DNA of 64,000 nucleotides from Sugiyamaella lignohabitans (lineage: Eukaryota > Ascomycota > Dipodascomycetes > Dipodascales > Trichomonascaceae). A program made the position numbers and the translations under genes. The notes below the pieces were generated by a model. It worked only from the letters and a program-made list of their open reading frames with translations. It ran no database searches and was not told the origin of the DNA. Below are positions 1 to 64,000 of the stretch, one piece after another; position 1 is the first letter of the stretch; each line of letters begins with the position of its first letter. Location: the NCBI RefSeq assembly GCF_001640025.1, contig NC_031671.1, positions 558,001 through 622,000 of the forward strand. The letters are read 5' to 3'.

Positions 1-898
1 CATGCTTGCCACAATTAAAGCGCACTTTCTGCCTTGTCCAACCCTAAGCTTCTTGCTGTGGGAATTAAGAGAGTCGTGGTGAACCTTGTGGTTTGACAAT
101 AAAGCCAAATCAGAATAATCGTGTGGAGACTTTCTTGATCAGGCTAAAACTTCGAAGGCTGTCATGTTTTCAACATCATCCTCAATATACCCGTCCATCA
201 AAATTCATTGGTAAAGGAATTCATCCCGCTGAAGACAAACTGAATCACAACACTTCTAACCTGGTCAATAGATAGCTTGTTCAATGTTGTAGGAAAATAT
301 TCGACCTTATGATTATCTTTGAGGGATCATACTCCGCTTGACATCTTGTAAGGCCTTAGACAACTTCTTAGCAGGATGGCCATACAGAGCACATCCTTTC
401 TTGTACAATTTAGCATCATACATATTTTCTATAACATATTTTCTATAATAAATACTACATGATAATACTACATAATACATAGAAGCTATATTTGATAAAG
501 GTCGATAAGCAGTACCTCGATAGAGCTAATAGCTAATTTCCAGTATGTCCTGTGATACTGATGTTGGAGAGTTGAGAACCAACTTTAACTCCCACTGAAC
601 CCAACCAAAACACCAGAACTCTGAAATAGCTACTTATCATCAATCTGCCAAAATCTGCCAATAGCGTCCCAGATAAGTCCAGTCGTCTAAACATTGCTGA
701 CTGACTTCCACGAATTCTTTGGCACTTTCGCGAGCTTTCTCCCTGTTATAAACCACAATAGAACAAGATCATGTCCATTAATTTCAAACAAAATAGATCA
801 ACCAGATCCACAGAGTTTAATCCCCGAATAGATCTCCGGTATGTTCGGAGATGATATGAACGACCCAACGCCGCAATCCCCCTAGCACCCACACCACC
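1..898. other. Intergenic, no gene seen
   Basis: AT-rich DNA without a convincing gene. A 60-codon plus-strand frame at 93-275 shows no recognisable domain or promoter. The minus strand at about 1-450 has stop-interrupted stretches that weakly resemble a retroelement but cannot be assigned. Confidence 0.5.
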
Positions 899-968
899 AA
901 CGGTCCTAGCAATCTCCTGCGAAGCAGGAGCCACGGGGTCTGGGGCGGAGCCCCAGCCGCCGGAGGCA
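899..968 (-). repeat. GFE right arm
   Basis: Single R arm with part of the core (GGTCCTAGC), the CTCCTGC-GAA-GCAGGAG hairpin and the GGGGC-GGA-GCCCC hairpin, ending GGAGGCA and followed by a C run. It lies 208 nt before the 70-residue gene, with its GGAGGCA end facing the gene. Confidence 0.9.
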
Positions 969-1175
969 ACACCCCCCCTACCCCTCTCGTCCCGACTGGT
1001 GCTCTCGTCCTGACTGGTGGCGAAGAGTCGGGTCCGAAGCGCATGGCCGCGAGTTTGCCACAGCAAGCGAGCAAGTCCCAACGAGGCTGACCGACGCCGG
1101 ACTATTTAAACAGGGCATCGCCTCGCATCGACGCGGGATCATCCACTCCCAACATCAACATACACACCGATCAAA

Positions 1176-1388
1176 ATGGCCATTCCACTTCCCGAGAAAG
1201 AACTGACCAAATCCGCTGACAACGCTACTGGTTCCAACACCAGCAACCTCGACGGAACTGCCAAAGAACCCTATCCCACCTCGATTCCAACCATTATCGG
1301 CAACGTTAACATCTCTAAAGAAGAGGCTGAGCGTTTGTACGAAGAGCGAATCGAGGACGAATACGCCAAGCGAGAGGGCGGAGCATAA
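1176..1388 (+). CDS. Small conserved-looking protein, 70 aa
   Basis: An intact 70-codon frame opens with an ATG in good context (CAAAATGGCC), about 70 nt after a TATTTAAA box, and is followed by AATAAA near 1434. The protein is polar. Its N-terminus is Thr/Asn/Ser-rich and its C-terminus is a charged helix (about residues 48-70) ending EDEYAKREGGA, which looks conserved rather than random. There is no signal peptide, membrane segment or cysteine. I do not recognise the family. The promoter, start context and polyadenylation signal support a real, probably well expressed gene. It is bracketed by a GFE right arm upstream and a GFE left arm 71 nt after the stop. Confidence 0.7.
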   Translation: MAIPLPEKELTKSADNATGSNTSNLDGTAKEPYPTSIPTIIGNVNISKEEAERLYEERIEDEYAKREGGA

Positions 1389-1458
1389 ACCCCCTCCCTC
1401 ACTGGCTGGCTGTGTAACAAGGTTTTAATCGGTCAATAAATTTATTATTTCCAGGACA

Positions 1459-1530
1459 TGCCTCCGGCGGCTGGGGCTCCGCCCCAGACCCTGGTTGCTC
1501 CTCTCGCTGCGCTCGAGTCGGGCGTCGGGG
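1459..1530 (+). repeat. GFE left arm
   Basis: L arm starting TGCCTCCGGCGG with the GGGGC-TCC-GCCCC hairpin and a CTCGCTGCGCTCGAG second hairpin. It begins 71 nt after the stop of the 70-residue gene and pairs with the R arm at 1663, leaving about 130 nt between the arms. Confidence 0.95.
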
Positions 1531-1662
1531 ACCAGCAGCTCGGGATGGGATTGTCCGTGGGGTTCCTGGTTATTATTTGAGAGTTCAATATCGACGCCAA
1601 AACCACCACATTTTACACCTTTTGCAGACCCTACTTTCCCAAGGACAGTTGGCACCCCCTCG

Positions 1663-1725
1663 CCCGACTCGAGCGCAGCGAGAGGAGCCACGGGGTCTGG
1701 GGCGGAGCCCCAGCCGCCGGAGGCA
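1663..1725 (-). repeat. GFE right arm
   Basis: R arm, near-perfect inverse of the arm at 1459, ending GGAGGCA and followed by a run of C. Together the two arms form a large foldback whose loop is unrelated to the usual core. Confidence 0.95.
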
Positions 1726-2663
1726 CACCCCCCCTGGCGAGACCTTATCGAGCGGATCTTGGAGTATCGTGCATTGCAGAACAGGTGCATGCATGGACGT
1801 GCATATGTTGTCTATCGCAGTAAACGAGGATACAGGACGAAATTACCCCTGATAATCTCAGACAGCAGCGGACGGCGGTGGCTGAGCAGCTCGAGGTGCA
1901 TTTGCTCGCGATGAAGACCAGCTACAACTGCGTTGTTTTGAGCCGTGTTAGCAGTATTTGCGTCGAACTAGGTTCCCCGAACCAGTGCCGTTCGTAGATC
2001 AGAGAAAGAAAATTCGGGCCCCGAAAAACCGTTATCCAGCCAACAACGGTCGGCGTTTTATTCCGCATCAAAAACCCAGTTCACAAACCCGTGTTAGACA
2101 GCTCACTTGGTCGGTCCGCCCTGTCTGTGGCCGGTCCAGACTGGCTCGATACACGAAACAAAGATAAGGTTTTACTGGGCGTCGGCAGCCATACGAGACG
2201 CGCCAGGCCAGAGGTCCGTGTTTCAAATTCGGACCCATTTCCGAGATCCAGACCAAGCCAACCCCAATCTGACACCCAACCAGCTACGAACCTACCGACC
2301 CCTCAGCGGCCAAAAAGCTTTTTTTTTTGAGCTGGCAGTGTAACCGGCGGCGACCGTAGTCCGCCAAGAACCTTAACAAACGGAGCGGCCAGGCTGCTGC
2401 TGCGCCAGGAACCACTCACGGGAGTTATTTTTTTTTTCTTGGTTCCCACTGATGCGATCCCAAGTGATCGGTAACAAAGCCGTGTGTCTTCCAGCAACGT
2501 AAAAAACGAACTCATCAGTTATCAGCAGAGCAGCAATCATCTCACAATCACAATATAATGAAGTAACACTAACTGATCTCGATAATCTTTTCGATAATTA
2601 GTCTGCATCGGCCGGCTGGCTGCAAGGCGGCGGGGGTGGTGAATCTTGGGGGCAGGGGGACCG
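1726..2663. other. Intergenic, no gene seen
   Basis: Open frames occur on both strands but none has a recognisable domain. There are poly-T tracts near 2320 and 2430. The hairpin around GGTCCG...CGGACC (2212-2237) is not a tRNA arm. No gene is called. Confidence 0.45.
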
Positions 2664-2802
2664 TGCCTCCGGCGGCTGGGGCTCTGCCCCAGACCCCGTT
2701 GCTCCTGCTTCGCAGGAGATTGCTGGGACCGTAGACACCCGACTCGAGCGTAGCGAGAGGAGCAGCGGGGTCTGGGGCGGAGCCCCAGCCCGGCCGGAGG
2801 CC
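2664..2802 (+). repeat. Complete GFE
   Basis: Complete element: L arm with the CTCCTGC-TTC-GCAGGAG hairpin, core TTGCTGGGACCGTAGACACC, and R arm beginning CGACTCGAGCG. The R arm tip is slightly altered (CCCGGCCGGAGG). G runs lie on the left and C runs on the right. Confidence 0.95.
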
Positions 2803-3024
2803 AGTCCCCCCAACCCCCAACTGTGCCCACCAAGGGAGTTTGCTGTGGCCTGGGACTGGCACGGCACTTGTTGGCGGCATCGAGGCCGCATGAATCGCAG
2901 TGCCAAGACCGACCGCCAGGACAGATCTATGTCGGGGCAAGGGCAAACCGGGCAGTGCAAACAAAACTAACTCAGAACCGAGTAGACAAATTTTTTGTCT
3001 GGCCCTGTTTCGGGCCTGGCCCCC

Positions 3025-3115
3025 AGCGGCAGTAGCAGCAGCAGCAGCCCGTGTCACCGTCCCTGCTGCTGCCACTGCCGCTGCTGGTGCGACTGGTGCT
3101 GCCGCTGGTGCTAGG
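3025..3115. repeat. GCA/GCT trinucleotide-rich tract
   Basis: An imperfect run of CAG-type triplets is followed by CTG-type triplets, so the tract can partly fold back on itself. It sits in a GC-rich stretch with no supported gene. Confidence 0.6.
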
Positions 3116-3296
3116 ATTGGTACCTGCTGGGGAGCAGGATCGCGTCCTGGCACCCCTAGACGCCCCCACCCTCAGGCTGAGTCGCAACTCTAACAGCGAC
3201 TGGTCCCGGTCTTCGCCAGCCCTCCCGCTTCCGCCCGTGTGGCCGCAGCGGCGACCCTCTCCCCAGCCTCCCAGCACTGCCTGTCGCCACCTCACA

Positions 3297-3348
3297 ACGA
3301 GCGAAGCGAGCTACGGGGTCTGGGGCAGAGCCCCAGCCGCCGGAGGCA
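3297..3348 (-). repeat. GFE right arm, truncated
   Basis: R arm with an altered second hairpin (CGAGCGAAGCGAGC), joined through a short G-rich spacer to the L arm at 3365. The two arms are therefore tip to tip, the reverse of the usual order. Confidence 0.9.
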
Positions 3349-3364
3349 TGGGGGGACGGGGGTG

Positions 3365-3434
3365 TGCCTCCGGCGGCTGGGGCTCCGCCCCAGACCCCGT
3401 GGCTCCTCTCGCTGCGCTCGAGTCGGGCGTCGGG
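3365..3434 (+). repeat. GFE left arm
   Basis: L arm with the CTCGCTGCGCTCGAG hairpin, ending in GTCGGGCGTCGGGG. It is the last copy before the PMC1 promoter region. Confidence 0.95.
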
Positions 3435-4494
3435 GTGGTGGTCGCAGGGGAGTTTGGGGGCATGCAGCCCGGGCCTGATGCCTAAAAAGAAGTTTGTTTT
3501 TAAATTGCATGGAGATCATTGCTTTTTCCGATTTCGGCAGTGCGTTTATTTTTTTTGTTCCCCTTTAGACGTTATCGCTCTTGGCGGAGAATTAGCTAGC
3601 TCGTACGTGCCTGTTTCTGGTGCGCTTATGTTATTAGAGAGGAAAATCAGGGCCCATCTGCTGCCTCTATTTCTCTGCATCGGTCACAGCACCAGCAACA
3701 GGTCTCCCTGATATATAGGTCGATCACCGTGCTCTCGTTTCACAAAAATTTGGTTTAGCTCGGTTTCGCTTGTTCCCACTCAATTTATTGATATCCAGCT
3801 CATCTGTCGTCATCTGTTACGATATAACCAGCAAGCGTGAACTCAGTTTGGATTTTGATTATTAACCTTCGTTGCAACTTTTTTGCTATTATTTATTTAT
3901 TGGACTAGCTAACAGCTTATTTCTGCTGGCTTTGCTTTATTGTGTTTTTGTTTGTTTGTAGTGAGTGGTACTAGTAACTACTACGACCATTCATAGATCC
4001 CTGAATACTGGCACTAAATACTCACATTGGATATTGAGTTTCAAGTTAATTAATAATTATATTTCACTGAAATTCGAAAAAGAAGTGGACTCAACTGATA
4101 GACCATAGATCAGGCATTTATCTGATATTGAGACTGTCATACTTGGAACTACTGGTATATACTGGGTTCGATTGTTCGTAAAGAGAGAGACCATTTGACT
4201 TTGACTTTGGTTTTGATTTTGATTTTGGTCTTTTTGGACGTTGTCAGTGTCAGATTCCATTCGATTTCAGTTTCAATTCTGGTAGTTTGATCTGTTTGAT
4301 CTGTTTGATCTGGTCTGATCTGATATTTATTATTGACGTTTCGATATTTAGGACTGACAGTTCGAGTGGTTTGTCATTGCAGTGAATTCGGATTCCAGAG
4401 ACAGTTGAGTTCTGATTGATTTTTTTTTCAGTATTTTGGATATTGCTGATAGTAGTGCTGTTATTGTTGTTGTTTAGACTCAGAGACTTGTAAA
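3435..4494. promoter_or_regulatory. Long region upstream of the PMC1-type gene
   Basis: About 1 kb, T-rich toward the gene. It holds a TATATA-type box near 3710, a TTTTGA-type repeat at about 4199-4232 and a short tandem GTTTGATCT repeat at about 4286-4322. No calcineurin-response (Crz1) consensus was found by eye. Most of it is probably promoter and 5' leader. Confidence 0.5.
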
Positions 4495-7400
4495 ATGTCG
4501 GTTCCTAAGATCACCGTGGACACAGACGTAAGTACAGACAGCAGTCTCTTCAGACTTATGAGTTAATGAGCTGATGGGTGGACTCGGTTGATAGAGGTTT
4601 GATTGGAGGTCCTCGGAGGTTGTTGATTTCTGGAACTGATTTCTGGACACGGAGACGCCCGACTCGAGCGCAGCGAGAGGAGCAACCAGGGTCTGGGGCG
4701 GAGCCCCAGCCGCCGGAGGCAGACTTCCCACCCCCGAGAACGAAAACTAACTGGTACAGGTGGGCTACGACCGAGAGATTGGGAGTGGTGAGAATGAAGA
4801 GATGGCAGCTATTGCGACACAGGAAGGAAAAGACTGGAGTGCTGATGCGAAGAAGATATTAGAAGAGCACCGAGAGGCCGAGTTCGAGAAGAAGCTGCCG
4901 ATAGGAGGAGGAGATGTAGGGTTTAGGTACTCTCCAGACCAGCTAAATAGCCTGGTGGATCCGAAAAATGCATTTGTTTTGAGAGAGATGGGCGGAATTG
5001 AAGGTCTGGCGGGTGGTTTAGGTGTGGATTTAAACACTGGTTTGACGGACCAGCAGGCGACTGATAGCACTAGATTGGACGTTTATGGTCGTAATGTGCT
5101 TCCTGAAAGGAAAACCAAGAGTTTGCTCAAACTCATGTGGATTGCATTACAGGATAAGGTGCTGATTATCTTGTCAGTAGCTGCGGTTGTATCGCTGGCT
5201 CTGGGTATTTATGAGACTGTAGGTGAACCTCCAGAGTATGACGATCAGGGCCATAAACTGCCGAAGGTCGACTGGGTTGAAGGTGTGGCTATTTTAGTGG
5301 CAGTGGTGATTGTTGTGACTGTCGGTGCAGTTAATGATTGGCAGAAAGAACGACAATTTGCTAAGCTGAATAAGAAGAAAGAAGACCGGAAAGTCAAGGC
5401 TATTCGAAACGGAAAGCCTAGTGAAATTAGTGTGTACGATGTAGTGGTAGGAGATATTCTTCTGGTTGAGCCTGGTGAGATGATTCCTACTGATGGTATT
5501 CTTGTCAATGGATATAATATCAAGTGTGATGAATCGTCTGCTAGTGGTGAGTCTGATACTATGAAGAAACATCCCGCCAAGGAGGTTGTAGACGCTATTG
5601 ATCATAAATCGCAGGGATTGAATCCTCAGTCGAAAGAATTGGATGCGTTTATGCTTTCCGGTGCCAAGGTTTTAGAAGGTACAGGACAGTTTTTGACGAT
5701 TGCTGTGGGTGAAAAGTCGCTTCATGGAAGGACAATGATGTCGCTTCAAGACGAGCCCGAGGCGACTCCTTTACAGGAGAAACTAAATAATATTGCCGAA
5801 GGTATTGCCAAGCTTGGTTTTGCTGCTGCTATTGTCTTGTTTGTGGCTCTTATGATTCGTTTCTTTGTCCAGTTGCCAGGATCTGTCAAGACTCCTTCAC
5901 AAAAGGGTGAGGAGTTTATGACTATTTTCATTACTGCTGTTACTATTGTGGTTGTGGCTGTGCCTGAAGGTCTACCGTTGGCAGTGACTCTGGCTCTGGC
6001 ATTTGCTACTACTCGTATGGTCAAGGATAATAACCTCGTTCGTGTGTTGAAATCTTGTGAGACTATGGGTGGTGCTACGACCATTTGTTCCGATAAAACT
6101 GGTACACTGACTCAGAACCGTATGTCAGTTGTTGCTGCTACAGTTGGTTTCAAGAGCTGTGAAGCCAGTATTGACGGTCCTGCTGATGACCAGGAAGTGC
6201 CTGTGGGTGACAAGAGTCTTGAAAAGAGTCATGATAAGAACTACGACACTGCTAGTGAAGACGTTCTGTCTCCTAGCCAGCTTGTTGGTATCTTGCCAGA
6301 AACCCAATTCACTACACTACTCGACTCAATTGCTCTTAATTCGTCTGCATTTGAAGATAACAGTCCTGAAGCGACTGAGCCGTTTTTGGGATCCAAGACC
6401 GAGACCGCTTTACTAGGATTTGCAAGAAATTATATGAACCTTGGTGAGCTGCTTAAATACAGACAAGCAGCCGACATTGTACAAGTATTTCCATTTGATT
6501 CCGCCAAGAAGTTCATGGCAACCATTGTTCGCACCTCGAGCGGTAGCTACCAGGTTCTGCTTAAAGGAGCGTCGGAAGTGGTTCTTAGCCGATGTACCCA
6601 AATTCTCGATACCGATTCATTCACTAATACCAACCTAACAGCCGAACATCTCGAATTTATCAACAACCAAATTAACCTGTACGCATCAAAATCGCTTCGA
6701 ACCATCGGTCTTGTATATAAAGACTTGCCAGCCGACTGGTCTCCCGATGCTCCTTATGCACTGGAAGAAAACACCTTGTTCAAAGACATGACCTTTTTGA
6801 CCCTGGTTGGTATTAAGGATCCTCTTCGACCCGGTGTCAAGCAAGCTGTGGCCGATTGTAAAACTGCTGGCGTCGTTGTTCGTATGGTTACTGGTGATAA
6901 TATCAATACTGCTCGTGCCATTGCTCTTGACTGTGGTATTTTGACTTCTGCCAACAACGAAGACGAAATCGTCATGGAGGGACCAGAGTTCCGGAAACTC
7001 AATCCTTTTGAACTCAACAGTGTCGTTCCTAAACTGCGAGTTCTCGCCAGATCGTCTCCACAAGACAAACGAAAGCTTGTCAAGTTTCTGAAATCTTTAG
7101 ATGAAACTGTGGCTGTTACCGGTGACGGTACCAACGATGCACCCGCACTTAAACTTGCTGATATTGGTTTCTCTATGGGAATTGCTGGTACCGAAGTTGC
7201 TAAAGAAGCATCCGATGTTATTCTCATGGACGACAATTTCGGAAGTATTGTCAAAGCCATTAAATGGGGTCGTACTGTCAACGATGCTGTTAAGAAGTTC
7301 CTCCAGTTCCAATTGACTGTTAACGTGACTGCTGTTCTATTAACATTCATCTCTGCTGTTGCCGACTCCGATGACACTTCTGTTCTTACTGCCGTTCAAC

Positions 7401-8446
7401 TGCTGTGGGTGAATCTTATCATGGACACCTTTGCTGCTCTTGCCCTTGCCACTGATCCTCCATCCGACTCTGTACTACATCGTAAGCCCGACAATCGTAA
7501 AGCATCTCTCATCACTGTTACCATGTGGAAGATGATTCTCGGACAAGCAATATTCCAACTGATTGTCACCTTTGTTCTGCACTTTGCCGGGTCTCAAATC
7601 TTCAATGTCGATACCAGTGTCGGTCGTAATAAGGAACAACTCTCTGCCATGGTGTTTAACACCTTTGTATGGTTGCAATTCTTCAACATGTTTGTCAATC
7701 GTCGTTTGGATAACCATCAGAACATCTTTGAGGGTGTTCACCGCAATATTTTCTTCATTCTCATTGCCGCCATCATTGGTGGAATGCAGATTGTGATTAT
7801 GTTTGTCGGTGGTGCTGCCTTCAGTGTTGTCAAGCAGACTGGAGCCATGTGGGGCACTGCGCTCATTTGTGGTATGATCTCGATTCCTGCTGGTGTGATT
7901 CTTCGTCTTGTTCCCGACGAGTGGGTTGCCAAGCTGTATCCCGCCCGTGCTGTTAACTGGGCCATGAGTCTTCTGCCCCGCAAGAAATCGTCAAAAGGAC
8001 CCGAAATCATTGTTGACGAGGAGTCTACTATGGGTGATCCTCAACAGTACGTATGGCCTGCCGGAATCGAGCAAGTCAGACGAGAGCTTGTGTTCCTCAA
8101 GACCGTTCGTGGAGGCCGTGTTTTGCAGCTCAATTTCAAGCCCAAGAGTATTTACAACTCATGGAAAGAAGCACTCACTCCCTCTTCTGCCTCTACCAAC
8201 AGCATCAATTCACCCCACTCGCCCAGCTCGACCCTGGCCCCCAACTCATACTTTACTGACTACCATTCCAACTCCAATAACGGCGGAAACTTCCTATCCG
8301 TTCCGGGCCGTCGCAAGGGCAGCAACATCGCCGCTCTGGCCGTGGTCCCTGCTGTAGTAGGAGGAGCCATTGGCGGCTGGTCGCCCGAACTCTCGACCAA
8401 CCCGCCCCCACCCTCCTCCCCCGACAGCCCCAAAAACAAGAAATAG
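4495..8446 (+). CDS. Vacuolar-type Ca2+ ATPase (P2B), PMC1-like
   Basis: This P-type ATPase should pump Ca2+ into the vacuole and lower cytosolic calcium. The gene has two exons, 4495-4527 (11 codons) and 4760-8446; the 232-nt intron has a GTAAGT donor, a CTAAC branch and a CAG acceptor and contains a GFE right arm. The protein is about 1239 aa, a little longer than Saccharomyces Pmc1. Visible motifs in order are the TM4 calcium-site motif PEGLPLA (about residue 413), the phosphorylation site DKTGT (Asp about 456), TGDNINTA and the hinge TGDGTNDAP (about 798). Ten hydrophobic segments are expected for the family. The last 100 residues or so are Ser/Pro/Gly-rich and unlike the core. Plasma-membrane-type relatives are the main alternative. 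Confidence 0.95.
4658..4721 (-). repeat. GFE right arm inside PMC1 intron
   Basis: R arm with the CGAGCGCAGCGAG hairpin, wholly inside the single intron (4528-4759) of the PMC1-type gene, 36 nt before the acceptor. It is antisense relative to the copies found after stop codons. Confidence 0.95.
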
Positions 8447-8539
8447 TAGCCTTGCATCTTTGTTTATTTAGTTCTGTTTTCTGCTTTCTGTGTTATAATA
8501 CCGTAATATACACCCAGCATCTGTTAACCTCCCCCCAAC

Positions 8540-8596
8540 TGCCTCCGGAAGCTCCGCCCGAGACCCGGCTGCTCCTCTCACTCCGCTCGAGTCGGG
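8540..8596 (+). repeat. GFE left arm, diverged
   Basis: L arm with decayed first hairpin (CCTCCGGAAGCTCCGCCCGAGACC) and CTCACTCCGCTCGAG, 94 nt after the PMC1 stop. Confidence 0.85.
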
Positions 8597-8629
8597 TTTT
8601 TGGAAGTCCCGTGTCTTGGGGACCGGGTT

Positions 8630-8695
8630 TGCCTCCGGCGGCTGGGGCTCCGCCCCAGACCCTGGTTGCTCCTCTCGCTGCGCTCGAGTCGGGTT
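8630..8695 (+). repeat. GFE left arm
   Basis: Well conserved L arm (CCTGGTTGCTCCTCTCGCTG variant) forming a foldback with the R arm at 8731. The loop of about 35 nt is G-rich. Confidence 0.95.
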
Positions 8696-8730
8696 GGGGG
8701 TCCGGGTCAAGTATGGGGGCTCGAGGGGGA

Positions 8731-8793
8731 CCGACTCGAGCGCAGCGAGAGGAGCAACCAGGGTCTGGGGCGGAGCCCCAGCCGCCGGAGGCA
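8731..8793 (-). repeat. GFE right arm
   Basis: R arm, almost exact inverse of the arm at 8630, ending GGAGGCA and followed by CCACCCCC. Confidence 0.95.
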
Positions 8794-8827
8794 GACACCA
8801 CCCCCAAACTGACCCGGACCCCCCAAA

Positions 8828-8863
8828 GAGCGAAGTGAGAGGAGCCCCAGCCGCCGGAGGCAC
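8828..8863 (-). repeat. GFE right arm with internal deletion
   Basis: R arm that lacks the first hairpin: GAGGAG is joined straight to CCCCAGCCGCCGGAGGCA. The join is at a short GGAGC repeat that flanks the lost hairpin in intact copies. Confidence 0.85.
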
Positions 8864-9292
8864 GACCGACCCCCCGCGGTCTCCCACCCGCAAAATCAGG
8901 GCAAGGAAGGCGGGGCTATAAAAGGCGAAAAAATCTTCGTCAGTTGGGGGTTCTTCTTTTCTTCTCTACAATGTCTTTAATAGGCGCCCAGAGTCACGGG
9001 GCGATGCTTATTGCGAATCGTCCGTTTTGTCTCTGACAATCCTGCGTGCTAGGGTAGCCTTATATTATGGAATGAGAGAAGAATCTTTCGTCGGTTGAAC
9101 CGGTCCTTTGAATCGTACAGTCTGGTGAATGGTCTGTATCGTGACTCTAAACGTACATGTCGTGTGACTTTCGTCGCTTTAGTTACTTGTGTATTGGCTA
9201 TATAAATAAACTGTAATGGGTCGTTAGATCTGAAATAGATTTTTTTGGGTATGACAGTGATATCAAGTTGGATTCGAAGGGAGGGGACGTGG
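8864..9292. other. Intergenic between GFE cluster and CMC4
   Basis: It holds the TATA box at 8917 and the 21-codon frame beginning MSLIGAQSHG at 8971. The remainder is the 3' flank of CMC4 and shows nothing else. Confidence 0.45.
8917..8924 (+). promoter_or_regulatory. TATA box without an obvious gene
   Basis: TATAAAAG, followed by a pyrimidine tract and an ATG at 8971 in good context (TCTACAATG). That ATG opens only a 21-codon frame (8971-9036). The box may drive a short or noncoding transcript or the first exon of an unseen gene. Confidence 0.45.
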
Positions 9293-9606
9293 TTAATGCT
9301 TGCTAACGAGTTTGGCATCGATACTGTCCTCGGCTCGTTGCTTGATTTTCAGCTCGAGAAGAGCAGGTTTGGGACACGCTATTGGTTTCATGTCAGGACC
9401 GTTTTCACGGTATACTTTGGCACAGCAAGCGTACAGCTGGTCAATGTACTTTGTACATTTGGACTCGTTATAGCCGTTGCGCTGGATGCAGCCTGTTTGA
9501 TCTCTGTTAGTAGCTGCCAGGGACCTGGTGATGAGAGGGGTTCTTTCTTACCTTGGATGGCACACGCCTCAGCATGACACGAGTTGGCGGTGAATTGCGA
9601 ACCCAT
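9293..9606 (-). CDS. CMC4-like mitochondrial twin CX9C protein
   Basis: Two exons, 9552-9606 and 9293-9492, are separated by a 59-nt intron (GTAAGA donor, CTAAC branch, CAG acceptor) and encode 84 aa. The pattern is Cys10-x4-Cys15-x3-Cys19, then CTKYIDQLYACC with CX9C spacing, then CPKP and a LLELKIKQR tail. This is the Cmc4 (human CMC4/p8-MTCP1) family layout. The proteins are imported into the mitochondrial intermembrane space through Mia40 and form a disulfide-linked hairpin; their function is poorly known. The gene is easily missed because neither exon alone looks like a gene. The start is the first ATG in frame and matches the family's short N-terminus. Confidence 0.9.
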
Positions 9607-9691
9607 TGCTTCCCTGATAATGGTACAGAAGAGAATTCTCAGGGGGTGATATAAGCCGTACAGGGACCGGTGCTGCAGGGGGATGGGGGTT

Positions 9692-9832
9692 TGCCTCCTC
9701 CTGCGAAGCTGGACTCCGCCCAGACTGGTTGTGCCCGCTTCGTAAGCTGTGGGGGGAGTCCCAGAAGCTCGACTCGAGCGTAGCGAGAGGAGCCAGGGGG
9801 TCTGGGGCGCAGCCCCAGTCGCCGAAGGCGCA
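9692..9832 (+). repeat. Complete GFE, strongly diverged
   Basis: Both arms are recognisable but decayed. The left arm has TTGCCTCCTCCTGCGAAGC and a broken first hairpin. The right arm keeps GACTCGAGCGTAGCGAGAGG and GGGGCGCAGCCCC. It is probably an old copy. Confidence 0.8.
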
Positions 9833-9988
9833 CCGGGTTCGGAGAGGAGGGGCTGGGGGACGGGGGTTGGAGGTGTTTGGTGTTTGTACCGATAGCAGGT
9901 TTTATTTATATTTAGGGCTTAGATAGAGTAGTTAGTTAGTATAAGAGAGTGTCTGTTATTGGGAATTGGGTAGAAAAACGAATGGATG

Positions 9989-11179
9989 CTATTGGTGATG
10001 GAGGTGATTGATTGGATTTTTGAGGCCAGGAGCAGAAACTGCACCGGGTACCGAGTCGGTGATGACATGGATGTTGGAAGAGTCGCTGTTCCAGCTGGAT
10101 TGAGCAATGGAGATCTGGTTGCTGTCGAGGTCGTACACAACATAGGCACTTCTCAGGAAACTCTGACCCAAAAGTGTGATATCTGCGGACTCGGAGTTGG
10201 GGAAAATAGAAAGGGTGTATGGCTGGGTGTTGCTGAAACCAAAGTCGGAAGAGGGAATAGCCAGCTCGGATCCGGGTACGGTCACGAGAGCTCCGGAAAA
10301 ACTGTAGGTAATAGAGCTGGTGGGAACGTCACTCAGAAGATATGCTCCAAGACTACTGTCAAATGTAGCTCCCAGATAGTTGGCAATGCTGTCGGCAGTG
10401 TCTTGTGGAAGGTAAGTAAGAGAAGTGCCCGAGTCGAGAACTGCGGTAACTTCTCCTCCCAGACTGTCGCCATTGTCACCAGTAACTCCACTCACTGTCA
10501 CTTGCAAAGAGCTGGAGCTAGTGATTGGAACGGTGTACAATTGTCCAGAGTACTTGTCACTGTCAACAGCACCAAAAAGAATAGCTCCCTCACCTGCATC
10601 AATGTCATCAAGATACAAAGAATAAGCATTGTGAGCAGTGTATCCTTGATCAACCAAGTTCTGGGGGATGTTGGTGTATTTAGTATCAGTATACTCGGTA
10701 GCTTGGTATCCAATACCAAATACACAACCCATATTTTGGTTAACAGAAACAGAACCAAACTGCTGGTTGGTGAGACTGGCTCCTGCCACATTAACAGTGT
10801 CAATAGCCCAATCTCCCGAAGCACTTCCTGATACATAGTTAATCTGGAAGTCGTCATTCAACACCTGATAAGTCGATGAACTCGAGGTGTCAAAAGGGAA
10901 TGTTTGACCGGACTCGGTGGTATAAATCCACAGGTCGGCCGAACCAGTGTCAATGGCTGCTTCAATAGGCTGAGGTGGTGTTCCAACCTCAAAACTGATA
11001 ACATAAGCAAAGATGTCATTGCCTAAAGGAGTCTCGTAAGAGCTTGAACGCTTGGTGAAGTTTCCATGAGAAACATGGTGCAACTTGGTCTTTGCAGAGA
11101 GATAACCTTTGTGGTTAGCAGGAGCTGCGGCACAGAGAGTGGCCAAAGTGAGAATTGCGACTGGTGCTTGGAAGAACAT
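9989..11179 (-). CDS. Secreted aspartic protease (pepsin A1, yapsin/candidapepsin type)
   Basis: This 396-residue protein should be a secreted acid endopeptidase. Residues 1-19 form a signal peptide ending in an Ala-rich stretch. A short propeptide ends at Lys43-Arg44, a Kex2-type site. The two catalytic motifs are DTGSADLW (Asp77) and DSGTSLTYLP (Asp249), the latter followed by the usual hydrophobic strands. There is no hydrophobic tail for a GPI anchor, so a soluble secreted enzyme is more likely than a wall-anchored yapsin. The coding region is unbroken, and a TATAAA box lies about 75 nt upstream. The catalytic family is certain; substrate preference cannot be read from the sequence. Confidence 0.95.
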   Translation of the reverse strand: MFFQAPVAILTLATLCAAAPANHKGYLSAKTKLHHVSHGNFTKRSSSYETPLGNDIFAYVISFEVGTPPQPIEAAIDTGSADLWIYTTESGQTFPFDTSSSSTYQVLNDDFQINYVSGSASGDWAIDTVNVAGASLTNQQFGSVSVNQNMGCVFGIGYQATEYTDTKYTNIPQNLVDQGYTAHNAYSLYLDDIDAGEGAILFGAVDSDKYSGQLYTVPITSSSSLQVTVSGVTGDNGDSLGGEVTAVLDSGTSLTYLPQDTADSIANYLGATFDSSLGAYLLSDVPTSSITYSFSGALVTVPGSELAIPSSDFGFSNTQPYTLSIFPNSESADITLLGQSFLRSAYVVYDLDSNQISIAQSSWNSDSSNIHVITDSVPGAVSAPGLKNPINHLHHQ

Positions 11180-11253
11180 TGCTAGTGGGACGAGTCAGTG
11201 AGTGATTGTGTGGTGAATAATACATTTCAATCATCTCTGGTAAACCAGCTCAA

Positions 11254-11259
11254 TTTATA
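11254..11259 (-). promoter_or_regulatory. TATA box of the aspartic protease gene
   Basis: TATAAA on the minus strand, 75 nt upstream of the protease ATG at 11179, in an AT-rich leader. Confidence 0.6.
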
Positions 11260-11997
11260 GATTTTCGCATATCATCTCTTGTGCTAATATTCTAGCGGTA
11301 CCAAACATTGGAGAAGTGTTCATGACCCCCTGGATTCTTCAACCCCAGCACATAACTCGATTCATCAAGCTCAATACGCTCGGATACCCCAAACTGCACT
11401 TCCAGGACCACTTTTTTTTGGCTCTGCCGTAAATTCAAAGGGGAAGGAATGCCGTGACGCCATGACGCCGTGATGCCGTGTATACCACTCACTGGCACCT
11501 TTCCCCTATTTCCACGACACTTTCCAGAGGTCAGTCTCTGCAGTGTTCGAGCGTGAAGCTCGTTCTGGAGATATAAAAGGCACCCCTAAAATAATACTGT
11601 AAGCGCACCATACAGGACTGGTACTGACTATTTTCCTCCTGATGGGATCCTGACTTCCCCGAAAGCTTGTTATACGTCCTTGTACGTCCCTACATCGGTT
11701 CCATGGCGTGACTGACATGCACAGCTTACCAACCCAGTGGTGAAGCTCCTTCGTCATCTTGGATTGGTAAAAACCCATCCCTGGCATCCAAACCTAAGAC
11801 AGTGCTTCTACGAACCAAACCACCCCCGCCGGCATCTGCACATGTCTCGGATAATCAAACCCACGCTCCTCATCTGAGACAAAAGAATCTTCTAAGCGAG
11901 TCAGTCCATGGAACAAAGTTCAAACCGAGACCCGACACACTCAGATCGACTTAATAATCACGGAGGCCAAGAAAAATAAATGCGAGATACGGGCACC
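11260..11997. other. Intergenic, no gene seen
   Basis: It contains short ATGCCGTG-type repeats near 11450-11480 and a TATAAAAG on the plus strand at about 11575 with no convincing reading frame after it. A 93-codon minus-strand frame at 11506-11787 has no recognisable feature. Confidence 0.45.
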
Positions 11998-12135
11998 TGC
12001 CTCCGGCGGCTGGGGCTCCGCCCCAGACCCCGTGGCTCCTGCTTCGCAGGAGACTGCTGGGACCGTCGACGAAACGACTCGAGCGAAGCGAGAGGAGCAG
12101 CGGGGTCTGGGGCGGAGCCCCAGCCGCCGGAGGCA
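11998..12135 (+). repeat. Complete GFE, near consensus
   Basis: 138 bp, the best reference copy: L arm with CTCCTGC-TTC-GCAGGAG, core GCTGGGACCGTCGACGAAAC, R arm with CTCGAGCGAAGCGAGAGG. It ends 50 nt before the tRNA gene. Confidence 0.97.
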
Positions 12136-12185
12136 CTGGTCCCCCCAGTTCACGGTTGCAAGTGAGTTGTGCACATCAAGCAAAG

Positions 12186-12258
12186 TTCCACGTGGCCTAA
12201 TTGGCAAGGCGTCTGACTACGAATCAGGAGATTGCAGGTTCAAGCCCTGTCGTGGAAG
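12186..12258 (+). tRNA. tRNA-Arg(ACG)
   Basis: The sequence folds as a tRNA. The acceptor stem pairs TTCCACG with CGTGGAA, and the D arm is GGCCTAATTGGCAAGGC. The anticodon loop CTACGAA carries ACG closed by CTGA/TCAG, and the T loop is GGTTCAAGCCC. There is no intron. The ACG anticodon (read as ICG) decodes CGN arginine codons. A T run follows at 12287. Confidence 0.95.
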
Positions 12259-12286
12259 AAGATACGGGGTTAGAGCCCTCGGATAA

Positions 12287-12295
12287 TTTTTTTTT
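12287..12295 (+). terminator. RNA polymerase III terminator
   Basis: Run of nine T residues about 29 nt after the tRNA-Arg gene, as expected for Pol III termination. Confidence 0.75.
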
Positions 12296-12576
12296 GGCAA
12301 AATTTTATCATGCATGCAGTTCTGCACAGATCGGCGATGAGTTGACGCAGGATCTTGGGGCCTGCAAGGGAGAGATATTTACCCCGCCAGAAATATGCAG
12401 AAACAAGGTTTCACCGATAGCTTTAAACGAATAACGACTGTCTTTGGCTCTGCAGTGGGGCCAGGTGGACGGCTGCGGTGAGTACCGACTGGAGATATTA
12501 TTTTTGAACCTTAACCAGGTGGCCGGCAACAGGAGTGAATACGCGAATTTTATTATTTCTATGTATAAACGAAGAT

Positions 12577-13596
12577 CTAAGCGCCAACCTCAAGCAGAGA
12601 GTCGACGGTGTCCTTGATAGCAGCGTCGAATGGACTGTATTTGAGACCAAGCAGTTTAATGGACTTGGAATTGTCATAGCCATAGACTCCTTCAGGAGTG
12701 TCATCCTTGGCAGAAGAAAGAGGCAGTTTGTCAGAGAGTTCGGGGTGACTCTTGCGGATAGCTTCTACAATCTTCTTGTTGCTGAAATAACCAGCAGTGA
12801 TGAAGAATCTTTGGTTTTCAGCTTCAGACTTTTCAATTGCCAATACATGGGAAAGAGCCAAGTCTCTTACATCAACCCAGATAAACGTTCCAGTAGGAGG
12901 CAATTCGGATTGACCTTTGTACTTTCCTTGAATAAAGTCACGAACTCTAGCATTAGATGTGTTAATAGCATCGAGCGAATTGAGATAGTGTACAATAGGA
13001 CCCAATACCAGAGGAGGACACAGGGTGGTGATGGTGAAATTGGGCTTTTCTTTCTCAACAAAGTCCCAGGCAGCCTTTTCAGCAAAAGTCTTGCTACCTC
13101 TGTAAGTAGTAGCAGGATCTTTAGGATCGGTAGCCTGTTCCCAAGTGACAGGATTCCAGTCCTTTTCAGAGTAAGTTTCAGGGTGTTGAGAAGCGTTGAT
13201 GATGGAAGCGAAAGAAGAAGTGATAGCAACCCGCTTAACAGTTGGAGCATGAGCTTTAATAGCCTTTAAAATACCGACAGTACCATTTACAGCAGGATCG
13301 AGCAAGTCCTTAACAGGATCGACGACATTGAAGTGGAAAGGACTAGCAGTGTGAATAACGGCGTCGAAACCAGGTTCCGATTTGACAGCCTCGTCGAAAG
13401 CACCTGGCTGAGCAATATCCTCAACAATGACATATGACAGTTTATCTTTAGAAACCTTGGGATGAGCATCAAGGATTTTCTGACCCTTTTGCTGAGATCT
13501 CACTGTAGTGACAACCTCATAGCCCTTCTCAATAAGAATGTCGAGAACGTGAGCAGCAATGAATCCACTGCCTCCAGTAAGCAATACCTTGACCAT
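12577..13596 (-). CDS. NADPH-dependent aldehyde/methylglyoxal reductase, GRE2-like
   Basis: 339 aa, an extended short-chain dehydrogenase. The N-terminal nucleotide-binding motif is TGGSGFIAAH (residues 7-16). The active site has the Ser pair near 127-128 and Tyr165-x3-Lys169 (YRGSK). The length and motifs match the Gre2/dihydroflavonol-reductase-like branch, which reduces methylglyoxal, isovaleraldehyde and other carbonyls with NADPH in the cytosol. The start is the first ATG (CACAATGGTC context), and the frame is intact to the C-terminus. The substrate is inferred from the family only; other aldehyde or ketone reductases of this branch look alike. Confidence 0.92.
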   Translation of the reverse strand: MVKVLLTGGSGFIAAHVLDILIEKGYEVVTTVRSQQKGQKILDAHPKVSKDKLSYVIVEDIAQPGAFDEAVKSEPGFDAVIHTASPFHFNVVDPVKDLLDPAVNGTVGILKAIKAHAPTVKRVAITSSFASIINASQHPETYSEKDWNPVTWEQATDPKDPATTYRGSKTFAEKAAWDFVEKEKPNFTITTLCPPLVLGPIVHYLNSLDAINTSNARVRDFIQGKYKGQSELPPTGTFIWVDVRDLALSHVLAIEKSEAENQRFFITAGYFSNKKIVEAIRKSHPELSDKLPLSSAKDDTPEGVYGYDNSKSIKLLGLKYSPFDAAIKDTVDSLLEVGA

Positions 13597-14117
13597 TGTG
13601 ATAAATAATAGAGACCTGATTAATGTGAACCAATGAACAATTGAACTTCTGAATTTCTAACCCAGACAGCTGTAGTACTTAGTAAGTTTTTCGTACCTCG
13701 TATGTAGTTATCGACATCGTGGGTTGCTGACGGTACAGTATTTATATATCCGAGAGACCATATCGGATTCCCCCTGCAATTGAGGCCACAGTTGGGGGTG
13801 ATTGCGTGCGCTAAGTGGGGTAAAACCCCCACACACCATCACCCACCTCCTTGCAACCGGATTTACCAGCTCCGGCCGGTCATAAAGAAAATTCATGACC
13901 CACAATTGAGTCAGTAAAACCGACTAAAACATATAAACAAGTAAAACAATGACGATATCCATTCAATTTCCCCTACGAACTCCTGTTAATAGAAACGAGC
14001 TCGTAGCAAGAATACATACGATAGTTAAATCCGGGCCGCATTATCTCCGCTAACCCCCATAACTCCATTACCGCCCACCACCCAAGAATCCACCCTTCAT
14101 CTACCACCTCAGAGACC
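13597..14117. other. Intergenic, GRE2 promoter side
   Basis: It contains a TATTTATATA stretch near 13738 that may serve the reductase gene and a small hairpin GTGGGG-TAAAA-CCCCAC near 13815. No gene seen. Confidence 0.45.
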
Positions 14118-14196
14118 TGGGACCGCCGACGCAACGACTCGAGCGAAGCGAGAGGAGCAACCAGGGTCTGGGGCGGAGCCCCAGCCGCCGGAGGCA
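14118..14196 (-). repeat. GFE core plus right arm
   Basis: Starts inside the core (TGGGACCGCCGACGCAACGA) and continues through the whole R arm; the left arm is missing. Its GGAGGCA end faces the 92-codon frame. Confidence 0.92.
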
Positions 14197-14345
14197 GACC
14201 CCGGTCTCCGTGGATATGCCCCCAAAGGAACTGAATATGCGCTTAAAGGGGAGTTACTTCGCGACAATCTCGAACATGAAAGCCACCCCTCCCACTCCTA
14301 CCACCACCACCAGAACACATATGAACGCAGCAAGGGAGCAGGGCC

Positions 14346-14624
14346 ATGCCTGAAATCAAAGAAGATGTCGAGGTCATGGACCGCCGGAACTTCATAGCCA
14401 ACGTGCAATCCACCTGGGACTATACTGTGGCCCACAGCATCGCCAGCGACCGGTCGCCCGCCGAAGTGCGCGAATGGCTCCTCCAGGAACTGGTAGCCAC
14501 TACCGCCCCTGAACCTACCGGCCCTCCTTCCGCCGGCGTAGCATCCACGAGCTCCACCCGTTCCACCACCAGACAATCCACCCCCAACGTCACCCCATCG
14601 CGACCCGGACCGGGCTCTCTTTAA
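14346..14624 (+). CDS. Possible small protein, 92 aa
   Basis: An ATG-initiated frame of 92 codons. The first 55 residues are protein-like, acidic then amphipathic (VEVMDRRNFIANVQ, AEVREWLLQELV), and the rest is Ser/Thr/Pro-rich. The third codon position is C/G-rich, like that of other genes here. No family is recognised. It is bracketed by a GFE right arm before it and a left arm 36 nt after its stop, as real genes in this window are. An upstream stretch in another frame (about 14210-14340) is also open, so the frame may be an exon of a slightly larger gene. Existence is uncertain. Confidence 0.4.
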   Translation: MPEIKEDVEVMDRRNFIANVQSTWDYTVAHSIASDRSPAEVREWLLQELVATTAPEPTGPPSAGVASTSSTRSTTRQSTPNVTPSRPGPGSL

Positions 14625-14659
14625 TACCGATTTGTGTTCCCAATTACGGGGTGGGGGCA

Positions 14660-14733
14660 TGCCTCCGGCGGCTGGGGCTGCGCCCCAGACCCCGTGGCTC
14701 CTCTCGCTACGCTCGAGTCGAGCGTCTACGGTC
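14660..14733 (+). repeat. GFE left arm
   Basis: L arm with GGGGC-TGC-GCCCC and CTCGCTACGCTCGAG, then core-like GCGTCTACGGTCCCGGG. It begins 36 nt after the stop of the 92-codon frame. A 28-nt segment after it (GTTCAAATCCGTTAAATCC) recurs in altered form just before 14805. Confidence 0.93.
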
Positions 14734-14804
14734 CCGGGTTCAAATCCGTTAAATCCGGAAGGCAAACCCCGGTCCCCGGGTCAAGTCCGCTAAGTCCAGG
14801 GGCA

Positions 14805-14936
14805 TGCCTCCGGCGGCTGGGGCTGCGCCCCAGACCCCGTGGCTCCTCTCGCTTCGCTCGAGTCGAGACGTCCACAAACCCAGCCAACTCGCAGGAGCAA
14901 CCAGGGTCTGGGGCGGAGCCCCAGCCGCCGGAGGCA
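14805..14936 (+). repeat. Complete GFE with altered core
   Basis: L arm with CTCGCTTCGCTCGAG and R arm with a shortened second hairpin (only GCAGGAG remains). The core is replaced by ACGTCCACAAACCCAGCC. Confidence 0.93.
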
Positions 14937-15363
14937 GGCCCGGCCCCGGAGCCCAAGTCCGGGGATGCGGCTGGCGTGCTCACCTGACCGGGCTGCAGGG
15001 CAGCAGCAGGAAAGGCTTATCAGTGTCAGAGTGAAGGTGGTGCATCGTACTTATAAATAAACACCAGTAGGTTCGACTGATTGAAGATACACTTGAGAAC
15101 CTGATATCTTATGACCCCAGCCGTTGGAAGGATTGGGCACGGTTTTAGAAGGTTCACCAGCATCAGACACACGAGACCGCGAACCGCGTGGATTGCGATA
15201 TCGGACCGGATCAGCGATGTAAGTTCACAAACTGTCCCAGTGGCCAGTGGCGGTCATAAACAGCGGATCGAGCGAGTCCACACTCGATTCACGAACTTCA
15301 CGGGTGATTTTGCACGAACAGAGGGTAGCGGGAATGGGTGGCGAAAGTTTGGGGACGGAGTCG

Positions 15364-15501
15364 TGCCTCCGGCGGCTGGGGCTGTCGCCCCAGACCCCAC
15401 GGCTCCTCTCGCTTCGCTCGAGTCGGACGTCGACGGACCCAGCAATCTCCTGCGAAGCAGGAGCCACGGGGTCTGGGGCGGAGCCCCAGCCGCCGGAGGC
15501 A
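15364..15501 (-). repeat. Complete GFE, inverted core, next to ATG3
   Basis: Complete copy with the core in reverse orientation (GACGTCGACGGACCCAGCAA). The CTCGAG-type hairpin is in the left arm and CTCCTGC-GAA-GCAGGAG in the right. It ends only 45 nt before the ATG3 start, so it lies in the ATG3 promoter or 5' leader. Confidence 0.95.
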
Positions 15502-15546
15502 CAGCGGGGCAGCACAGCTAACGGGTTTAGATTGAAAGAGAGAGCC

Positions 15547-16593
15547 ATGTTGAGGTCGACATTGAGCTCGTTTAGAGACTGGCGCGAGTACTTGACTCCG
15601 GCATACCATGTTTCGTCGTTTAAGGAAACGGGCCAGATCACTCCAGAGGAGTTTGTAGAGGCCGGAGATTATCTGGTGTATAAGTTTCCCACGTGGTCGT
15701 GGGCTGGCGCACCGGCCTCAAAGAGAAGAGACTTTCTGCCTGAGGATAAACAGGTTCTGGTTACGAAACATGTTCCATCGCATTTGAGAGCTGGAGCGTT
15801 TACTGATGGTGCTGGCGATGAGCTGGATGTGATTGTGGATGGGGCAGATGGAGGTGATGGCGACGACGGATGGGTTTCGACTGCTGGTAGCAACCATGGT
15901 TCAGCGTCGTTGAAATCCGGGTCGTCAAAGGTTATAGATCGAGAACAAACCGGTTCTGGACCTGTAACAGAGTCTGATACTGCGTCAATTGAAGAGATTA
16001 TTGATATCGACGAGTTTGAGGAATTAGATGAAGACGACCAAATTTATCGACCAGATGACGGCGGTGATACTAGTAAGAGCTCGGGGGCTAATAACTCGAC
16101 GAGATCGCCGAATCGAACTTACAATTTATTTATTACCTATTCGACGTCGTACCGTGTCCCGAAATTCTATCTCAGTGGGTTTAATGCCGACGGCAATCCA
16201 CTTTCTCCGAACGAGATGTTTGAGGATATTGTGGTTGATTATCGGGACAAGACGGTTACAATTGAGAAAGCTCCGTTTGAAGAGGACCTGACTCTGATCT
16301 CTGTTCATCCGTGTCGTCATGCTAATGTCATGAAAATCCTGCTTGATCGTGCTGAGAATAGACTTCGCCAGAAACAGGCTGTAGAGCATGACGAACTGCT
16401 AAAGGGCATTTCAAAGGTCGGATTGGCTGATTCGACGGTTGACGATTGGGAGGAAATCGGGTCGAACGAGCCTCCTACCACCTCGGAACTCCAACAGACC
16501 GCCATCCGAGTCGACCAATATTTAGTCATTTTCCTCAAATTCATAGCCAGTGTCACCCCTGGTATCGAACTCGACAACACTATGGTTATGTAA
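15547..16593 (+). CDS. Autophagy E2-like enzyme Atg3
   Basis: This 348-residue protein is the E2-like enzyme that transfers Atg8 from Atg7 to phosphatidylethanolamine during autophagy and the Cvt pathway. It begins MLRSTLSSFRDWREYLTP, matching the amphipathic N-terminus of Atg3, so the ATG at 15547 is preferred over in-frame upstream codons that read through the GFE. Conserved blocks are TGQITPEEFVEAGDYL and FPTWSWA, then an acidic flexible insert (about residues 80-175), then YSTSYRVPKFYLSG. The catalytic motif is HPCRHANVM (Cys about 256), and the C-terminus is VDQYLVIFLKFI. A GFE lies 45 nt upstream and a GFE left arm 73 nt downstream. Confidence 0.96.
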   Translation: MLRSTLSSFRDWREYLTPAYHVSSFKETGQITPEEFVEAGDYLVYKFPTWSWAGAPASKRRDFLPEDKQVLVTKHVPSHLRAGAFTDGAGDELDVIVDGADGGDGDDGWVSTAGSNHGSASLKSGSSKVIDREQTGSGPVTESDTASIEEIIDIDEFEELDEDDQIYRPDDGGDTSKSSGANNSTRSPNRTYNLFITYSTSYRVPKFYLSGFNADGNPLSPNEMFEDIVVDYRDKTVTIEKAPFEEDLTLISVHPCRHANVMKILLDRAENRLRQKQAVEHDELLKGISKVGLADSTVDDWEEIGSNEPPTTSELQQTAIRVDQYLVIFLKFIASVTPGIELDNTMVM

Positions 16594-16665
16594 TCCTTTT
16601 ATACGCATTAATTATCTATATTCAAACTTACTCTCATCGGTGGGGGACGTGCGGGGGTGGATGGG

Positions 16666-16735
16666 TGCCTCTGGCGGCTGGGGCTGCGCCCCAGACCCCA
16701 CGGCTCCTCTCGCTTCGCTCGAGTCGGGCGTTGGG
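16666..16735 (+). repeat. GFE left arm
   Basis: L arm with tip variant TGCCTCTGGCGG, GGGGC-TGC-GCCCC and CTCGCTTCGCTCGAG, 73 nt after the ATG3 stop and preceded by several G runs. Confidence 0.93.
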
Positions 16736-17480
16736 ATCCCTACGGGTTCTTGATTTTTTGTTGTGGTTATTTGAAATTGACTAATAATGGTATGCAGAAT
16801 GTATGCAGGTTCTCATTAAACCCCTGCATCATGCATGGTCCCGTTTTAACCCGTGAAATTTGTTCGCAGATCGTGAGAAATTCATCTCTTTATATGTTTA
16901 CACATGCCAATGCAAAACTGATTTGGAAGAAGAATTCGTTAGACGTTAGCCAGTCAACAAGATACGACTAACTCCTAAAACTCGGAATACTGAACTGTAA
17001 AACACTGTAATTATTACGGTAACGCAGCTATGGACCTCATGGTCATGAACAGCCCATTCCCCACCAGATTCACACTAAAGGTATCTAAGAAGGTCTAGAA
17101 GTGAAACTAGAGAGAAGTTGAAGAGTCTTTTTCCATTTTTATTCACTTTTCTCTCACAGGATCCAGCATTCAAATGGTTCCAATGCGATAAATTAGAGAC
17201 ATCACGTGATGACAACGCGCATTTACTTTTATTGACTTCGATATTGTAAGGTTCATCAGTTAATTAGCGCGTGTTGCTTGGCTGGAGAACGCGTTTTGAA
17301 AAGAATCTGTGCAAACAAGACTTCTAAGCATCGATATTCGGGGCTCCGAAACTTCAATCAGTCATATCTCAATCATATGATTATTCAAGTGCAAAAGTAT
17401 AAGCAATTGACTTGAATTCTGGGTGTTGAAGCATCAGAGAAACCGTCACTATTCACCAACAAACAACTCGACTCGGCATC
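16736..17480. promoter_or_regulatory. PDS5 promoter region
   Basis: It holds a palindromic ATCACGTGAT (about 17202-17211, Cbf1 type) and three MCB-like sites: AACGCGCA near 17215, AGCGCGTG near 17266 and a perfect ACGCGT at 17289-17294, 187 nt before the PDS5 ATG. Such sites bind MBF and drive G1/S expression of cohesion genes in yeast. Confidence 0.55.
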
Positions 17481-20400
17481 ATGGTACTTCCACGTCTCAA
17501 GTTCCGAACTGATCTTGCCAAAGTCAGCTCCGGAAATATGATAAATGAGCTAAAAGTATGTGGAATACAGGTTTTTGTAGCCTTCGTGCCACAGGTCGCA
17601 TGTCGTACTAACAGAATCCAGACTCTGAGTGAAGAGCTTTCCCAATTTCCCCAGGATGGTGTTGATGTCAATTCTCTCAAAAAGGTCGCCAAACCATTGG
17701 CCTCTGCAAAATATTTGACCAGTAAAAATGCTGGTGTCAGGGCTTATACTGCTTGTTGTCTAACGGACATTCTGCGTCTTTTCGCACCTGATGCTCCTTA
17801 CAAACTCAGCGAGATCAAGGTCAGTACGAGTACCACATTTGTAACGCGAATGCTTTTGGAAAAGTGAAAGCTCAGTACACTAACAAGATTTTAGGATATA
17901 TTCAAACTATTTATCAAGGAATTCGTCAACCTGGGAAACCCCGACTATGCATATTTCCGCCAACTGTACTATTTTTTGGAAAGACTCGTCGAAACCCAAT
18001 GTATTGTGCTAGTGGTCGATATTGACGACTCTGAAAGCATGATAGAAAGCATTTTCAATATATTTTATGATGTGGTTCAAAAAGAACAGATTGACGGGTT
18101 GGAGTTTCTTCTCACTGCTATTTTATCCCAATTAATTAATGAGCTCGAGACACCTCCCAGGCCTATCACCAAAATCGTTCTGTCGCATTTGTTGAGAGGA
18201 GAACCACAAACTAATAAAGACCAAGAAGAAGAAGATGGTGAGACGAATTTGCCTTTAGCTAAGAAGAAAAAGAAACCCGTGGCTGGTAGAAATAAAAATG
18301 ATGACCAAGGAAATACTGTCATTTCTTTTGTCTCACGAGGTTATAATGTATCGAAAACCGTGTGTATGGATAATATCGACATTATGACCAGGGTGGTTAA
18401 TCAGTATGTTGCTGATATCCTGAACCCCATTTTACTACATACCTCGAACAACAGCAGTAGCACTGGTAGCGAGGATCTTACTGAGGATATAGAAAAGCTT
18501 GGAAATCTGGTGATTGCTGTTTGGAAAGCAGTTCCTGAGTTGCTTGTCAACGTCTTGGGTCAACTGGAACAAAACATGTCGATAGAAAACACTGCACTTC
18601 GATACATGTCCACCCGTGTTATCGGCGAGATTATCTGTTTCGAAGCAAGTAGAATCAACTTTATTACCGAGTACAATGCTATTTTCAAGACCTGGATTGG
18701 TCGGTATAGAGATGTGAGCCCCAAAATCCGGATTAACTGGGCTAATACTGTGCCGAACTTTGTCAAGAATCAAACAAACCACACAATAGTACTCGAGTCT
18801 GTCATCCCATTTTTGGGATTGTTAGAAGATCCCGATGAAAAGGTTCGAATTGCCGTCTGCAAAGCACTGGCAAATGTGGATATCGACACTATTGCGACAA
18901 CATATGCCACTGTTGTAGAGCAGCCACTAGCAGCATTGGCAGATAGATTGCGAGATAAGAAAAGTTTGGTGCGACTGGCTGCTTTCCAAGCTGTAGGTAA
19001 AATATATGACGAGGCATACGAGCAGATTGCTGCAGGAAACCTACAAATCTCCGACGTATCGTCATGGATCCCATCCCATATTCTAGGTTTGTTATATGTC
19101 AATGACTTGGAAATTAATGAACATCTTGATTGGGTCTTGTTTGATTATATATATCCATTCGAACAGCTTAGTGGTTCTGACTCAGAAGAAGCCGCTTTGG
19201 CTCGAGCCAGACGGTTGTTGACGATAGTTAAGGCTCTCAATGAAGAATCTTTCAAAGCGTTTACTGCAATTAGCTCTCGTCAGGTAGCCGTTGCTCGGTA
19301 TTTGAATGCATATCTTGAGTTTTGCAAGCAATATCACGATGCAGCTGGAATTACTCGGTCAGGATTAAAGAAAAGCAGACAGTCTAATGGTGGAAATGAA
19401 AATAGCAATGAAAACCCAAGTTCTCCCGCCAACCGCGATGAGCTCTCAAACAAGATTAATTCATTGATCAAGTGGGTGGCTAGTGTGTATCCAGATTCTG
19501 AAAAAGTCCACGATCATCTGACTGCTTTCTTCAAGAGTAACGATAGACAGGCATTCAAGCTGTTTGGAATTTGCATTAATCCTGATAGTGACTACAAATC
19601 CGTTTACGATTCTTACCACAGCTTGATGGACCGACTCTCCAAGTCATCCTCACTTAATTCAATAGAACCAACAATCAAGTCAATCCTTTATCGATCTGCT
19701 TTCATATTGTTCAACAAGACTAATGTTTCGGCTATAATCAATATTTCACGGTCTGCCACAGCCCAAGACTCTGTCAATTTGAAAGACGTCTCATATATAA
19801 TTCTCAAGGAAATAGCAGCTATCCAGCCGGGACTTATCAAGTCACAATCCCAGGATATCTCATTGATCATTGAAAATGCCTCCCCCGGAGACAAAGGTTT
19901 AGTTGACACTTTGAAGACCGCTAGACTACTGTTTGGAAAGTTCCCTGATCTGGTTCCTTCTGCTCCAGCAGTTTGGCGGTCTCTTTTGAACATAGCAAAA
20001 ACCGGAAGTATTAAGGAGGCGAAGCATGCTACAAATGTGTTGGATTTTGCACCCAAAAAGAACACCTTGCTGACCAAACTAGTCGAAGGACTCGATGTTA
20101 TTCTATCTGGTCCTTATGAGGATGTACCGGAAAACTTTTCCACTGTACTTTCATGCATTGCTCAACTGTATTATCACAACCCACAAGTCATTGAACCTTA
20201 TTCGGGTCTTGTTATTAGCTTTCTGCTTCGTCATGTACTTCTTTCTAACAAAGCTAGACCTGCTAAGGACGATGATCCGGACTGGGTTGACGATTCTGAA
20301 GTCAACCGAGGTTCCTTAATTGAAAGAATCGAGGGCCCAACTTCACTAGAAGCTACTGGTAAATTGGACGAACATTTGCAAAGAAAGCTTTTGGCTTTAC

Positions 20401-21665
20401 GAATCATGGTGAATAGAGCCCGTTCTCCTTATTTGGATGAAGACTCAGCAGATGAAGTTGCAAAACCCATTTTGAATTTGCTTATGACTTTATTAGTCCA
20501 TAATGGTGAACTTAATACAAAGGATGAAGACACACCTCCACACTACAAGTCCCGTCTGCGACTCGAGGCTTGTGTGAAAATTCTCAAGTTATCTCAGACA
20601 GGTCATTGTTTAAAGCGTATAGGACCTGCCGAACTCAATGTTCTAGGAGTGCTGATTAGAGACAGTCAGTTGCAGGTGCGCGATAGGTTTATACTGAAAC
20701 TAACTACTCTACTGTCAGATGGATCAATTCCAGAACGATTTTTGTGTCTTGTATTTTTTGTTGCAGGAGAGTCCAACAAAATGCTTTCCAACTACTGTAT
20801 TAGGTGGATTAAAGCAAGGGCAGCTCGTCAAGTAAAGAGTAATAGCAGCAGTACTGCCCTTGAAAACTCGTTTGTACGGTTTCTACATGTCCTAGCTCAT
20901 TCAGGAACTGGTGAAGAGTATGAAGAAGGCGAGGATGACAATGAGCAACTGCTAACAAGTCTCTCTCGAGCTGCAAAATATATCATTTTCTTTTTGAAGT
21001 TGATAGCCACCGAGTCAAACATATCCTTGTTGCTTTATCTTTCACAACGGATAAAAGAGTACAAAGATGTTGTTTCGCAGGATAGTGACAGTGAATCATC
21101 TTCATCTGGACTCTACACAGTAGCAGATCTGGCACAAATATGTGTGCTTGAAATGAAAAAGACGAGGGGCTGGGTTCCAGATCCCTGGCCTGGAAAGATT
21201 TCCTTGCCAGCTGATTCTTTTGAACCTATAGAGTCTACAGAAGAGGCTCAAAGAGTATTCAGGGCTGTTTATATTCCAGATAATATCGATGCGCAGCTGA
21301 GGGAGAGCATAAGTAAAGAGTTTCACCATCACGCTAAAGTCAAGCCTGAACCTACTGAAGCCTCCAATGGAAGAGGAACTTCTGCACCAAAGAAAAGAAC
21401 TAGCCAAGGTTCCTCATCGTCATCTGTAAAAACAAAGAAACCAAAGGCAAAGGCGGCAACCAAATTCAAATCTTTGACAAGAGCCTCTGAAGAGTCGGTT
21501 GCGCCCCGACGAAGTAGTCGAGTAGCGACTAAGAAGGTTAATTATATGGTTGAAAACAGTGACAATGAGGACGAAGAAAACGAAGAGGAAGAGGAAGAGA
21601 GCAATAGCGAAGAAGACGAAGAGGAAGAAGGTAGTGATGACGGTAACGATACTGACCAAGATTAA
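17481..21665 (+). CDS. Cohesin-associated HEAT-repeat protein Pds5
   Basis: Three exons, 17481-17555, 17622-17819 and 17895-21665, encode about 1347 aa. Both introns are short (66 and 75 nt) with GTATGT or GTCAGT donors and TACTAAC or ACTAAC branches. The first exon encodes MVLPRLKF and the following segment, and the second carries the conserved LLFAPDAPYKLSE-type block. The body is helical HEAT-repeat protein throughout. The tail has a Lys/Ser-rich basic stretch and then a very acidic end. Pds5 binds cohesin, maintains sister-chromatid cohesion and helps recruit Eco1 and Wpl1 in the nucleus. Length and layout match the family (about 1280 aa in Saccharomyces). MCB-type sites upstream fit cell-cycle control. 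It converges on RCO1 with 223 nt between stops. Confidence 0.95.
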
Positions 21666-21888
21666 AACTCGATAATCTCTGAGAACACCGATGGTCGACT
21701 AATGTGGAGTAATAATTGGAGGAATAACGATTCGGCCGGAGGTCACGTCAAGTTAATTAAGTTGTAATAATACTGCAGTCACACGAAGCCATACTATTTA
21801 GAGAAATCTAATGCAAAATTTTCATTTATGATACAAAATATATACTATTAACAGCGGATCGTAAAAATGAAGATGCGATGGGACTGGT

Positions 21889-24257
21889 TTACTTCTCTAG
21901 CAAAAACTTGACTAGCTTGTCTTTACCCTTGATTTGCATGAGACGTTTGATGATTCGTAACTGATCACGTTCGCTGTCCAGGACTTCATCGTCAACAGAC
22001 GAATTACTGGTAAGAGCATCTCTATCAGAGTCAGTGACGGAACCAGCCAAGCTACTCCTAGCACTACTTCGACCGTTTGTGTGTCTTGGAGGACTGGGAG
22101 AACCAGTGTCCGGTTTTATATAGACACTAGGGCCTTGTGGAGCAGGATTACTATCAGGAAGTTCTTCAAGAGCAGCCGAAACAAGGACATTAATGTTTTC
22201 TTTGCCAATTGCTACTTTGACACTAGGATCACCGTCTGATTGCAAATAAGCTAGATTGCGTACTGCCTGTTGGACATCAAGACTTTTTGTTGCCAGTTCG
22301 TCGAGTGCGACAAGAATGTCTGATCTGATAGAATCTGGGTATGGCTCGTCGTATGAATCGTGTACAGCTTCGATGAAATCCAATTTGATACCTCTCGAAG
22401 GCAGCCGATAAAGAACACCATTTGAAAGGAATGTCTTTTCCGATCCTTTATTGATTCTAGAGGCGACTCCGATCCTGGTGTCGTAATTGTCAAAGAAAGG
22501 AATGTCTTGAACAAAGCCTTCTTCTTCCTCATCTGACGAGTCGAGAACTTCGACGTTACCGTCGTTTTTGAAGCCTCGTTGCAGAACAGTATCGACGACC
22601 TTGTACTTTCGTGGTCTCCTAGGCAGTTTGGTGGCCTGGTCAGCATGATTAGGACACTTCCAGCGGGATCCAATAGTCCACGTAGGAGAAGGTAAACAAT
22701 CGACATGCCAGTTTAAAGGGCATACATCGCAACTAACCATCGTACCTCGTAAAGCCGACTCATTGCATCGATAACACATTCTTGGTCGTCCGTTTTTGTC
22801 TAACAATTTCAATGGGTCGTTTTCGTCTTTCGAAGTTGCTTTGGGCTTATTAACTTTTGGAATCTCGTCTTCGTACTCGCCAAGCTGGTTCATGCTGACA
22901 CCTTCAAATCTCTCGCGAATATTTTTCGGCAGTTTATACTGAACAGGGTTTCTCCTTTCCAGTTGATTTAAGAGTTTGCTAAATAAACCGTTACGGTAAG
23001 CTGGTGGAGGGTTGCGTCTAGTATAACACTCGTTACAATACCACTCGTCATCAGGCAGATTCTCTTCTTCTAGAGGTGGGTTCACACAGGTAAAGTGAAA
23101 GGATCGAGGACAAGTTTCACAGCAGAGAAACTTGCCAAGACCACCACAGGCTGAACAGTAGTCATTATTTGTCTGTTGCTGTTAGTAATCAAATAAACAC
23201 AGGAATGTGGATAAGGTGTACACAAACTTACGATTTCTTCCTTTGCCTGCTGCTGTTGCTGCTGCTGTTGCTGTTGCTGTTGTTGAACTTGCAACACCAC
23301 TTGTCTTGGCTGAGACCGTCCCTGGTCTTTTTGAAGTTCGCCAAACCCAAACGGGTTTTCACGTACTTTCTGTGGACTTCTATTTTAAAATGTTAGTAAT
23401 TGCACTCTACCACTGTCATAAATCACAAATCTCACGTACAAAGTAATCTTTACTTTTTTCGTCTTTCGTTCCGTTGGAGGTGGAGTCGACGCTCTGCCAT
23501 TTCGCTTTGGAGTCAGCCTTGTCTGGACCAAAGGCGACTGTGGTTGTTGTCCAGCTGGCGGTAAAGACGGGGTTGTTTCTTTCCGAAGGCTGTGTCGGGT
23601 ATGTTGAGAAGGGCTCGGAGAAGAGTCTTGTTTGGTCCTAGTCAGGCCCAAATCTTCCTTGGCCTTTTCATAATAGTTTATAGTCTGTTGGTTGTTGAAC
23701 CTCGACGACCGACGGACATCGCTATTAGATGCTAATGTGTTGAATAGTTCAGTTTTTAGTCTGATTTTGAACTTTTCTTCTTTTTCGTTGGGTGTTGTGT
23801 TCGAGCCGCCATTTGTTTCGTTTATACCGGTAGAACCGGTTGTATTATTTGTTTCGTTCACACCATAGGCACCATTTGTACCATCTGCACCGGTTGTAGC
23901 GGCTAAAACCGAGTTGCCCTCTATCAGGTCAGAAGCGGAAGTCGGTGTTTGTACCAGTGGCTGTGGTTGAGGTAATGGACTGGATCTAGACCGATCCGAA
24001 TCGTCCTCTTCAGGAGTCACGGTGCCACTGATACCAGTAGAAGTAAACCCAGAAGTGATGCCATTACTGGCTCTGGTACTATTATTGCCAGCTCCTAGGG
24101 GATGAGAGGTATGTGATTTTCGAGCCTTTTTAGACAAACCAGTCTGACCAAGACCAAAGGCATTATGGTTAGCAGGAGGTAACGAACCAATAGGGAGGCC
24201 ACCGACGCCAAGAGGAGCAGACGCCAGGGGCGGTTCTTGCCAGTCCTCCGGCACCAT
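21889..24257 (-). CDS. PHD-finger protein, RCO1-like (Rpd3S subunit)
   Basis: Three exons, 23440-24257, 23232-23379 and 21889-23172, encode about 749 aa. The two introns are 60 and 59 nt with GTACGT or GTAAGT donors and TACTAAC branches. The N-terminal third is Ser/Thr/Asn/Pro-rich. A glutamine run of about 13 residues (mixed CAG/CAA) sits just before the first PHD finger (about Cys328 to Cys371, ending WYCNEC). A second PHD finger spans about residues 455-498. Two PHD fingers with this spacing and a C-terminal helical domain fit Rco1, which with Eaf3 directs the Rpd3S deacetylase to H3K36-methylated chromatin and represses cryptic transcription. Cti6 is the main alternative but has one PHD finger. 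Confidence 0.88.
23245..23285 (-). repeat. CAG/CAA glutamine repeat in RCO1
   Basis: Mixed CAG/CAA triplets encoding about 13 Gln immediately upstream of the first PHD finger. It could vary in length between strains. Confidence 0.8.
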
Positions 24258-25411
24258 ATTATATACAATATCAGCTCAACCGTGAAGCTAGCGGTTGTAG
24301 ATTAGCAGTTTTAAGTCAGGTAAATGTCCAAATTGTGCTTCTTGCAAGAAAAAAAGGATGTTGACACAACAAAAGAGCAGCAATAGACAGAAATGCAGCC
24401 AGCTGACAAGAAACCAACAGATGAAAAACCAACAAACCAGAAATCAAATGAGAAATCAACAGACGAAAAATCAACAGATAACCAATCAACAGAACTACAG
24501 ATCCAGTCGTCAAACGGTCAAAAAAACAGTTGTTGAGAGATGAAGCGTTGACAAATCAGTCGGATCAAACCCAACAAAGCAAAATACGAATACGAGAAAA
24601 TCGATAAGCAACAACTCAATAAAAATCTCTGGAAAAGAAATAAAATAGATAGTAAAAGTGATGAAAAATACTAGCAGCACCGAATCAAATCTCCATCAAG
24701 AAACAGACTGACGCCACCATAAGCTTTGCAAGATAAGCTTTGCTGTCGAATGAAATGGAACAAATAAGTGGTGTGGGTCCTGGTCGGTTGTGATCGGTCA
24801 GCACTTCAGTATACAGAGCCCGTGCGTATCAGACAAGACCAATTTAGATCAAAAACAAGTTTTTAAAGGATCACAGAGTTTAGAAGAAGTGATAAAGAGC
24901 AGAAAAAGAGGAAAACAAAGCACGGAAGCTTGTGAACGCAATAATCTCGCAGGAACTGCTAGTTTGCAGCGCGATCTGTAGAATGGGATAATTACCAGGG
25001 AGAATAAATAGCAAGAATGAAAAAAGAGCAGTCTCCAAACACAGGGCTCGATACCAGAACTAACAGTGGTACAGTCACGAGCGAATTGTGGAAAAGTGGG
25101 TTCGCAAAATCACTAATCGGACAGCCAGCAGGGATTTCACGTACTGGAGAAAGAGCGCGTTTCTGAGTACTCGCAGCAGCAGCAGAAACGCACATTGCGG
25201 TCAGGAAGAGAGGCAAGGGTACACCGACCAACAGGCGCTCAAATGAACCACGCTCCACCAACCCCTGTCACAAAAGCCCATAAACGACCCGATCCAACAA
25301 CCGGTTCACGAAATACCACAACAAATCCCATGTAACACCGCAACACCCGGCCACGGGCCCGAACTACGAGTGCCGGGCCGCTAAAATAGGGTCGCCGCTG
25401 CGACCGGGCCG
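24258..25411. other. Intergenic, A/C-rich low-complexity DNA
   Basis: Upstream of RCO1. At about 24395-24505 a loose tandem repeat of AAATCAACAGA-like units runs for about 110 nt. No supported gene on either strand; an 89-codon minus-strand frame at 24992-25261 has no recognisable feature. Confidence 0.45.
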
Positions 25412-25568
25412 TGCCTCCGGCGGCTGGGGCTCCGCCCCAGACCCTGGTTGTGCTCGCTTCGCGAGCTTCTCGGGGCCCCAAATGAGCTCTGGGGATGCCC
25501 GACGCCCGACTCGAGCGAAGCGAGAGGAGCAACCAGGGTCTGGGGCGGAGCCCCAGCCGCCGGAGGCA
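25412..25568 (+). repeat. Complete GFE with longer core
   Basis: 157 bp. The left arm carries the variant hairpin GCTCGC-TTC-GCGAGC and the right arm CTCGAGCGAAGCGAG. The core is longer and includes GGGGCCCCAAATGAGCTC. It lies 91 nt beyond the stop of the EBP1-like gene. Confidence 0.95.
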
Positions 25569-25658
25569 GACCCTCCTCCGCGTGGAGAAGAGTATGTGAT
25601 TTGTAGATTAGCTTTTACAGGACAACACCACAGGCGATGGTGCGAGTGTGGTTGGTGT

Positions 25659-27271
25659 TTAGGCAGAAGCAGGAGCGGCAGCAGCGTCGGCAGCCTTCTT
25701 CTTGTTCTTCTTGCTGGCCTTGAGGGGCTTGGATAGGACGTCGAGGACAGACTCGTCGGTGACTTTCTTGTCGGTCTTGATTTTAGCGAAGTCAGGGGTC
25801 ACGGGGCCGGCGAATTTGATGGTACCGGTCTTAGTGAGGGCGATGGTGGTGAAGAATTGGACCACGGTTTGTCCCTCCTTCTCGTAGAACACCTCGTAGG
25901 GTATGATGAGTCCGTGGTTTTGACACTCTTGCAAACCCATACGGGCCTTTTTAGCATCGTCAAGCGAACGAAGGGAGAATGGGAACGAACCGGCCTTCTT
26001 TTGAACCTCGGAGAATGTGGCACGAGATGTTCTCAACTTCAATTGATAGGTGATATCGGCCTTCTTATAAACGGTAGTAGGGGTCTCGTCAGCACGAGAT
26101 TTACCGTCACCAGTGGAAACAAGAATATCAACTCCGTAGACCTCACCCTCTTCGAAAGTAAAGGTCTCGAACTCTCTACGTTGAGACTCAGAGGGGTTGA
26201 GGATGATTCTCTTCTTACCATCAACAACGTTTCTGGATTGCTCATTAGAAAGCATACCTTCAAGAGCCTTAACACCGTACTCGCTGGTCACCTTGTCAAC
26301 GATCTTAGTAACATCCCAGTTCTTGTTACCTGGCTTGATAGTACGAATAGCAGCCTCGGTAGCGTACCAAGCAGCGGCAATAGCATCGGCAACGGGGCCA
26401 GAAACCTCACCACCACCAACAACAACAGTATCACCGACAATTGATGCGAATCCGTCGACTTGAGCACCAAGAGTGATCTTGACAACGTCTCCAGCCTTTA
26501 AAGTGATCTCGGCCTCTTTATCAGTAGGCAAGGGAGACAAATGAGCAACAACATTGTTGGGAGAAACAGAGGTGGGGAAAGCAATACCCTTGATAATGTC
26601 CTTCTTGCCCTTGTAAATCTTGCTGGTCTCCTCAAGCAATTGACGGTCTCCCTCGGTGGTAAGATCAATGATCTTGGCTCCCTCGACAGCCAATGCCTTG
26701 ATATTGGCAAGAACTTTGGCGGAAATGTCTCCGGCAGTCTTGTACTTGGTGACAACGTCGGAGTTGGAAAGGGAGTAATCAGCTGGTACTTGTTAGATCC
26801 TGGTACTTTCTGGGGGTGGGGTCTGCCTCCGGCGGCTGGGGCTCCGCCCCAGACCCTGGTTGCTCGAGCTACGCTCGAGAATGGAATCGCCTTCTCAGAT
26901 ATAATAATGAAATCGGTTTGAGAAAGTCGCATGGATGTTCGATGGACGTTGCATTTGGGATTCATATCAGATTCTGCTGCTCCAGCTGGGTTTAGAGATC
27001 TATGGTCATTTCATCTCCTGTTTCAGCTGAATCAATCCATGCTCGTTCAAAGGATCTGGGAGAACAAATTCAAACAAAAGCCATTTGGATTCGACTGGAT
27101 TCAACCCCAATTGATTGCAGGATGCTCAAATTGCTGTCTCAACAAATTCGATCTCCCAACCACTTCTTGTGGTATTTCGAATTATGCACTCCAATTGATC
27201 TCTACACACAAGCACTCCACGTATTTGCAACACAACTTCCTCTTTAGCTGCTACTTACGTTCGGTAGACAT
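25659..27271 (-). CDS. EBP1/PA2G4-like protein (inactive methionine aminopeptidase fold)
   Basis: Two exons, 27259-27271 (MSTE plus one base) and 25659-26782, encode about 378 aa. The 476-nt intron has a GTAAGT donor and a CTAAC branch, and it contains a GFE left arm. The protein has the pita-bread fold of type II methionine aminopeptidases but keeps few metal ligands. It begins DYSLSNSDVVTKYKTAG and has blocks NNVVAHLSPLP and FEEGEVYGVDI. It ends in a Lys-rich tail (KASKKNKKK) followed by Ala, typical of PA2G4/EBP1 and fission yeast Cdb4. Relatives bind ribosomes and rRNA and act in ribosome biogenesis and translation. Arx1 is related but much longer. A CACGTG site lies about 100 nt upstream. 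Confidence 0.9.
26824..26880 (+). repeat. GFE left arm inside EBP1-like intron
   Basis: L arm with shortened second hairpin (GCTCGAGCTACGCTCGAG), 41 nt inside the acceptor side of the intron 26783-27258; it is antisense relative to copies after stop codons. Confidence 0.93.
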
Positions 27272-27744
27272 GTTTAATAGTTGATATAACGAATGAATCG
27301 GATGCGATCTCTCTCCGCTTGATCTGTCTTTTGTTGTACTCTGAAAAACTGCGAGAGGGTATATTAGGGTATGTCACGTGAGAAGGACCCTGAATTATCT
27401 CTACCTTTTTTCTGTTGTGAACTCTTTCTCTCGTTATTTGACCTAACATGTTTTTGGTGTAGGCCTACATTCCTGAATCTTCTGAGTAGCAGTTTAGCAG
27501 AAATGGCTGGATGGAAAGGCCGGATTGAGGGAGAAAGACCAGTTGCCAGAAGTATCCCGGCTGCCGAGAATCGAATCGGACCTTAGGAAGATCCAGATGT
27601 TAGACGGGAGAGAATATATTTTTGTATATTAGAGAGAACCAGGTGATTAGCAGACCAGAGAATGGATGAAGTAAGGACAGAGAAGTAGGAAGATAAAAAG
27701 CTTGTGATTGAGTTGAGTCGATTGACGGAACTTTGCTATCCGTG
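27272..27744. other. Intergenic, EBP1-like promoter
   Basis: It holds GTCACGTGA at about 27374, a Cbf1-type site. No gene is called; the 71-codon frame at 27371-27586 is not convincing. Confidence 0.45.
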
Positions 27745-28650
27745 TGTGAGGTTGTACTCCAACTACCTCAAGAAGATGTTATTCACAATTGGCACCGTAA
27801 CTTCTTGATTTGAATTGAGGCGGTCGGTGGTTACGGATATAATGCAAGAGAAAGTAAGCAGAAATGAATTTAAGAGCTTCTTTTTTTGATAGTTTCAATG
27901 CCAGATTGGCGGCAGTCAGCGAAGAACTCTTCAACTATAAATTTAGGCCGGGCGATAGCGAAAATATTCTGAAAAAGAGAGACTTCTCAGTTCCGTAAGA
28001 GTTCAAGTCTTATGACATAGATGAATTACTCCCAATTTTATTTTTGACCCATCTGCCACTTTGTTTTAAGACCGTTGTTCTCTTCAGAAGGTAGTAAATT
28101 CAAACTCAGTTATTATGAGTCGTACTACGTCGACAAATATCGGCATCTCAACAAAAGGCCTGAAAATACTTTCGTGAATGTGAATTTGATCAATTCCATT
28201 CACGCAAGGAAGTATTATTTCCCATTATACGAGGTATTAAAGGAAGGCGAAATCAATATCATTATAACCGAACGTATGAATGACTACATTCCTATCATCG
28301 ATTTTATGGAAAGATTGGCAAGTGAGCTCAATCGTGAAGATATCTCAGTTGAAGAAGAGGCCAAGGTTCGTCGAGATCTGCAGCTTTTGTATAAAACGGT
28401 CAAAGAGAACTACCAACAAATACATGAACTGGGCGTATTCCACAAATATGGCAGAAAAGATGGTATTATGGTTTGTGCTGATAATGATGTTGTTCTCGCG
28501 AATTTCCAGTATAGTTTTAGAGAAGTTAGTATAGATGTTGACTTTTCAGTTGACTGGAAAAAACTGAAAACGCTGTTCAAGACAGTTGAGAACCACCCGA
28601 AGGAAAAGCCTCGAAAAGGAGAAGAAGATACTACTACTAAAGAATCTTAG
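27745..28650 (+). pseudogene. Broken copy A of the kinase-like gene family
   Basis: The plus strand carries a decayed copy of the gene at 29768-32011. It starts at the segment corresponding to KVYLQLPLEDVIHNWHRN, with stops and frameshifts up to about 28075. A 191-codon open stretch follows (28075-28650) with no ATG at its start. An internal deletion joins the middle region directly to the C-terminal kinase-like domain, removing several hundred residues. The surviving C-terminus is close to the intact copies, so the decay looks recent. Orientation is opposite to the other copies. Confidence 0.85.
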
Positions 28651-28766
28651 ATTATTATTGTCACTTTTCAGAATAAGTATACTGGTGGGTCATTAATTTC
28701 TGAGGAATGGCGACGAGCGTGAATCGAGTTGTTAAATAGATCTGAGTTAGTTAAATACATAGGAAG

Positions 28767-28831
28767 CTTCCGGCGGTCTGCGGCTTTTCCCCAGACCCCG
28801 TGGTCACTCGCGGTTGTTCCCAGAGTGGGAT
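28767..28831 (+). repeat. Degenerate GFE left arm at the edge of copy A
   Basis: TTCCGGCGGTCTGCGGC...CCCCAGACCCCGTGG and CACTCGCGGTTGTTCCCAGAG are recognisable but decayed. The same decayed sequence recurs inverted at 33253, so it was duplicated with the kinase-like unit. Confidence 0.8.
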
Positions 28832-29076
28832 TGTGGCTTCATCAAATGGCCCTAACGAGAGGAAATAAATTTGTCTCATTCACACATTCGTTCCCATGTT
28901 ATTGTTTGGTGATAATATTTTGCATCTACAGACTATAGTGAGAATTCTGGTGATAAGCTCCTTTTACAAATTTAAATATAGACCGACTGGCAAATGGCAA
29001 ATACAACAGAGAAAATTACAAATTTTTATGCCTTTAAATTCTGATATCTGAACAGGCTGGTGGGCTAGCATAGCGA
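28832..29076. other. Spacer between copies A and B
   Basis: AT-rich; nothing recognisable. Confidence 0.4.
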
Positions 29077-29711
29077 TTACCAAATACCAATGTGGACTAC
29101 CATAGCATAATTCAGATCAGAGCTAGACTGAAAATAAATTAATCCTACTATTGTATAATCCTGATTCTGATAATCTAATAAGTCTATGTCCTTCATTGAG
29201 TGGATGGAATCAATCAAGATTACATCCACGAAATATTCAGCCCCTTTGTCGATATGCCGATATTTGTCGACCTCGAACGATACATCATAACCGAGGTCAA
29301 CTTTACTAACTTCAGCAAATAATAATGGTGTTAACACAAAGTTGCCGATGGTCAAAAATAAACTTGGGACTAATTCATCTGTGTCATAAGATTTGAACTC
29401 TGACGGAACTGAGGAGTCTCTCTAATCCAGATCATTTTCGTTCATAATCTACGCTAAGATCATACTGCTAGACTTCTTCGCTGACGCTGTTCAAATCGGG
29501 TATTAAGACTATCAATATAGAAGCTCTTAAATTCATCTCTGCTTACTTCCCTTGCACTATATCCGTAGCCACCGACCGTCTCAATCCGAACCAAATCATT
29601 ACGGTCCCAATTGTTAATGACATCTTCTAGAGGTAGCTGTAGATAAACTTTGACGGCATGTGAAGACCAGCGACCACCCCTCCAGTCTTCTCCATTCACG
29701 CTCGTCGCCAT
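29077..29711 (-). pseudogene. Broken copy B of the kinase-like gene family
   Basis: A truncated minus-strand fragment with two open pieces. At 29460-29711 it starts near DWRGGRWSSHAVKVYL. At 29077-29355 it covers the VDKYRH...IYFQSSSDLN region. The pieces are out of frame with each other and both ends of the gene are missing. The sequence differs more from the intact copies than they differ from each other, so this is an older copy. Its left part is fused to the shared 3' flank (CGTCGCCATTCCTCAG) of the family. Confidence 0.8.
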
Positions 29712-29767
29712 TCCTCAGAAATTAATGACCCACCAGTATACTTATTCTGAAAACTGATAATAATAAT

Positions 29768-32011
29768 CTAACACTCTTTAATAATAGTATCTTCTTCTCC
29801 TTTTCGAGGCTTTTCCTTCGGGTGGTTCTCAACCCTCTCAAACAGCACTTTCAAGTTTTTCCAGTCAACTGAAAAGTCAACATTTTCACTAACTTCTGTT
29901 AAACTATACTGGAAATTCGCAAGTACAACATCATTAGCAGCACGAACCATAATACCATCCTTTCGGCCATATTTGTGGAATACGCCCAGTTCATGTATTT
30001 GTTGGTAGTTCTCTTTGACCGTTTTATACAAAAGCTGCAGATCTCGACGAACCTTGACCTCTTCTTCAACTGAGATATCTTCACGATTGAGCTCACTTGC
30101 CAATCTTTCCATAAAATCGATGATAGGAATGTATTCATTCATACTTTCGGTTACAATGATATTGATTTCGCCTTCCTTTAATACTTCGTATAAATGGGGA
30201 ATAATACCCCCCTGAACATCGTTAAGCTTCTCAAATGCCAATTTTTCGGCAGAAAAAAGATGTTCCACACACTTTGGGTAACATCTAAGAGTGGCAAAAG
30301 TTCCATTCACTGTGGCGAGCTTCTTAATGATAGGTCTATAACTTCTCATCGCCTGATTCATCAATTTATCCCAATCAGCGGGGAATAGAAAGCGTCCTAG
30401 ATCGGGCTTTGGTCTAACTACCCGCTCCAGCCTACGTACATCTAAGTTGATTGGGGGCAACCGGCGATCTTTAGAGTGCTTGTCAGGTATAAAAAACTCA
30501 GTGTGACGAATGATATTAACCGGCGAAAATCCCATAGCATCGGGGGTTGGAAGAATTGAAAACGGATTCGTCTCCATCTTTATATCCATTGCAATGGACT
30601 TACCCCGTTTAATTGGATCTTCGCTCGACCAGTGTGTTAGATAAGCAGCTATCGCGTGTCTCACAGTGGGCTCTGTAGAGTCGTGATTAAGCCGGAATAT
30701 ATCGTAATTCAGCCGACAATCCTTGTATCCAGTAACATCAATGAAGAATGTTTCATAAAAGCTGGATACTATGTAATGAGTAAGTTTGGACTTCTGTAGA
30801 TGGAACCGAAGCTCATCCATTACTAAATACCAATGTGGACTGCCATAACATAAATTCAAATCAGAGCTAGACTGAAAATAAATCACTCCCACAGTCATGT
30901 CCATCCGATCAGTGAAGCATTTTTTCATATTCACTGCATGAATGGAATCGATCAAATTCACATTCACAAAAGTATATTCAGGCCCATTGTTGAGATGCCG
31001 ATATTTGTCGACGTAGTACGACTCATAATAACTGAGGTCAAATTTACTACCTTCAGAAAAAAACAACGGTCTTAAAACAAAGTCGCAGATGGTCAAAAAT
31101 ATACTTGGGAGTAATTCATCTGTGTCATAAGACTTGAACTCTGACGAAACTGAGTAGTCTCTCTTTTTCAGAATACGTTCGCTATCGCCCGGCTCATATT
31201 TATAGTTGTAGAATTCTTCGCTGACTGCCGCCAATCTTGCATTAAAACTATCAATAAAGAAGCTCTTAAATTCATCTCTGCTTACTTCCCTTGCATTATA
31301 TCCGTAGCCTCCGACCGTCTCAATCCGAACCAGATCATTACGGTGCCAATTGTGAATAACATCCTCTAGAGGTAATTGAAGGTAGACTTTGACTGCATGT
31401 GAAGACCAACGACCACCCCTCCAGTCTTGTCCACTACGTAGCAATCTCTCTGGGGTAAGGAGTCGCTCAAAGTCTTTGTAGGGGCCCTGATTGATGAACG
31501 TTTGATACTCAGAAGCAGCACGACTCTCAAGCAGATATCGCTCTCCCATTCTCGCGTACTTTACATCATAGACATGCTTAGCAGTAGCCCACTGAGTGTG
31601 AAAGTCACGTCTTAATTGCTGTAAATCTGGGTTACTGTCAATGATTTGACTTATAACCTTTTTTTTACCCTTCTCCTGTTCCTCTTCCCATACCGCTACA
31701 GGGTTAATACAATTATCCAATTCAGGATAAAGTGAGCCGTCAATGTATTCTTCGGTCGATGGCTTCCATGTATAACGGGTAAATATCAGAGTACGGAGAT
31801 CAGACTTGAGTTCGGCCTGGATGCGCCCAGATTGAGCCAAAGGACTGTTATCATCATCTTTCACTTCGTAAAGCTGCAAATCATATTGATTCTCAAGCTG
31901 GAAGGGAGTGAAGAAGGCTTCGCTGAGAATCGGTACATCCTTGTACTCACCGTCAACATAATCATATAATCGGCGTGTAACCGGGGGACGAGAGTGATTT
32001 TTGTCAGCCAT
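29768..32011 (-). CDS. Unrecognised protein with kinase-like C-terminus, copy C
   Basis: An intact frame of about 747 aa starts at ATG 32011 (MADKN), the first Met shared with copy D. The frame is open for 29 more codons upstream but without an ATG. I do not recognise the N-terminal half (about residues 1-300, with DWRGGRWSSHAVKVYLQL). A middle region (SPHWYLVMDELRFHLQKSKL, then YIVSSFYETFFIDV) has the helix-strand rhythm seen after the active site of PD-(D/E)XK-type folds, but no E-x-K. The last 180 residues are kinase-like. IHELGVFHKYGRKDGIMV (about 672-689) sits where HRD would be and LANFQ where DFG would be. The catalytic Asp residues are missing, so it is a pseudokinase at best. Codon use is more AT-rich than in neighbouring genes. 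Confidence 0.75.
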   Translation of the reverse strand: MADKNHSRPPVTRRLYDYVDGEYKDVPILSEAFFTPFQLENQYDLQLYEVKDDDNSPLAQSGRIQAELKSDLRTLIFTRYTWKPSTEEYIDGSLYPELDNCINPVAVWEEEQEKGKKKVISQIIDSNPDLQQLRRDFHTQWATAKHVYDVKYARMGERYLLESRAASEYQTFINQGPYKDFERLLTPERLLRSGQDWRGGRWSSHAVKVYLQLPLEDVIHNWHRNDLVRIETVGGYGYNAREVSRDEFKSFFIDSFNARLAAVSEEFYNYKYEPGDSERILKKRDYSVSSEFKSYDTDELLPSIFLTICDFVLRPLFFSEGSKFDLSYYESYYVDKYRHLNNGPEYTFVNVNLIDSIHAVNMKKCFTDRMDMTVGVIYFQSSSDLNLCYGSPHWYLVMDELRFHLQKSKLTHYIVSSFYETFFIDVTGYKDCRLNYDIFRLNHDSTEPTVRHAIAAYLTHWSSEDPIKRGKSIAMDIKMETNPFSILPTPDAMGFSPVNIIRHTEFFIPDKHSKDRRLPPINLDVRRLERVVRPKPDLGRFLFPADWDKLMNQAMRSYRPIIKKLATVNGTFATLRCYPKCVEHLFSAEKLAFEKLNDVQGGIIPHLYEVLKEGEINIIVTESMNEYIPIIDFMERLASELNREDISVEEEVKVRRDLQLLYKTVKENYQQIHELGVFHKYGRKDGIMVRAANDVVLANFQYSLTEVSENVDFSVDWKNLKVLFERVENHPKEKPRKGEEDTIIKEC

Positions 32012-32385
32012 TAGATTGTTGCAAAGTTCATAATTGTGAACTACTAACTCTTGTTTATGGGCACACGGCGAGAAGCGAGTAGTGCATATAACTTTCAATG
32101 AAATTGCTACGTGGCAGGTATACTATGATGTCCACAATTTTAATTTATTTTTATGCTGTTCCGTATCTGAGTGTTATGTGTTACCTTCATAGCAAGTATT
32201 ATGTTTGAACATTTAACATCAGAACTGTAGACCATAGACTAGACTGAGTCAACGAACGTAACCAGCAAAATCAGTATACTAGTAGAGACACCTACTCACC
32301 TGCTCCAGGTTACGATCCAAAACTACTCAGAGAACCAATTAAACGAGCAGTAAACGAGCAGCTGCTCAAAATGAAACCGAAGTTC
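32012..32385. promoter_or_regulatory. Divergent intergenic region of unit 1
   Basis: Shared upstream region between copy C (minus strand) and the broken plus-strand partner. It is homologous to 35691-36060 in unit 2. Confidence 0.5.
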
Positions 32386-33000
32386 TACACGCAGGAGCAA
32401 GAAAATTTCTCATAGCTGTACAGGAAACACCATTGTCACCAAAATGAAGAATTCTTTACTATGTTCCACTTGAAAGAAAAAGAGAACTAACCAAAGTCAG
32501 TGATCCGTCAAAATTCCACAGAGCTCATCGAAAAATGGGCCAACTTGTTACTCATGGTACCACGCTCCTTCAGACCCTCATGAGCTAATCAGATGTGGAG
32601 CAATGGTCCAAGCCATATTGACAAACCTGATGTGCTAATGAACTCACTTTTGAATGATAAATATGAAGCTGACAAGAAACTACTACAAGCTGGACTCCAT
32701 ATTGTGATCGATAAATTTCAGGATGAATGCAACAGAATCAAGTCACTCTCGACACCACTAAATTGGATATAGAATGTCTTTAATAAGCACAAGGATAATA
32801 TACTGATCCTGAGACACTGATGTGAAATATAAAGTGCCTCTAACTGCTGCCTCAAGATGATTTCAATGTTGTACATCTACTAAAAACACTGCGAGAGAAA
32901 TGAGAGAAGCCTTAAACATTTGGAGTTACAATTCGAAGGAAAAGATAGTTTATCAATTTACTCGTTTTCGGTCTATAACGGAAAACATGAAAAAAAATTG
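32386..33000 (+). pseudogene. Broken partner gene, unit 1
   Basis: Plus-strand remnant homologous, segment by segment, to the remnant at 36062-37113. Stops and frameshifts interrupt it throughout. Compared with unit 2 it has lost about 400 nt near 32970, including the part encoding the nuclease-like core. It lies divergently beside copy C, so each kinase-like gene keeps its own partner remnant. Confidence 0.75.
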
Positions 33001-33252
33001 GTTTTTAAATTTATTGGCAAGTCCACCTTTAGTAATTCCCGGAGAACCTCTGATGTTCGATATTTAGGATGAGATTTCTTAAGAACAATCCATCGAACTT
33101 ATCCTTCTAATGCTCCTAAGAAATACTCACGAAGTGCTTTGTTATAGCCTGAATTTTGAAATCTCCATCACGTGACAAACAATCTGCATCGCCTGATATT
33201 AATCCACACTACAGATCTGAAATATACAATGGGGTTAGAAATTAACCTTCAT

Positions 33253-33319
33253 CCCACTCTGGCGAACCGCGAGGGACCACGGGGACTGGGGCAAAGCCAC
33301 AGACCACCGGAGGGAAGCT
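33253..33319 (-). repeat. Degenerate GFE right arm between the units
   Basis: CGCGAGGGACCACGGGGACTGGGGCAAAGCC...ACCACCGGAGG; the inverted counterpart of the decayed arm at 28767, located at the junction before unit 2. Confidence 0.8.
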
Positions 33320-33455
33320 TCCTATCTATCTAACTAGATCAGATCTATTTAACAACTCCTTAAGAAACTCAATTCACGCTCGTCACCATTCCTCAGAAAT
33401 TAATGACCCACCAATATATTGATTCTGAAAACTGATAATAATAATCTAACACTCT

Positions 33456-35690
33456 TTAATAAAAATATCTTCTTCTCCTTTTTTGAGGCTTTTCCTTCGG
33501 GTGGTTCTCAACTGTCTTGAACAGCGTTTTCAGTTTTTTCCAGTCAACTGAAAAGTCAACATCTATACTAACTTCTGTAAAACTATACTGGAAATTCGCA
33601 AGTACAACATCATCAGCAGCACGAACCATAATACCATCTTTTCGGCCATATTTATGGAAGACGCCCAGTTCATGTATTTGTTGGTAGTTCTCTTTGACAG
33701 TTTTATACAAAAGCTGTAGATCTCGACGAACCTTGACCTCTTCTTCAACTGAGATATCTTCACGATTGAGTTCACTTGCCAATCTTTTCATAAAATCGAT
33801 GATAGGAATGTATTCATTCATACTTTCGGTTACAATGATATTGATTTCGCCATCCTTTAATACTTCGTATATATGGGGAATAATACCCCCCTGAACATCG
33901 TTTAGCTTCTCAAATGCCAATTTTTCGGCAGAGAAAAGATGTTCCACACACTTTGGGTAACATCTAAGAGTGGCAAAAGTTCCATTTACTGTGGCGAGCT
34001 TCTTAATGATAGGTCTATAACTTCTCATCGCCTGATTCATCAATTTATCCCAATCAGCGGGGAATAGAAAGCGTCCTAGATCGGGCTTTGGTCTAACTAC
34101 CCGCTCCAGCCTACGTACATCTAAGTTGATTGGGGGCAACCGGCGATCTTTAGAGTGCTTGTCAGGTATAAAAAACTCAGTGTGACGAATGATATTAACC
34201 GGCGAAAATTCCATAGCATCGGGGGTTGGAAGAATTGAAAACGGATTCGTCTCCATCTTTATATCCATTGCAATGGACTTACCCCATTTAAGTGGATCTT
34301 CGCTCGACCAGTGTGTCAAATAGGCAGCTATCGCGTGTCTCACAGTGGGCTCTGTAGAGTCGTGATTAAGCCGGAATATATCGTAATTCAGCCGACAATC
34401 CTTGTATCCAGTAATATCAATGAAGAACGTTTCATAAAAGCTGGATACTATGTAATGAGTAAGCTTGGATTTCTGTAGATGGAACCGAAGCTCATCCATT
34501 ACTAAATACCAATGTGGACTGCCATAACATAAATTCAAATCAGAGCTAGACTGAAAATAAATCACTCCCACAATCGTGTCCTTCCGATCAGTGGAGCGTT
34601 TCTTCACATTCCTTGAGTGAATGGAATCGATCAAATTCACATTCACGAAAGTATATTCAGGCCCATTGTTGAGATGCCGATATTTGTCGACGTAGTACAA
34701 CTCATTATAACTGAGGTTAAATTTACTACCTTCAGAAAAAAACAACGGTCTTAAAACAAAGAGGCAGATGGTCAAAAATATACTTGGGAGTAATTCATCT
34801 GTGTCATAAGACTTGAACTCTGACGAAACTGAGGAGTCTCTCTTTGTCAGAACACGTTCGCCATAGCCCGGACTAAATTTATAGTTGTAGACTTCTTCGC
34901 TGACTGCCGCCAATCGGGCATCAAAACTATCAATAAAGAAGCTCTTAAACTCATCTCTGCTTACTTCCCTTGCATTATATCCGTAGCCACCGACCGTCTC
35001 AATCCGAACCAGATCATTACGGTGCCAATTGTGAATAACATCTTCTAGAGGTAATTGAAGATATACTTTGACTGCATGTGAAGACCAACGACCACCCCTC
35101 CAGTCTTGTCCACTACGTAGCAATCTCTCTGGGGTAAGGAGTCGCTCAAAGTCTTTGTAGGGGCCCTGATTGATGAACGTTTGATACTCAGAAGCAGCAC
35201 GACTCTCAAGCAGATATCGCTCTCCCATTCTCGCGTACTTTACATCATAGACATGCTTAGCAGTAGCCCACTGAGTGTGAAAGTCACGTCTTAATTGCTG
35301 TAAATCTGGGTTACTGTCAATGATTTGACTTATAACCTTTTTTTTACCCTTCTCCTGTTCCTCTTCCCATACCGCTACAGGGTTAATACAATTATCCAAT
35401 TCAGGATAAAGTGAGCCGTCAATGTATTCTTCGGTCGATGGCTTCCATGTATAACGGGTAAATATCAGAGTACGGAGATCAGACTTGAGTTCGGCCTGGA
35501 TGCGCCCAGATTGAGCCAAAGGACTGTTATCATCATCTTTTACTTCGTAAAGCTGCAAATCATATTGATACTCAAGCTGGAAGGGAGTGAAGAAGGCTTC
35601 GCTGAGAATCGGTACATCCTTGTACTCACCGTCAATACAATCATATAATCGGCGTGTAACCGGGGGAGGAGGGGGATTTTTGTCAGTCAT
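33456..35690 (-). CDS. Unrecognised protein with kinase-like C-terminus, copy D
   Basis: An intact frame of about 744 aa starts at ATG 35690 (MTDKN). A further in-frame ATG at 35810 could add 40 residues but has no open counterpart in copy C. The protein is nearly the same as copy C over its full length, including the DWRGGRWSS block, the YIVSSFYETFFID block and the degenerate kinase-like end. A single-base change near the 3' end shifts the last residues to KRRRRYFY, whereas copy C ends GEEDTIIKEC. Both copies have kept long open frames although their partner genes are broken. That suggests recent duplication or continuing selection on this gene only. Function unknown. Confidence 0.75.
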   Translation of the reverse strand: MTDKNPPPPPVTRRLYDCIDGEYKDVPILSEAFFTPFQLEYQYDLQLYEVKDDDNSPLAQSGRIQAELKSDLRTLIFTRYTWKPSTEEYIDGSLYPELDNCINPVAVWEEEQEKGKKKVISQIIDSNPDLQQLRRDFHTQWATAKHVYDVKYARMGERYLLESRAASEYQTFINQGPYKDFERLLTPERLLRSGQDWRGGRWSSHAVKVYLQLPLEDVIHNWHRNDLVRIETVGGYGYNAREVSRDEFKSFFIDSFDARLAAVSEEVYNYKFSPGYGERVLTKRDSSVSSEFKSYDTDELLPSIFLTICLFVLRPLFFSEGSKFNLSYNELYYVDKYRHLNNGPEYTFVNVNLIDSIHSRNVKKRSTDRKDTIVGVIYFQSSSDLNLCYGSPHWYLVMDELRFHLQKSKLTHYIVSSFYETFFIDITGYKDCRLNYDIFRLNHDSTEPTVRHAIAAYLTHWSSEDPLKWGKSIAMDIKMETNPFSILPTPDAMEFSPVNIIRHTEFFIPDKHSKDRRLPPINLDVRRLERVVRPKPDLGRFLFPADWDKLMNQAMRSYRPIIKKLATVNGTFATLRCYPKCVEHLFSAEKLAFEKLNDVQGGIIPHIYEVLKDGEINIIVTESMNEYIPIIDFMKRLASELNREDISVEEEVKVRRDLQLLYKTVKENYQQIHELGVFHKYGRKDGIMVRAADDVVLANFQYSFTEVSIDVDFSVDWKKLKTLFKTVENHPKEKPQKRRRRYFY

Positions 35691-36061
35691 TAGATTGTTG
35701 CAAAGTTCATAATTGTGAACTACTAGCTCTTGTTTATGGGCACACGGCAAGATGCGAGTAGTGCATAAAACTTCCAATGAAATTGCTACGTGGCAGGTAA
35801 ATACTATCATGTCCCACAACTTTATTTATATGCCGTTCCGTTTCTGAGTCTTGTCTATTTACATTCTACCTTCCTAATGGGCCTAATGATCGAACTTTGA
35901 ATATTGATAAGGAACGTTTTTCTCTAGACCATAGGCTGAGTTAAAAAAGTATTACCAGCGATTACGACTCTAGTGGAGGTCGTTTCTCACCTGCCCCCCT
36001 TGCAACAACCCATCCATAATACAGTTAATAAGAGAGCCAATTAAATCACCTGTCGCAAAAA

Positions 36062-37113
36062 GTGAACAATTCCTCTTACCAATACCATGTAAATATCACT
36101 GTCGCCAGCAATGAAGAATTCTCTACTATATTCCACCTGAAAGAAGTAAGAGACGTGCCAGAAGTCGTGATCCGTCAAAATTCCACAAGTTTCATTGAAA
36201 AATGGGCCAGATTGTTACTCATGATACATTGCTCTTTCCAACCCTCACAAGCAGATGTGAGGAAATGGGCTTAAGCCATATTGACAAACTTGATAACCGG
36301 TCTAATGAATCCACTTTTCGATGATAAATATGAAACGTCAAAAAGGTTACTAAAAGCTGAACTGAACATTGTGATCGAAAAACTTCAAGACGAAAACAAA
36401 GAAATGCCAAAATATGTGAAGAAATACGATCGGGTCCCTCACATCAACACTAAAAGCGGAAACACAGAATGTCTCGAATATGTGGAAAGAAGATCCAAGA
36501 CTGACCCCGAGGCGCTTTGATATGGAATATACCGTGCCTCTAACTGCTGCGTCAGACTATTTCCAATGTCAGACATCTACTAAAAAGCCTGCCAGAGAAA
36601 TGAGGGAAGCCTCTCAAGCATAGTGGAGTTTTACAAGGACGTATTCGAAGGAAAAGACAGTTTAGCGACCGTCTCTTGTATAACAGACCTAATTAATTCA
36701 CCCGTTTTAAGGTCTCCCAACAATGTCGAAGATACACCCAGTCAACTGGGAACTGAGATTCCCAGGCCGATCTATATTAAAAGGTAAAATGCAGACATTA
36801 ACACAACACTGGACCCGACACCCATTAGTAGTGAACCTAAGGCTGATATTTACTTCAGCAAGGGCAAAACTCTCCTGGTTGTAGAGTGTAAAAAGGCGAA
36901 CTTCGTTCAGCCTGCTAGCAATTATTGCGGAAGACACAGCCAACGCCCGTTGAATACTGTGTCAGCTATCCAAATATGTATTTGGATATGAGACTAGTCA
37001 ACCAATCCAGACCGCTTTGGGAGAATGGGTTTTCATGTCATATAAAGTGGACGACCTTTCGAAGTTTCCATCAACACACATTTGCTAAACTTGAAGAGCC
37101 GATGTGTGCGTAA
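36062..37113 (+). pseudogene. Broken partner gene with PD-(D/E)XK-like core, unit 2
   Basis: Several out-of-frame open pieces with no usable ATG run along the plus strand, divergent from copy D. The first (36062-36274) and second (36281-36520) pieces are helical and unrecognised. The piece around 36842-36905 encodes ADIYFSKGKTLLVVECKKA. This is the Asp...Glu-x-Lys core of PD-(D/E)XK nucleases (Glu codon 36884, Lys codon 36890). One frame away (about 36953-37070) lies a helix plus strand, QLSKYVFGYETSQPIQTAL then EWVFMSY, as usually follows that core. The gene is dead as it stands. The nuclease assignment rests on this motif and order only. Confidence 0.65.
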
Positions 37114-38665
37114 CATCTAAGTAGAAAATTAATAGCTTGTTTATTTCAATAATGAGATGACAGGACCTTGATATGATATGGAGAATATGCAGGATGAGAC
37201 GCTTGAGTGACGTGGAAATGTTATGAATCCGATATCATTGGAAACAATCTGTCTGTGGGAGTGTACAGCTGAATGGATTGATCGGTATATAATGGAAAAC
37301 AGGAGACAAATTGGTTTTCAGAATTATTGGCAAGTCCATCTTTAATAGCTCTCGGAGAACCTCCGATGTTTGAGGTTAGGATGAGATTTCGTAAGAACAA
37401 TCCATCGAACTTATCCTTCTAATGTTCCTAAGAAATACTCACGAAGTACCTGCCCGTTACAGCCCTGAATATTTCAATCTCCATCACGTGACAAACAAAC
37501 TGCATCCCCCTTGATATCAATCCACAGTACAGATCCCCACAACTAGTAAATAGTTATTCTAGTGGATTGAAATTAGCATTATTTAAAAATATGTCTGTAT
37601 CATAAATGTACAGAGATATTAAACAGACCGTAGGGTGCAGCTGTGACAACAAGAACCAGTGTTAGAGCCGACGCTACTTGCGGAATAGATTTCTGATCCA
37701 ATAAATAAAAGTGTCCGGTAGTTTACAGGAGAAAATATATATATATATCTTATAATAAGAGCATCGAAGTATTTATTATTAGGTGTCAATATCGCTGTTG
37801 TTTCGCGGTAAAAGGCAAGATAGTCCAATATGACAGCCACTGCTTCTATCTCTCACTACCACTAGACGTTCAAAAAGTGGTGGCGAATAAGTAACTTTAC
37901 TAATGTATGTTTTCAGAAACAGGAAAACATCTCGAATCAAAAACAAGCTGCCTACAAACCGCTAACACTGAGATCAAGTCCTTCAATCTACTCGAGTTGT
38001 AGAAATAAAAACCAATTTATTCAAAAATGCAGGCCACAAATACCACAGCCTACAGAATTTGTAGGACCTTTCAACCACTGAAATCTACTAATCTCGCTTA
38101 TTCAGCATTTGTGACTAGTGACAGCGTGCCTGTGGATTTATATTGGATCTCGTACAGAAAAGTAGTGATTGGGCAGATAAAACACCATTATTCTTTCCCT
38201 GCAATGAACCAAAGAGAACAACTGTCGGGGAGCTTACATGAATGCCTCCTCTTGATTGCCCAATTCTTCTTGAAATCTCTGCTATCATTTCCCCTCTACC
38301 CCCTGAAACTTCCAATCTGACACAACTAAATCTCAGAAATTACAAATGTCAACAATCAATCCTGCTAGCCCTACAAAACTACTGCGATAATCTTAGTAAC
38401 CACAACTGCAATCAAACAATCATACCGATCTTGTGACCAGCTTCAAACCGACCGTCAAACACGCACAACTGCTCACTAAACTCTCTCCCCCTGAATCGCT
38501 CGATCGACAACGAGCGCTTACTGTTTTCGGTAATTGTCAGAATTAGCTCCGCTATCTCACATACCTCATGCACCTAATCCGCCGATCTCAAACATATCCG
38601 AGAACCCGTTGAGACAAGAAACGGTACACTATTTCTCTATTTGGGCTCCTCCACCAGCGACTGGC
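37114..38665. other. Intergenic right of the accessory region
   Basis: The left part, up to about 37520, is the duplicated right end of unit 2, including ATCACGTGAC at about 37484. The rest is AT-rich with no supported gene; a 97-codon frame at 38027-38320 has no recognisable feature. Confidence 0.45.
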
Positions 38666-38730
38666 ATGCAACTGACCGCTGGGGCTGCGCCCCCAGACCC
38701 CACTGCTCCTCTCGCTGCGCTCAAGTCGTT
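38666..38730 (+). repeat. GFE left arm, diverged
   Basis: Tip decayed (GCAACTGACCGCTGGGGC), but GGGGCTGCGCCCCCAGACCCC and CTCGCTGCGCTCAAGTCG remain. Confidence 0.8.
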
Positions 38731-39139
38731 ACGTCTCCCGGAGAATAGGCTCTGACCTTGGTCAGACCAATTAAATTCAAATATCAATCACAGTTCCTGG
38801 CATGGCCCTATGGTCTGTGTAATCTATCTCCTTGTAAGTTTTAGCTTCTTATCAAAGCCAAAAGCTAACTTTCCACTAAAAGAACAGTCGCAGAGGGTGT
38901 GGCACTCTGACACTGTTTCCAAAACCTATTCTTCTGCAAAAAAACAGTGTCCCTCAAGGGAAATCACTAATTGTGGTATCAAGTATTTGTATGAAGAACA
39001 GAAAATAATATCCAAACATTCGGTCTCTGATTAAATTCCAGCTCATATCCAGCTGGTCTGTTACCTGCAACCGACACCCACGCTGCTAGCAGCGCTGGCT
39101 CAAAACAGACCCCAGCCACGATCTGGATACCCCACGCAA
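38731..39139. other. Intergenic, no gene seen
   Basis: AT-rich; a 74-codon frame at 38810-39034 has no support. Confidence 0.4.
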
Positions 39140-39202
39140 CGACTCGAGCGCAGCGAGAGGAGCAACCAGGGTCTGGGGCGGAGCCCCAGACCGCCGGAGG
39201 CA
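39140..39202 (-). repeat. GFE right arm upstream of ARG7
   Basis: R arm with core remnant CGCAACGACTCGAG and a slightly changed tip (CCCCAGACCGCCGGAGGCA); its tip faces ARG7, 175 nt before the start. Confidence 0.93.
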
Positions 39203-39296
39203 CGCAGGGACCCTTATCTTATCTTTTGCCCGGAAACGGCAGTGATGCGCGAGCTGGAAAATAAATATGAGCAGCCGTGCAGATCGGGTATCGAGA

Positions 39297-39302
39297 GAGT
39301 CA
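39297..39302 (-). promoter_or_regulatory. Gcn4-type site before ARG7
   Basis: GAGTCA (TGACTC on the other strand) 21 nt before the TATA box and 75 nt before the chosen ARG7 start. Gcn4 controls arginine genes in yeast, so the position is meaningful although a six-base match alone is weak. Confidence 0.45.
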
Positions 39303-39322
39303 TAGCTCGAGAGAGTGAGGGA

Positions 39323-39330
39323 TATATAAA
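39323..39330 (+). promoter_or_regulatory. TATA box of ARG7
   Basis: TATATAAA, 47 nt before the ATG at 39377. It lies inside the longer reading frame that starts near 39245, which argues for the downstream start. Confidence 0.6.
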
Positions 39331-39376
39331 GACGATTGTGGGCCGATTGTTAGTTTTTTCCGTAGTTTTTTTTCTG

Positions 39377-40729
39377 ATGCTTTCTGCAGTTCGATCTGGT
39401 CGTTTAATACAGCGTTTGGCTGTAGGTGGTCGTGGCCCCCGTCAGTTTAGCACGAGCACTGTGGCTCTGGTGGCCGATAAATCGAAATATGTCCCGAGTT
39501 CGGGAATTTATCCTCAGGGATATAAAGTAGGAGCTATTCATTGCGGTGTCAAAAAGAATGCCGAGGCTCTAGACTTGTCTGTATTGGTTTCGGAGACACC
39601 ATGTTCAGGAGCTGCTGTGTTCACCACCAATATTTTTCAAGCAGCTCCTGTTCAGGTCTCTAAGAAAGTCCTATCAAGCACCAAAGGCACAGGAATCCGG
39701 TCGATTATCGTTAATAGTGGCTGTGCCAATGCTGTTACTGGAGAAGGCGGTTTAAAAGACGCGGAGGCCATGGTTTCTACTACCGACAGAGTAGTTGGAG
39801 TCACATCAGGACCGGCTTCATTGGTCATGTCTACAGGAGTGATTGGCCAGAGATTGCCTATTGACAAGATCCTAAACGGCATTCCATCGCTCATTGAATC
39901 GAATCTTGGTACAGACCACAATGCGTGGGTCACTTGTGCTCGAGGCATTTGTACTACTGATACGTTTCCCAAACTCACATCCAAGGAATTCTCCATTGGA
40001 TCTAACACATACCGCATCGCTGGTCTCGCTAAGGGTGCAGGTATGATCCATCCTAACATGGCTACTTTACTAGGATTTTTTGTGACTGATGCTCCTGTTT
40101 CACAAGACGCCCTTCATGACGCTCTTAAATATGCTACCGACCGTAGTTTCAACTCCATCAGTGTTGATGGCGACATGTCGACCAACGATACCATTGCGGC
40201 TCTTGCCAATGGAGCAGCTGGCGGTCCTGTTATCACTAAAGACAGTGACTCATATGAGGTTTTGCGATCTGTTATCACCGAGTTTGCTGAAGAACTCGCA
40301 CAATTGGTTGTTCGAGATGGAGAAGGAGCTACTAAATTCGTGACCATCAAAGTCGAGGACGCGCTCAATTTCGCCGACGCCAAGCAAGTGGCATCATCCA
40401 TTGCCACATCTTCACTCGTCAAAACCGCTCTCTACGGCAAAGACGCCAACTGGGGCCGTATCCTGTGTGCCACGGGCTACGCCGGAGTTCCTGTCGAGCC
40501 ATTCAAGACCAGTGTCTCGTTCATTCCCACCGACGGCACTGCCGAGCTCAAACTGCTCGTCAACGGCGAGCCCGAACAAGTCGACGAAGAACGAGCCAGC
40601 GAAATCCTCGCGCTCGAAGACCTCGAGATCAAAGTCTCCCTCGGCACCGGTGGCGGAGCGTCGGCCAAATTTTGGACCTGTGACCTCAGCCACGAGTATG
40701 TCACCATCAACGGCGACTACCGCAGCTAG
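39377..40729 (+). CDS. Mitochondrial glutamate N-acetyltransferase / ornithine acetyltransferase
   Basis: This ArgJ-family enzyme makes ornithine and N-acetylglutamate by acetyl transfer in the mitochondrial matrix, closing the arginine acetyl cycle. About 450 aa from the ATG at 39377. The N-terminus [18 protein letters not shown] is Arg-rich and free of acids, a good import signal. An in-frame ATG near 39245 would add an acidic extension and place the TATA box inside the gene. The self-cleavage motif [17 protein letters not shown] is intact, with nucleophile Thr about 230, so the precursor should split into alpha and beta chains. The C-terminal block [17 protein letters not shown] is also present. 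Length equals the yeast enzyme. Confidence 0.95.
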
Positions 40730-40764
40730 CGGTCCTTTGGGGGTTTCATCTTTGAGGGGGATCG

Positions 40765-40920
40765 TGCCTCCGGCGGCTGGGGCTCCGCCCCAGACCCTGG
40801 TTGCTCCTCTCGCTTCGCTCGAGTCGGGCGTCGGGTGGCCAGAGATCCTGTTTAGGCCTCGCAAAGCTCGCGAAGCGAGCACAACCAGGGTCTGGGGCGG
40901 AGCCCCAGCCGCCGGAGGCA
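40765..40920 (+). repeat. Complete GFE between convergent ARG7 and Zn2Cys6 gene
   Basis: 156 bp. The left arm carries CTCGCTTCGCTCGAG and the right arm GCTCGC-GAA-GCGAGC, with a longer core containing GAGATCCTGTTTAGGCC. It starts 36 nt after the ARG7 stop and ends 44 nt from the stop of the opposite gene, so both 3' ends abut it. Confidence 0.95.
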
Positions 40921-40963
40921 GTCAGGAATCCCACGGTAAAAGTTGAATAAATAAAGTACACAG

Positions 40964-43588
40964 TTAGTATACGGGAGCATGGTAGAACACGCGGACGTCT
41001 TGGAGGAACCGTTTGCCCATGCGGAGTTTGACGGCCTCGCGGGCCAGTTCTTTGTAGCGGCCGGTGAGACGCCCGATGATTTCGTTGAGCCCGCGGTCCC
41101 AGGAGTCGTTTCGGGGCCGTACTCGCAGGACGGTTTGCCGGAAAAACGCACTGACAAACGCGAGGATGACGAGCGCGAACGGCCGGTACTGGCGCACTTT
41201 GCGTCGGTAGTCGTTGGAAACTCCGTAGAAGAACGCCATCAGTGGATACATGTTATCTATGTGTTTGGCAAACGAGGCTGACAGCCATAGGTCCATGATG
41301 GCTTGTTTGTATATTCTGTTCTCTTCAGGATCGTGTTCGAGCTCATCGACTGCTTGGAGGAGGTAGTCAATAAACTCAAACCGTCTCTTACGTAGCTTTT
41401 CTTCAAATCCGTTGTTCTTAAACTCGTTTTCATACTCTTGAAGAAACAGGACATTAACAAACGAGTCTCGCAGAATATCTCTGTACGTCTCAAACAGAGC
41501 CGTATTGCCCTGTGCTATTCCAAGTAAGTCGGCTTGACCTGTTTTCGATACAATTGGCAGAATATCAAATTCGGCTATGGAACATGCCACTACGAGATAC
41601 GATGCCAGAACCAGCTCAGTCGGGTTATGTGTCGACTTGTCACTGGCAATCTTGTCTCTGAAAGCAGTCAGTGAATTGTGAAAGTACATGCGTTTAGGAA
41701 CTGTTTGAAGAGCGCTAGAATCACCCAGACCGGGGAGTTTCTCAAGAATATTGGCTGAAAACGCACACATACAGTCACGTACTAGTTTGGATCCGATGGC
41801 TACTTGAAAACCATTGGTTCGCCACATGTCAACTATCGATGGAACACCTAATGAACACACTCGTGAAGCATGCCGTAGGAAAAAATCCAGATAGTATACC
41901 TCATTCGAGCTGATATGTGGTGCCATTCGAACTCCTTTCAAAAGAGCACTTGGTATTGGCAGCAGTTGAACAGCTGTACCTCTACCAGCTAGAAAACGGT
42001 CTACATCGTATGAGGACGTTTCTGACGAGATGACGGTTTCATATTCTTCGGCTGTTCTATCGTTGTTGCTCACACGGTCGTAGTCACTGACGCCTGCACC
42101 AGGTAAAATATTAGGATTGGCTGCCACAACAGCGGATTCTGTTACAGACAGGGAAAGTGCTTGAAGCTTATCGAGATCGTTTGCAAAAGCCCGGAAATAC
42201 GAGTTCTGAGTATTGGGACTCACTGCCCTGTGGTTATAGTGTCGATGATAGTATGTAGCCTGGCTGTCATTGTGGCTGTCACTGATACTTCCAGTGATAT
42301 TGTTATTGATACTTCCAGTGCTGTTGTTACTGATATTGTCACTGTTATGGATACTGTCACTGACCGTGTAATTATCATTGTGACTCACACTGTAACTGCC
42401 ATTGCTAGTATAGTTATCAGTGTAGCTGTGATTGTGGTCTTGAGTCCGACTCTCGTGTGCCTGCACCTGATTATAACCATGATTGTAAGTCGAATTATTA
42501 ACATCGTTATCGTTATAACCTCGAGAATCCATCTCCATATCAGCATCAGCACCGGCAACAACATTCACAGCAGAACCCGTGTCTTCGGTCGCACCAGTAA
42601 ACACAGGAATCTGACCACTGTTCAATCCAGATCCTGCCAAAATACTCTCATAGCTCATCCCAACCATATCTTCTGTTCTCTGTTGAGGACTCAAATCACT
42701 ATCAAGTGGTTGTAAGTCCATAGCATCAAACACATGACTTCCGGGTCCACTGTCTTGACTATTAAACGGAGTCATCCCAGTCTTTTCTCCTCCAAATCCC
42801 GTGTACAGACTGTTATCCAGTAACAGACTCTCTACACCACTGGTCGGCGAAATACTCGACTCGCTGACTTCCCCACTACCGCCTCCAGGGCTGCTTCCAC
42901 TGCCACTTCGACTCGCCAGGCCACCACTCTCACTCGACCTCGCACTCTGAATTATCCCTACCCCTCCACCAACATTTCCACTGTCGCTTCCATTTACACT
43001 TCCACTTCCACTTGCACCACTAGCACTTCCACTAGTACTGCCATTTCGAATGACATAACCATCTCCAGTCTTGGGAGACACAGTCTCCACTGTATGAACA
43101 CAGCCAGTCTCACGAGTCCCTGGACAACCAACAACTCCAGATCCTGACCTTTCCGTCAGAACTCCACTCTCTGACGACGCAAAATTATCCACAATCACAA
43201 ACTTCTCCTTTCTAGCCCGGGAACGAGGCTTAACAGGCGGAACTGCCTTGTATTCACACACCCTGTTTGTCGCTATACAGTACTCACACGACGGTTTATC
43301 CTCGCTACACTGTTTCATTTCGTTAGTAAACGGGTCTGTGCCTCTGGCGGCTGGGGCAATGCCCCAGACCCCGTTGCTATCCTCGCTTAGCGAGAATAGA
43401 TCCACTGGTTGGCCAGAATTCTGGAGCATGTCGACCTCATGAGTTTGTCAGACTGAACTGATAAGACTCTTCCACACGCAAATAAATTGCTGAAACATCT
43501 CTTTACAAACCTTTATTCGTAGCCTCTTACACGAGACACACCCCAGCCGCGATTTTTTCCTAACAGTACGTTTTTCTGGTTCTGTCAT
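40964..43588 (-). CDS. Zn2Cys6 transcription factor, Fungal_trans_2 type
   Basis: Two exons, 43511-43588 (26 codons) and 40964-43309, encode about 807 aa. The intron (201 nt, GTTTGT donor, TACTAAC branch, CAG acceptor) contains a GFE left arm. It splits the DNA-binding domain: exon 1 ends GCVSCKRLRIK and exon 2 starts CSEDKPSCEYC. Together they give the standard C-x2-C-x6-C-x6-C-x2-C-x6-C cluster. A basic linker (KPRSRARK) follows. Next is a long Ser/Gly/Asn-rich region with repeated NNS/DSH runs (about residues 100-450), then a helical regulatory domain typical of this family. The target genes are unknown. Without the first exon the reading frame seems to begin in repeat-derived codons and half the zinc cluster is missing. 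Confidence 0.92.
43339..43400 (+). repeat. GFE left arm inside the zinc-cluster intron
   Basis: L arm with tip TGCCTCTGGCGG, first hairpin GGGGC-AAT-GCCCC and second hairpin CCTCGC-TTA-GCGAG. It lies in the intron 43310-43510, close to the acceptor. Confidence 0.92.
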
Positions 43589-44070
43589 TTGGCTAAAGTC
43601 GTGAACCTAGTTTCGATGGCTGGCGATCCTGATGCGCCACTCTTTCACAAACAAACCGTTCAAACTGCCTTTGACTCACTATTCAGATCAAACTCTTTGA
43701 ACCAAAAACGACCCCGTCGTTTCTGCTCTTCCAATACTAAAAAAGAAAAAAAAAACCGTCAATGGTTTCGGATTGTTTTTAAGACGTCGATATCCTGCCA
43801 GCAGATGCCCTTCAAGCATGTCACATCTCGCATCTCCATCTGCAGTTGAATCAGGCAGTGCGCATACGGCGTCGCTCATAGCCCCGACGCACCCCGACCT
43901 GCTCTCTCCACTGCCCACTCACCCACTTCGCCAACTTTAACTCTCCCCTCCCCACTCTCCTCCTCCAACCAACCAATCTCACATACTCTTTTTGGTCCAC
44001 TTCTACACTCGCCAGTTCGACCGCATCAATCTCCGGACCCTGCAGGACCCTGCGTCGCCGGCGGGGGTTG
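43589..44070. other. Intergenic, promoter of the Zn2Cys6 gene
   Basis: Contains an A run and a CT-rich stretch (43890-43980). No gene seen. Confidence 0.45.
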
Positions 44071-44209
44071 TGCCTCCGGCGGCTGGGGCTCTGCCCCAGA
44101 CCCCGTGGCTCCTGCTTCGCAGGAGTTTGCCAGGACCGTCGACGGAACCGACTCGAGCGCAGCGAGAGGAGCCACGGGGTCTGGGGCGGAGCCCCAGCCG
44201 CCGGAGGCA
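44071..44209 (+). repeat. Complete GFE
   Basis: 139 bp, near consensus, with core GCCAGGACCGTCGACGGAAC. The flanks extend the palindrome (GGGGGTTG on the left, CCACAACCCCC on the right). It ends 47 nt from the eIF3l stop. Confidence 0.96.
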
Positions 44210-44255
44210 CCACAACCCCCGCACAGAATGTGTGTGCACTGGTGTATTAAAAGAA

Positions 44256-46001
44256 CTATTTAGCAGCTACAGGAGCAGACGAGGAGGTAGAAGGAGCGGG
44301 GGTGGAGTCCTTTTTGGTGTTGTTGGTGTCTTTTTTGGGCCGGTTGTGTTGTTTCTTGGACTTGTCGTGCTGCTGGTCTTGTTTGCTGTCGGGGTTGGCA
44401 ATGAACTCTTGGGCAGTGTAGTTCTTGAGGGTGTTGCGGATGAACCAATCGGCGAACTTGCGGCCGTCTTTAGACTCGGCGATGTGGATGAGATCGTTGT
44501 CAAGGGCGATGTCGATTTCAGACACGTTGACACTTTCGCCATCCAGAAGAGCACCCTCAGTCCACTTGGTTTGCTTGTTCTTGATCTTGAACGACACAAG
44601 AGCACTTCGTAGCAGCTCGACATCGGTCTCAAGGAACCCAGAAAGCTTGCGGATGTCCATGGTAGCATACAGGTTAAGGTAGTTTTTCAGGGTGTAGCCG
44701 AGATTAGCGGTCTTGACGGTCTCAAGGAAGATCTTGAGATGGTGTTGAAGAGGCTCGACATTGTACTCGGGGTGTTCAAAGTCAGGAGGGGTAGGAGAAA
44801 TGAACTTGGGAGCAGCAAATACAAACAACTCTTCAAAAGTCTTGAGAGCATCGGGACCACCGCGGTTCATCTTGGAAAGTTGCTCTCCGTACTTCTCACG
44901 CATGCCAGTGTGAATAATATCGTCTAATCTGGTGGGACACAGAGCAACACAGATGGCCAGAAGTGCGTACATCTGGTCCGACTTCTTGTTGACATTGTCG
45001 AATTGAGCGTTACGGTTGATGTTCTTAGTACGGGAAATGAACACAAGAATGTGCGAAAACGATTTAATAGCGTCAGCATATCGTCTAAGCATCAAGTAAC
45101 AGAATCCAACATAGTAGTAAGTGGTGTAATGAGCACCAGTGACACGAGACAAAAGTGCCCGTTTATTCAATTGGACGTCTTCAAGAGTCTTAAGAGCAAG
45201 TGCGTAATCTCCCAAAAGAGTGTGAACACGTAGTAATCCAATTAAACTGAAGTAACCCAGGGTGTTGTAAAGAGGTTTGGATCCAAAAGGACCTGCCACT
45301 TGAGTAGCATCTTGGCCGTTCTTAGTGGCTTTTAATTGAGCAGTGATGTTGGCTTTACCAGCAAGCGAGTAAAGAACATTGAGAACGGGATATGCTCCCC
45401 ATACACCCACGTTCTTCTCCAACAGCTCCAAATCCGCTTGAGAAGCATTACCCTTTTTAATGAGTCTGGATCGGAAAATCGAGAACGAGTTGAACTGGTA
45501 GATGAACTCGTCAATCATGTCCCAACACCATTGAGTGGGCAGTTCAATATCAGTAGGAGTCTCCGAATTGATAATGAAATCAAATAATGTACAGTAGTTG
45601 TGGTACGAATCGAGTCTCTGTTCGATAGTAGGTTGTCCCTTGGCATATAAATGACGGTAATACAGTTCCTTGTAGAATAACAGGAATGTTTGGTCGTTGT
45701 TGACAATAGGAGCCACTGCCAATTCGGGCGATGGCCAAGGAAGGTTCTTGTAGAACTTCTCAGTAAGCTTGCGGAACGAGTTGTCGTAACACGACAGTAA
45801 CTCATAAACATTCTTCTCATGTAAACACTTTTGGAAGTAAAGAATGAATTCCTTAATGGCCTCGGGAACATACGCCGCCTTTCTAGCTGCCTCCATCAAC
45901 GCCTCCTGTTGTCGCAACAGAGCAGCTTCATCATAGACATGTTCGCCAACCGCGATTGTCTCGTTGCCAGCTTCGAAATCGTCGTACTCGTAATCTTCCA
46001 T
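44256..46001 (-). CDS. Translation initiation factor eIF3 subunit L
   Basis: About 581 aa. It begins MEDYEYDDFEAG and contains eIF3l hallmarks in order: IKEFILYFQKCLHEKNVYEL, FYKELYYRHLYAKGQPTIEQ, LPTQWCWDMIDEFIYQF, VLNVLYSLAGK, LGYFSLIGLLRVHTLLGDY and YYYVGFCYLMLRRYADAIK. The C-terminus carries the PCI-like region and then a Lys/Thr/Ser/Pro-rich tail. eIF3l is a core subunit of the full eIF3 complex, which binds the 40S ribosome. Saccharomyces has lost it, so its presence indicates a lineage that keeps the larger eIF3. The reading frame stays open upstream to 46058 but without an ATG, so the ATG at 46001 is used. A GFE follows the stop by 47 nt. Confidence 0.93.
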   Translation of the reverse strand: MEDYEYDDFEAGNETIAVGEHVYDEAALLRQQEALMEAARKAAYVPEAIKEFILYFQKCLHEKNVYELLSCYDNSFRKLTEKFYKNLPWPSPELAVAPIVNNDQTFLLFYKELYYRHLYAKGQPTIEQRLDSYHNYCTLFDFIINSETPTDIELPTQWCWDMIDEFIYQFNSFSIFRSRLIKKGNASQADLELLEKNVGVWGAYPVLNVLYSLAGKANITAQLKATKNGQDATQVAGPFGSKPLYNTLGYFSLIGLLRVHTLLGDYALALKTLEDVQLNKRALLSRVTGAHYTTYYYVGFCYLMLRRYADAIKSFSHILVFISRTKNINRNAQFDNVNKKSDQMYALLAICVALCPTRLDDIIHTGMREKYGEQLSKMNRGGPDALKTFEELFVFAAPKFISPTPPDFEHPEYNVEPLQHHLKIFLETVKTANLGYTLKNYLNLYATMDIRKLSGFLETDVELLRSALVSFKIKNKQTKWTEGALLDGESVNVSEIDIALDNDLIHIAESKDGRKFADWFIRNTLKNYTAQEFIANPDSKQDQQHDKSKKQHNRPKKDTNNTKKDSTPAPSTSSSAPVAAK

Positions 46002-46170
46002 CTTGTGACTGCCGCGTTCACTCTCTGTTGACGTAGTCTGATCCTGTGAAATTTTCAACTCTTACACTCTCCTCTCCTGCACCCTCCCGCTGTCCATCAA
46101 GTTTTTCATGGCGCGGCGTGCGGCGTGAGGCGCAGACCCTGGCTATCACCCTGGGGTTCTGGGGGTCTTT

Positions 46171-46239
46171 TGCCTCCGGCGGCTGGGGCTCCGCCCCAGA
46201 CCCCGTGGCTCCTCTCGCTCCGCTCGAGTCGGGAGTCGG
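46171..46239 (+). repeat. GFE left arm
   Basis: L arm with CTCGCTCCGCTCGAG, preceded by GGGGTTCTGGGGG, 170 nt upstream of the eIF3l start. Confidence 0.93.
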
Positions 46240-47155
46240 GGTGTGATTATAGCTGGGTCTCAATGAGTTGCAGGTGAGGGAGGAAGAGGGAGGACAGGCG
46301 AGGACGGGTTTCCGCTTTTCGTCTGACTTGAACCCGTACTGGCTCCCCGTTTATAATTAGTAGATAGCAGAGAAGAATTATAAGCTAAATTTCATATTTG
46401 AACGAAAGGAAAATAGAATTCAAGTGGAATTGAGGCTCCTTTTTTCGCATGTAGCCTCGGAAAAACCAGACGAATGTTTTTCCGAGGCTGATCTGACTTG
46501 AGGATTTTGATATGGCTGCAGCCAGAGGAGCTTGTAAATTTAAAAAAGGTTACATATATATAGAACCACCTCTCTCATTATCTCTAGATAAAATATTGGT
46601 CATCCAGAGTCTCTCAGGGGACTTTAAGCTCTATAAAACTGTGTCAGCCAATATCGCTATATGCAATGATCCGCAATGATGTTGATCAGCTGGTGGATCT
46701 CTGAGATGAAAAAATGAAAATTTATTATTTGAAAGAAGAAAAAACTTGAGAAACTCGGATAATAATCAAAAGAGAGTTAAGTGGAAAACTGTACTACCCC
46801 TATTGATTTGTTTATGTAATTATTTCTACTACGCTGTACTACTTTTGGTGTTAAATGAGAGAACGTGACGAGCCATGTTCAAGCTGAGTAGTATCAGACC
46901 CGAGAACTACTCACAAATGCTTTATTTATGGGTCGACCAGTTACGATATCGGAGAGAAGCTTCTTTTGTTTCGAGTGAACGAACTGATCAGTTTGGCATT
47001 CAATTACGCATATCGAACTGACAACTGCTTCTAATTAAGGTGGTGTTCAGAGGCCCCATTATAGCCTTAGCAGCTCAGTATACCCCTAAATGTGTTAGAG
47101 TCATTTACAGAAACAGCCAGTTCCGTTCGTTTAAGCAGTGGCCAAACCCCCCAAG
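46240..47155. other. Intergenic between eIF3l and SNU13
   Basis: About 900 nt of mostly AT-rich DNA. Its one clear structure is a 13-bp perfect inverted repeat at 46453-46489. No supported gene. Confidence 0.45.
46453..46489. repeat. Perfect hairpin, 13-bp stem
   Basis: AGCCTCGGAAAAA at 46453-46465 and its exact complement TTTTTCCGAGGCT at 46477-46489 around an 11-nt loop. It is unrelated to the GFE arms. Confidence 0.75.
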
Positions 47156-47218
47156 CCCGACTCGAGCACAGCGAGAGGAGCCACGGGGTCTGGGGCGGAG
47201 CCCCAGCCGCCGGAGGCA
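47156..47218 (-). repeat. GFE right arm
   Basis: R arm (CGACTCGAGCACAGCGAGAGG) ending GGAGGCA, 64 nt beyond the SNU13 stop on the minus strand. Confidence 0.95.
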
Positions 47219-47281
47219 GCAGCCACCAGGACAATTTATCACTTCAGGGTCTATTAATACATATCTCAAGGGACCAGATGC

Positions 47282-47665
47282 TTAGATCAAGAGTCTCTCG
47301 ATGACGTCCTTGATGCCGTTGATTTGGTCACGGAGTTGCGAGGCGTCGTTGGAGGTGACGCTGGCAGCGATGACGGGACGAGAAACACCACAAGCACGGC
47401 CCAAGGCGATCTTAGAAGGAACAAAGACGTAAGGAACGTTCTTGTCTTCACACAACAAGGGCAAGTGGAGGACAATCTCGATAGGAGAGGCGTCGGCGGC
47501 CATGACAATGAACTCCGAGATACCACGGTTCAAGGTCTTAGTGGCCTCGTTAGCACCCTTCTTGAGTTGACGAAGGTGGGTAGCCTGTTGAACGATATCC
47601 AGAATTTGCTGGGTAACATCAGAACTGGCCAAAGGAAAGGCACGGGGGTCGGCGTTGGTAGACAT
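47282..47665 (-). CDS. Snu13, 15.5K RNA-binding protein of U4 snRNP and box C/D snoRNPs
   Basis: 127 aa, the same size as yeast Snu13 (126 aa). This L7Ae-family protein binds the K-turn of U4 snRNA and box C/D snoRNAs such as U3, in the nucleus and nucleolus. The RNA-binding block is [19 protein letters not shown], followed by [31 protein letters not shown] and [16 protein letters not shown], all very close to the family consensus. No intron in the coding region. Nhp2 is the closest relative but has a longer N-terminal extension. Confidence 0.97.
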
Positions 47666-47939
47666 TTTTTAAGATGTTCGTGTGAAAAGTTTTTCTTTCA
47701 AATGTGGTGGTTGGTGTATGAGTGATAAAATAATGCAAAGAGGTTCCTTGCAGCACTAGCTCGCCTCCTTTTAAATAAAAAAGAATATAATAAGAATAAT
47801 TAAAAGGCCAGAGATTCGCAGCGAGAAAAAAAAATCAAGAGTAACTTCTGCAAACCCGCAGATCATGAAATATTAAAAAAAATTCAGCCATGCATCCAGG
47901 ACCCTACGTGCGGCTCACGGCATCCGGGGCTGGGGGGTC
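47666..47939. promoter_or_regulatory. SNU13 promoter region
   Basis: A/T-rich, with poly-A tracts at about 47826 and 47875. Nothing else seen. Confidence 0.4.
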
Positions 47940-48008
47940 TGCCTCCGGCGGCTGGGGCTCCGCCCCAGACCCTGGTTGTGCTCGCTTCGCGAGCGACTGG
48001 GACCATCG
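47940..48008 (+). repeat. GFE left arm
   Basis: L arm with hairpin GCTCGC-TTC-GCGAGC and core piece GACTGGGACCATCGGCG, preceded by GGGGCTGGGGGG. Confidence 0.94.
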
Positions 48009-48261
48009 GCGGGTGGGTTGGTTTAGGGAGGGGGATAGGGGGAATTGCGAGGGGTGAGGGAATTCATGGAGGTTTTGGCGGGTGGCGCTGTAAGAGCATA
48101 ATTCCGAGATTATGCTGTTATAGAGGTAACGCTAACTCCCACCTAGCTCGCCCAATTCAAGGTTACTTGAACTTCTGACAAGTGTTTTACTCTTTAAATG
48201 GAGATTTACATTCAATAGCCTTATTTTCAAAGTGCTACTGCCATAAAACCAGAAAATGAGA

Positions 48262-48292
48262 TGGGGTCAAAACCCCAGGGGTAAATGACCCC
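48262..48292. repeat. Twin small hairpins
   Basis: TGGGGT-CAAA-ACCCCA is followed at once by GGGGT-AAATG-ACCCC. They are AT-looped, unlike the GFE hairpins, and lie between the two GFE arms at 47940 and 48447. Confidence 0.7.
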
Positions 48293-48446
48293 GTTAAGAC
48301 AATATTCTATATTTGTGTGTACGACCGGGGTTCAGGGCCTCCTCCCGGCAACTGGGCCCTCCTTCAAGACCCCCTCGTCCCCCTCCCCCTTCCCCTTCCC
48401 CTCAAACCCACTCAACCCATCTCCCAATCCGCTGGCAACCCCCACC

Positions 48447-48502
48447 CGCTCGCGAAGCGAGCACAACCAGGGTCTGGGGCGGAGCCCCAGCCGCCGGAGG
48501 CA
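48447..48502 (-). repeat. GFE right arm
   Basis: R arm with hairpin GCTCGC-GAA-GCGAGC, the complement of the L arm at 47940. The two form a foldback spanning about 560 nt. Its tip faces the TMEM135-like gene. Confidence 0.94.
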
Positions 48503-48663
48503 GACGCCGGGTCGCAAATGTGGGGTGCATCAGAGAACCTCGGCCTGGTCTGCGAAGATCGCGCGATTTCGTTTGTTGAGTTGGCCGGATCCAGGGTTTA
48601 GGCTTGCTTCTGGAGTTTGTGAATTGTGAGAGAAGCCAGGAGAGTTTGGGATTTCGCTGAGAA

Positions 48664-50376
48664 ATGGATTCTTCCGCGAGATTGACTGCGTATACGATCC
48701 GGTACGTTCTTTCGCCGAGAGAGTATCGGAAACTGGTTGCGAGATTGAATACAAATGTGACACGAATTTTGCCTGCTCCAGAGAAGATTGATGCGTCTGC
48801 TGTGAGGTCGGGTGACGGGGTTCAGTCGATTGTACGGTCTCAATCAAGACTTTTTGCTGCTTCGTACGGTTTATTAGGACTGATTAATGCCTTTATTCTT
48901 AAACGAAGGGGACTTAATATCCCTGCTTTGCGAATAGCCACTTCGTTAACTGCTATCTCGGGTATATATAAAGTCCTTTATCGCGTTCTGACACTTCTTT
49001 TACAACGAACAGGCATTTTACCTCGTCATGGACTTTCTGCTAAGACGACAGGTTCATCTACAAAGTCTCGAGTAGACAGTTCTCCGTCTCCTGGCACCAC
49101 TGATGATCCTGAATCGACTTGTTCGGATGCTGGATATCTTGATAACAGCTATAAAATCACCAAACTGCTTGTTCGAGCAGGATACTTCACAAAGAGAACA
49201 CTCAAGAAAACTAAACATCTGCCGCCTCTTCTACCTGCTTTGTTAAGTGGATTAGTAGCAGGCTCGGCATTCGCGCTTTTCCCTGAATCTGCTCAGGGAT
49301 ATGCTGCTATCTACCTATCAACTCGCACTCTCGAGTTTGTATACAACTATCTTGATGATATGGGATATTTGGAGTTCAAACCCCGTATTCTCAAGTCTTG
49401 GGCTATATTCCCATTTGCGTTCAGTCAGCTCTTTTACACGTTTATTTTCCATCCTGACGCTTGTCCTAATATCTTCAGACGGATAATGTTGCGACTGTCT
49501 GATGGATATATCCCTACAAAACCCACTGGCTATCCCATTGACCGGCCATGGCCCAACCCTGACCAGGTTGTCGACGGCATTGCTACTATTGCTCGAGCCA
49601 GGTACCCGAAATTCGTCAGTCCCATTCTATTCCCCAATCTCGATACTACAGTACCTGGTCTTGAATCTGCTGAACCTGTGCTCTCATTAGCCCATCCCGC
49701 TATGAGTACCTTGACTGGAGCATTAAGCCATCCTACTCAACCCTCGGAGTTCCGCACTTATACTGAACTTGTTCTCAGCAAGTACTCGTCTATCTATAAA
49801 TACGTCTTTGGAGCGTATGTAGTACTTGGTCTGTTGAAATGGAGAGCCCACTCAAAAGCTTCTTCAAAGACATCTGAAAAGAACAAGCTATCTTCTACTG
49901 ACAAAGCAAGCAAGAAAGCTGCTCCTTCACTTCCCGGAATCCTGTTGTCATCAGTTGCCAACACCGCTCGAACCACCACTTTTATTGTCATGACGGCTGC
50001 CTCGTCGTGGTATGGTATCGGTCTCAGTCAACAAGTTCTCAATAACAAGTTTATTCCCGTGCTTCGATTCCGAATCATCGGGTTCCTGGCCGGTCTATGG
50101 GCCTTTGCTGACCAAGTCAACGGCCGTGCAAGATACATGTTCGCAGTCCGACTTGCTCTCCGCTCGCAATGGAATGTCCTCAGCAAAGACCGCCGTTATG
50201 CCCCTCTCCTGAAAAATGGTGCTGCCGCTCTCTTTGCCCTCTCCTTTGCCGTTCTCATGGCCATCTTCGACCTGTCCCCCAAATCCATCCCCGGCCCCTC
50301 ACTCCGCAAGACTCTCAACTGGATCAAAACAAACCAGTACACCGACGTCACCGCGGAAAAGGAAAAGGATATATAA
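48664..50376 (+). CDS. TMEM135-like multi-pass membrane protein
   Basis: An intronless 570-residue protein with several hydrophobic segments (about residues 65-110, 180-205, 250-275, 375-395, 420-445, 460-480 and 525-545). It has a charged Ser/Lys-rich loop near 400-420. The block WAIFPFAFSQLFYTFIFHPDACP followed by a downstream YIP is typical of fungal relatives of TMEM135, a protein of peroxisomal and mitochondrial membranes linked to lipid handling and mitochondrial shape. There is no cleavable signal peptide. The family link is from motif layout only, and the specific role in yeast is unknown. A GFE right arm lies upstream and a left arm 42 nt after the stop. Confidence 0.7.
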   Translation: MDSSARLTAYTIRYVLSPREYRKLVARLNTNVTRILPAPEKIDASAVRSGDGVQSIVRSQSRLFAASYGLLGLINAFILKRRGLNIPALRIATSLTAISGIYKVLYRVLTLLLQRTGILPRHGLSAKTTGSSTKSRVDSSPSPGTTDDPESTCSDAGYLDNSYKITKLLVRAGYFTKRTLKKTKHLPPLLPALLSGLVAGSAFALFPESAQGYAAIYLSTRTLEFVYNYLDDMGYLEFKPRILKSWAIFPFAFSQLFYTFIFHPDACPNIFRRIMLRLSDGYIPTKPTGYPIDRPWPNPDQVVDGIATIARARYPKFVSPILFPNLDTTVPGLESAEPVLSLAHPAMSTLTGALSHPTQPSEFRTYTELVLSKYSSIYKYVFGAYVVLGLLKWRAHSKASSKTSEKNKLSSTDKASKKAAPSLPGILLSSVANTARTTTFIVMTAASSWYGIGLSQQVLNNKFIPVLRFRIIGFLAGLWAFADQVNGRARYMFAVRLALRSQWNVLSKDRRYAPLLKNGAAALFALSFAVLMAIFDLSPKSIPGPSLRKTLNWIKTNQYTDVTAEKEKDI

Positions 50377-50417
50377 TTAATATATACCATTCTTGCACTC
50401 GGTTTCTGCTGGAGTTG

Positions 50418-50486
50418 TGCCTCCGGCGGCTGGGGCTCCGCCCCAAACCCCGTAGCTCCTCTCGCTTCGCTCGAGTCGAGCGTCGG
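50418..50486 (+). repeat. GFE left arm
   Basis: L arm (CCCCAAACCCCGTAGCTCC variant) with CTCGCTTCGCTCGAG, 42 nt after the stop of the TMEM135-like gene. Confidence 0.93.
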
Positions 50487-50925
50487 GCATGCCAGTAGGT
50501 TCGGGGTGACGCTGAGATGAAAATCTCCTGGGTGCATTACCTCAAAGGAAATTGAGAGATATCTGTCTGATCTGTCCATTTGTTCATATATAATCCAGAG
50601 AATTCTCCATCAAAATACATGATCTCTTATTGGAACCTTTGAACAGTCAATGCGGTATTAACCTATAATCGAGCTATTATCGAGCAAGTCGATCTAACCA
50701 GAAGTTCGTATATTCATGGGAACTCTCAGCTCGTCTGATCAGTACCATTATCGAGCTAACGAGGTGACTCGAACCAGAGAATTGTGTCAAATGCCAAGAA
50801 CTTCCGAAGTCTCTGTCAGACCATTCGTAACCCTTAACCCAATGACCCCAACAGGTGAGGGAATATTAACGTCTATTCAGCTTCTCACTCTTTATTTTAG
50901 ATGCAAACTTTTCGGGAGTGGTATG
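50487..50925. other. Intergenic, no gene seen
   Basis: AT-rich with repeated ATCGAGC motifs near 50670-50755. No supported gene. Confidence 0.4.
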
Positions 50926-50983
50926 TGCCTCCGGCGGCGGGCTCTGCCCCAGACCCCGTTGCTCCTGCTTCGCAGGAGACTTG
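50926..50983 (+). repeat. GFE left arm, damaged tip
   Basis: Three or more bases are lost between the tip and first hairpin (CCGGCGGCGGGCTCTGCCCC); CTCCTGC-TTC-GCAGGAG is intact. Confidence 0.9.
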
Positions 50984-51175
50984 CTCGCAGTAGCTCCTAT
51001 TTAATGTTTTATTGCCAAATTCACCTCTCGCTGACAGCTCCTCAACATTTGTGGCTCCTTTCGGGAAAGTTTTGCTTTCCGGATGTTGAGTTTCTACATA
51101 ATTCGCTGTTATAATGCTGTCGTTTGAAATCCATCAGCGATATTGGGACCTGTCTTCTTGATTCTTCCCGCCATG

Positions 51176-51233
51176 TCTCTCCTGCGAGGCAGGAGCTACA
51201 GGGTCTGGGGCAGAGCCCCAGCCACCGGATGCA
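51176..51233 (-). repeat. GFE right arm
   Basis: R arm with CTCCTGC-GAG-GCAGGAG and tip CCACCGGATGCA. Together with the arm at 50926 it brackets about 190 nt of unrelated DNA, like an element whose core has been replaced. Confidence 0.88.
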
Positions 51234-51433
51234 CGACCCGACCCCAGGTTCGTGTCTCATGGCCTATCATCCCTGCATATCCCTGCATATGCGAGATAAT
51301 GCAGGGTTTGTTTACACCCGAAGTCGGCCATGCGGCTGCCATCGAGAAAGGCTGTGAAGTTATGGGGAAGTCCGCGTGACAAGGAACGTCAAGTTTATGG
51401 GGGCTGTGAGTTTGGGCCTGTGGGTGGGAGGTC

Positions 51434-51441
51434 TATATAAG
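51434..51441 (+). promoter_or_regulatory. TATA box of the 401-residue orphan gene
   Basis: TATATAAG, followed by a long T-rich leader of about 285 nt before the first ATG at 51727. Confidence 0.55.
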
Positions 51442-51726
51442 GGGTGCATCCCGCTCCAAAAGATCTTTTCTTCCTCTTTATCTTTACTACACCAGATTTT
51501 TTGCCAGTTGAGATTGAATTGCGAGTTTTTGACCGTTTGATTTTTTGTTTATAACCTCTGACTACTATTTCGAGGTTCTAGCTGATTGACTGTTGTTTTG
51601 TTCAATTGGCTTTTATTTTAAAGCTTGATTTTGTGCTTGAAGTGTCTTTTTTTATCAGCATCACTTGTATATTGTTGTTAAACTTTGCTATCATCAATTA
51701 CTGGTTTATCATTGTAATCAGAAACA

Positions 51727-51947
51727 ATGTTCTTCCACTTTACCTTTATCAGAACCAAGGTCATTGAATTGGTTATTGGCATTCAAATGTCTTTTGAGTC
51801 AGAGAAAGAAATTATTATCCCTGATGACTCTCAGGAGGTCAACCATGGTTCTCGCTCTCATTTTAAGGGCTTGAGAAGTTTTTTCAATTGTTTTAAGAAG
51901 TCTAGTACTTCTTCCACTTCTACTTCTTCCAGTACTACTTCTTCCAG

Positions 51948-51980
<33 letters not shown>

Positions 51981-52932
51981 CTCGTCCAATGTGCCTGAGA
52001 ACATCTCCACTAGTAATGCCTTGGAATTGGCTCCCAAGAACGAATCCCAATTAGAATTCAGCGACGCCTGGATCTCCAAATTGAAATCCCTTACAGAAGG
52101 TGTAAGAGCCACCATTGAACAACAAAAGACTTTTTATTCCAAACTCAAATACAAACTCCGATGGAACTCTCATCATAAATCTTTCTGTACTTCGATGACT
52201 CACTCTCTTGACTTCTTTAAGAAATTGTCTATCGATAACATCAACAACAACACTTTTGAGGCATTCAACAAAACCGACTTCACTTTCCTTAGAAAGATGT
52301 TTGGAGTGTCGGACCAAGACTTCATGGAGGCATGTAACACCTGGATGCGAACTGACGGACTGGACACCACTGGACTCTTCATCTCTCGTGATCACCAATT
52401 CCTCCTCCATCCTCTCACTGCCGACAGGGCTTTCGCACTAAACAATTATGCGAGAAAGTTTGGCAAGCATCTGAGAGACAAGTGGTGCTATCGAACCACC
52501 CACCTTGCCGCATATGTCGGACTCTACCGAGTTGGCGGCGAGTTTTTTGCCATTGAGTACACGAAGAAGGACGAGACTCAACATGAGTACAAGTGTAACG
52601 TTCACATCGGCAACAACATGGTCAGATGGCTTGAAGGTTTCAACCACCTTGGACACCAACTTTGCGACACTTTCCCCACTACTGATGACAAAGACTTTGA
52701 AAACAGACTCTATCACGAAGTCATTGAAGATCTGAAGTTTCTGTCTGCAATCAAATCGGTTAACTATCGTATTGGTGCTGCCCTGTATCACGATAAACTT
52801 ACTATCAAAGTTTACGATTGGTTGAGATACGACACCACCCCAACTAGAAAGAGAGAGAGAAGAAGAGCTCTTGGCAATAACGCCAGAAGACAATATCACA
52901 CCTACAATGACGAACTTCGATTCCTTCTTTAA
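51727..52932 (+). CDS. Orphan protein with Ser/Thr tract, 401 aa
   Basis: An intact frame from ATG 51727; an in-frame ATG at 51787 (MSFESEKE) is an alternative start. The N-terminal hydrophobic run (about residues 1-20) is present only with the longer form. Residues about 58-90 form a Ser/Thr tract, including a (ACT)n run encoding ten Thr. The rest (about 105-400) is a mixed alpha/beta globular region with many aromatic and His residues (for example DRAFALNNYARKFGKHLRDK). It ends in a basic stretch (RKRERRRALGNNARRQ). I recognise no family or catalytic motif. The strong TATA box and pyrimidine leader suggest inducible or high expression. GFE arms bracket it. Confidence 0.75.
51955..51988 (+). 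repeat. ACT trinucleotide repeat
   Basis: About ten ACT triplets encoding Thr in the orphan gene; a likely variable-length tract. Confidence 0.8.
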
Positions 52933-53513
52933 TCAACGGTCATTCCTATCACACCTCGTTCCTAGACTCCCTCATGTCATCACTCCTACATCATGGTACC
53001 ATTATCCGGATTCCAAATTATGTTCCCCCCATTCCACTCAATTATGGTTGGACACCTTCATTCGAAACCACTTGCGCCCAGCGGCTGCCACTCCTCCACT
53101 TCGACTTCACCGTTTCACTTTATGGTATTCCTATTGTGCTGGCACCTCCTTGGCAGACACACAATAGGAATGGCTTTTTCGATCATCGGCTGCTTGCGGG
53201 TTTCTTTTTGACAGACGTATCTCGCGATCTTGCTTCGCTGAGTGTCTGATTCCGAAAGATTCCCAAAACTAGCCGATACTAGAAGCCTAACCAGTGCATT
53301 GGCACCCCGAGCCATGCACACTCAACTCGAATCGGTACCACCAACCAACCACACTTGAGAACTGGGAACCACCGAACACGGACTTACCAAACTGGACATG
53401 ACTGAGGAACTGAGAACTGGGGCTAACTGACACACTTTTTCTTGTACTACTCTACTTTCTGTATCACTTCTCTAATAAACTAATCTAATTTCTAATACTA
53501 CCTTCTCACCAAC
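52933..53513. other. Intergenic with one hairpin
   Basis: Contains a 12-bp perfect inverted repeat (ATTCCTATTGTG at 53127 and CACAATAGGAAT at 53160). Short tandem AACTG/ACC-like repeats run through 53300-53420. No gene is supported. Confidence 0.45.
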
Positions 53514-53577
53514 TGCCTCCGGCGGCTGGGGCTTTGCCCCAGACCTCGTGGCACCTGCTTCGCAGGAGGTTGCTGAG
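53514..53577 (+). repeat. GFE left arm with core start
   Basis: L arm with first hairpin GGGGC-TTT-GCCCC, then CACCTGCTTCGCAGGAGGTTG and a degraded core. Confidence 0.92.
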
Positions 53578-53596
53578 ATGGCTGTCAACTACAGAC

Positions 53597-53732
53597 TGCC
53601 TCCGGCGGCTGGGGCTCTGCCCCAGACCCCGTAGCTCCTGCTTCGCAGGAGATGGCTAGGACCTTCGACGTAACGACTCTAGCGCAGCGAGAGGAGCAAC
53701 GGGGTCTGGGGCAGCCCCAGCCGCCGGAGACA
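53597..53732 (+). repeat. Complete GFE
   Basis: 136 bp with core GGCTAGGACCTTCGACGTAA. The right arm's first hairpin has lost three bases of its loop (GGGGC-AGCCCC) and the tip ends GGAGACA. It follows the arm at 53514 directly. Confidence 0.94.
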
Positions 53733-54627
53733 AACAGGAATCCACGAAGGAATCCGATCTCCAAACTTCAAAGGAGCCCTGGCTGGAAATGGAAAAACAA
53801 GAATACGTATTTGAATCACAGTCCTGAGCCGGAAGGGGATATTACAAAATGAAATGATCTTAAACAGACGGATCTGATGCCGTATATAAGGAATTCCACT
53901 TGGTTCCAGAGAAGGCACTTTCGAGTCAGACCTGGTATTCAAATAGCGGTTGTCTTACGCAAATGGCCACGGACCATATTGCCGAATAATACTATTAATT
54001 GGACGGTGGATTTGATGGTAATGGTATCAACACCTCACCATCATCAAACACATCTACCGAGGGGCTTATTTCGGACTTAAGCAGACTTTCATTAATCTTG
54101 AAAGGCAATAATGCTCAATCTCGTATCGGTGGTTCATCATTCCTCTCGTCTCCTGCTCGCTATTTGTTTGAAGGAGAACTTCAATCAATCAGTCAATCAA
54201 TCAATAAATAAATAAATCTTGTTCAATGTCCTATACTATCCATAATTAATATAATTCAAATAATTTCATTCACACACATCATCAGGAGGGCTTCTCGCAT
54301 TTACCTGATTACAAGCCGTTTACTTTGGCTATTTTGATGAAGGAGAACTTTACTTGTTTCACCTTCGCCTTGACCATGCCCATCTCAAACGGTGGGATTT
54401 TGTATAGCGAATGGTCATGTCAATGGGATAGCATTGGAAATGGATATCTCACTATGGTTATTTATAAATAAGACATAGACCAATGGCAATGGCCAAAGTC
54501 ATAATCGTGATTCGGACGGCAGCTCGACCGTTCTACACTGCCAAAAAAACTTCACCAATAACTCGAAAAACCGAGCATTCCCACGTCCACAATCGCAAAT
54601 AAATAAACAAACTACGGGGCTCCCGCG
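53733..54627. other. Intergenic, possible decayed coding stretch
   Basis: A 70-codon stretch at 53999-54211 without an ATG looks weakly protein-like (LISDLSRLSLILKGN). It may be a relic or an unspliced exon. CAATCAAT repeats follow at about 54181-54215. Nothing else seen. Confidence 0.4.
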
Positions 54628-54690
54628 TAACGACTCGAGCGCAGCGAGAGGAGCCACGGGGTCTGGGGCAGAGCCCCAGCCGCCGGTGGC
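54628..54690 (-). repeat. GFE right arm
   Basis: R arm with core remnant GCGTAACGACTCGAG and tip CCGCCGGTGGC, about 400 nt before the APE1 gene. Confidence 0.92.
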
Positions 54691-55091
54691 CGACCCCCAC
54701 CCCCTGAATCACACAACCCCTGAATTATACCCCTACCGTTATCGGGCCGTTGATTTAACTGGATTGGGCTTATCAGTTTATAAGCAGCGGCGATCGTGCT
54801 TTGTACGGCAATGCAGGTGCATGATGGCGAAATCGGGCGCCGATTATGACCAGCCATTGCATTGGTGCCGTGGATGACTGGCCACCTCGAACTGATAGCG
54901 TTTCGGACTCCTTCTCCGCGACTGTTTGATATATAGTCTGACAATTACTAATCGTGCCGACTTTCTCACTCCACTCTTTTATTTCCTGACAGCAAAAGTC
55001 AGGTGTTAATTTCGTCCGTCAGTCGCTAAGCTACTTGTGGGTTCATAACGAATCACAAGTCATCGCTCTTTGATTCACAATTTGTTGTAAT

Positions 55092-56648
55092 ATGACTTCT
55101 TTCAGAGCCAATCCGGCGTTCAAGAACGCTCGCCAGAGAAAAGCTTCTTCTCCAGAATCTTTTGAGATTGTCGATTCGGTTTCTACCAACGGCAATGGCT
55201 CGTCAGAATCTGAAAAGGCCACTATTCGTGGCGAGTTTGATCCTAAATTGTCATCCACTCAATATACAGATCTGTTCCTTGACTTTATGAATACTAGTCC
55301 TACTACGTATCATGCTGTTAACAGTGTTGCTGAGGTTCTTGAAGCTCAAGGATTTGTTTATCTTTCAGAAAGAGAGTCTTGGGAAGACAAGATCACCAAG
55401 TCCAACCGATTCTACACCACTAGAAACGGTTCGTCGCTTCTGGCTTTTGTTGTTGGAAAAGACTGGGCTCCTGGTAAGGGAGCTGCTATTATCGGTTCTC
55501 ATATTGACGCATTGACTGGTAAAGTCAAGCCTATCTCCAAAAAGACTCCTGTCGAGGGTTATGAACAAATTGGCACTGCTCCTTACTCCGGTGCATTTAA
55601 CAGCACCTGGTGGGACCGAGATCTTGGTATTGGTGGTCGTATCATCACTCGTTCCAAAGATACCAAGAAAATCGAGTCCAAATTAGTGAGAATTCCTTAT
55701 CCAGTTGCCAGAATTCCCACATTGGCTCCTCACTTTGGAGCCGTGGCTAGCGGTCCTTTCAACCCTGAGACTCAAATGACGCCTATTATTGGACTTATTG
55801 GCGACGAGGATCCTGAATTAGTTGCTACTGCTGACGAGAAACGGTCTCCTCTGATTGGCAAACACAGTCTTCGATTATTGAGAGCTCTTTCCAAACACAG
55901 TGGAATTCCCGTGGGCGATTTCCTGCAATTGGATCTTGAAGTGTATGACACTCATCCCGGTACAGTTGGTGGTCTGGACAAGGAGTTTGTTTTCTGTCCT
56001 CGTATTGATGACAAACTTTGTTCTTTTGCTGCTGTATATGGATTACTCGAGAGTTTGGAGAAGGTTGACGACAACTCATCATTGAGTTTTGTAGCTTTGT
56101 ACGACGACGAGGAAATCGGCAGTTTGTTGAGACAAGGAGCCGAATCCAACCTCCTTGAAGGTACTATTGACCGATTGCTGGCACTTCACGGCAGTTCAGA
56201 CGAGGAATTGAAGAGACTCACCTACGCCAACTCGTTCCTGATCTCGGCCGACGTGATCCACGCCGTCAACCCCAACTTCGACAACGTCTACCTCGAGCAC
56301 CACAAACCCAAGCTCAATGTGGGAGTCACTGTTTCCTTCGACCCCAACGGACACATGACCACCGACGCAGTATCCACTGCTTTTGTTGAAGAGATTGCCC
56401 GTCGCACCGACAACGTTCTCCAGGCGTTCCAAATCCGCAACGACTCGCGATCCGGCGGTACCATTGGCCCCAAACTGTCGTCCAAAACCGGTCTTCGTGC
56501 CATTGACATGGGAATTCCCCAGCTGTCCATGCACAGTATCCGAGCCACCACCGGGTCCAAAGACGTCTACCTCGGCGTCAAGTTCTTCAAAGCTTTTTTC
56601 GAGAAATGGGAAGAGGTCGACGTCCTCTTCAAACTCGGCGACTTGTAA
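55092..56648 (+). CDS. Vacuolar aminopeptidase I (M18), APE1/LAP4-like
   Basis: 518 aa, close to yeast Ape1 (514 aa). It is a zinc aminopeptidase of family M18 that in yeast travels to the vacuole by the Cvt/autophagy route as a dodecamer. After a polar N-terminus (about residues 1-50), the conserved domain starts LFLDFMNTSPTTYHAV. Metal and active-site motifs are all present: SHIDA (His137), CPRIDDK, DDEEIGS, SADVIHAVNP and QLSMHSIRATTG. The N-terminus is helical and could act as the propeptide recognised by Atg19, but its sequence is not conserved enough to tell. The cytosolic aspartyl aminopeptidase (Ape4/DNPEP) is the alternative. Atg3, encoded 40 kb away, acts in the same transport route. 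Confidence 0.93.
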   Translation: MTSFRANPAFKNARQRKASSPESFEIVDSVSTNGNGSSESEKATIRGEFDPKLSSTQYTDLFLDFMNTSPTTYHAVNSVAEVLEAQGFVYLSERESWEDKITKSNRFYTTRNGSSLLAFVVGKDWAPGKGAAIIGSHIDALTGKVKPISKKTPVEGYEQIGTAPYSGAFNSTWWDRDLGIGGRIITRSKDTKKIESKLVRIPYPVARIPTLAPHFGAVASGPFNPETQMTPIIGLIGDEDPELVATADEKRSPLIGKHSLRLLRALSKHSGIPVGDFLQLDLEVYDTHPGTVGGLDKEFVFCPRIDDKLCSFAAVYGLLESLEKVDDNSSLSFVALYDDEEIGSLLRQGAESNLLEGTIDRLLALHGSSDEELKRLTYANSFLISADVIHAVNPNFDNVYLEHHKPKLNVGVTVSFDPNGHMTTDAVSTAFVEEIARRTDNVLQAFQIRNDSRSGGTIGPKLSSKTGLRAIDMGIPQLSMHSIRATTGSKDVYLGVKFFKAFFEKWEEVDVLFKLGDL

Positions 56649-56667
56649 TCCACCGGGGGACACACAA

Positions 56668-56727
56668 GCCTCTGGCGGCTGGGGCTCTGCCCCAGGCCCC
56701 GTGGCTCCTGCTTCACAGGAGATTCCG
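56668..56727 (+). repeat. GFE left arm, diverged
   Basis: L arm with tip GCCTCTGGCGG and a broken second hairpin (CTCCTGCTTCACAGGAG, one mismatch), 20 nt after the APE1 stop. Confidence 0.9.
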
Positions 56728-56762
56728 TATGAATTAATATATTAAATATGTACAGGGGATAG

Positions 56763-56900
56763 TGCCTCCGGCGGCTGGGGCGCTGCCCCAGACCCCGTGG
56801 CTCCTGCTTCGCAGGAGATGGCTGGGACCGTGGAGAGAACGACTCGAGCGCAGCGAGAGGAGCAGTGGGGTCTGGGGCGCAGCCCCAGCCGCCGGAGGCA
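56763..56900 (+). repeat. Complete GFE between convergent genes
   Basis: 138 bp with core TGGCTGGGACCGTGGAGAGA and GGGGC-GC(T/A)-GCCCC first hairpins. It ends 15 nt from the stop codon of the ATR1-like gene and is the second copy after APE1. Confidence 0.96.
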
Positions 56901-56914
56901 TGTGTCCCGGGAGA

Positions 56915-58768
56915 TTAGTGAGGTCGTGAGAGGTTTTTGCGGTCTTGCCAGACGGCTATGAGCGCGAATATCAGGCCCAGGCTACTTAGACCGATGCCGA
57001 GGTAGGCCGAGTAGCGAACGGCGTTGAGAAGAGACTGCTCGTCGGTGCCGGGAGTCGTGTAACGGACGACGGTTCCCGCGATTCCGAGTCCGATAGAGAT
57101 GGCGTAGTTGACAACGGTGGCCACGAGCGAGGCAGCAATTCCCTGGCTTTCTTTTGGCACGGACAGACTGAGCAGGATCGTGGCAGCAGGGAAACTGATA
57201 TCCATACCTGCGACAAAGTTAGACACATAAAAAACACAGTTGTTTGACCCGCCACAGTCCAAACCGCTCTGCGAAGCAGAGCACAACGGGGTCTGGGGCA
57301 GCGCCCAAGCCGCCGGAGGCAGGTCCCCAAAACACTTACCAAAGGGAGCAATGACAGTGGCGACGAAGCTGGCGGCCCAGTAGGTCTCGTGGACTCTGTT
57401 AGTGGCCAGCAGGATTGACGGGACGCAGAACCCGACAAGTGCCATGGCCATGAGAACGGATACAGGGATACGAGGGAACAAGAACGCTGCGGCACCGGAT
57501 GCTAGAAACCCGCCAAAAAGTGCTGGCAGCATCTCAACAGCTGCTAACAGGGGAGTTTGTTGTCGGAGAACTGTGAACAGCTGCCATGTATAATATAGCC
57601 AGATCCCGAAACAGGCCCATCCACAGGCCACGGCCGTCAGAATGAGAATTGTCGACGACTTCATGGTCGATACAGGTACAAGTGGATGCGATACTCTTGT
57701 TTCTACTATTCCAAATGCTACAAACAGTAGCACTCCCAGAATCAGCAGGATATATACATAGGGGTCCGACCACCCCACAACAGGACCTTGGTTCCATGCT
57801 ACATTAAACAGCATCAACCCACCAATACCAGTGAGAGCGCCCAGTATATCAAAAGGCTGTCTGTCGTGATTCGACTTGTTTTCGTAGTTGGGGATAATCA
57901 CATATGCTGCGATTGTCAGCAAAAAACATACAATAGAGCCGACGTAGAAGGTGAAATCCCATCGATGTTTGGCCAGTAGTGTAGAGAATATAGCCCCTAG
58001 CACGAATCCTCCTGGAGCCACAGCCCCGAACAATGCAAATACAATATTCTTACGACTTCCTGCTGGATATAGCATGCCGAAGATGGCCAGGCCATTAGGC
58101 AGAAGAATAGCACATCCTAGTCCTTGTAATCCACGACAAACACTGAAAAATATGGATGAGTTCGAGTATGAACTGATACCTGCTATTAGTGTAAACACAA
58201 ATAACCAGGCGTATCCTATAACAAATAGATTCTTATGACCGTATATCTCGCCCAACCGGCCTGAACTGACAATGAATGTACCGGCAGTCAGCGAGAATCC
58301 TGCCACATACCAACTTAATTGACCAGCATCAGTGGTATTAAAATGAAGACCGATCTCTCGACCAATCGACAGACCCTGAGCAACTGACGCCTGGGTCATA
58401 AGTTGTGCTGATATAATCACCAGGATCAGCAGATATTCTCTAGAGTATGATATATTAGGTCTGTGTGATTCAGGACCGTTTGAACCTTCATCACCACCCT
58501 CTGAAGAATCGCCCCCATCTGGTTCATGATCTAGTCCATGAGGATCTGAATCTAAATTGCTATCCATTCCGTGTTCCAGTCTGTGATCCAGACCGTTCTC
58601 CAGACCACCACCATCACCACCTACCAGTTCTTTACTGGTTTTCTGGTGGTCGAACTGAGTCTCGCTTTCAACACCAGACCCAGTGGACCCTGTTTTATCA
58701 AGAGAAGCAGCTTCTTTCTGAAGCAGTGACTCGACATCTCCGTTCTTTTTTTCTAAAAGCTGAGTCAT
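56915..58768 (-). CDS. MFS transporter, DHA2 family, ATR1-like
   Basis: Exons 57340-58768 and 56915-57207 encode about 573 aa with 14 predicted membrane segments. A polar N-terminal region of about 110 residues has a D/H/G-rich repeat. Family blocks are AGQLSWYVAGFSLTAGTF, GRLGEIYGHKN (motif A), CRGLQGLGCAILLPNG and FGAVAPGGFVLGAIFS, close to yeast Atr1, an aminotriazole and borate exporter at the plasma membrane. The 132-nt intron (GTAAGT donor, CTAAC branch, CAG acceptor) contains a GFE, is a multiple of three and has no stop. Splicing restores APFGMDISFPAATIL, the expected helix; retention would insert 44 repeat-derived residues. The first ATG is at 58768. Substrate inferred from family only. 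Confidence 0.9.
   Translation of the reverse strand: MTQLLEKKNGDVESLLQKEAASLDKTGSTGSGVESETQFDHQKTSKELVGGDGGGLENGLDHRLEHGMDSNLDSDPHGLDHEPDGGDSSEGGDEGSNGPESHRPNISYSREYLLILVIISAQLMTQASVAQGLSIGREIGLHFNTTDAGQLSWYVAGFSLTAGTFIVSSGRLGEIYGHKNLFVIGYAWLFVFTLIAGISSYSNSSIFFSVCRGLQGLGCAILLPNGLAIFGMLYPAGSRKNIVFALFGAVAPGGFVLGAIFSTLLAKHRWDFTFYVGSIVCFLLTIAAYVIIPNYENKSNHDRQPFDILGALTGIGGLMLFNVAWNQGPVVGWSDPYVYILLILGVLLFVAFGIVETRVSHPLVPVSTMKSSTILILTAVACGWACFGIWLYYTWQLFTVLRQQTPLLAAVEMLPALFGGFLASGAAAFLFPRIPVSVLMAMALVGFCVPSILLATNRVHETYWAASFVATVIAPFGKCFGDLPPAAWALPQTPLCSASQSGLDCGGSNNCVFYVSNFVAGMDISFPAATILLSLSVPKESQGIAASLVATVVNYAISIGLGIAGTVVRYTTPGTDEQSLLNAVRYSAYLGIGLSSLGLIFALIAVWQDRKNLSRPH
57265..57321 (-). repeat. GFE right arm inside ATR1-like intron
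   Basis: R arm with a variant stem GCTCTGC-GAA-GCAGAGC and first hairpin GGGGCAGCGCCC, within the intron 57208-57339. Confidence 0.93.
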
Positions 58769-59595
58769 TGTAAGTATACTTGTCTGGATGTCATGAGCAA
58801 ACACCTCTTAAACACCTCTCAACCAATTAAAAATCGTCTCGACTTGGCACTTCAGCACTTCTCCGTGCCTTTTATCGATTGATCGATCCAATCCCGTTAC
58901 ATAAACAAGCCCTTAAACGATGAGTCTAGACTTAATATCAGGACTAGCAACAAAAAATTTAAGCTTAAGCTTTGATGCATGACCTCATGCACCCTCCAGA
59001 TCCAGCAGTTAACATCTGCGATTGCGTGAACAAACTGGGCAGGCGTTGGTCAGGCTGGATTATCAGTGATCCAAACGTTCTATTTCGGTCATAAACGTCC
59101 TGGAAATGGAAATGGCACTTTACTTTTCAGGGGAATGCCTGTGAGTCAGAAACAAACGTGATTCCCTGACTCCCCCACACTCGCAAACGGCTCACATGTG
59201 GCTGAACATGCACTAGAGAAATCTTACCCCGGGATAAGACTTCTTCCGCCCACTACGCTCGAACATGTACCTCCTGTATCATCCTGTACCACTCTGTATC
59301 ATACAGTATCATACTATATATCACACTCAACCATACACTATCACTCTGTATCATACCGTATAAATTCTGTCCATCCTGCCTCATACAAAATATAAATAAC
59401 AATCTCTGAATAACCCAGCGAAACAAGACTCGACTGATCCAACCTCAAAACCGCACACCCTCTGACAGCTTCACCTCCCACCGTCGCCCCCAAACCGTCT
59501 CGACACTCGCAATGAGAAAACATTAACGGCTGCCAACCTTAATTACGGACCCGATGACCACCGTCCTGGCTTGCTAACGACCTCTGACAAGGGCC
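58769..59595. other. Intergenic, ATR1-like promoter
   Basis: At about 59268-59362 a loose tandem repeat of TGTATCATAC-like units runs for about 95 nt. GATTGATCGATC lies near 58876. No gene seen. Confidence 0.45.
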
Positions 59596-59653
59596 TGCCT
59601 CCGGCGGCTGGGGCTCCGCCCCAGACCCCGTGGCTCTTGCTTCGCAAGAGATT
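59596..59653 (+). repeat. GFE left arm with covarying stem
   Basis: L arm in which the second hairpin is CTCTTGC-TTC-GCAAGAG; both stem strands differ from the usual CTCCTGC/GCAGGAG so pairing is kept. Confidence 0.95.
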
Positions 59654-59888
59654 CACACACGGGCAGTAGCACTGACCCTTTGTGTCTCACCAGCGGCCAG
59701 AGATACACTTTATACCAGCTTTTGAGTGGCCCAGTCGACCCCTGGGTTATTATCAGAGGGTGCTCGCCGCTTAAATGTACAGCCGATCTGCTATCTCAGC
59801 AGCGGCATGCACCTCCTGCCGGAGATAGCGACTTCTCTTCGTGTTCTTCTGATAGGAACAGTCCGTCCGACAACAGATCCCTGGTAAC

Positions 59889-60026
59889 TGCCTCCGGCGG
59901 CTGGGGCTCCGCCCCAGACCCCGTAGCTCCTGCTTCGCAGGAGATGGCTGGGACCGTCGACGAAACGACTCGAGCGAAGCGAGAGGAGCAGCGGGGTCTG
60001 GGGCGGAGCCCCAGCCGCCGGAGGCC
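59889..60026 (+). repeat. Complete GFE
   Basis: 138 bp, near identical to the copy at 11998, with core GGCTGGGACCGTCGACGAAA. Confidence 0.96.
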
Positions 60027-61000
60027 GCACCCCTCTCCCTTTCGGATCTCCGAAGGCCCTAGGAGCGTATCTTTTACCGCTTATCTGGTGACCAGGGGAA
60101 GAGGAGCCCCCCTGTGATTGCCAAAGGGGGCTAGATAAGGGTGATCCCGGGGTATCTTTTAAGTTATAATCTGGCGTTGGTCGGACGCCGATGTGACCCC
60201 CACCGATTATGTGGCGCCTGCGAGCAGGACCCCGCTCGCACTAGTGTTGTGACCCCACAGTACAGTTGACCCCGCCGCCAGCCCGCCCCACTAATGGTTC
60301 TAGGAAGGAAGAGCTGACCCCGCCAGAAGCCTGGACGTGGACGATGGCATCGAGAATGCTGCTAACCAGAACAGCAACCCAGTACATTATCTCTGAGTGT
60401 CTGTAACCCAAGAATCAAGAGAGTGTATATGGCTTGTGGTTTGTTATCTACAGTGTGATAAGATGATAAGGGATGTAGCAAACCTCAGACATCAGATCAG
60501 CCGGTGACATAATCTGGACATAATCTGGTATGGAGTTGCGGTGATAATGCTGTCCAATCAGTGGGTTTCTCTATAGACAATTAACCGGTGTGCGTGATAT
60601 TGCAGTGAGTGTACGTACGTGTCACCAGCCACAACAGGCGATATTTTTTTCTGGCTGGTGGTGCCAGTGGATACCCCGCTATTCAAGCTGTCGAACTGGT
60701 CTGTCACAAGCTGCATGTAATACGTGGTATGCGCGTGTAACCCCCATGTCCTTCCAGTCTAAATCTTTCGATAACCGCCACATGCAGGTCCAGATAACAA
60801 TAGTTTAGTCTTATCTGCAGTATCATTTCTTTTTTCTGAACAAACCTTAGATCTCCCCAACTTACTATCAAACAGGACAAATGTCTCGGAATTCGATCCC
60901 GCAAGCATTGTCTTAGATATACAAAATGCCCAGTATAAAACCGCTCACCCATTCGTGGTTGTTGGTGTTTTCTTTGTGCTAAGATCCACAATCATTTAAC
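60027..61000. promoter_or_regulatory. Upstream region of the DAL5-like permease
   Basis: It has GATAAG motifs at 60134, 60457 and 60465 and reversed CTTATC at 60080 and 60810. GATA factors (Gln3/Gat1 type) act at such sites in nitrogen-regulated permease promoters. No gene is seen in this stretch. Confidence 0.5.
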
Positions 61001-62592
61001 ATGTCGGAACAGAAAGAAACCTACGTCGTTGGAATTGAGGAAGTCGTGGACTACTCGAATGCCGATGAGGCCAGGAAATTCCTGGGTAACACTTTTCACA
61101 CTAAAGATCTTGGCGAGTTCCAGGCTTTCGATGATGAGTTTAATAAACGTCTCCTACGGAAAATAGACCTTCGTATTTGCCCTCTTATTATGACCATTTA
61201 CTTTTTACAGTATTTCGACAAGAATACTCTATCATACATCGCGTAAGTATAGACGTCCTGTTTCTCCTCTGTTGCAAATACTAACATCACAGTGTCATGG
61301 GTTTTAAAGAAGATCTTAATTTAGTTGGAAACGACTTTTCGTTTTTGGGAATGTTTTTCTATGTCGGGTTCTTAGCTGCTGAGCTGCCTACTCAGTGGTT
61401 GGCCCAGAGAATCTCGTTTCTCGGCAAGTATCTGGGTATTAATGTCACTCTGTGGGGTGTTGTTTTAGCTTGTCATGCTGCTTGTAATTCGTATGCTCAA
61501 GTGGCTGTTCTTAGAACATTGCTGGGTATTTTCGAGGCCTGTGTAGCTCCTATTCTCGTACTTATTATTTGCATGTGGTACAAGAAACAAGAGCAAGGAA
61601 AGAGAGTAGCATGTTTCTATGTCATGAACAGTTTTACTTCAGTTGCTGCTGGTCTCATTGCATATGGAGCCTCGTTCACAAAGAGTTCGTTTGCCTCTTG
61701 GAGGATCTTTTTGCTTTGCATGGGCCTTGTAACTGTCGTGTGTGGAGTACTGGTATTCTTGTACTTGCCTGATTCCCCTACAAAGGCTAAAGGATTCACT
61801 GATGAAGAGAAGCTAGCTGTGCTCCTTCGTATTAAAGATGATCAAAGTGGAACTCAGAACAACAAGTTGAAGGGATACCAAATGCTCGAGGCTGTTAGCG
61901 ATCCTAAGGTGTGGTTGGTAGTTCTTTCTGTTATGTTGATCTCGATCCCTAATGGTGCCTTGTCTATTTTCAGTTCGCTTATTGTCAATAGTTTCGGTTT
62001 CAGCGCTCAAGAAACTTTGATTGTAGGTGTCCCTGGTGGTTTGTTGAGCGGTTTCTGGCTGCTTGCTGTGCAATACTACTCGGACAAGACCCAGAACAGA
62101 ACCCTCATGAATCTTTGCTATTTATTACCAGCCATTCTTGGGCTAGCGCTTATGGTCGGTCTCGAGAACAGAGAAAAGACGACTGCGATGAAAACAGGAC
62201 TTTTAATTTCCAACTATCTCAGTCAGACGTTCGGCGGTACTCTTGCATTGATCTTGTCTTGGAACGCATCCAATGTCGCTGGTCACTCCAAGAAAGTACT
62301 TGTCAATGCTTTGACTTTCATCGCATTTCCTCTTGGTAACATCATTGGAACTCAAACGTTTCAAGCTAAAGACGCTCCTATGTATATGCCAGGAAAGGCT
62401 GCGATTCTTGGCTGTCTCTCTCTCCAGTGTTTTATCACTGTTGGATGGTACTTTTTGAACCAGTTCTATAACAACAAGAAGCAGAGAGTCTTGGATGAGA
62501 TGGATCCCGAGCAACGTGAAACAATGCGTAGACAAATGGAATTCTCTGACGAAACAGACATGCGCAATCCATTCTTCCGGTATACTAAATAA
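61001..62592 (+). CDS. MFS permease, anion:cation symporter family, DAL5-like
   Basis: Exons 61001-61242 and 61293-62592 encode about 513 aa; the 50-nt intron has a GTAAGT donor and a TACTAAC branch. The N-terminal block RKIDLRICPLIMTIYFLQYF with DKNTLSYIAVMG, and later LAAELPTQWLAQR, are hallmarks of the Dal5/Tna1/Thi73 group of plasma-membrane permeases for allantoate, nicotinate and other carboxylates. Twelve membrane segments are expected, with a cytosolic loop in the middle (LPDSPTKAKGFTDEEK) that is characteristic of the family. The ending NPFFRYTK is also typical. The GATAAG sites upstream fit nitrogen control. Substrate cannot be fixed from sequence. Confidence 0.93.
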
Positions 62593-62656
62593 TGTTGCAG
62601 GAGTTCATATAGTTGTAATTAGTTTGAATATATTGTTTGTAAGTTTATGTCTTTCC

Positions 62657-62791
62657 TGCCTCCGGCGGCTGGGGCTGCGCCCCAGACCCCGTTGCTCCTG
62701 CTTCGCAGGAGTTACGCGACCTCCTTCGTACCGACTTGAACGCAGCGAAAGGAGCCGGGGGTCTGGGGAACAGCCCCAGCAGTCTGAGGCA
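62657..62791 (+). repeat. Complete GFE, diverged right arm
   Basis: The left arm is close to consensus (CTCCTGC-TTC-GCAGGAG). The core is altered (TTACGCGACCTCCTTCG). The right arm is decayed (GACTTGAACGCAGCGAAAGG, CAGCAGTCTGAGGCA). It starts 65 nt after the permease stop. Confidence 0.9.
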
Positions 62792-64000
62792 CTCTACAGG
62801 TGGCCTCCAAGTGTCACGTACAGATATAGACTATCGAGCAAGTTAGTCCAGTAACCTGATTATATCAATATCTTCGAAGACGTTTTTACGTATAGCGAGA
62901 CTGTGGGTACTGAATTCCGCTATCTGACATTAGACCGACCATTGCATTCAGGAACATCATAAGCTGAAAGTATTTGTTTGGACCTTGTATGGCACTAGAT
63001 TTACCGGCAGGCATCTAATCACAGGTGACTTAAGCATAGTAAACTCGTTAGGGACTGTATGCATTAGTAGCAAATCCATATTGAAGTCAAGCATTATATT
63101 ATCTAATCTCTATGACGATGGTTTTCTTGTTATACATGAGAGGACCCTGCATAATTTCGTGCACGAAGTCATGCAGGGTATCTGCCTGCGTAATGGCAGC
63201 ATCTTATATTATAAGTTTAAAGCTGATGCTGCACCATATTAACTCTTAATTAACCCTGATTTCAAGTGTGGAGGTGTCCCTTGGTTGTAAGCAAGAAGAT
63301 TTCAAATTATCCTGAATCGGGATCATGTATATATACAATAGCCATATAGAGTTCTCAATACTAAAACTTAAATCGTAACCAGTTAATTTATCATTTTTCA
63401 GCTATTCGTGCTTAATGAGAAAAATTGAGTTTATAATATTTAGAATAAGCTTGTTGGTATAAATAAATAACTGGGTCTCAATTCCGTAGTGATCCCTAGG
63501 TAAGGGAGCAAGGCACACCATGAGAACAAATAACTCTACAAATATTCTCAGAAGCGGCTTTGATTTATCCTGGCACTTGAATAGAAGCTCAATTTTACCC
63601 TAAGAGTGGTCGTTTGCCCAAAGATGTTGGCTATGAATTGTGCAAGTGTCACGCAATTCTCTGGTTGTGGGAATGTAATTTGAGCTCATTTGATATCATG
63701 ACTATAACAGATTGTAGTTCAATTTGTTTGCTCGATCTGTTTGACCCAGTTTGTTTACTCATTGGTACAAGGTTGTCAAACAATGAAGTTATTGTATTTT
63801 TATCGACCGTACGTTTAAAGACGATTACATTGGCTCTGCGTTTTGTTGTTGATGGCTCCTCCGAAGGATGTGTAAACCGTCGCACTCGTAACAAGCAACA
63901 AGTTCCACTTTCTTATTTTTCTTCATATCCCGATGTTAACAGTTCTTGCATAGCCAAGTCCTTGCCGATGTGCTGAACAAATCCCCCCTAGAACAACCGT
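62792..64000. other. Gene-poor end, possible retroelement relic
   Basis: An 85-codon stretch at 62985-63242 contains SNLYDDGFLVIHE and NGSILYYKFKA, which weakly recall the zinc-knuckle/pre-integrase region of copia elements. A 36-bp palindrome lies inside it at 63144-63179. A frame at 63614-63976 is unsupported. No LTR could be identified. Confidence 0.3.
63144..63179. repeat. 36-bp palindrome
   Basis: Outer arms ACCCTGCAT and ATGCAGGGT enclose a second perfect palindrome TTCGTGCACGAA; only the three-base linkers between them do not pair. Confidence 0.75.

Follow-up and report, generated by a model that had tools for sequence, protein, structure and literature searches.

A hairpin module shared with bacterial repeats in a high-copy nuclear foldback family of the yeast Sugiyamaella lignohabitans

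Thousands of copies of a short GC-rich foldback element populate the nuclear genome of Sugiyamaella lignohabitans. We lean towards reading this family as a putative REP/REPIN-type miniature mobile element, non-autonomous and based on a bacterial-type hairpin module. From the shared signature it would seem that miniature mobile DNA of a bacterial type has proliferated inside a nucleus and, judged on sequence, the identity between yeast and bacteria is best explained by a common origin via horizontal transfer. Two aspects are new: the yeast nuclear module is also a high-copy bacterial repeat, and the second hairpin of each arm carries a conserved GNA triloop.

The analysed stretch (the window) comprises 64 kb of NC_031671.1, positions 558,001-622,000, in a genome of 15.93 Mb and 4 contigs. 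BLAST searches with each half of the copy at 11998-12135 gave 39 merged places. Matches at 9698-9713 and 58674-58695, of 16-22 nt and chance-like, were discarded, and splitting four composite places brought the total to 42 copies (Table 1). The dispersed family of 43 copies proposed in a preliminary description is thus real, with a recount of about 42: 12 two-ended copies and 30 halves or remnants. Allowing up to 2 mismatches, the window has 54 occurrences of the 12-mer TGCCTCCGGCGG, versus a shuffle mean of 2.84 (sd 1.49). In the whole genome, the exact 19-mer end TGCCTCCGGCGGCTGGGGC is found 5,342 times (2,675 + 2,667) and its reversed control not once. Scaling by the ratio of ends with at most 3 substitutions to exact ends (173/130 over the window and a further 20 loci of 10 kb, chosen evenly) gives an estimated 7,100 or so ends genome-wide. 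Each of the 20 loci holds between 0 and 12 ends in its 10 kb, and 3 of them have none. The genome search with the 11998-12135 copy as a 138-mer query, which the preliminary description had proposed, returned 2,137 candidates; 40 places were scored, at 96-100% identity. Nothing pointed to an artefact or to an already named transposon family, and no named nuclear family of this type was among the papers listed by searches of the open-licence literature, as had been supposed.

Table 1. Copies and remnants of the element in the window
Feature	Position	Strand
alpha half and core remnant	900..968	-
beta half	1459..1520	+
beta half	1665..1725	-
two-ended alpha-core-beta, diverged right terminus	2664..2801	+
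half, hairpin 2 diverged; back to back with 3365..3425 copy	3298..3348	-
beta half	3365..3425	+
beta half	4660..4721	-
beta remnant	8551..8594	+
facing pair of beta halves, spacer unrelated	8630..8793	.
end remnant	8841..8862	-
beta half	9770..9829	-
canonical 138-bp copy: alpha half, core GGGACCGTCGAC, inverted beta half	11998..12135	+
beta half	14128..14196	-
beta half	14660..14720	+
two-ended copy	14805..14936	+
two-ended, beta left/alpha right; 5' leader of PF03987 (Atg3-like) gene	15364..15501	-
beta half, 73 bp past Atg3-like ORF	16666..16726	+
gamma and beta halves, facing	25412..25568	+
half; hairpin 2 CTCGAGC/GCTCGAG fully paired	26824..26883	+
degenerate remnant within duplicated segment	28766..28803	+
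degenerate remnant; duplicated counterpart of 28212-28831	33256..33313	-
beta remnant without TGCC end	38678..38735	+
beta half	39134..39202	-
beta and gamma halves, facing; gap of convergent ORFs	40765..40920	+
half, predicted intron; acceptor seen, donor not identified	43339..43391	+
canonical copy	44071..44209	+
beta half	46171..46231	+
beta half	47158..47218	-
gamma half	47940..48008	+
gamma half	48452..48502	-
beta half, 42 bp past ORF stop	50418..50478	+
alpha half	50926..50981	+
alpha half, diverged	51178..51233	-
alpha half	53514..53578	+
two-ended copy	53597..53732	+
beta half	54626..54690	-
alpha half; convergent M18 peptidase/MFS gap	56668..56722	+
two-ended; 266-bp convergent M18 peptidase/MFS gap, as 56668..56722	56763..56900	+
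half, predicted intron of MFS gene	57269..57321	-
alpha half	59596..59651	+
canonical copy, 98% to 11998-12135	59889..60025	+
two-ended, diverged; 65 bp past MFS ORF	62657..62791	+

The canonical copy of 138-139 bp consists of two unlike half-modules, alpha and beta, which face each other around the core GGGACCGTCGAC. This asymmetric core and the two hairpins per arm, both already described, were confirmed in the copies. In the two-ended form both sides carry the same kind of end, TGCC..GGCA; a CTRR 3' end is characteristic of Helitron-derived elements. Among 66 two-ended copies from the window and 40 other loci, 21 measure 138 bp and 13 measure 139 bp, in agreement with the initial estimate of about 138 bp; the full range of 122-190 bp also covers paired halves that are separated by an unrelated spacer. 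Gamma halves are also present, alone or facing beta halves.

Copies avoid coding sequence. Only 6 of 173 ends lie inside ORFs, versus 41% of random points. For the 88 ends located between two ORFs, the closest gene boundary is a 3' end in 56 (64% vs 42% for random points), and for 39 of these 56 the stop is no more than 200 bp away, versus 18 for random 3'-side points. Of the window copies, three coincide with long ORFs, two in predicted introns and one in a 5' leader, which leaves the earlier statement that exons are free of copies uncontradicted. The copy at 57269-57321 is flanked by GTAAGT and CTAAC..CAG, the one at 43339-43391 precedes TACTAAC..CAG, and the likely start codon of the PF03987 gene, at 15547, follows the third. 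The TGCC end is preceded by a G-run: of 72 halves, 38 have GGGG in the 15 bp ahead of TGCC, versus 319 of 8,400 background 16-mers.

Inverted ends, a length of about 138 bp, many copies and the lack of an internal gene (no transposase lies within the copies, as first reported) would also fit a MITE or foldback family whose cut-and-paste (DDE) transposase has been lost or is unrecognised, the bacterial resemblance being incidental. We consider this unlikely. The fixed-length target duplication expected of such a family is absent: in 61 of the 66 two-ended copies the flanks have no word of at least 2 bp in common, a single copy has a longer word than 2 bp (4 bp), and a flank direct-repeat test gave no duplication signal (z -0.3). 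Moreover, of the 129 copies counted across the window and the 20 sampled loci, 85 are single-ended and 44 two-ended; conservation of the loops and stems is structural; and 30 bases are shared with bacterial repeats.

The predicted single-stranded DNA fold of the full copy has an energy of -73.0 kcal/mol (z -13.8), which a long inverted repeat alone would yield, and the folding of single halves is modest (z -2.1 to -3.8, four strands). The purine strand is not clearly favoured, with -73.0 vs -71.6 kcal/mol for the full copy and differences of at most 0.7 kcal/mol for halves. Hairpin 2 was scorable in 149 of 160 yeast ends, and in 145 of the 149 the purine-strand loop is a GNA triloop with a varying N (GAA 106, GCA 33, GGA 4, GTA 2); in the strict beta stem subset the loop is found in 109 of 112. 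Tandem G.A mismatches occur in 85-86 of the 149, and 154 copies have a double-compensated stem variant, CCGGGC/GCCCGG. Extraordinary stability is described for DNA mini-hairpins with GNA loops on G-C pairs (PMC4686876). The conservation of these loops points to recognition, now or in the past, of the copies in a folded single-stranded state.

In RNA, too, GNA loops and tandem G.A pairs are found, and a constraint at the RNA level could also maintain such loops. Both features would likewise suit an RNA-mediated, SINE-like element copied by the reverse transcriptases of the yeast, for which RVT_1 gives 13 matches in the genome. This origin is highly improbable given that the six reverse transcriptase loci read, of the 13 matches, share no end with the element, that neither an A-tail nor a target duplication is seen in the 66 copies, and that the two-ended form has like ends on either side.

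The preliminary description likened the double-hairpin arms to elements of fungal mitochondrial DNA. Mitochondrial GC clusters and double-hairpin elements of fungi are presented as GC-rich, mobile or mobile-looking hairpins whose moving enzyme is unknown, with AG as the target of GC42 (PMC4478555, PMC2800124). Double hairpins, high GC and the absence of duplication do resemble these elements, and the nuclear copies could be captured mitochondrial DNA. However, the yeast copies lie among nuclear genes, and their base composition is back at background about 14 bp beyond the TGCC end (157 ends), so that they are not parts of longer shared tracts. With the estimated number of ends, this makes a mitochondrial origin quite improbable. 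A closer likeness is found in a high-copy bacterial repeat, which has the 5' block, the hairpin and the GACCCC foot.

This bacterial module, GCCTCCGGCGGC-hairpin-GACCC(C), is present at high copy number, often as facing pairs, in scattered Alphaproteobacteria and Desulfobacterota. Thirty fixed bases (GCCTCCGGCGGCTGGGGC..GCCCCAGACCCC) are common to yeast and at least 120 prokaryotic contig stretches, an identity given by construction since the loci were fetched with a yeast-derived pattern; the multi-copy state, pairing and end position are free of that choice. Carriers of this exact form include Roseococcus sp. SDR (32 copies), Polymorphobacter, and Acetobacteraceae and Sphingomonadales MAGs. 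The general form, GCCTCCGGCGGC-NN-GGG..CCC-NN-GACCC, occurs 180 times in Solidesulfovibrio, 236 in MAG PA4 and 198 in a Roseococcus MAG, with 0 in controls. The module is nevertheless rare among genomes: the exact form is found in 1 of 385 alphaproteobacterial and 1 of 120 Acetobacteraceae genomes, and the general form in 2 of 148 Desulfobacterota genomes (centre carrier included in each case). In the 120 fetched loci, the ends group into 68 facing pairs, and 90 stand singly. With a crude ORF call, 46 of 119 places fall within ORFs of at least 150 aa, and an intergenic home is therefore not established for the bacterial copies. We found no name for these repeats of Roseococcus, Polymorphobacter, Solidesulfovibrio and others in the open-licence literature searched.

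Yeast and bacterial repeats share the 12-base block, the hairpin, the GACCC foot, the facing pairs and a purine run before the end (226 bacterial ends). In contrast, the bacterial stems are longer, hairpin 2 is not seen, the flank is A-rich where that of yeast is G-rich, and the spacers of the copies printed are unlike the yeast core. Bacterial loops are mostly other than GNA, so the single-strand GNA signature belongs to the yeast alone. The junction of yeast hairpins 1 and 2 is absent from the viral contigs searched.

REP-type repeats are, to our knowledge, regarded as bacterial. REPs and REPINs are described as short, palindromic, high-copy intergenic modules, in facing doublets and single remnants, with predicted single-stranded hairpins (PMC3116915, PMC8266576). 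The yeast family also forms high-copy intergenic inverted doublets with single remnants, and its module has the 30 fixed bases in common with one REP-like bacterial repeat. It differs in being nuclear and in its second GNA hairpin, two unlike halves and G-run target. GTAG- and CGTC-tagged prokaryotic repeats are hairpin repeats too, but with other tags, stems and tails. The position profile of the yeast element shows GGGGTC at the foot of hairpin 1 on the purine strand and no GTAG; CGTC lies in the core rather than at this foot, unlike in CGTC-tagged REPs (CGTC tag, CCA-like tail, 8-9 bp stem). CGTC repeats are portrayed as mainly alphaproteobacterial head-to-head dimers without a dedicated transposase and are reported missing from Acetobacteraceae; some dimers are placed within palindromes (PMC3733652).

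A RAYT (Y1) gene flanked by the repeats is characteristic of GTAG-type REP/REPIN systems. The RAYT-type transposase family PF01797 has no match in the yeast genome and matches in 5 of 14 control genomes. It is likewise without a match in 9 of 11 carrier bacteria, and the loci of 2.4-3.2 kb around the three matches in the other two contain no module. PF14214 (RepHel) gave 0 matches in the yeast and in the 14 control genomes.

Another explanation is convergence, in which hairpins for a conserved DNA- or RNA-binding machine were selected separately as gene-end signals (bidirectional terminators or barriers). The yeast copies 3' of genes, including those in convergent gaps at 40765 and 56668-56900, agree with this, as do the T-rich, terminator-like flanks after bacterial copies and the excess of convergent over divergent bacterial gaps (23 to 6). 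Yet the GCCTCCGGCGG block and the GACCC foot are letter-identical in yeast and bacteria, and structure alone needs no such identity. Furthermore, thousands of exact ends and at least 40 near-identical 138-mers indicate dispersal, not site-by-site selection. We regard convergence as distinctly unlikely.

Returning to the REP/REPIN-type reading, we tentatively propose that a bacterial REP-class module entered the yeast, gained the GNA mini-hairpin and multiplied by an undescribed RAYT-free, structure-recognising single-strand DNA route. Movement would occur while the purine strand of the element is exposed in single-stranded form (on the lagging strand, in an R-loop or linked to transcription). 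The exposed strand would fold into GNA mini-hairpins, its hairpin feet and fixed GCCTCCGGCGG block would serve for recognition, and it would be joined beside a G-run where the DNA close to gene ends is open; halves would be one-armed products or remnants. Neither a transposition event nor an empty site or polymorphism came to light. If true, this would represent a rare exchange of non-coding mobile DNA between a bacterium and a eukaryote, and a nuclear system in which to find the mover of REP-like hairpins without RAYT. The element may also shape gene-end biology, since it makes up about 4.5% of the sampled sequence (mean of 20 loci, 70 bp masked per end), much of it just 3' of genes.

The dispersed GC-rich foldback repeat of the preliminary description is a real family, and it is spread through the genome of Sugiyamaella lignohabitans. 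In the window, two half-queries taken from the canonical copy gave 39 merged places. Against the 43 copies claimed, 42 were counted after two trivial matches had been dropped and composites split. The end 12-mer occurs 54 times in the window against 2.84 expected. In the whole genome (15.93 Mb, four contigs), exact matches to the 19-mer TGCCTCCGGCGGCTGGGGC number 2,675 and 2,667, against 0 for the backward control. The window and 20 evenly spread 10-kb loci hold 130 exact ends, or 173 with up to three substitutions, from which about 7,100 ends can be estimated genome-wide. The element makes up 4.5% of the 20 loci on average (70 bp masked per end; mean calculated from the per-locus figures). 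Neighbours of the copies are eukaryotic genes: PDS5, a P-type ATPase, PF03987 (Atg3-like), an M18 aminopeptidase, MFS and ArgJ.

Coordinates of features in the window, with strand where assigned
Feature	Position	Strand	Remarks
Canonical 138-bp copy	11998-12135		alpha half, core GGGACCGTCGACG, inverted beta half
tRNA-Arg(ACG) gene	12186-12258		50 bp past the canonical copy
Local duplication	27757-37535		29690-32175 and 33368-35852 are 95.7% identical; inverted pieces at 28212-28831
Degenerate remnants of the element	28766; 33256		in matching pieces of the duplication
Half element in second predicted intron (strand given for the intron)	43339-43391	-	just upstream of TACTAAC..CAG; acceptor at about 43310-43328; acceptor side only
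Predicted intron of MFS gene	57208-57339	-	132 nt, GTAAGT .. CTAAC .. CAG; carries a half element

The window also contains a local duplication, whose ORFs of 776 and 787 amino acids are without Pfam match. The two degenerate remnants seem to predate it because both sit in matching pieces. Empty sites were sought through paralogy, and the large duplications in the sampled loci carry no informative insertion. In one locus (L015), copies at 8389, 8562, 8781 and 8883 have flanks which look similar by eye, as if tandem-duplicated together with about 100-170 bp.

Each half-module begins with TGCCTCCGGCGG, followed by hairpin 1 (CTGGGGC-NNN-GCCCCAG), by ACCCCGTGG or its variants and finally by hairpin 2. 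The latter comes mostly in three types: alpha (CTCCTGC-TTC-GCAGGAG), beta (CTCTCGC-NNN-GCTCGAG) and gamma (GCTCGC-TTC-GCGAGC). The window together with the 20 evenly spread loci yields 44 two-ended copies (two facing halves) and 85 single ones. A length of 138-139 bp is found in 34 of 66 two-ended copies, a set in which 22 come from loci fetched for holding full copies; the remaining two-ended copies consist of two halves around unrelated spacers.

Hairpin 2 was scored in 149 of 160 ends from the window and the 20 loci, on the basis of a GC-NNN-GC centre and at least four of seven pairs (11 ends dropped). A criterion of an unbroken stem was abandoned: it gave no match in 101 of 216 ends, and the mismatched beta type is missed by it. 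On the purine-rich strand, the loop reads G-N-A in 145 of the 149 ends, N being A in 106, C in 33, G in 4 and T in 2. With a strict beta stem and a free loop, GNA is present in 109 of 112 ends (a set including 20 targeted loci), while the loop of hairpin 1 is GNA in 158 and AGA in 31 of 216 ends. At pairs 3 and 4 of hairpin 2 there is either Watson-Crick pairing or a tandem G.A mismatch, the latter in 85-86 of the 149. Compensated stem changes occur in hairpin 2 (TCCTGC/GCAGGA, GCTCGC/GCGAGC, GCACGC/GCGTGC and others), and the hairpin-1 variant CCGGGC/GCCCGG has 154 exact copies. A passage in PMC4686876 describes GNA loops on G-C pairs in DNA hairpins as extraordinarily stable, with a G-A pair within the loop. 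That a fixed G and a fixed A should enclose a variable base has no easy explanation unless the strand was recognised in folded form. Tandem G.A pairs and GNA loops are known in RNA too, and folding of an RNA may be the source of the loop and stem pattern, being compatible with these counts. Predicted folding energies are nearly equal for the two strands, which counts against the claim that it is the purine strand which folds.

Ends avoid ORFs: with genes called as ATG ORFs of at least 200 amino acids, only 6 of 173 ends fall inside an ORF, against 41% of random points. Once 79 ends at locus edges are excluded from placement, 56 of the 88 ends placeable between two ORFs are nearest a 3′ end (64%, versus 42% of random points); 39 of these 56 have the stop no more than 200 bp away, against 18 expected from random 3′-side points. 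The statement that no copy sits in an exon is not contradicted in the window: of the copies overlapping ORFs, two lie within predicted introns and another within a 5′ leader. The intron of the MFS gene is open in frame, so that a gene call relying on frame only would take it into the protein. The exon following the acceptor of the second intron resembles the end of a Zn2Cys6 cluster. Of 24 halves lying 250 bp or less from a gene, 20 have the TGCC end facing it, on 3′ and 5′ sides alike (binomial, about 0.0008).

The flank preceding TGCC is G-rich from -13 to -3 (157 ends). Among 72 halves, 38 have GGGG within 15 bp before TGCC and none has CCCC, the background being 319 of 8,400 16-mers. Of the 44 two-ended copies, 22 carry GGGG in their left flank and 28 CCCC in their right, 16 having both. 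No claim of a G target on both sides is made, since G-runs past hairpin 2 (32 of 72 halves) may partly be core remnant. No target duplication was found in the flanks of the yeast copies. The six reverse-transcriptase loci read in the yeast genome, of 13 matches, contain no ends of the element. The element's ends read TGCC..GGCA; Helitrons have CTRR at their 3′ end.

The nearest relation found is bacterial. The pattern GCCTCCGGCGGCTGGGGC-N2-12-GCCCCAGACCCC matches at least 120 stretches in a prokaryote genome collection (84,980 species by its description); by our own arithmetic, well below one is expected in random sequence, which GC-rich hairpins are not. By record title, the carriers include Roseococcus sp. 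SDR, Polymorphobacter multimanifer DSM 102189, P. glacialis CGMCC 1.15519, Solidesulfovibrio aerotolerans DSM 16695 and MAGs. Across the 120 loci, 68 facing pairs and 90 single ends of the bacterial module were counted, and its end falls at the same GCC as in yeast. T-rich flanks follow the bacterial copies, and T-runs can act as terminators. When matches are found from the hairpin side alone, 144 of 153 in yeast and 196 of 206 in bacteria have the block GCCTCCGGCGG upstream, the bacterial loci having been selected with it. The outer flank differs, with a purine run (AAAAGG-like) in bacteria and GGGG in yeast. By a crude call, 46 of 119 bacterial places lie inside ORFs of at least 150 amino acids, and we therefore do not claim an intergenic location for the bacterial module.

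With the stem left free, copies of the general form GCCTCCGGCGGC-NN-GGG..CCC-NN-GACCC number 180 in Solidesulfovibrio, 236 in the genome PA4 and, in a Roseococcus MAG, 198; five further genomes queried hold 61, 41, 15, 9 and 3, and the controls 0. Its stems vary yet stay largely complementary, for instance in genome G551 (17 copies). Occurrence is patchy: among 385 alphaproteobacterial genomes one has the exact form, as does one among 120 Acetobacteraceae genomes, and two out of 148 Desulfobacterota genomes have the general form, each count including the centre genome. To the eye, the two flanks of a copy look strikingly complementary. Tested against re-paired flanks, the effect is weak in yeast (local alignment, z 1.2; ungapped, z 1.98 and p 0.028) and moderate in bacteria (z 2.1 and, ungapped, z 3.66 with p 0.0003); most of it therefore reflects the preference for purine runs which both flanks share. 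A guide-like role of the flank G-run, pairing with the ACCCC foot, was likewise set aside, such pairing not being copy-specific (z 0.23 in yeast, 1.15 in bacteria).

PMC3116915 and PMC8266576 present REPINs as facing doublets of bacterial REP repeats; a Y1 transposase whose gene lies elsewhere is proposed to move them in the form of folded single strands. Like them, the yeast family has facing half-modules, singles, no duplication and a fixed block with hairpin; unlike tagged REP families, it lacks the GTAG tag, and the search for a Y1 gene found none. PF01797, the family of this transposase (RAYT), was not found in the yeast genome, the same search being positive in 5 of 14 control genomes, nor in 9 of 11 carrier bacteria. 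Mobilisation by RAYT was rejected: the other two carriers have three matches, one with an internal stop, and the module is absent from all three loci. Between distant facing ends in two bacterial loci (L096 3125-5255 and L104 2761-5909), no transposase of an autonomous element was recognised in ORF lists inspected by eye. Given the REPIN-like form and no Y1 found in yeast and most carriers, we propose single-strand dispersal by another enzyme. Dispersal as such is established. The yeast element would travel as a single strand recognised by its structure through this putative enzyme, and it would insert beside a G-run where the DNA is open, close to the ends of genes. Stem-loop synthesis by repair polymerases, treated in PMC11292364, is a possible contributor that would need no dedicated enzyme. 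The yeast and bacterial repeats would share a common origin, implying transfer. The observation of the preliminary description stands and its interpretation is improved rather than overturned, the nearest relatives found being REP-type repeats of bacteria and not fungal mitochondrial elements. Among the matches listed, searches of the open-licence literature, including literal-motif searches, gave no description of either repeat, though repeats may be mentioned in the S. lignohabitans genome paper (Bellasio et al. 2016, cited in PMC5499181).

Plasmid records gave one match at E ≤ 0.01, in Streptomyces (30 bases at 93%). With a query of 45 bases and E allowed up to 10, 97 records matched, 40 of them listed; the Roseivivax and Vibrio records read have hairpin 1 and its foot in common with the module. 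Six Roseomonas records among the matches listed, under an integrase gene, look like chance (E 8; two fetched). Phage records contained no match at E ≤ 0.01, and neither two closely apposed end blocks nor the yeast-type junction of hairpins 1 and 2 was found in viral contigs. Hairpin 1 with the ACCCC foot matches 93 viral stretches, which makes this combination alone a common bacterial motif; the general form with the GCCTCCGGCGG block matches 14. As seen in the viral contigs L182-L272, GGGGC..GCCCC followed by ACCCC is widespread in phage and bacterial contigs, often as two hairpins in a row (e.g. CTGGGGCTCTGCCCCAGACCCCGCTGGGGGAC). The contigs L010 and L011 are a possible vehicle for the module between bacteria. 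These two IMG/VR contigs, predicted to be viral, carry facing pairs of the module, and ORFs of L010 resemble phage terminase and portal by eye.
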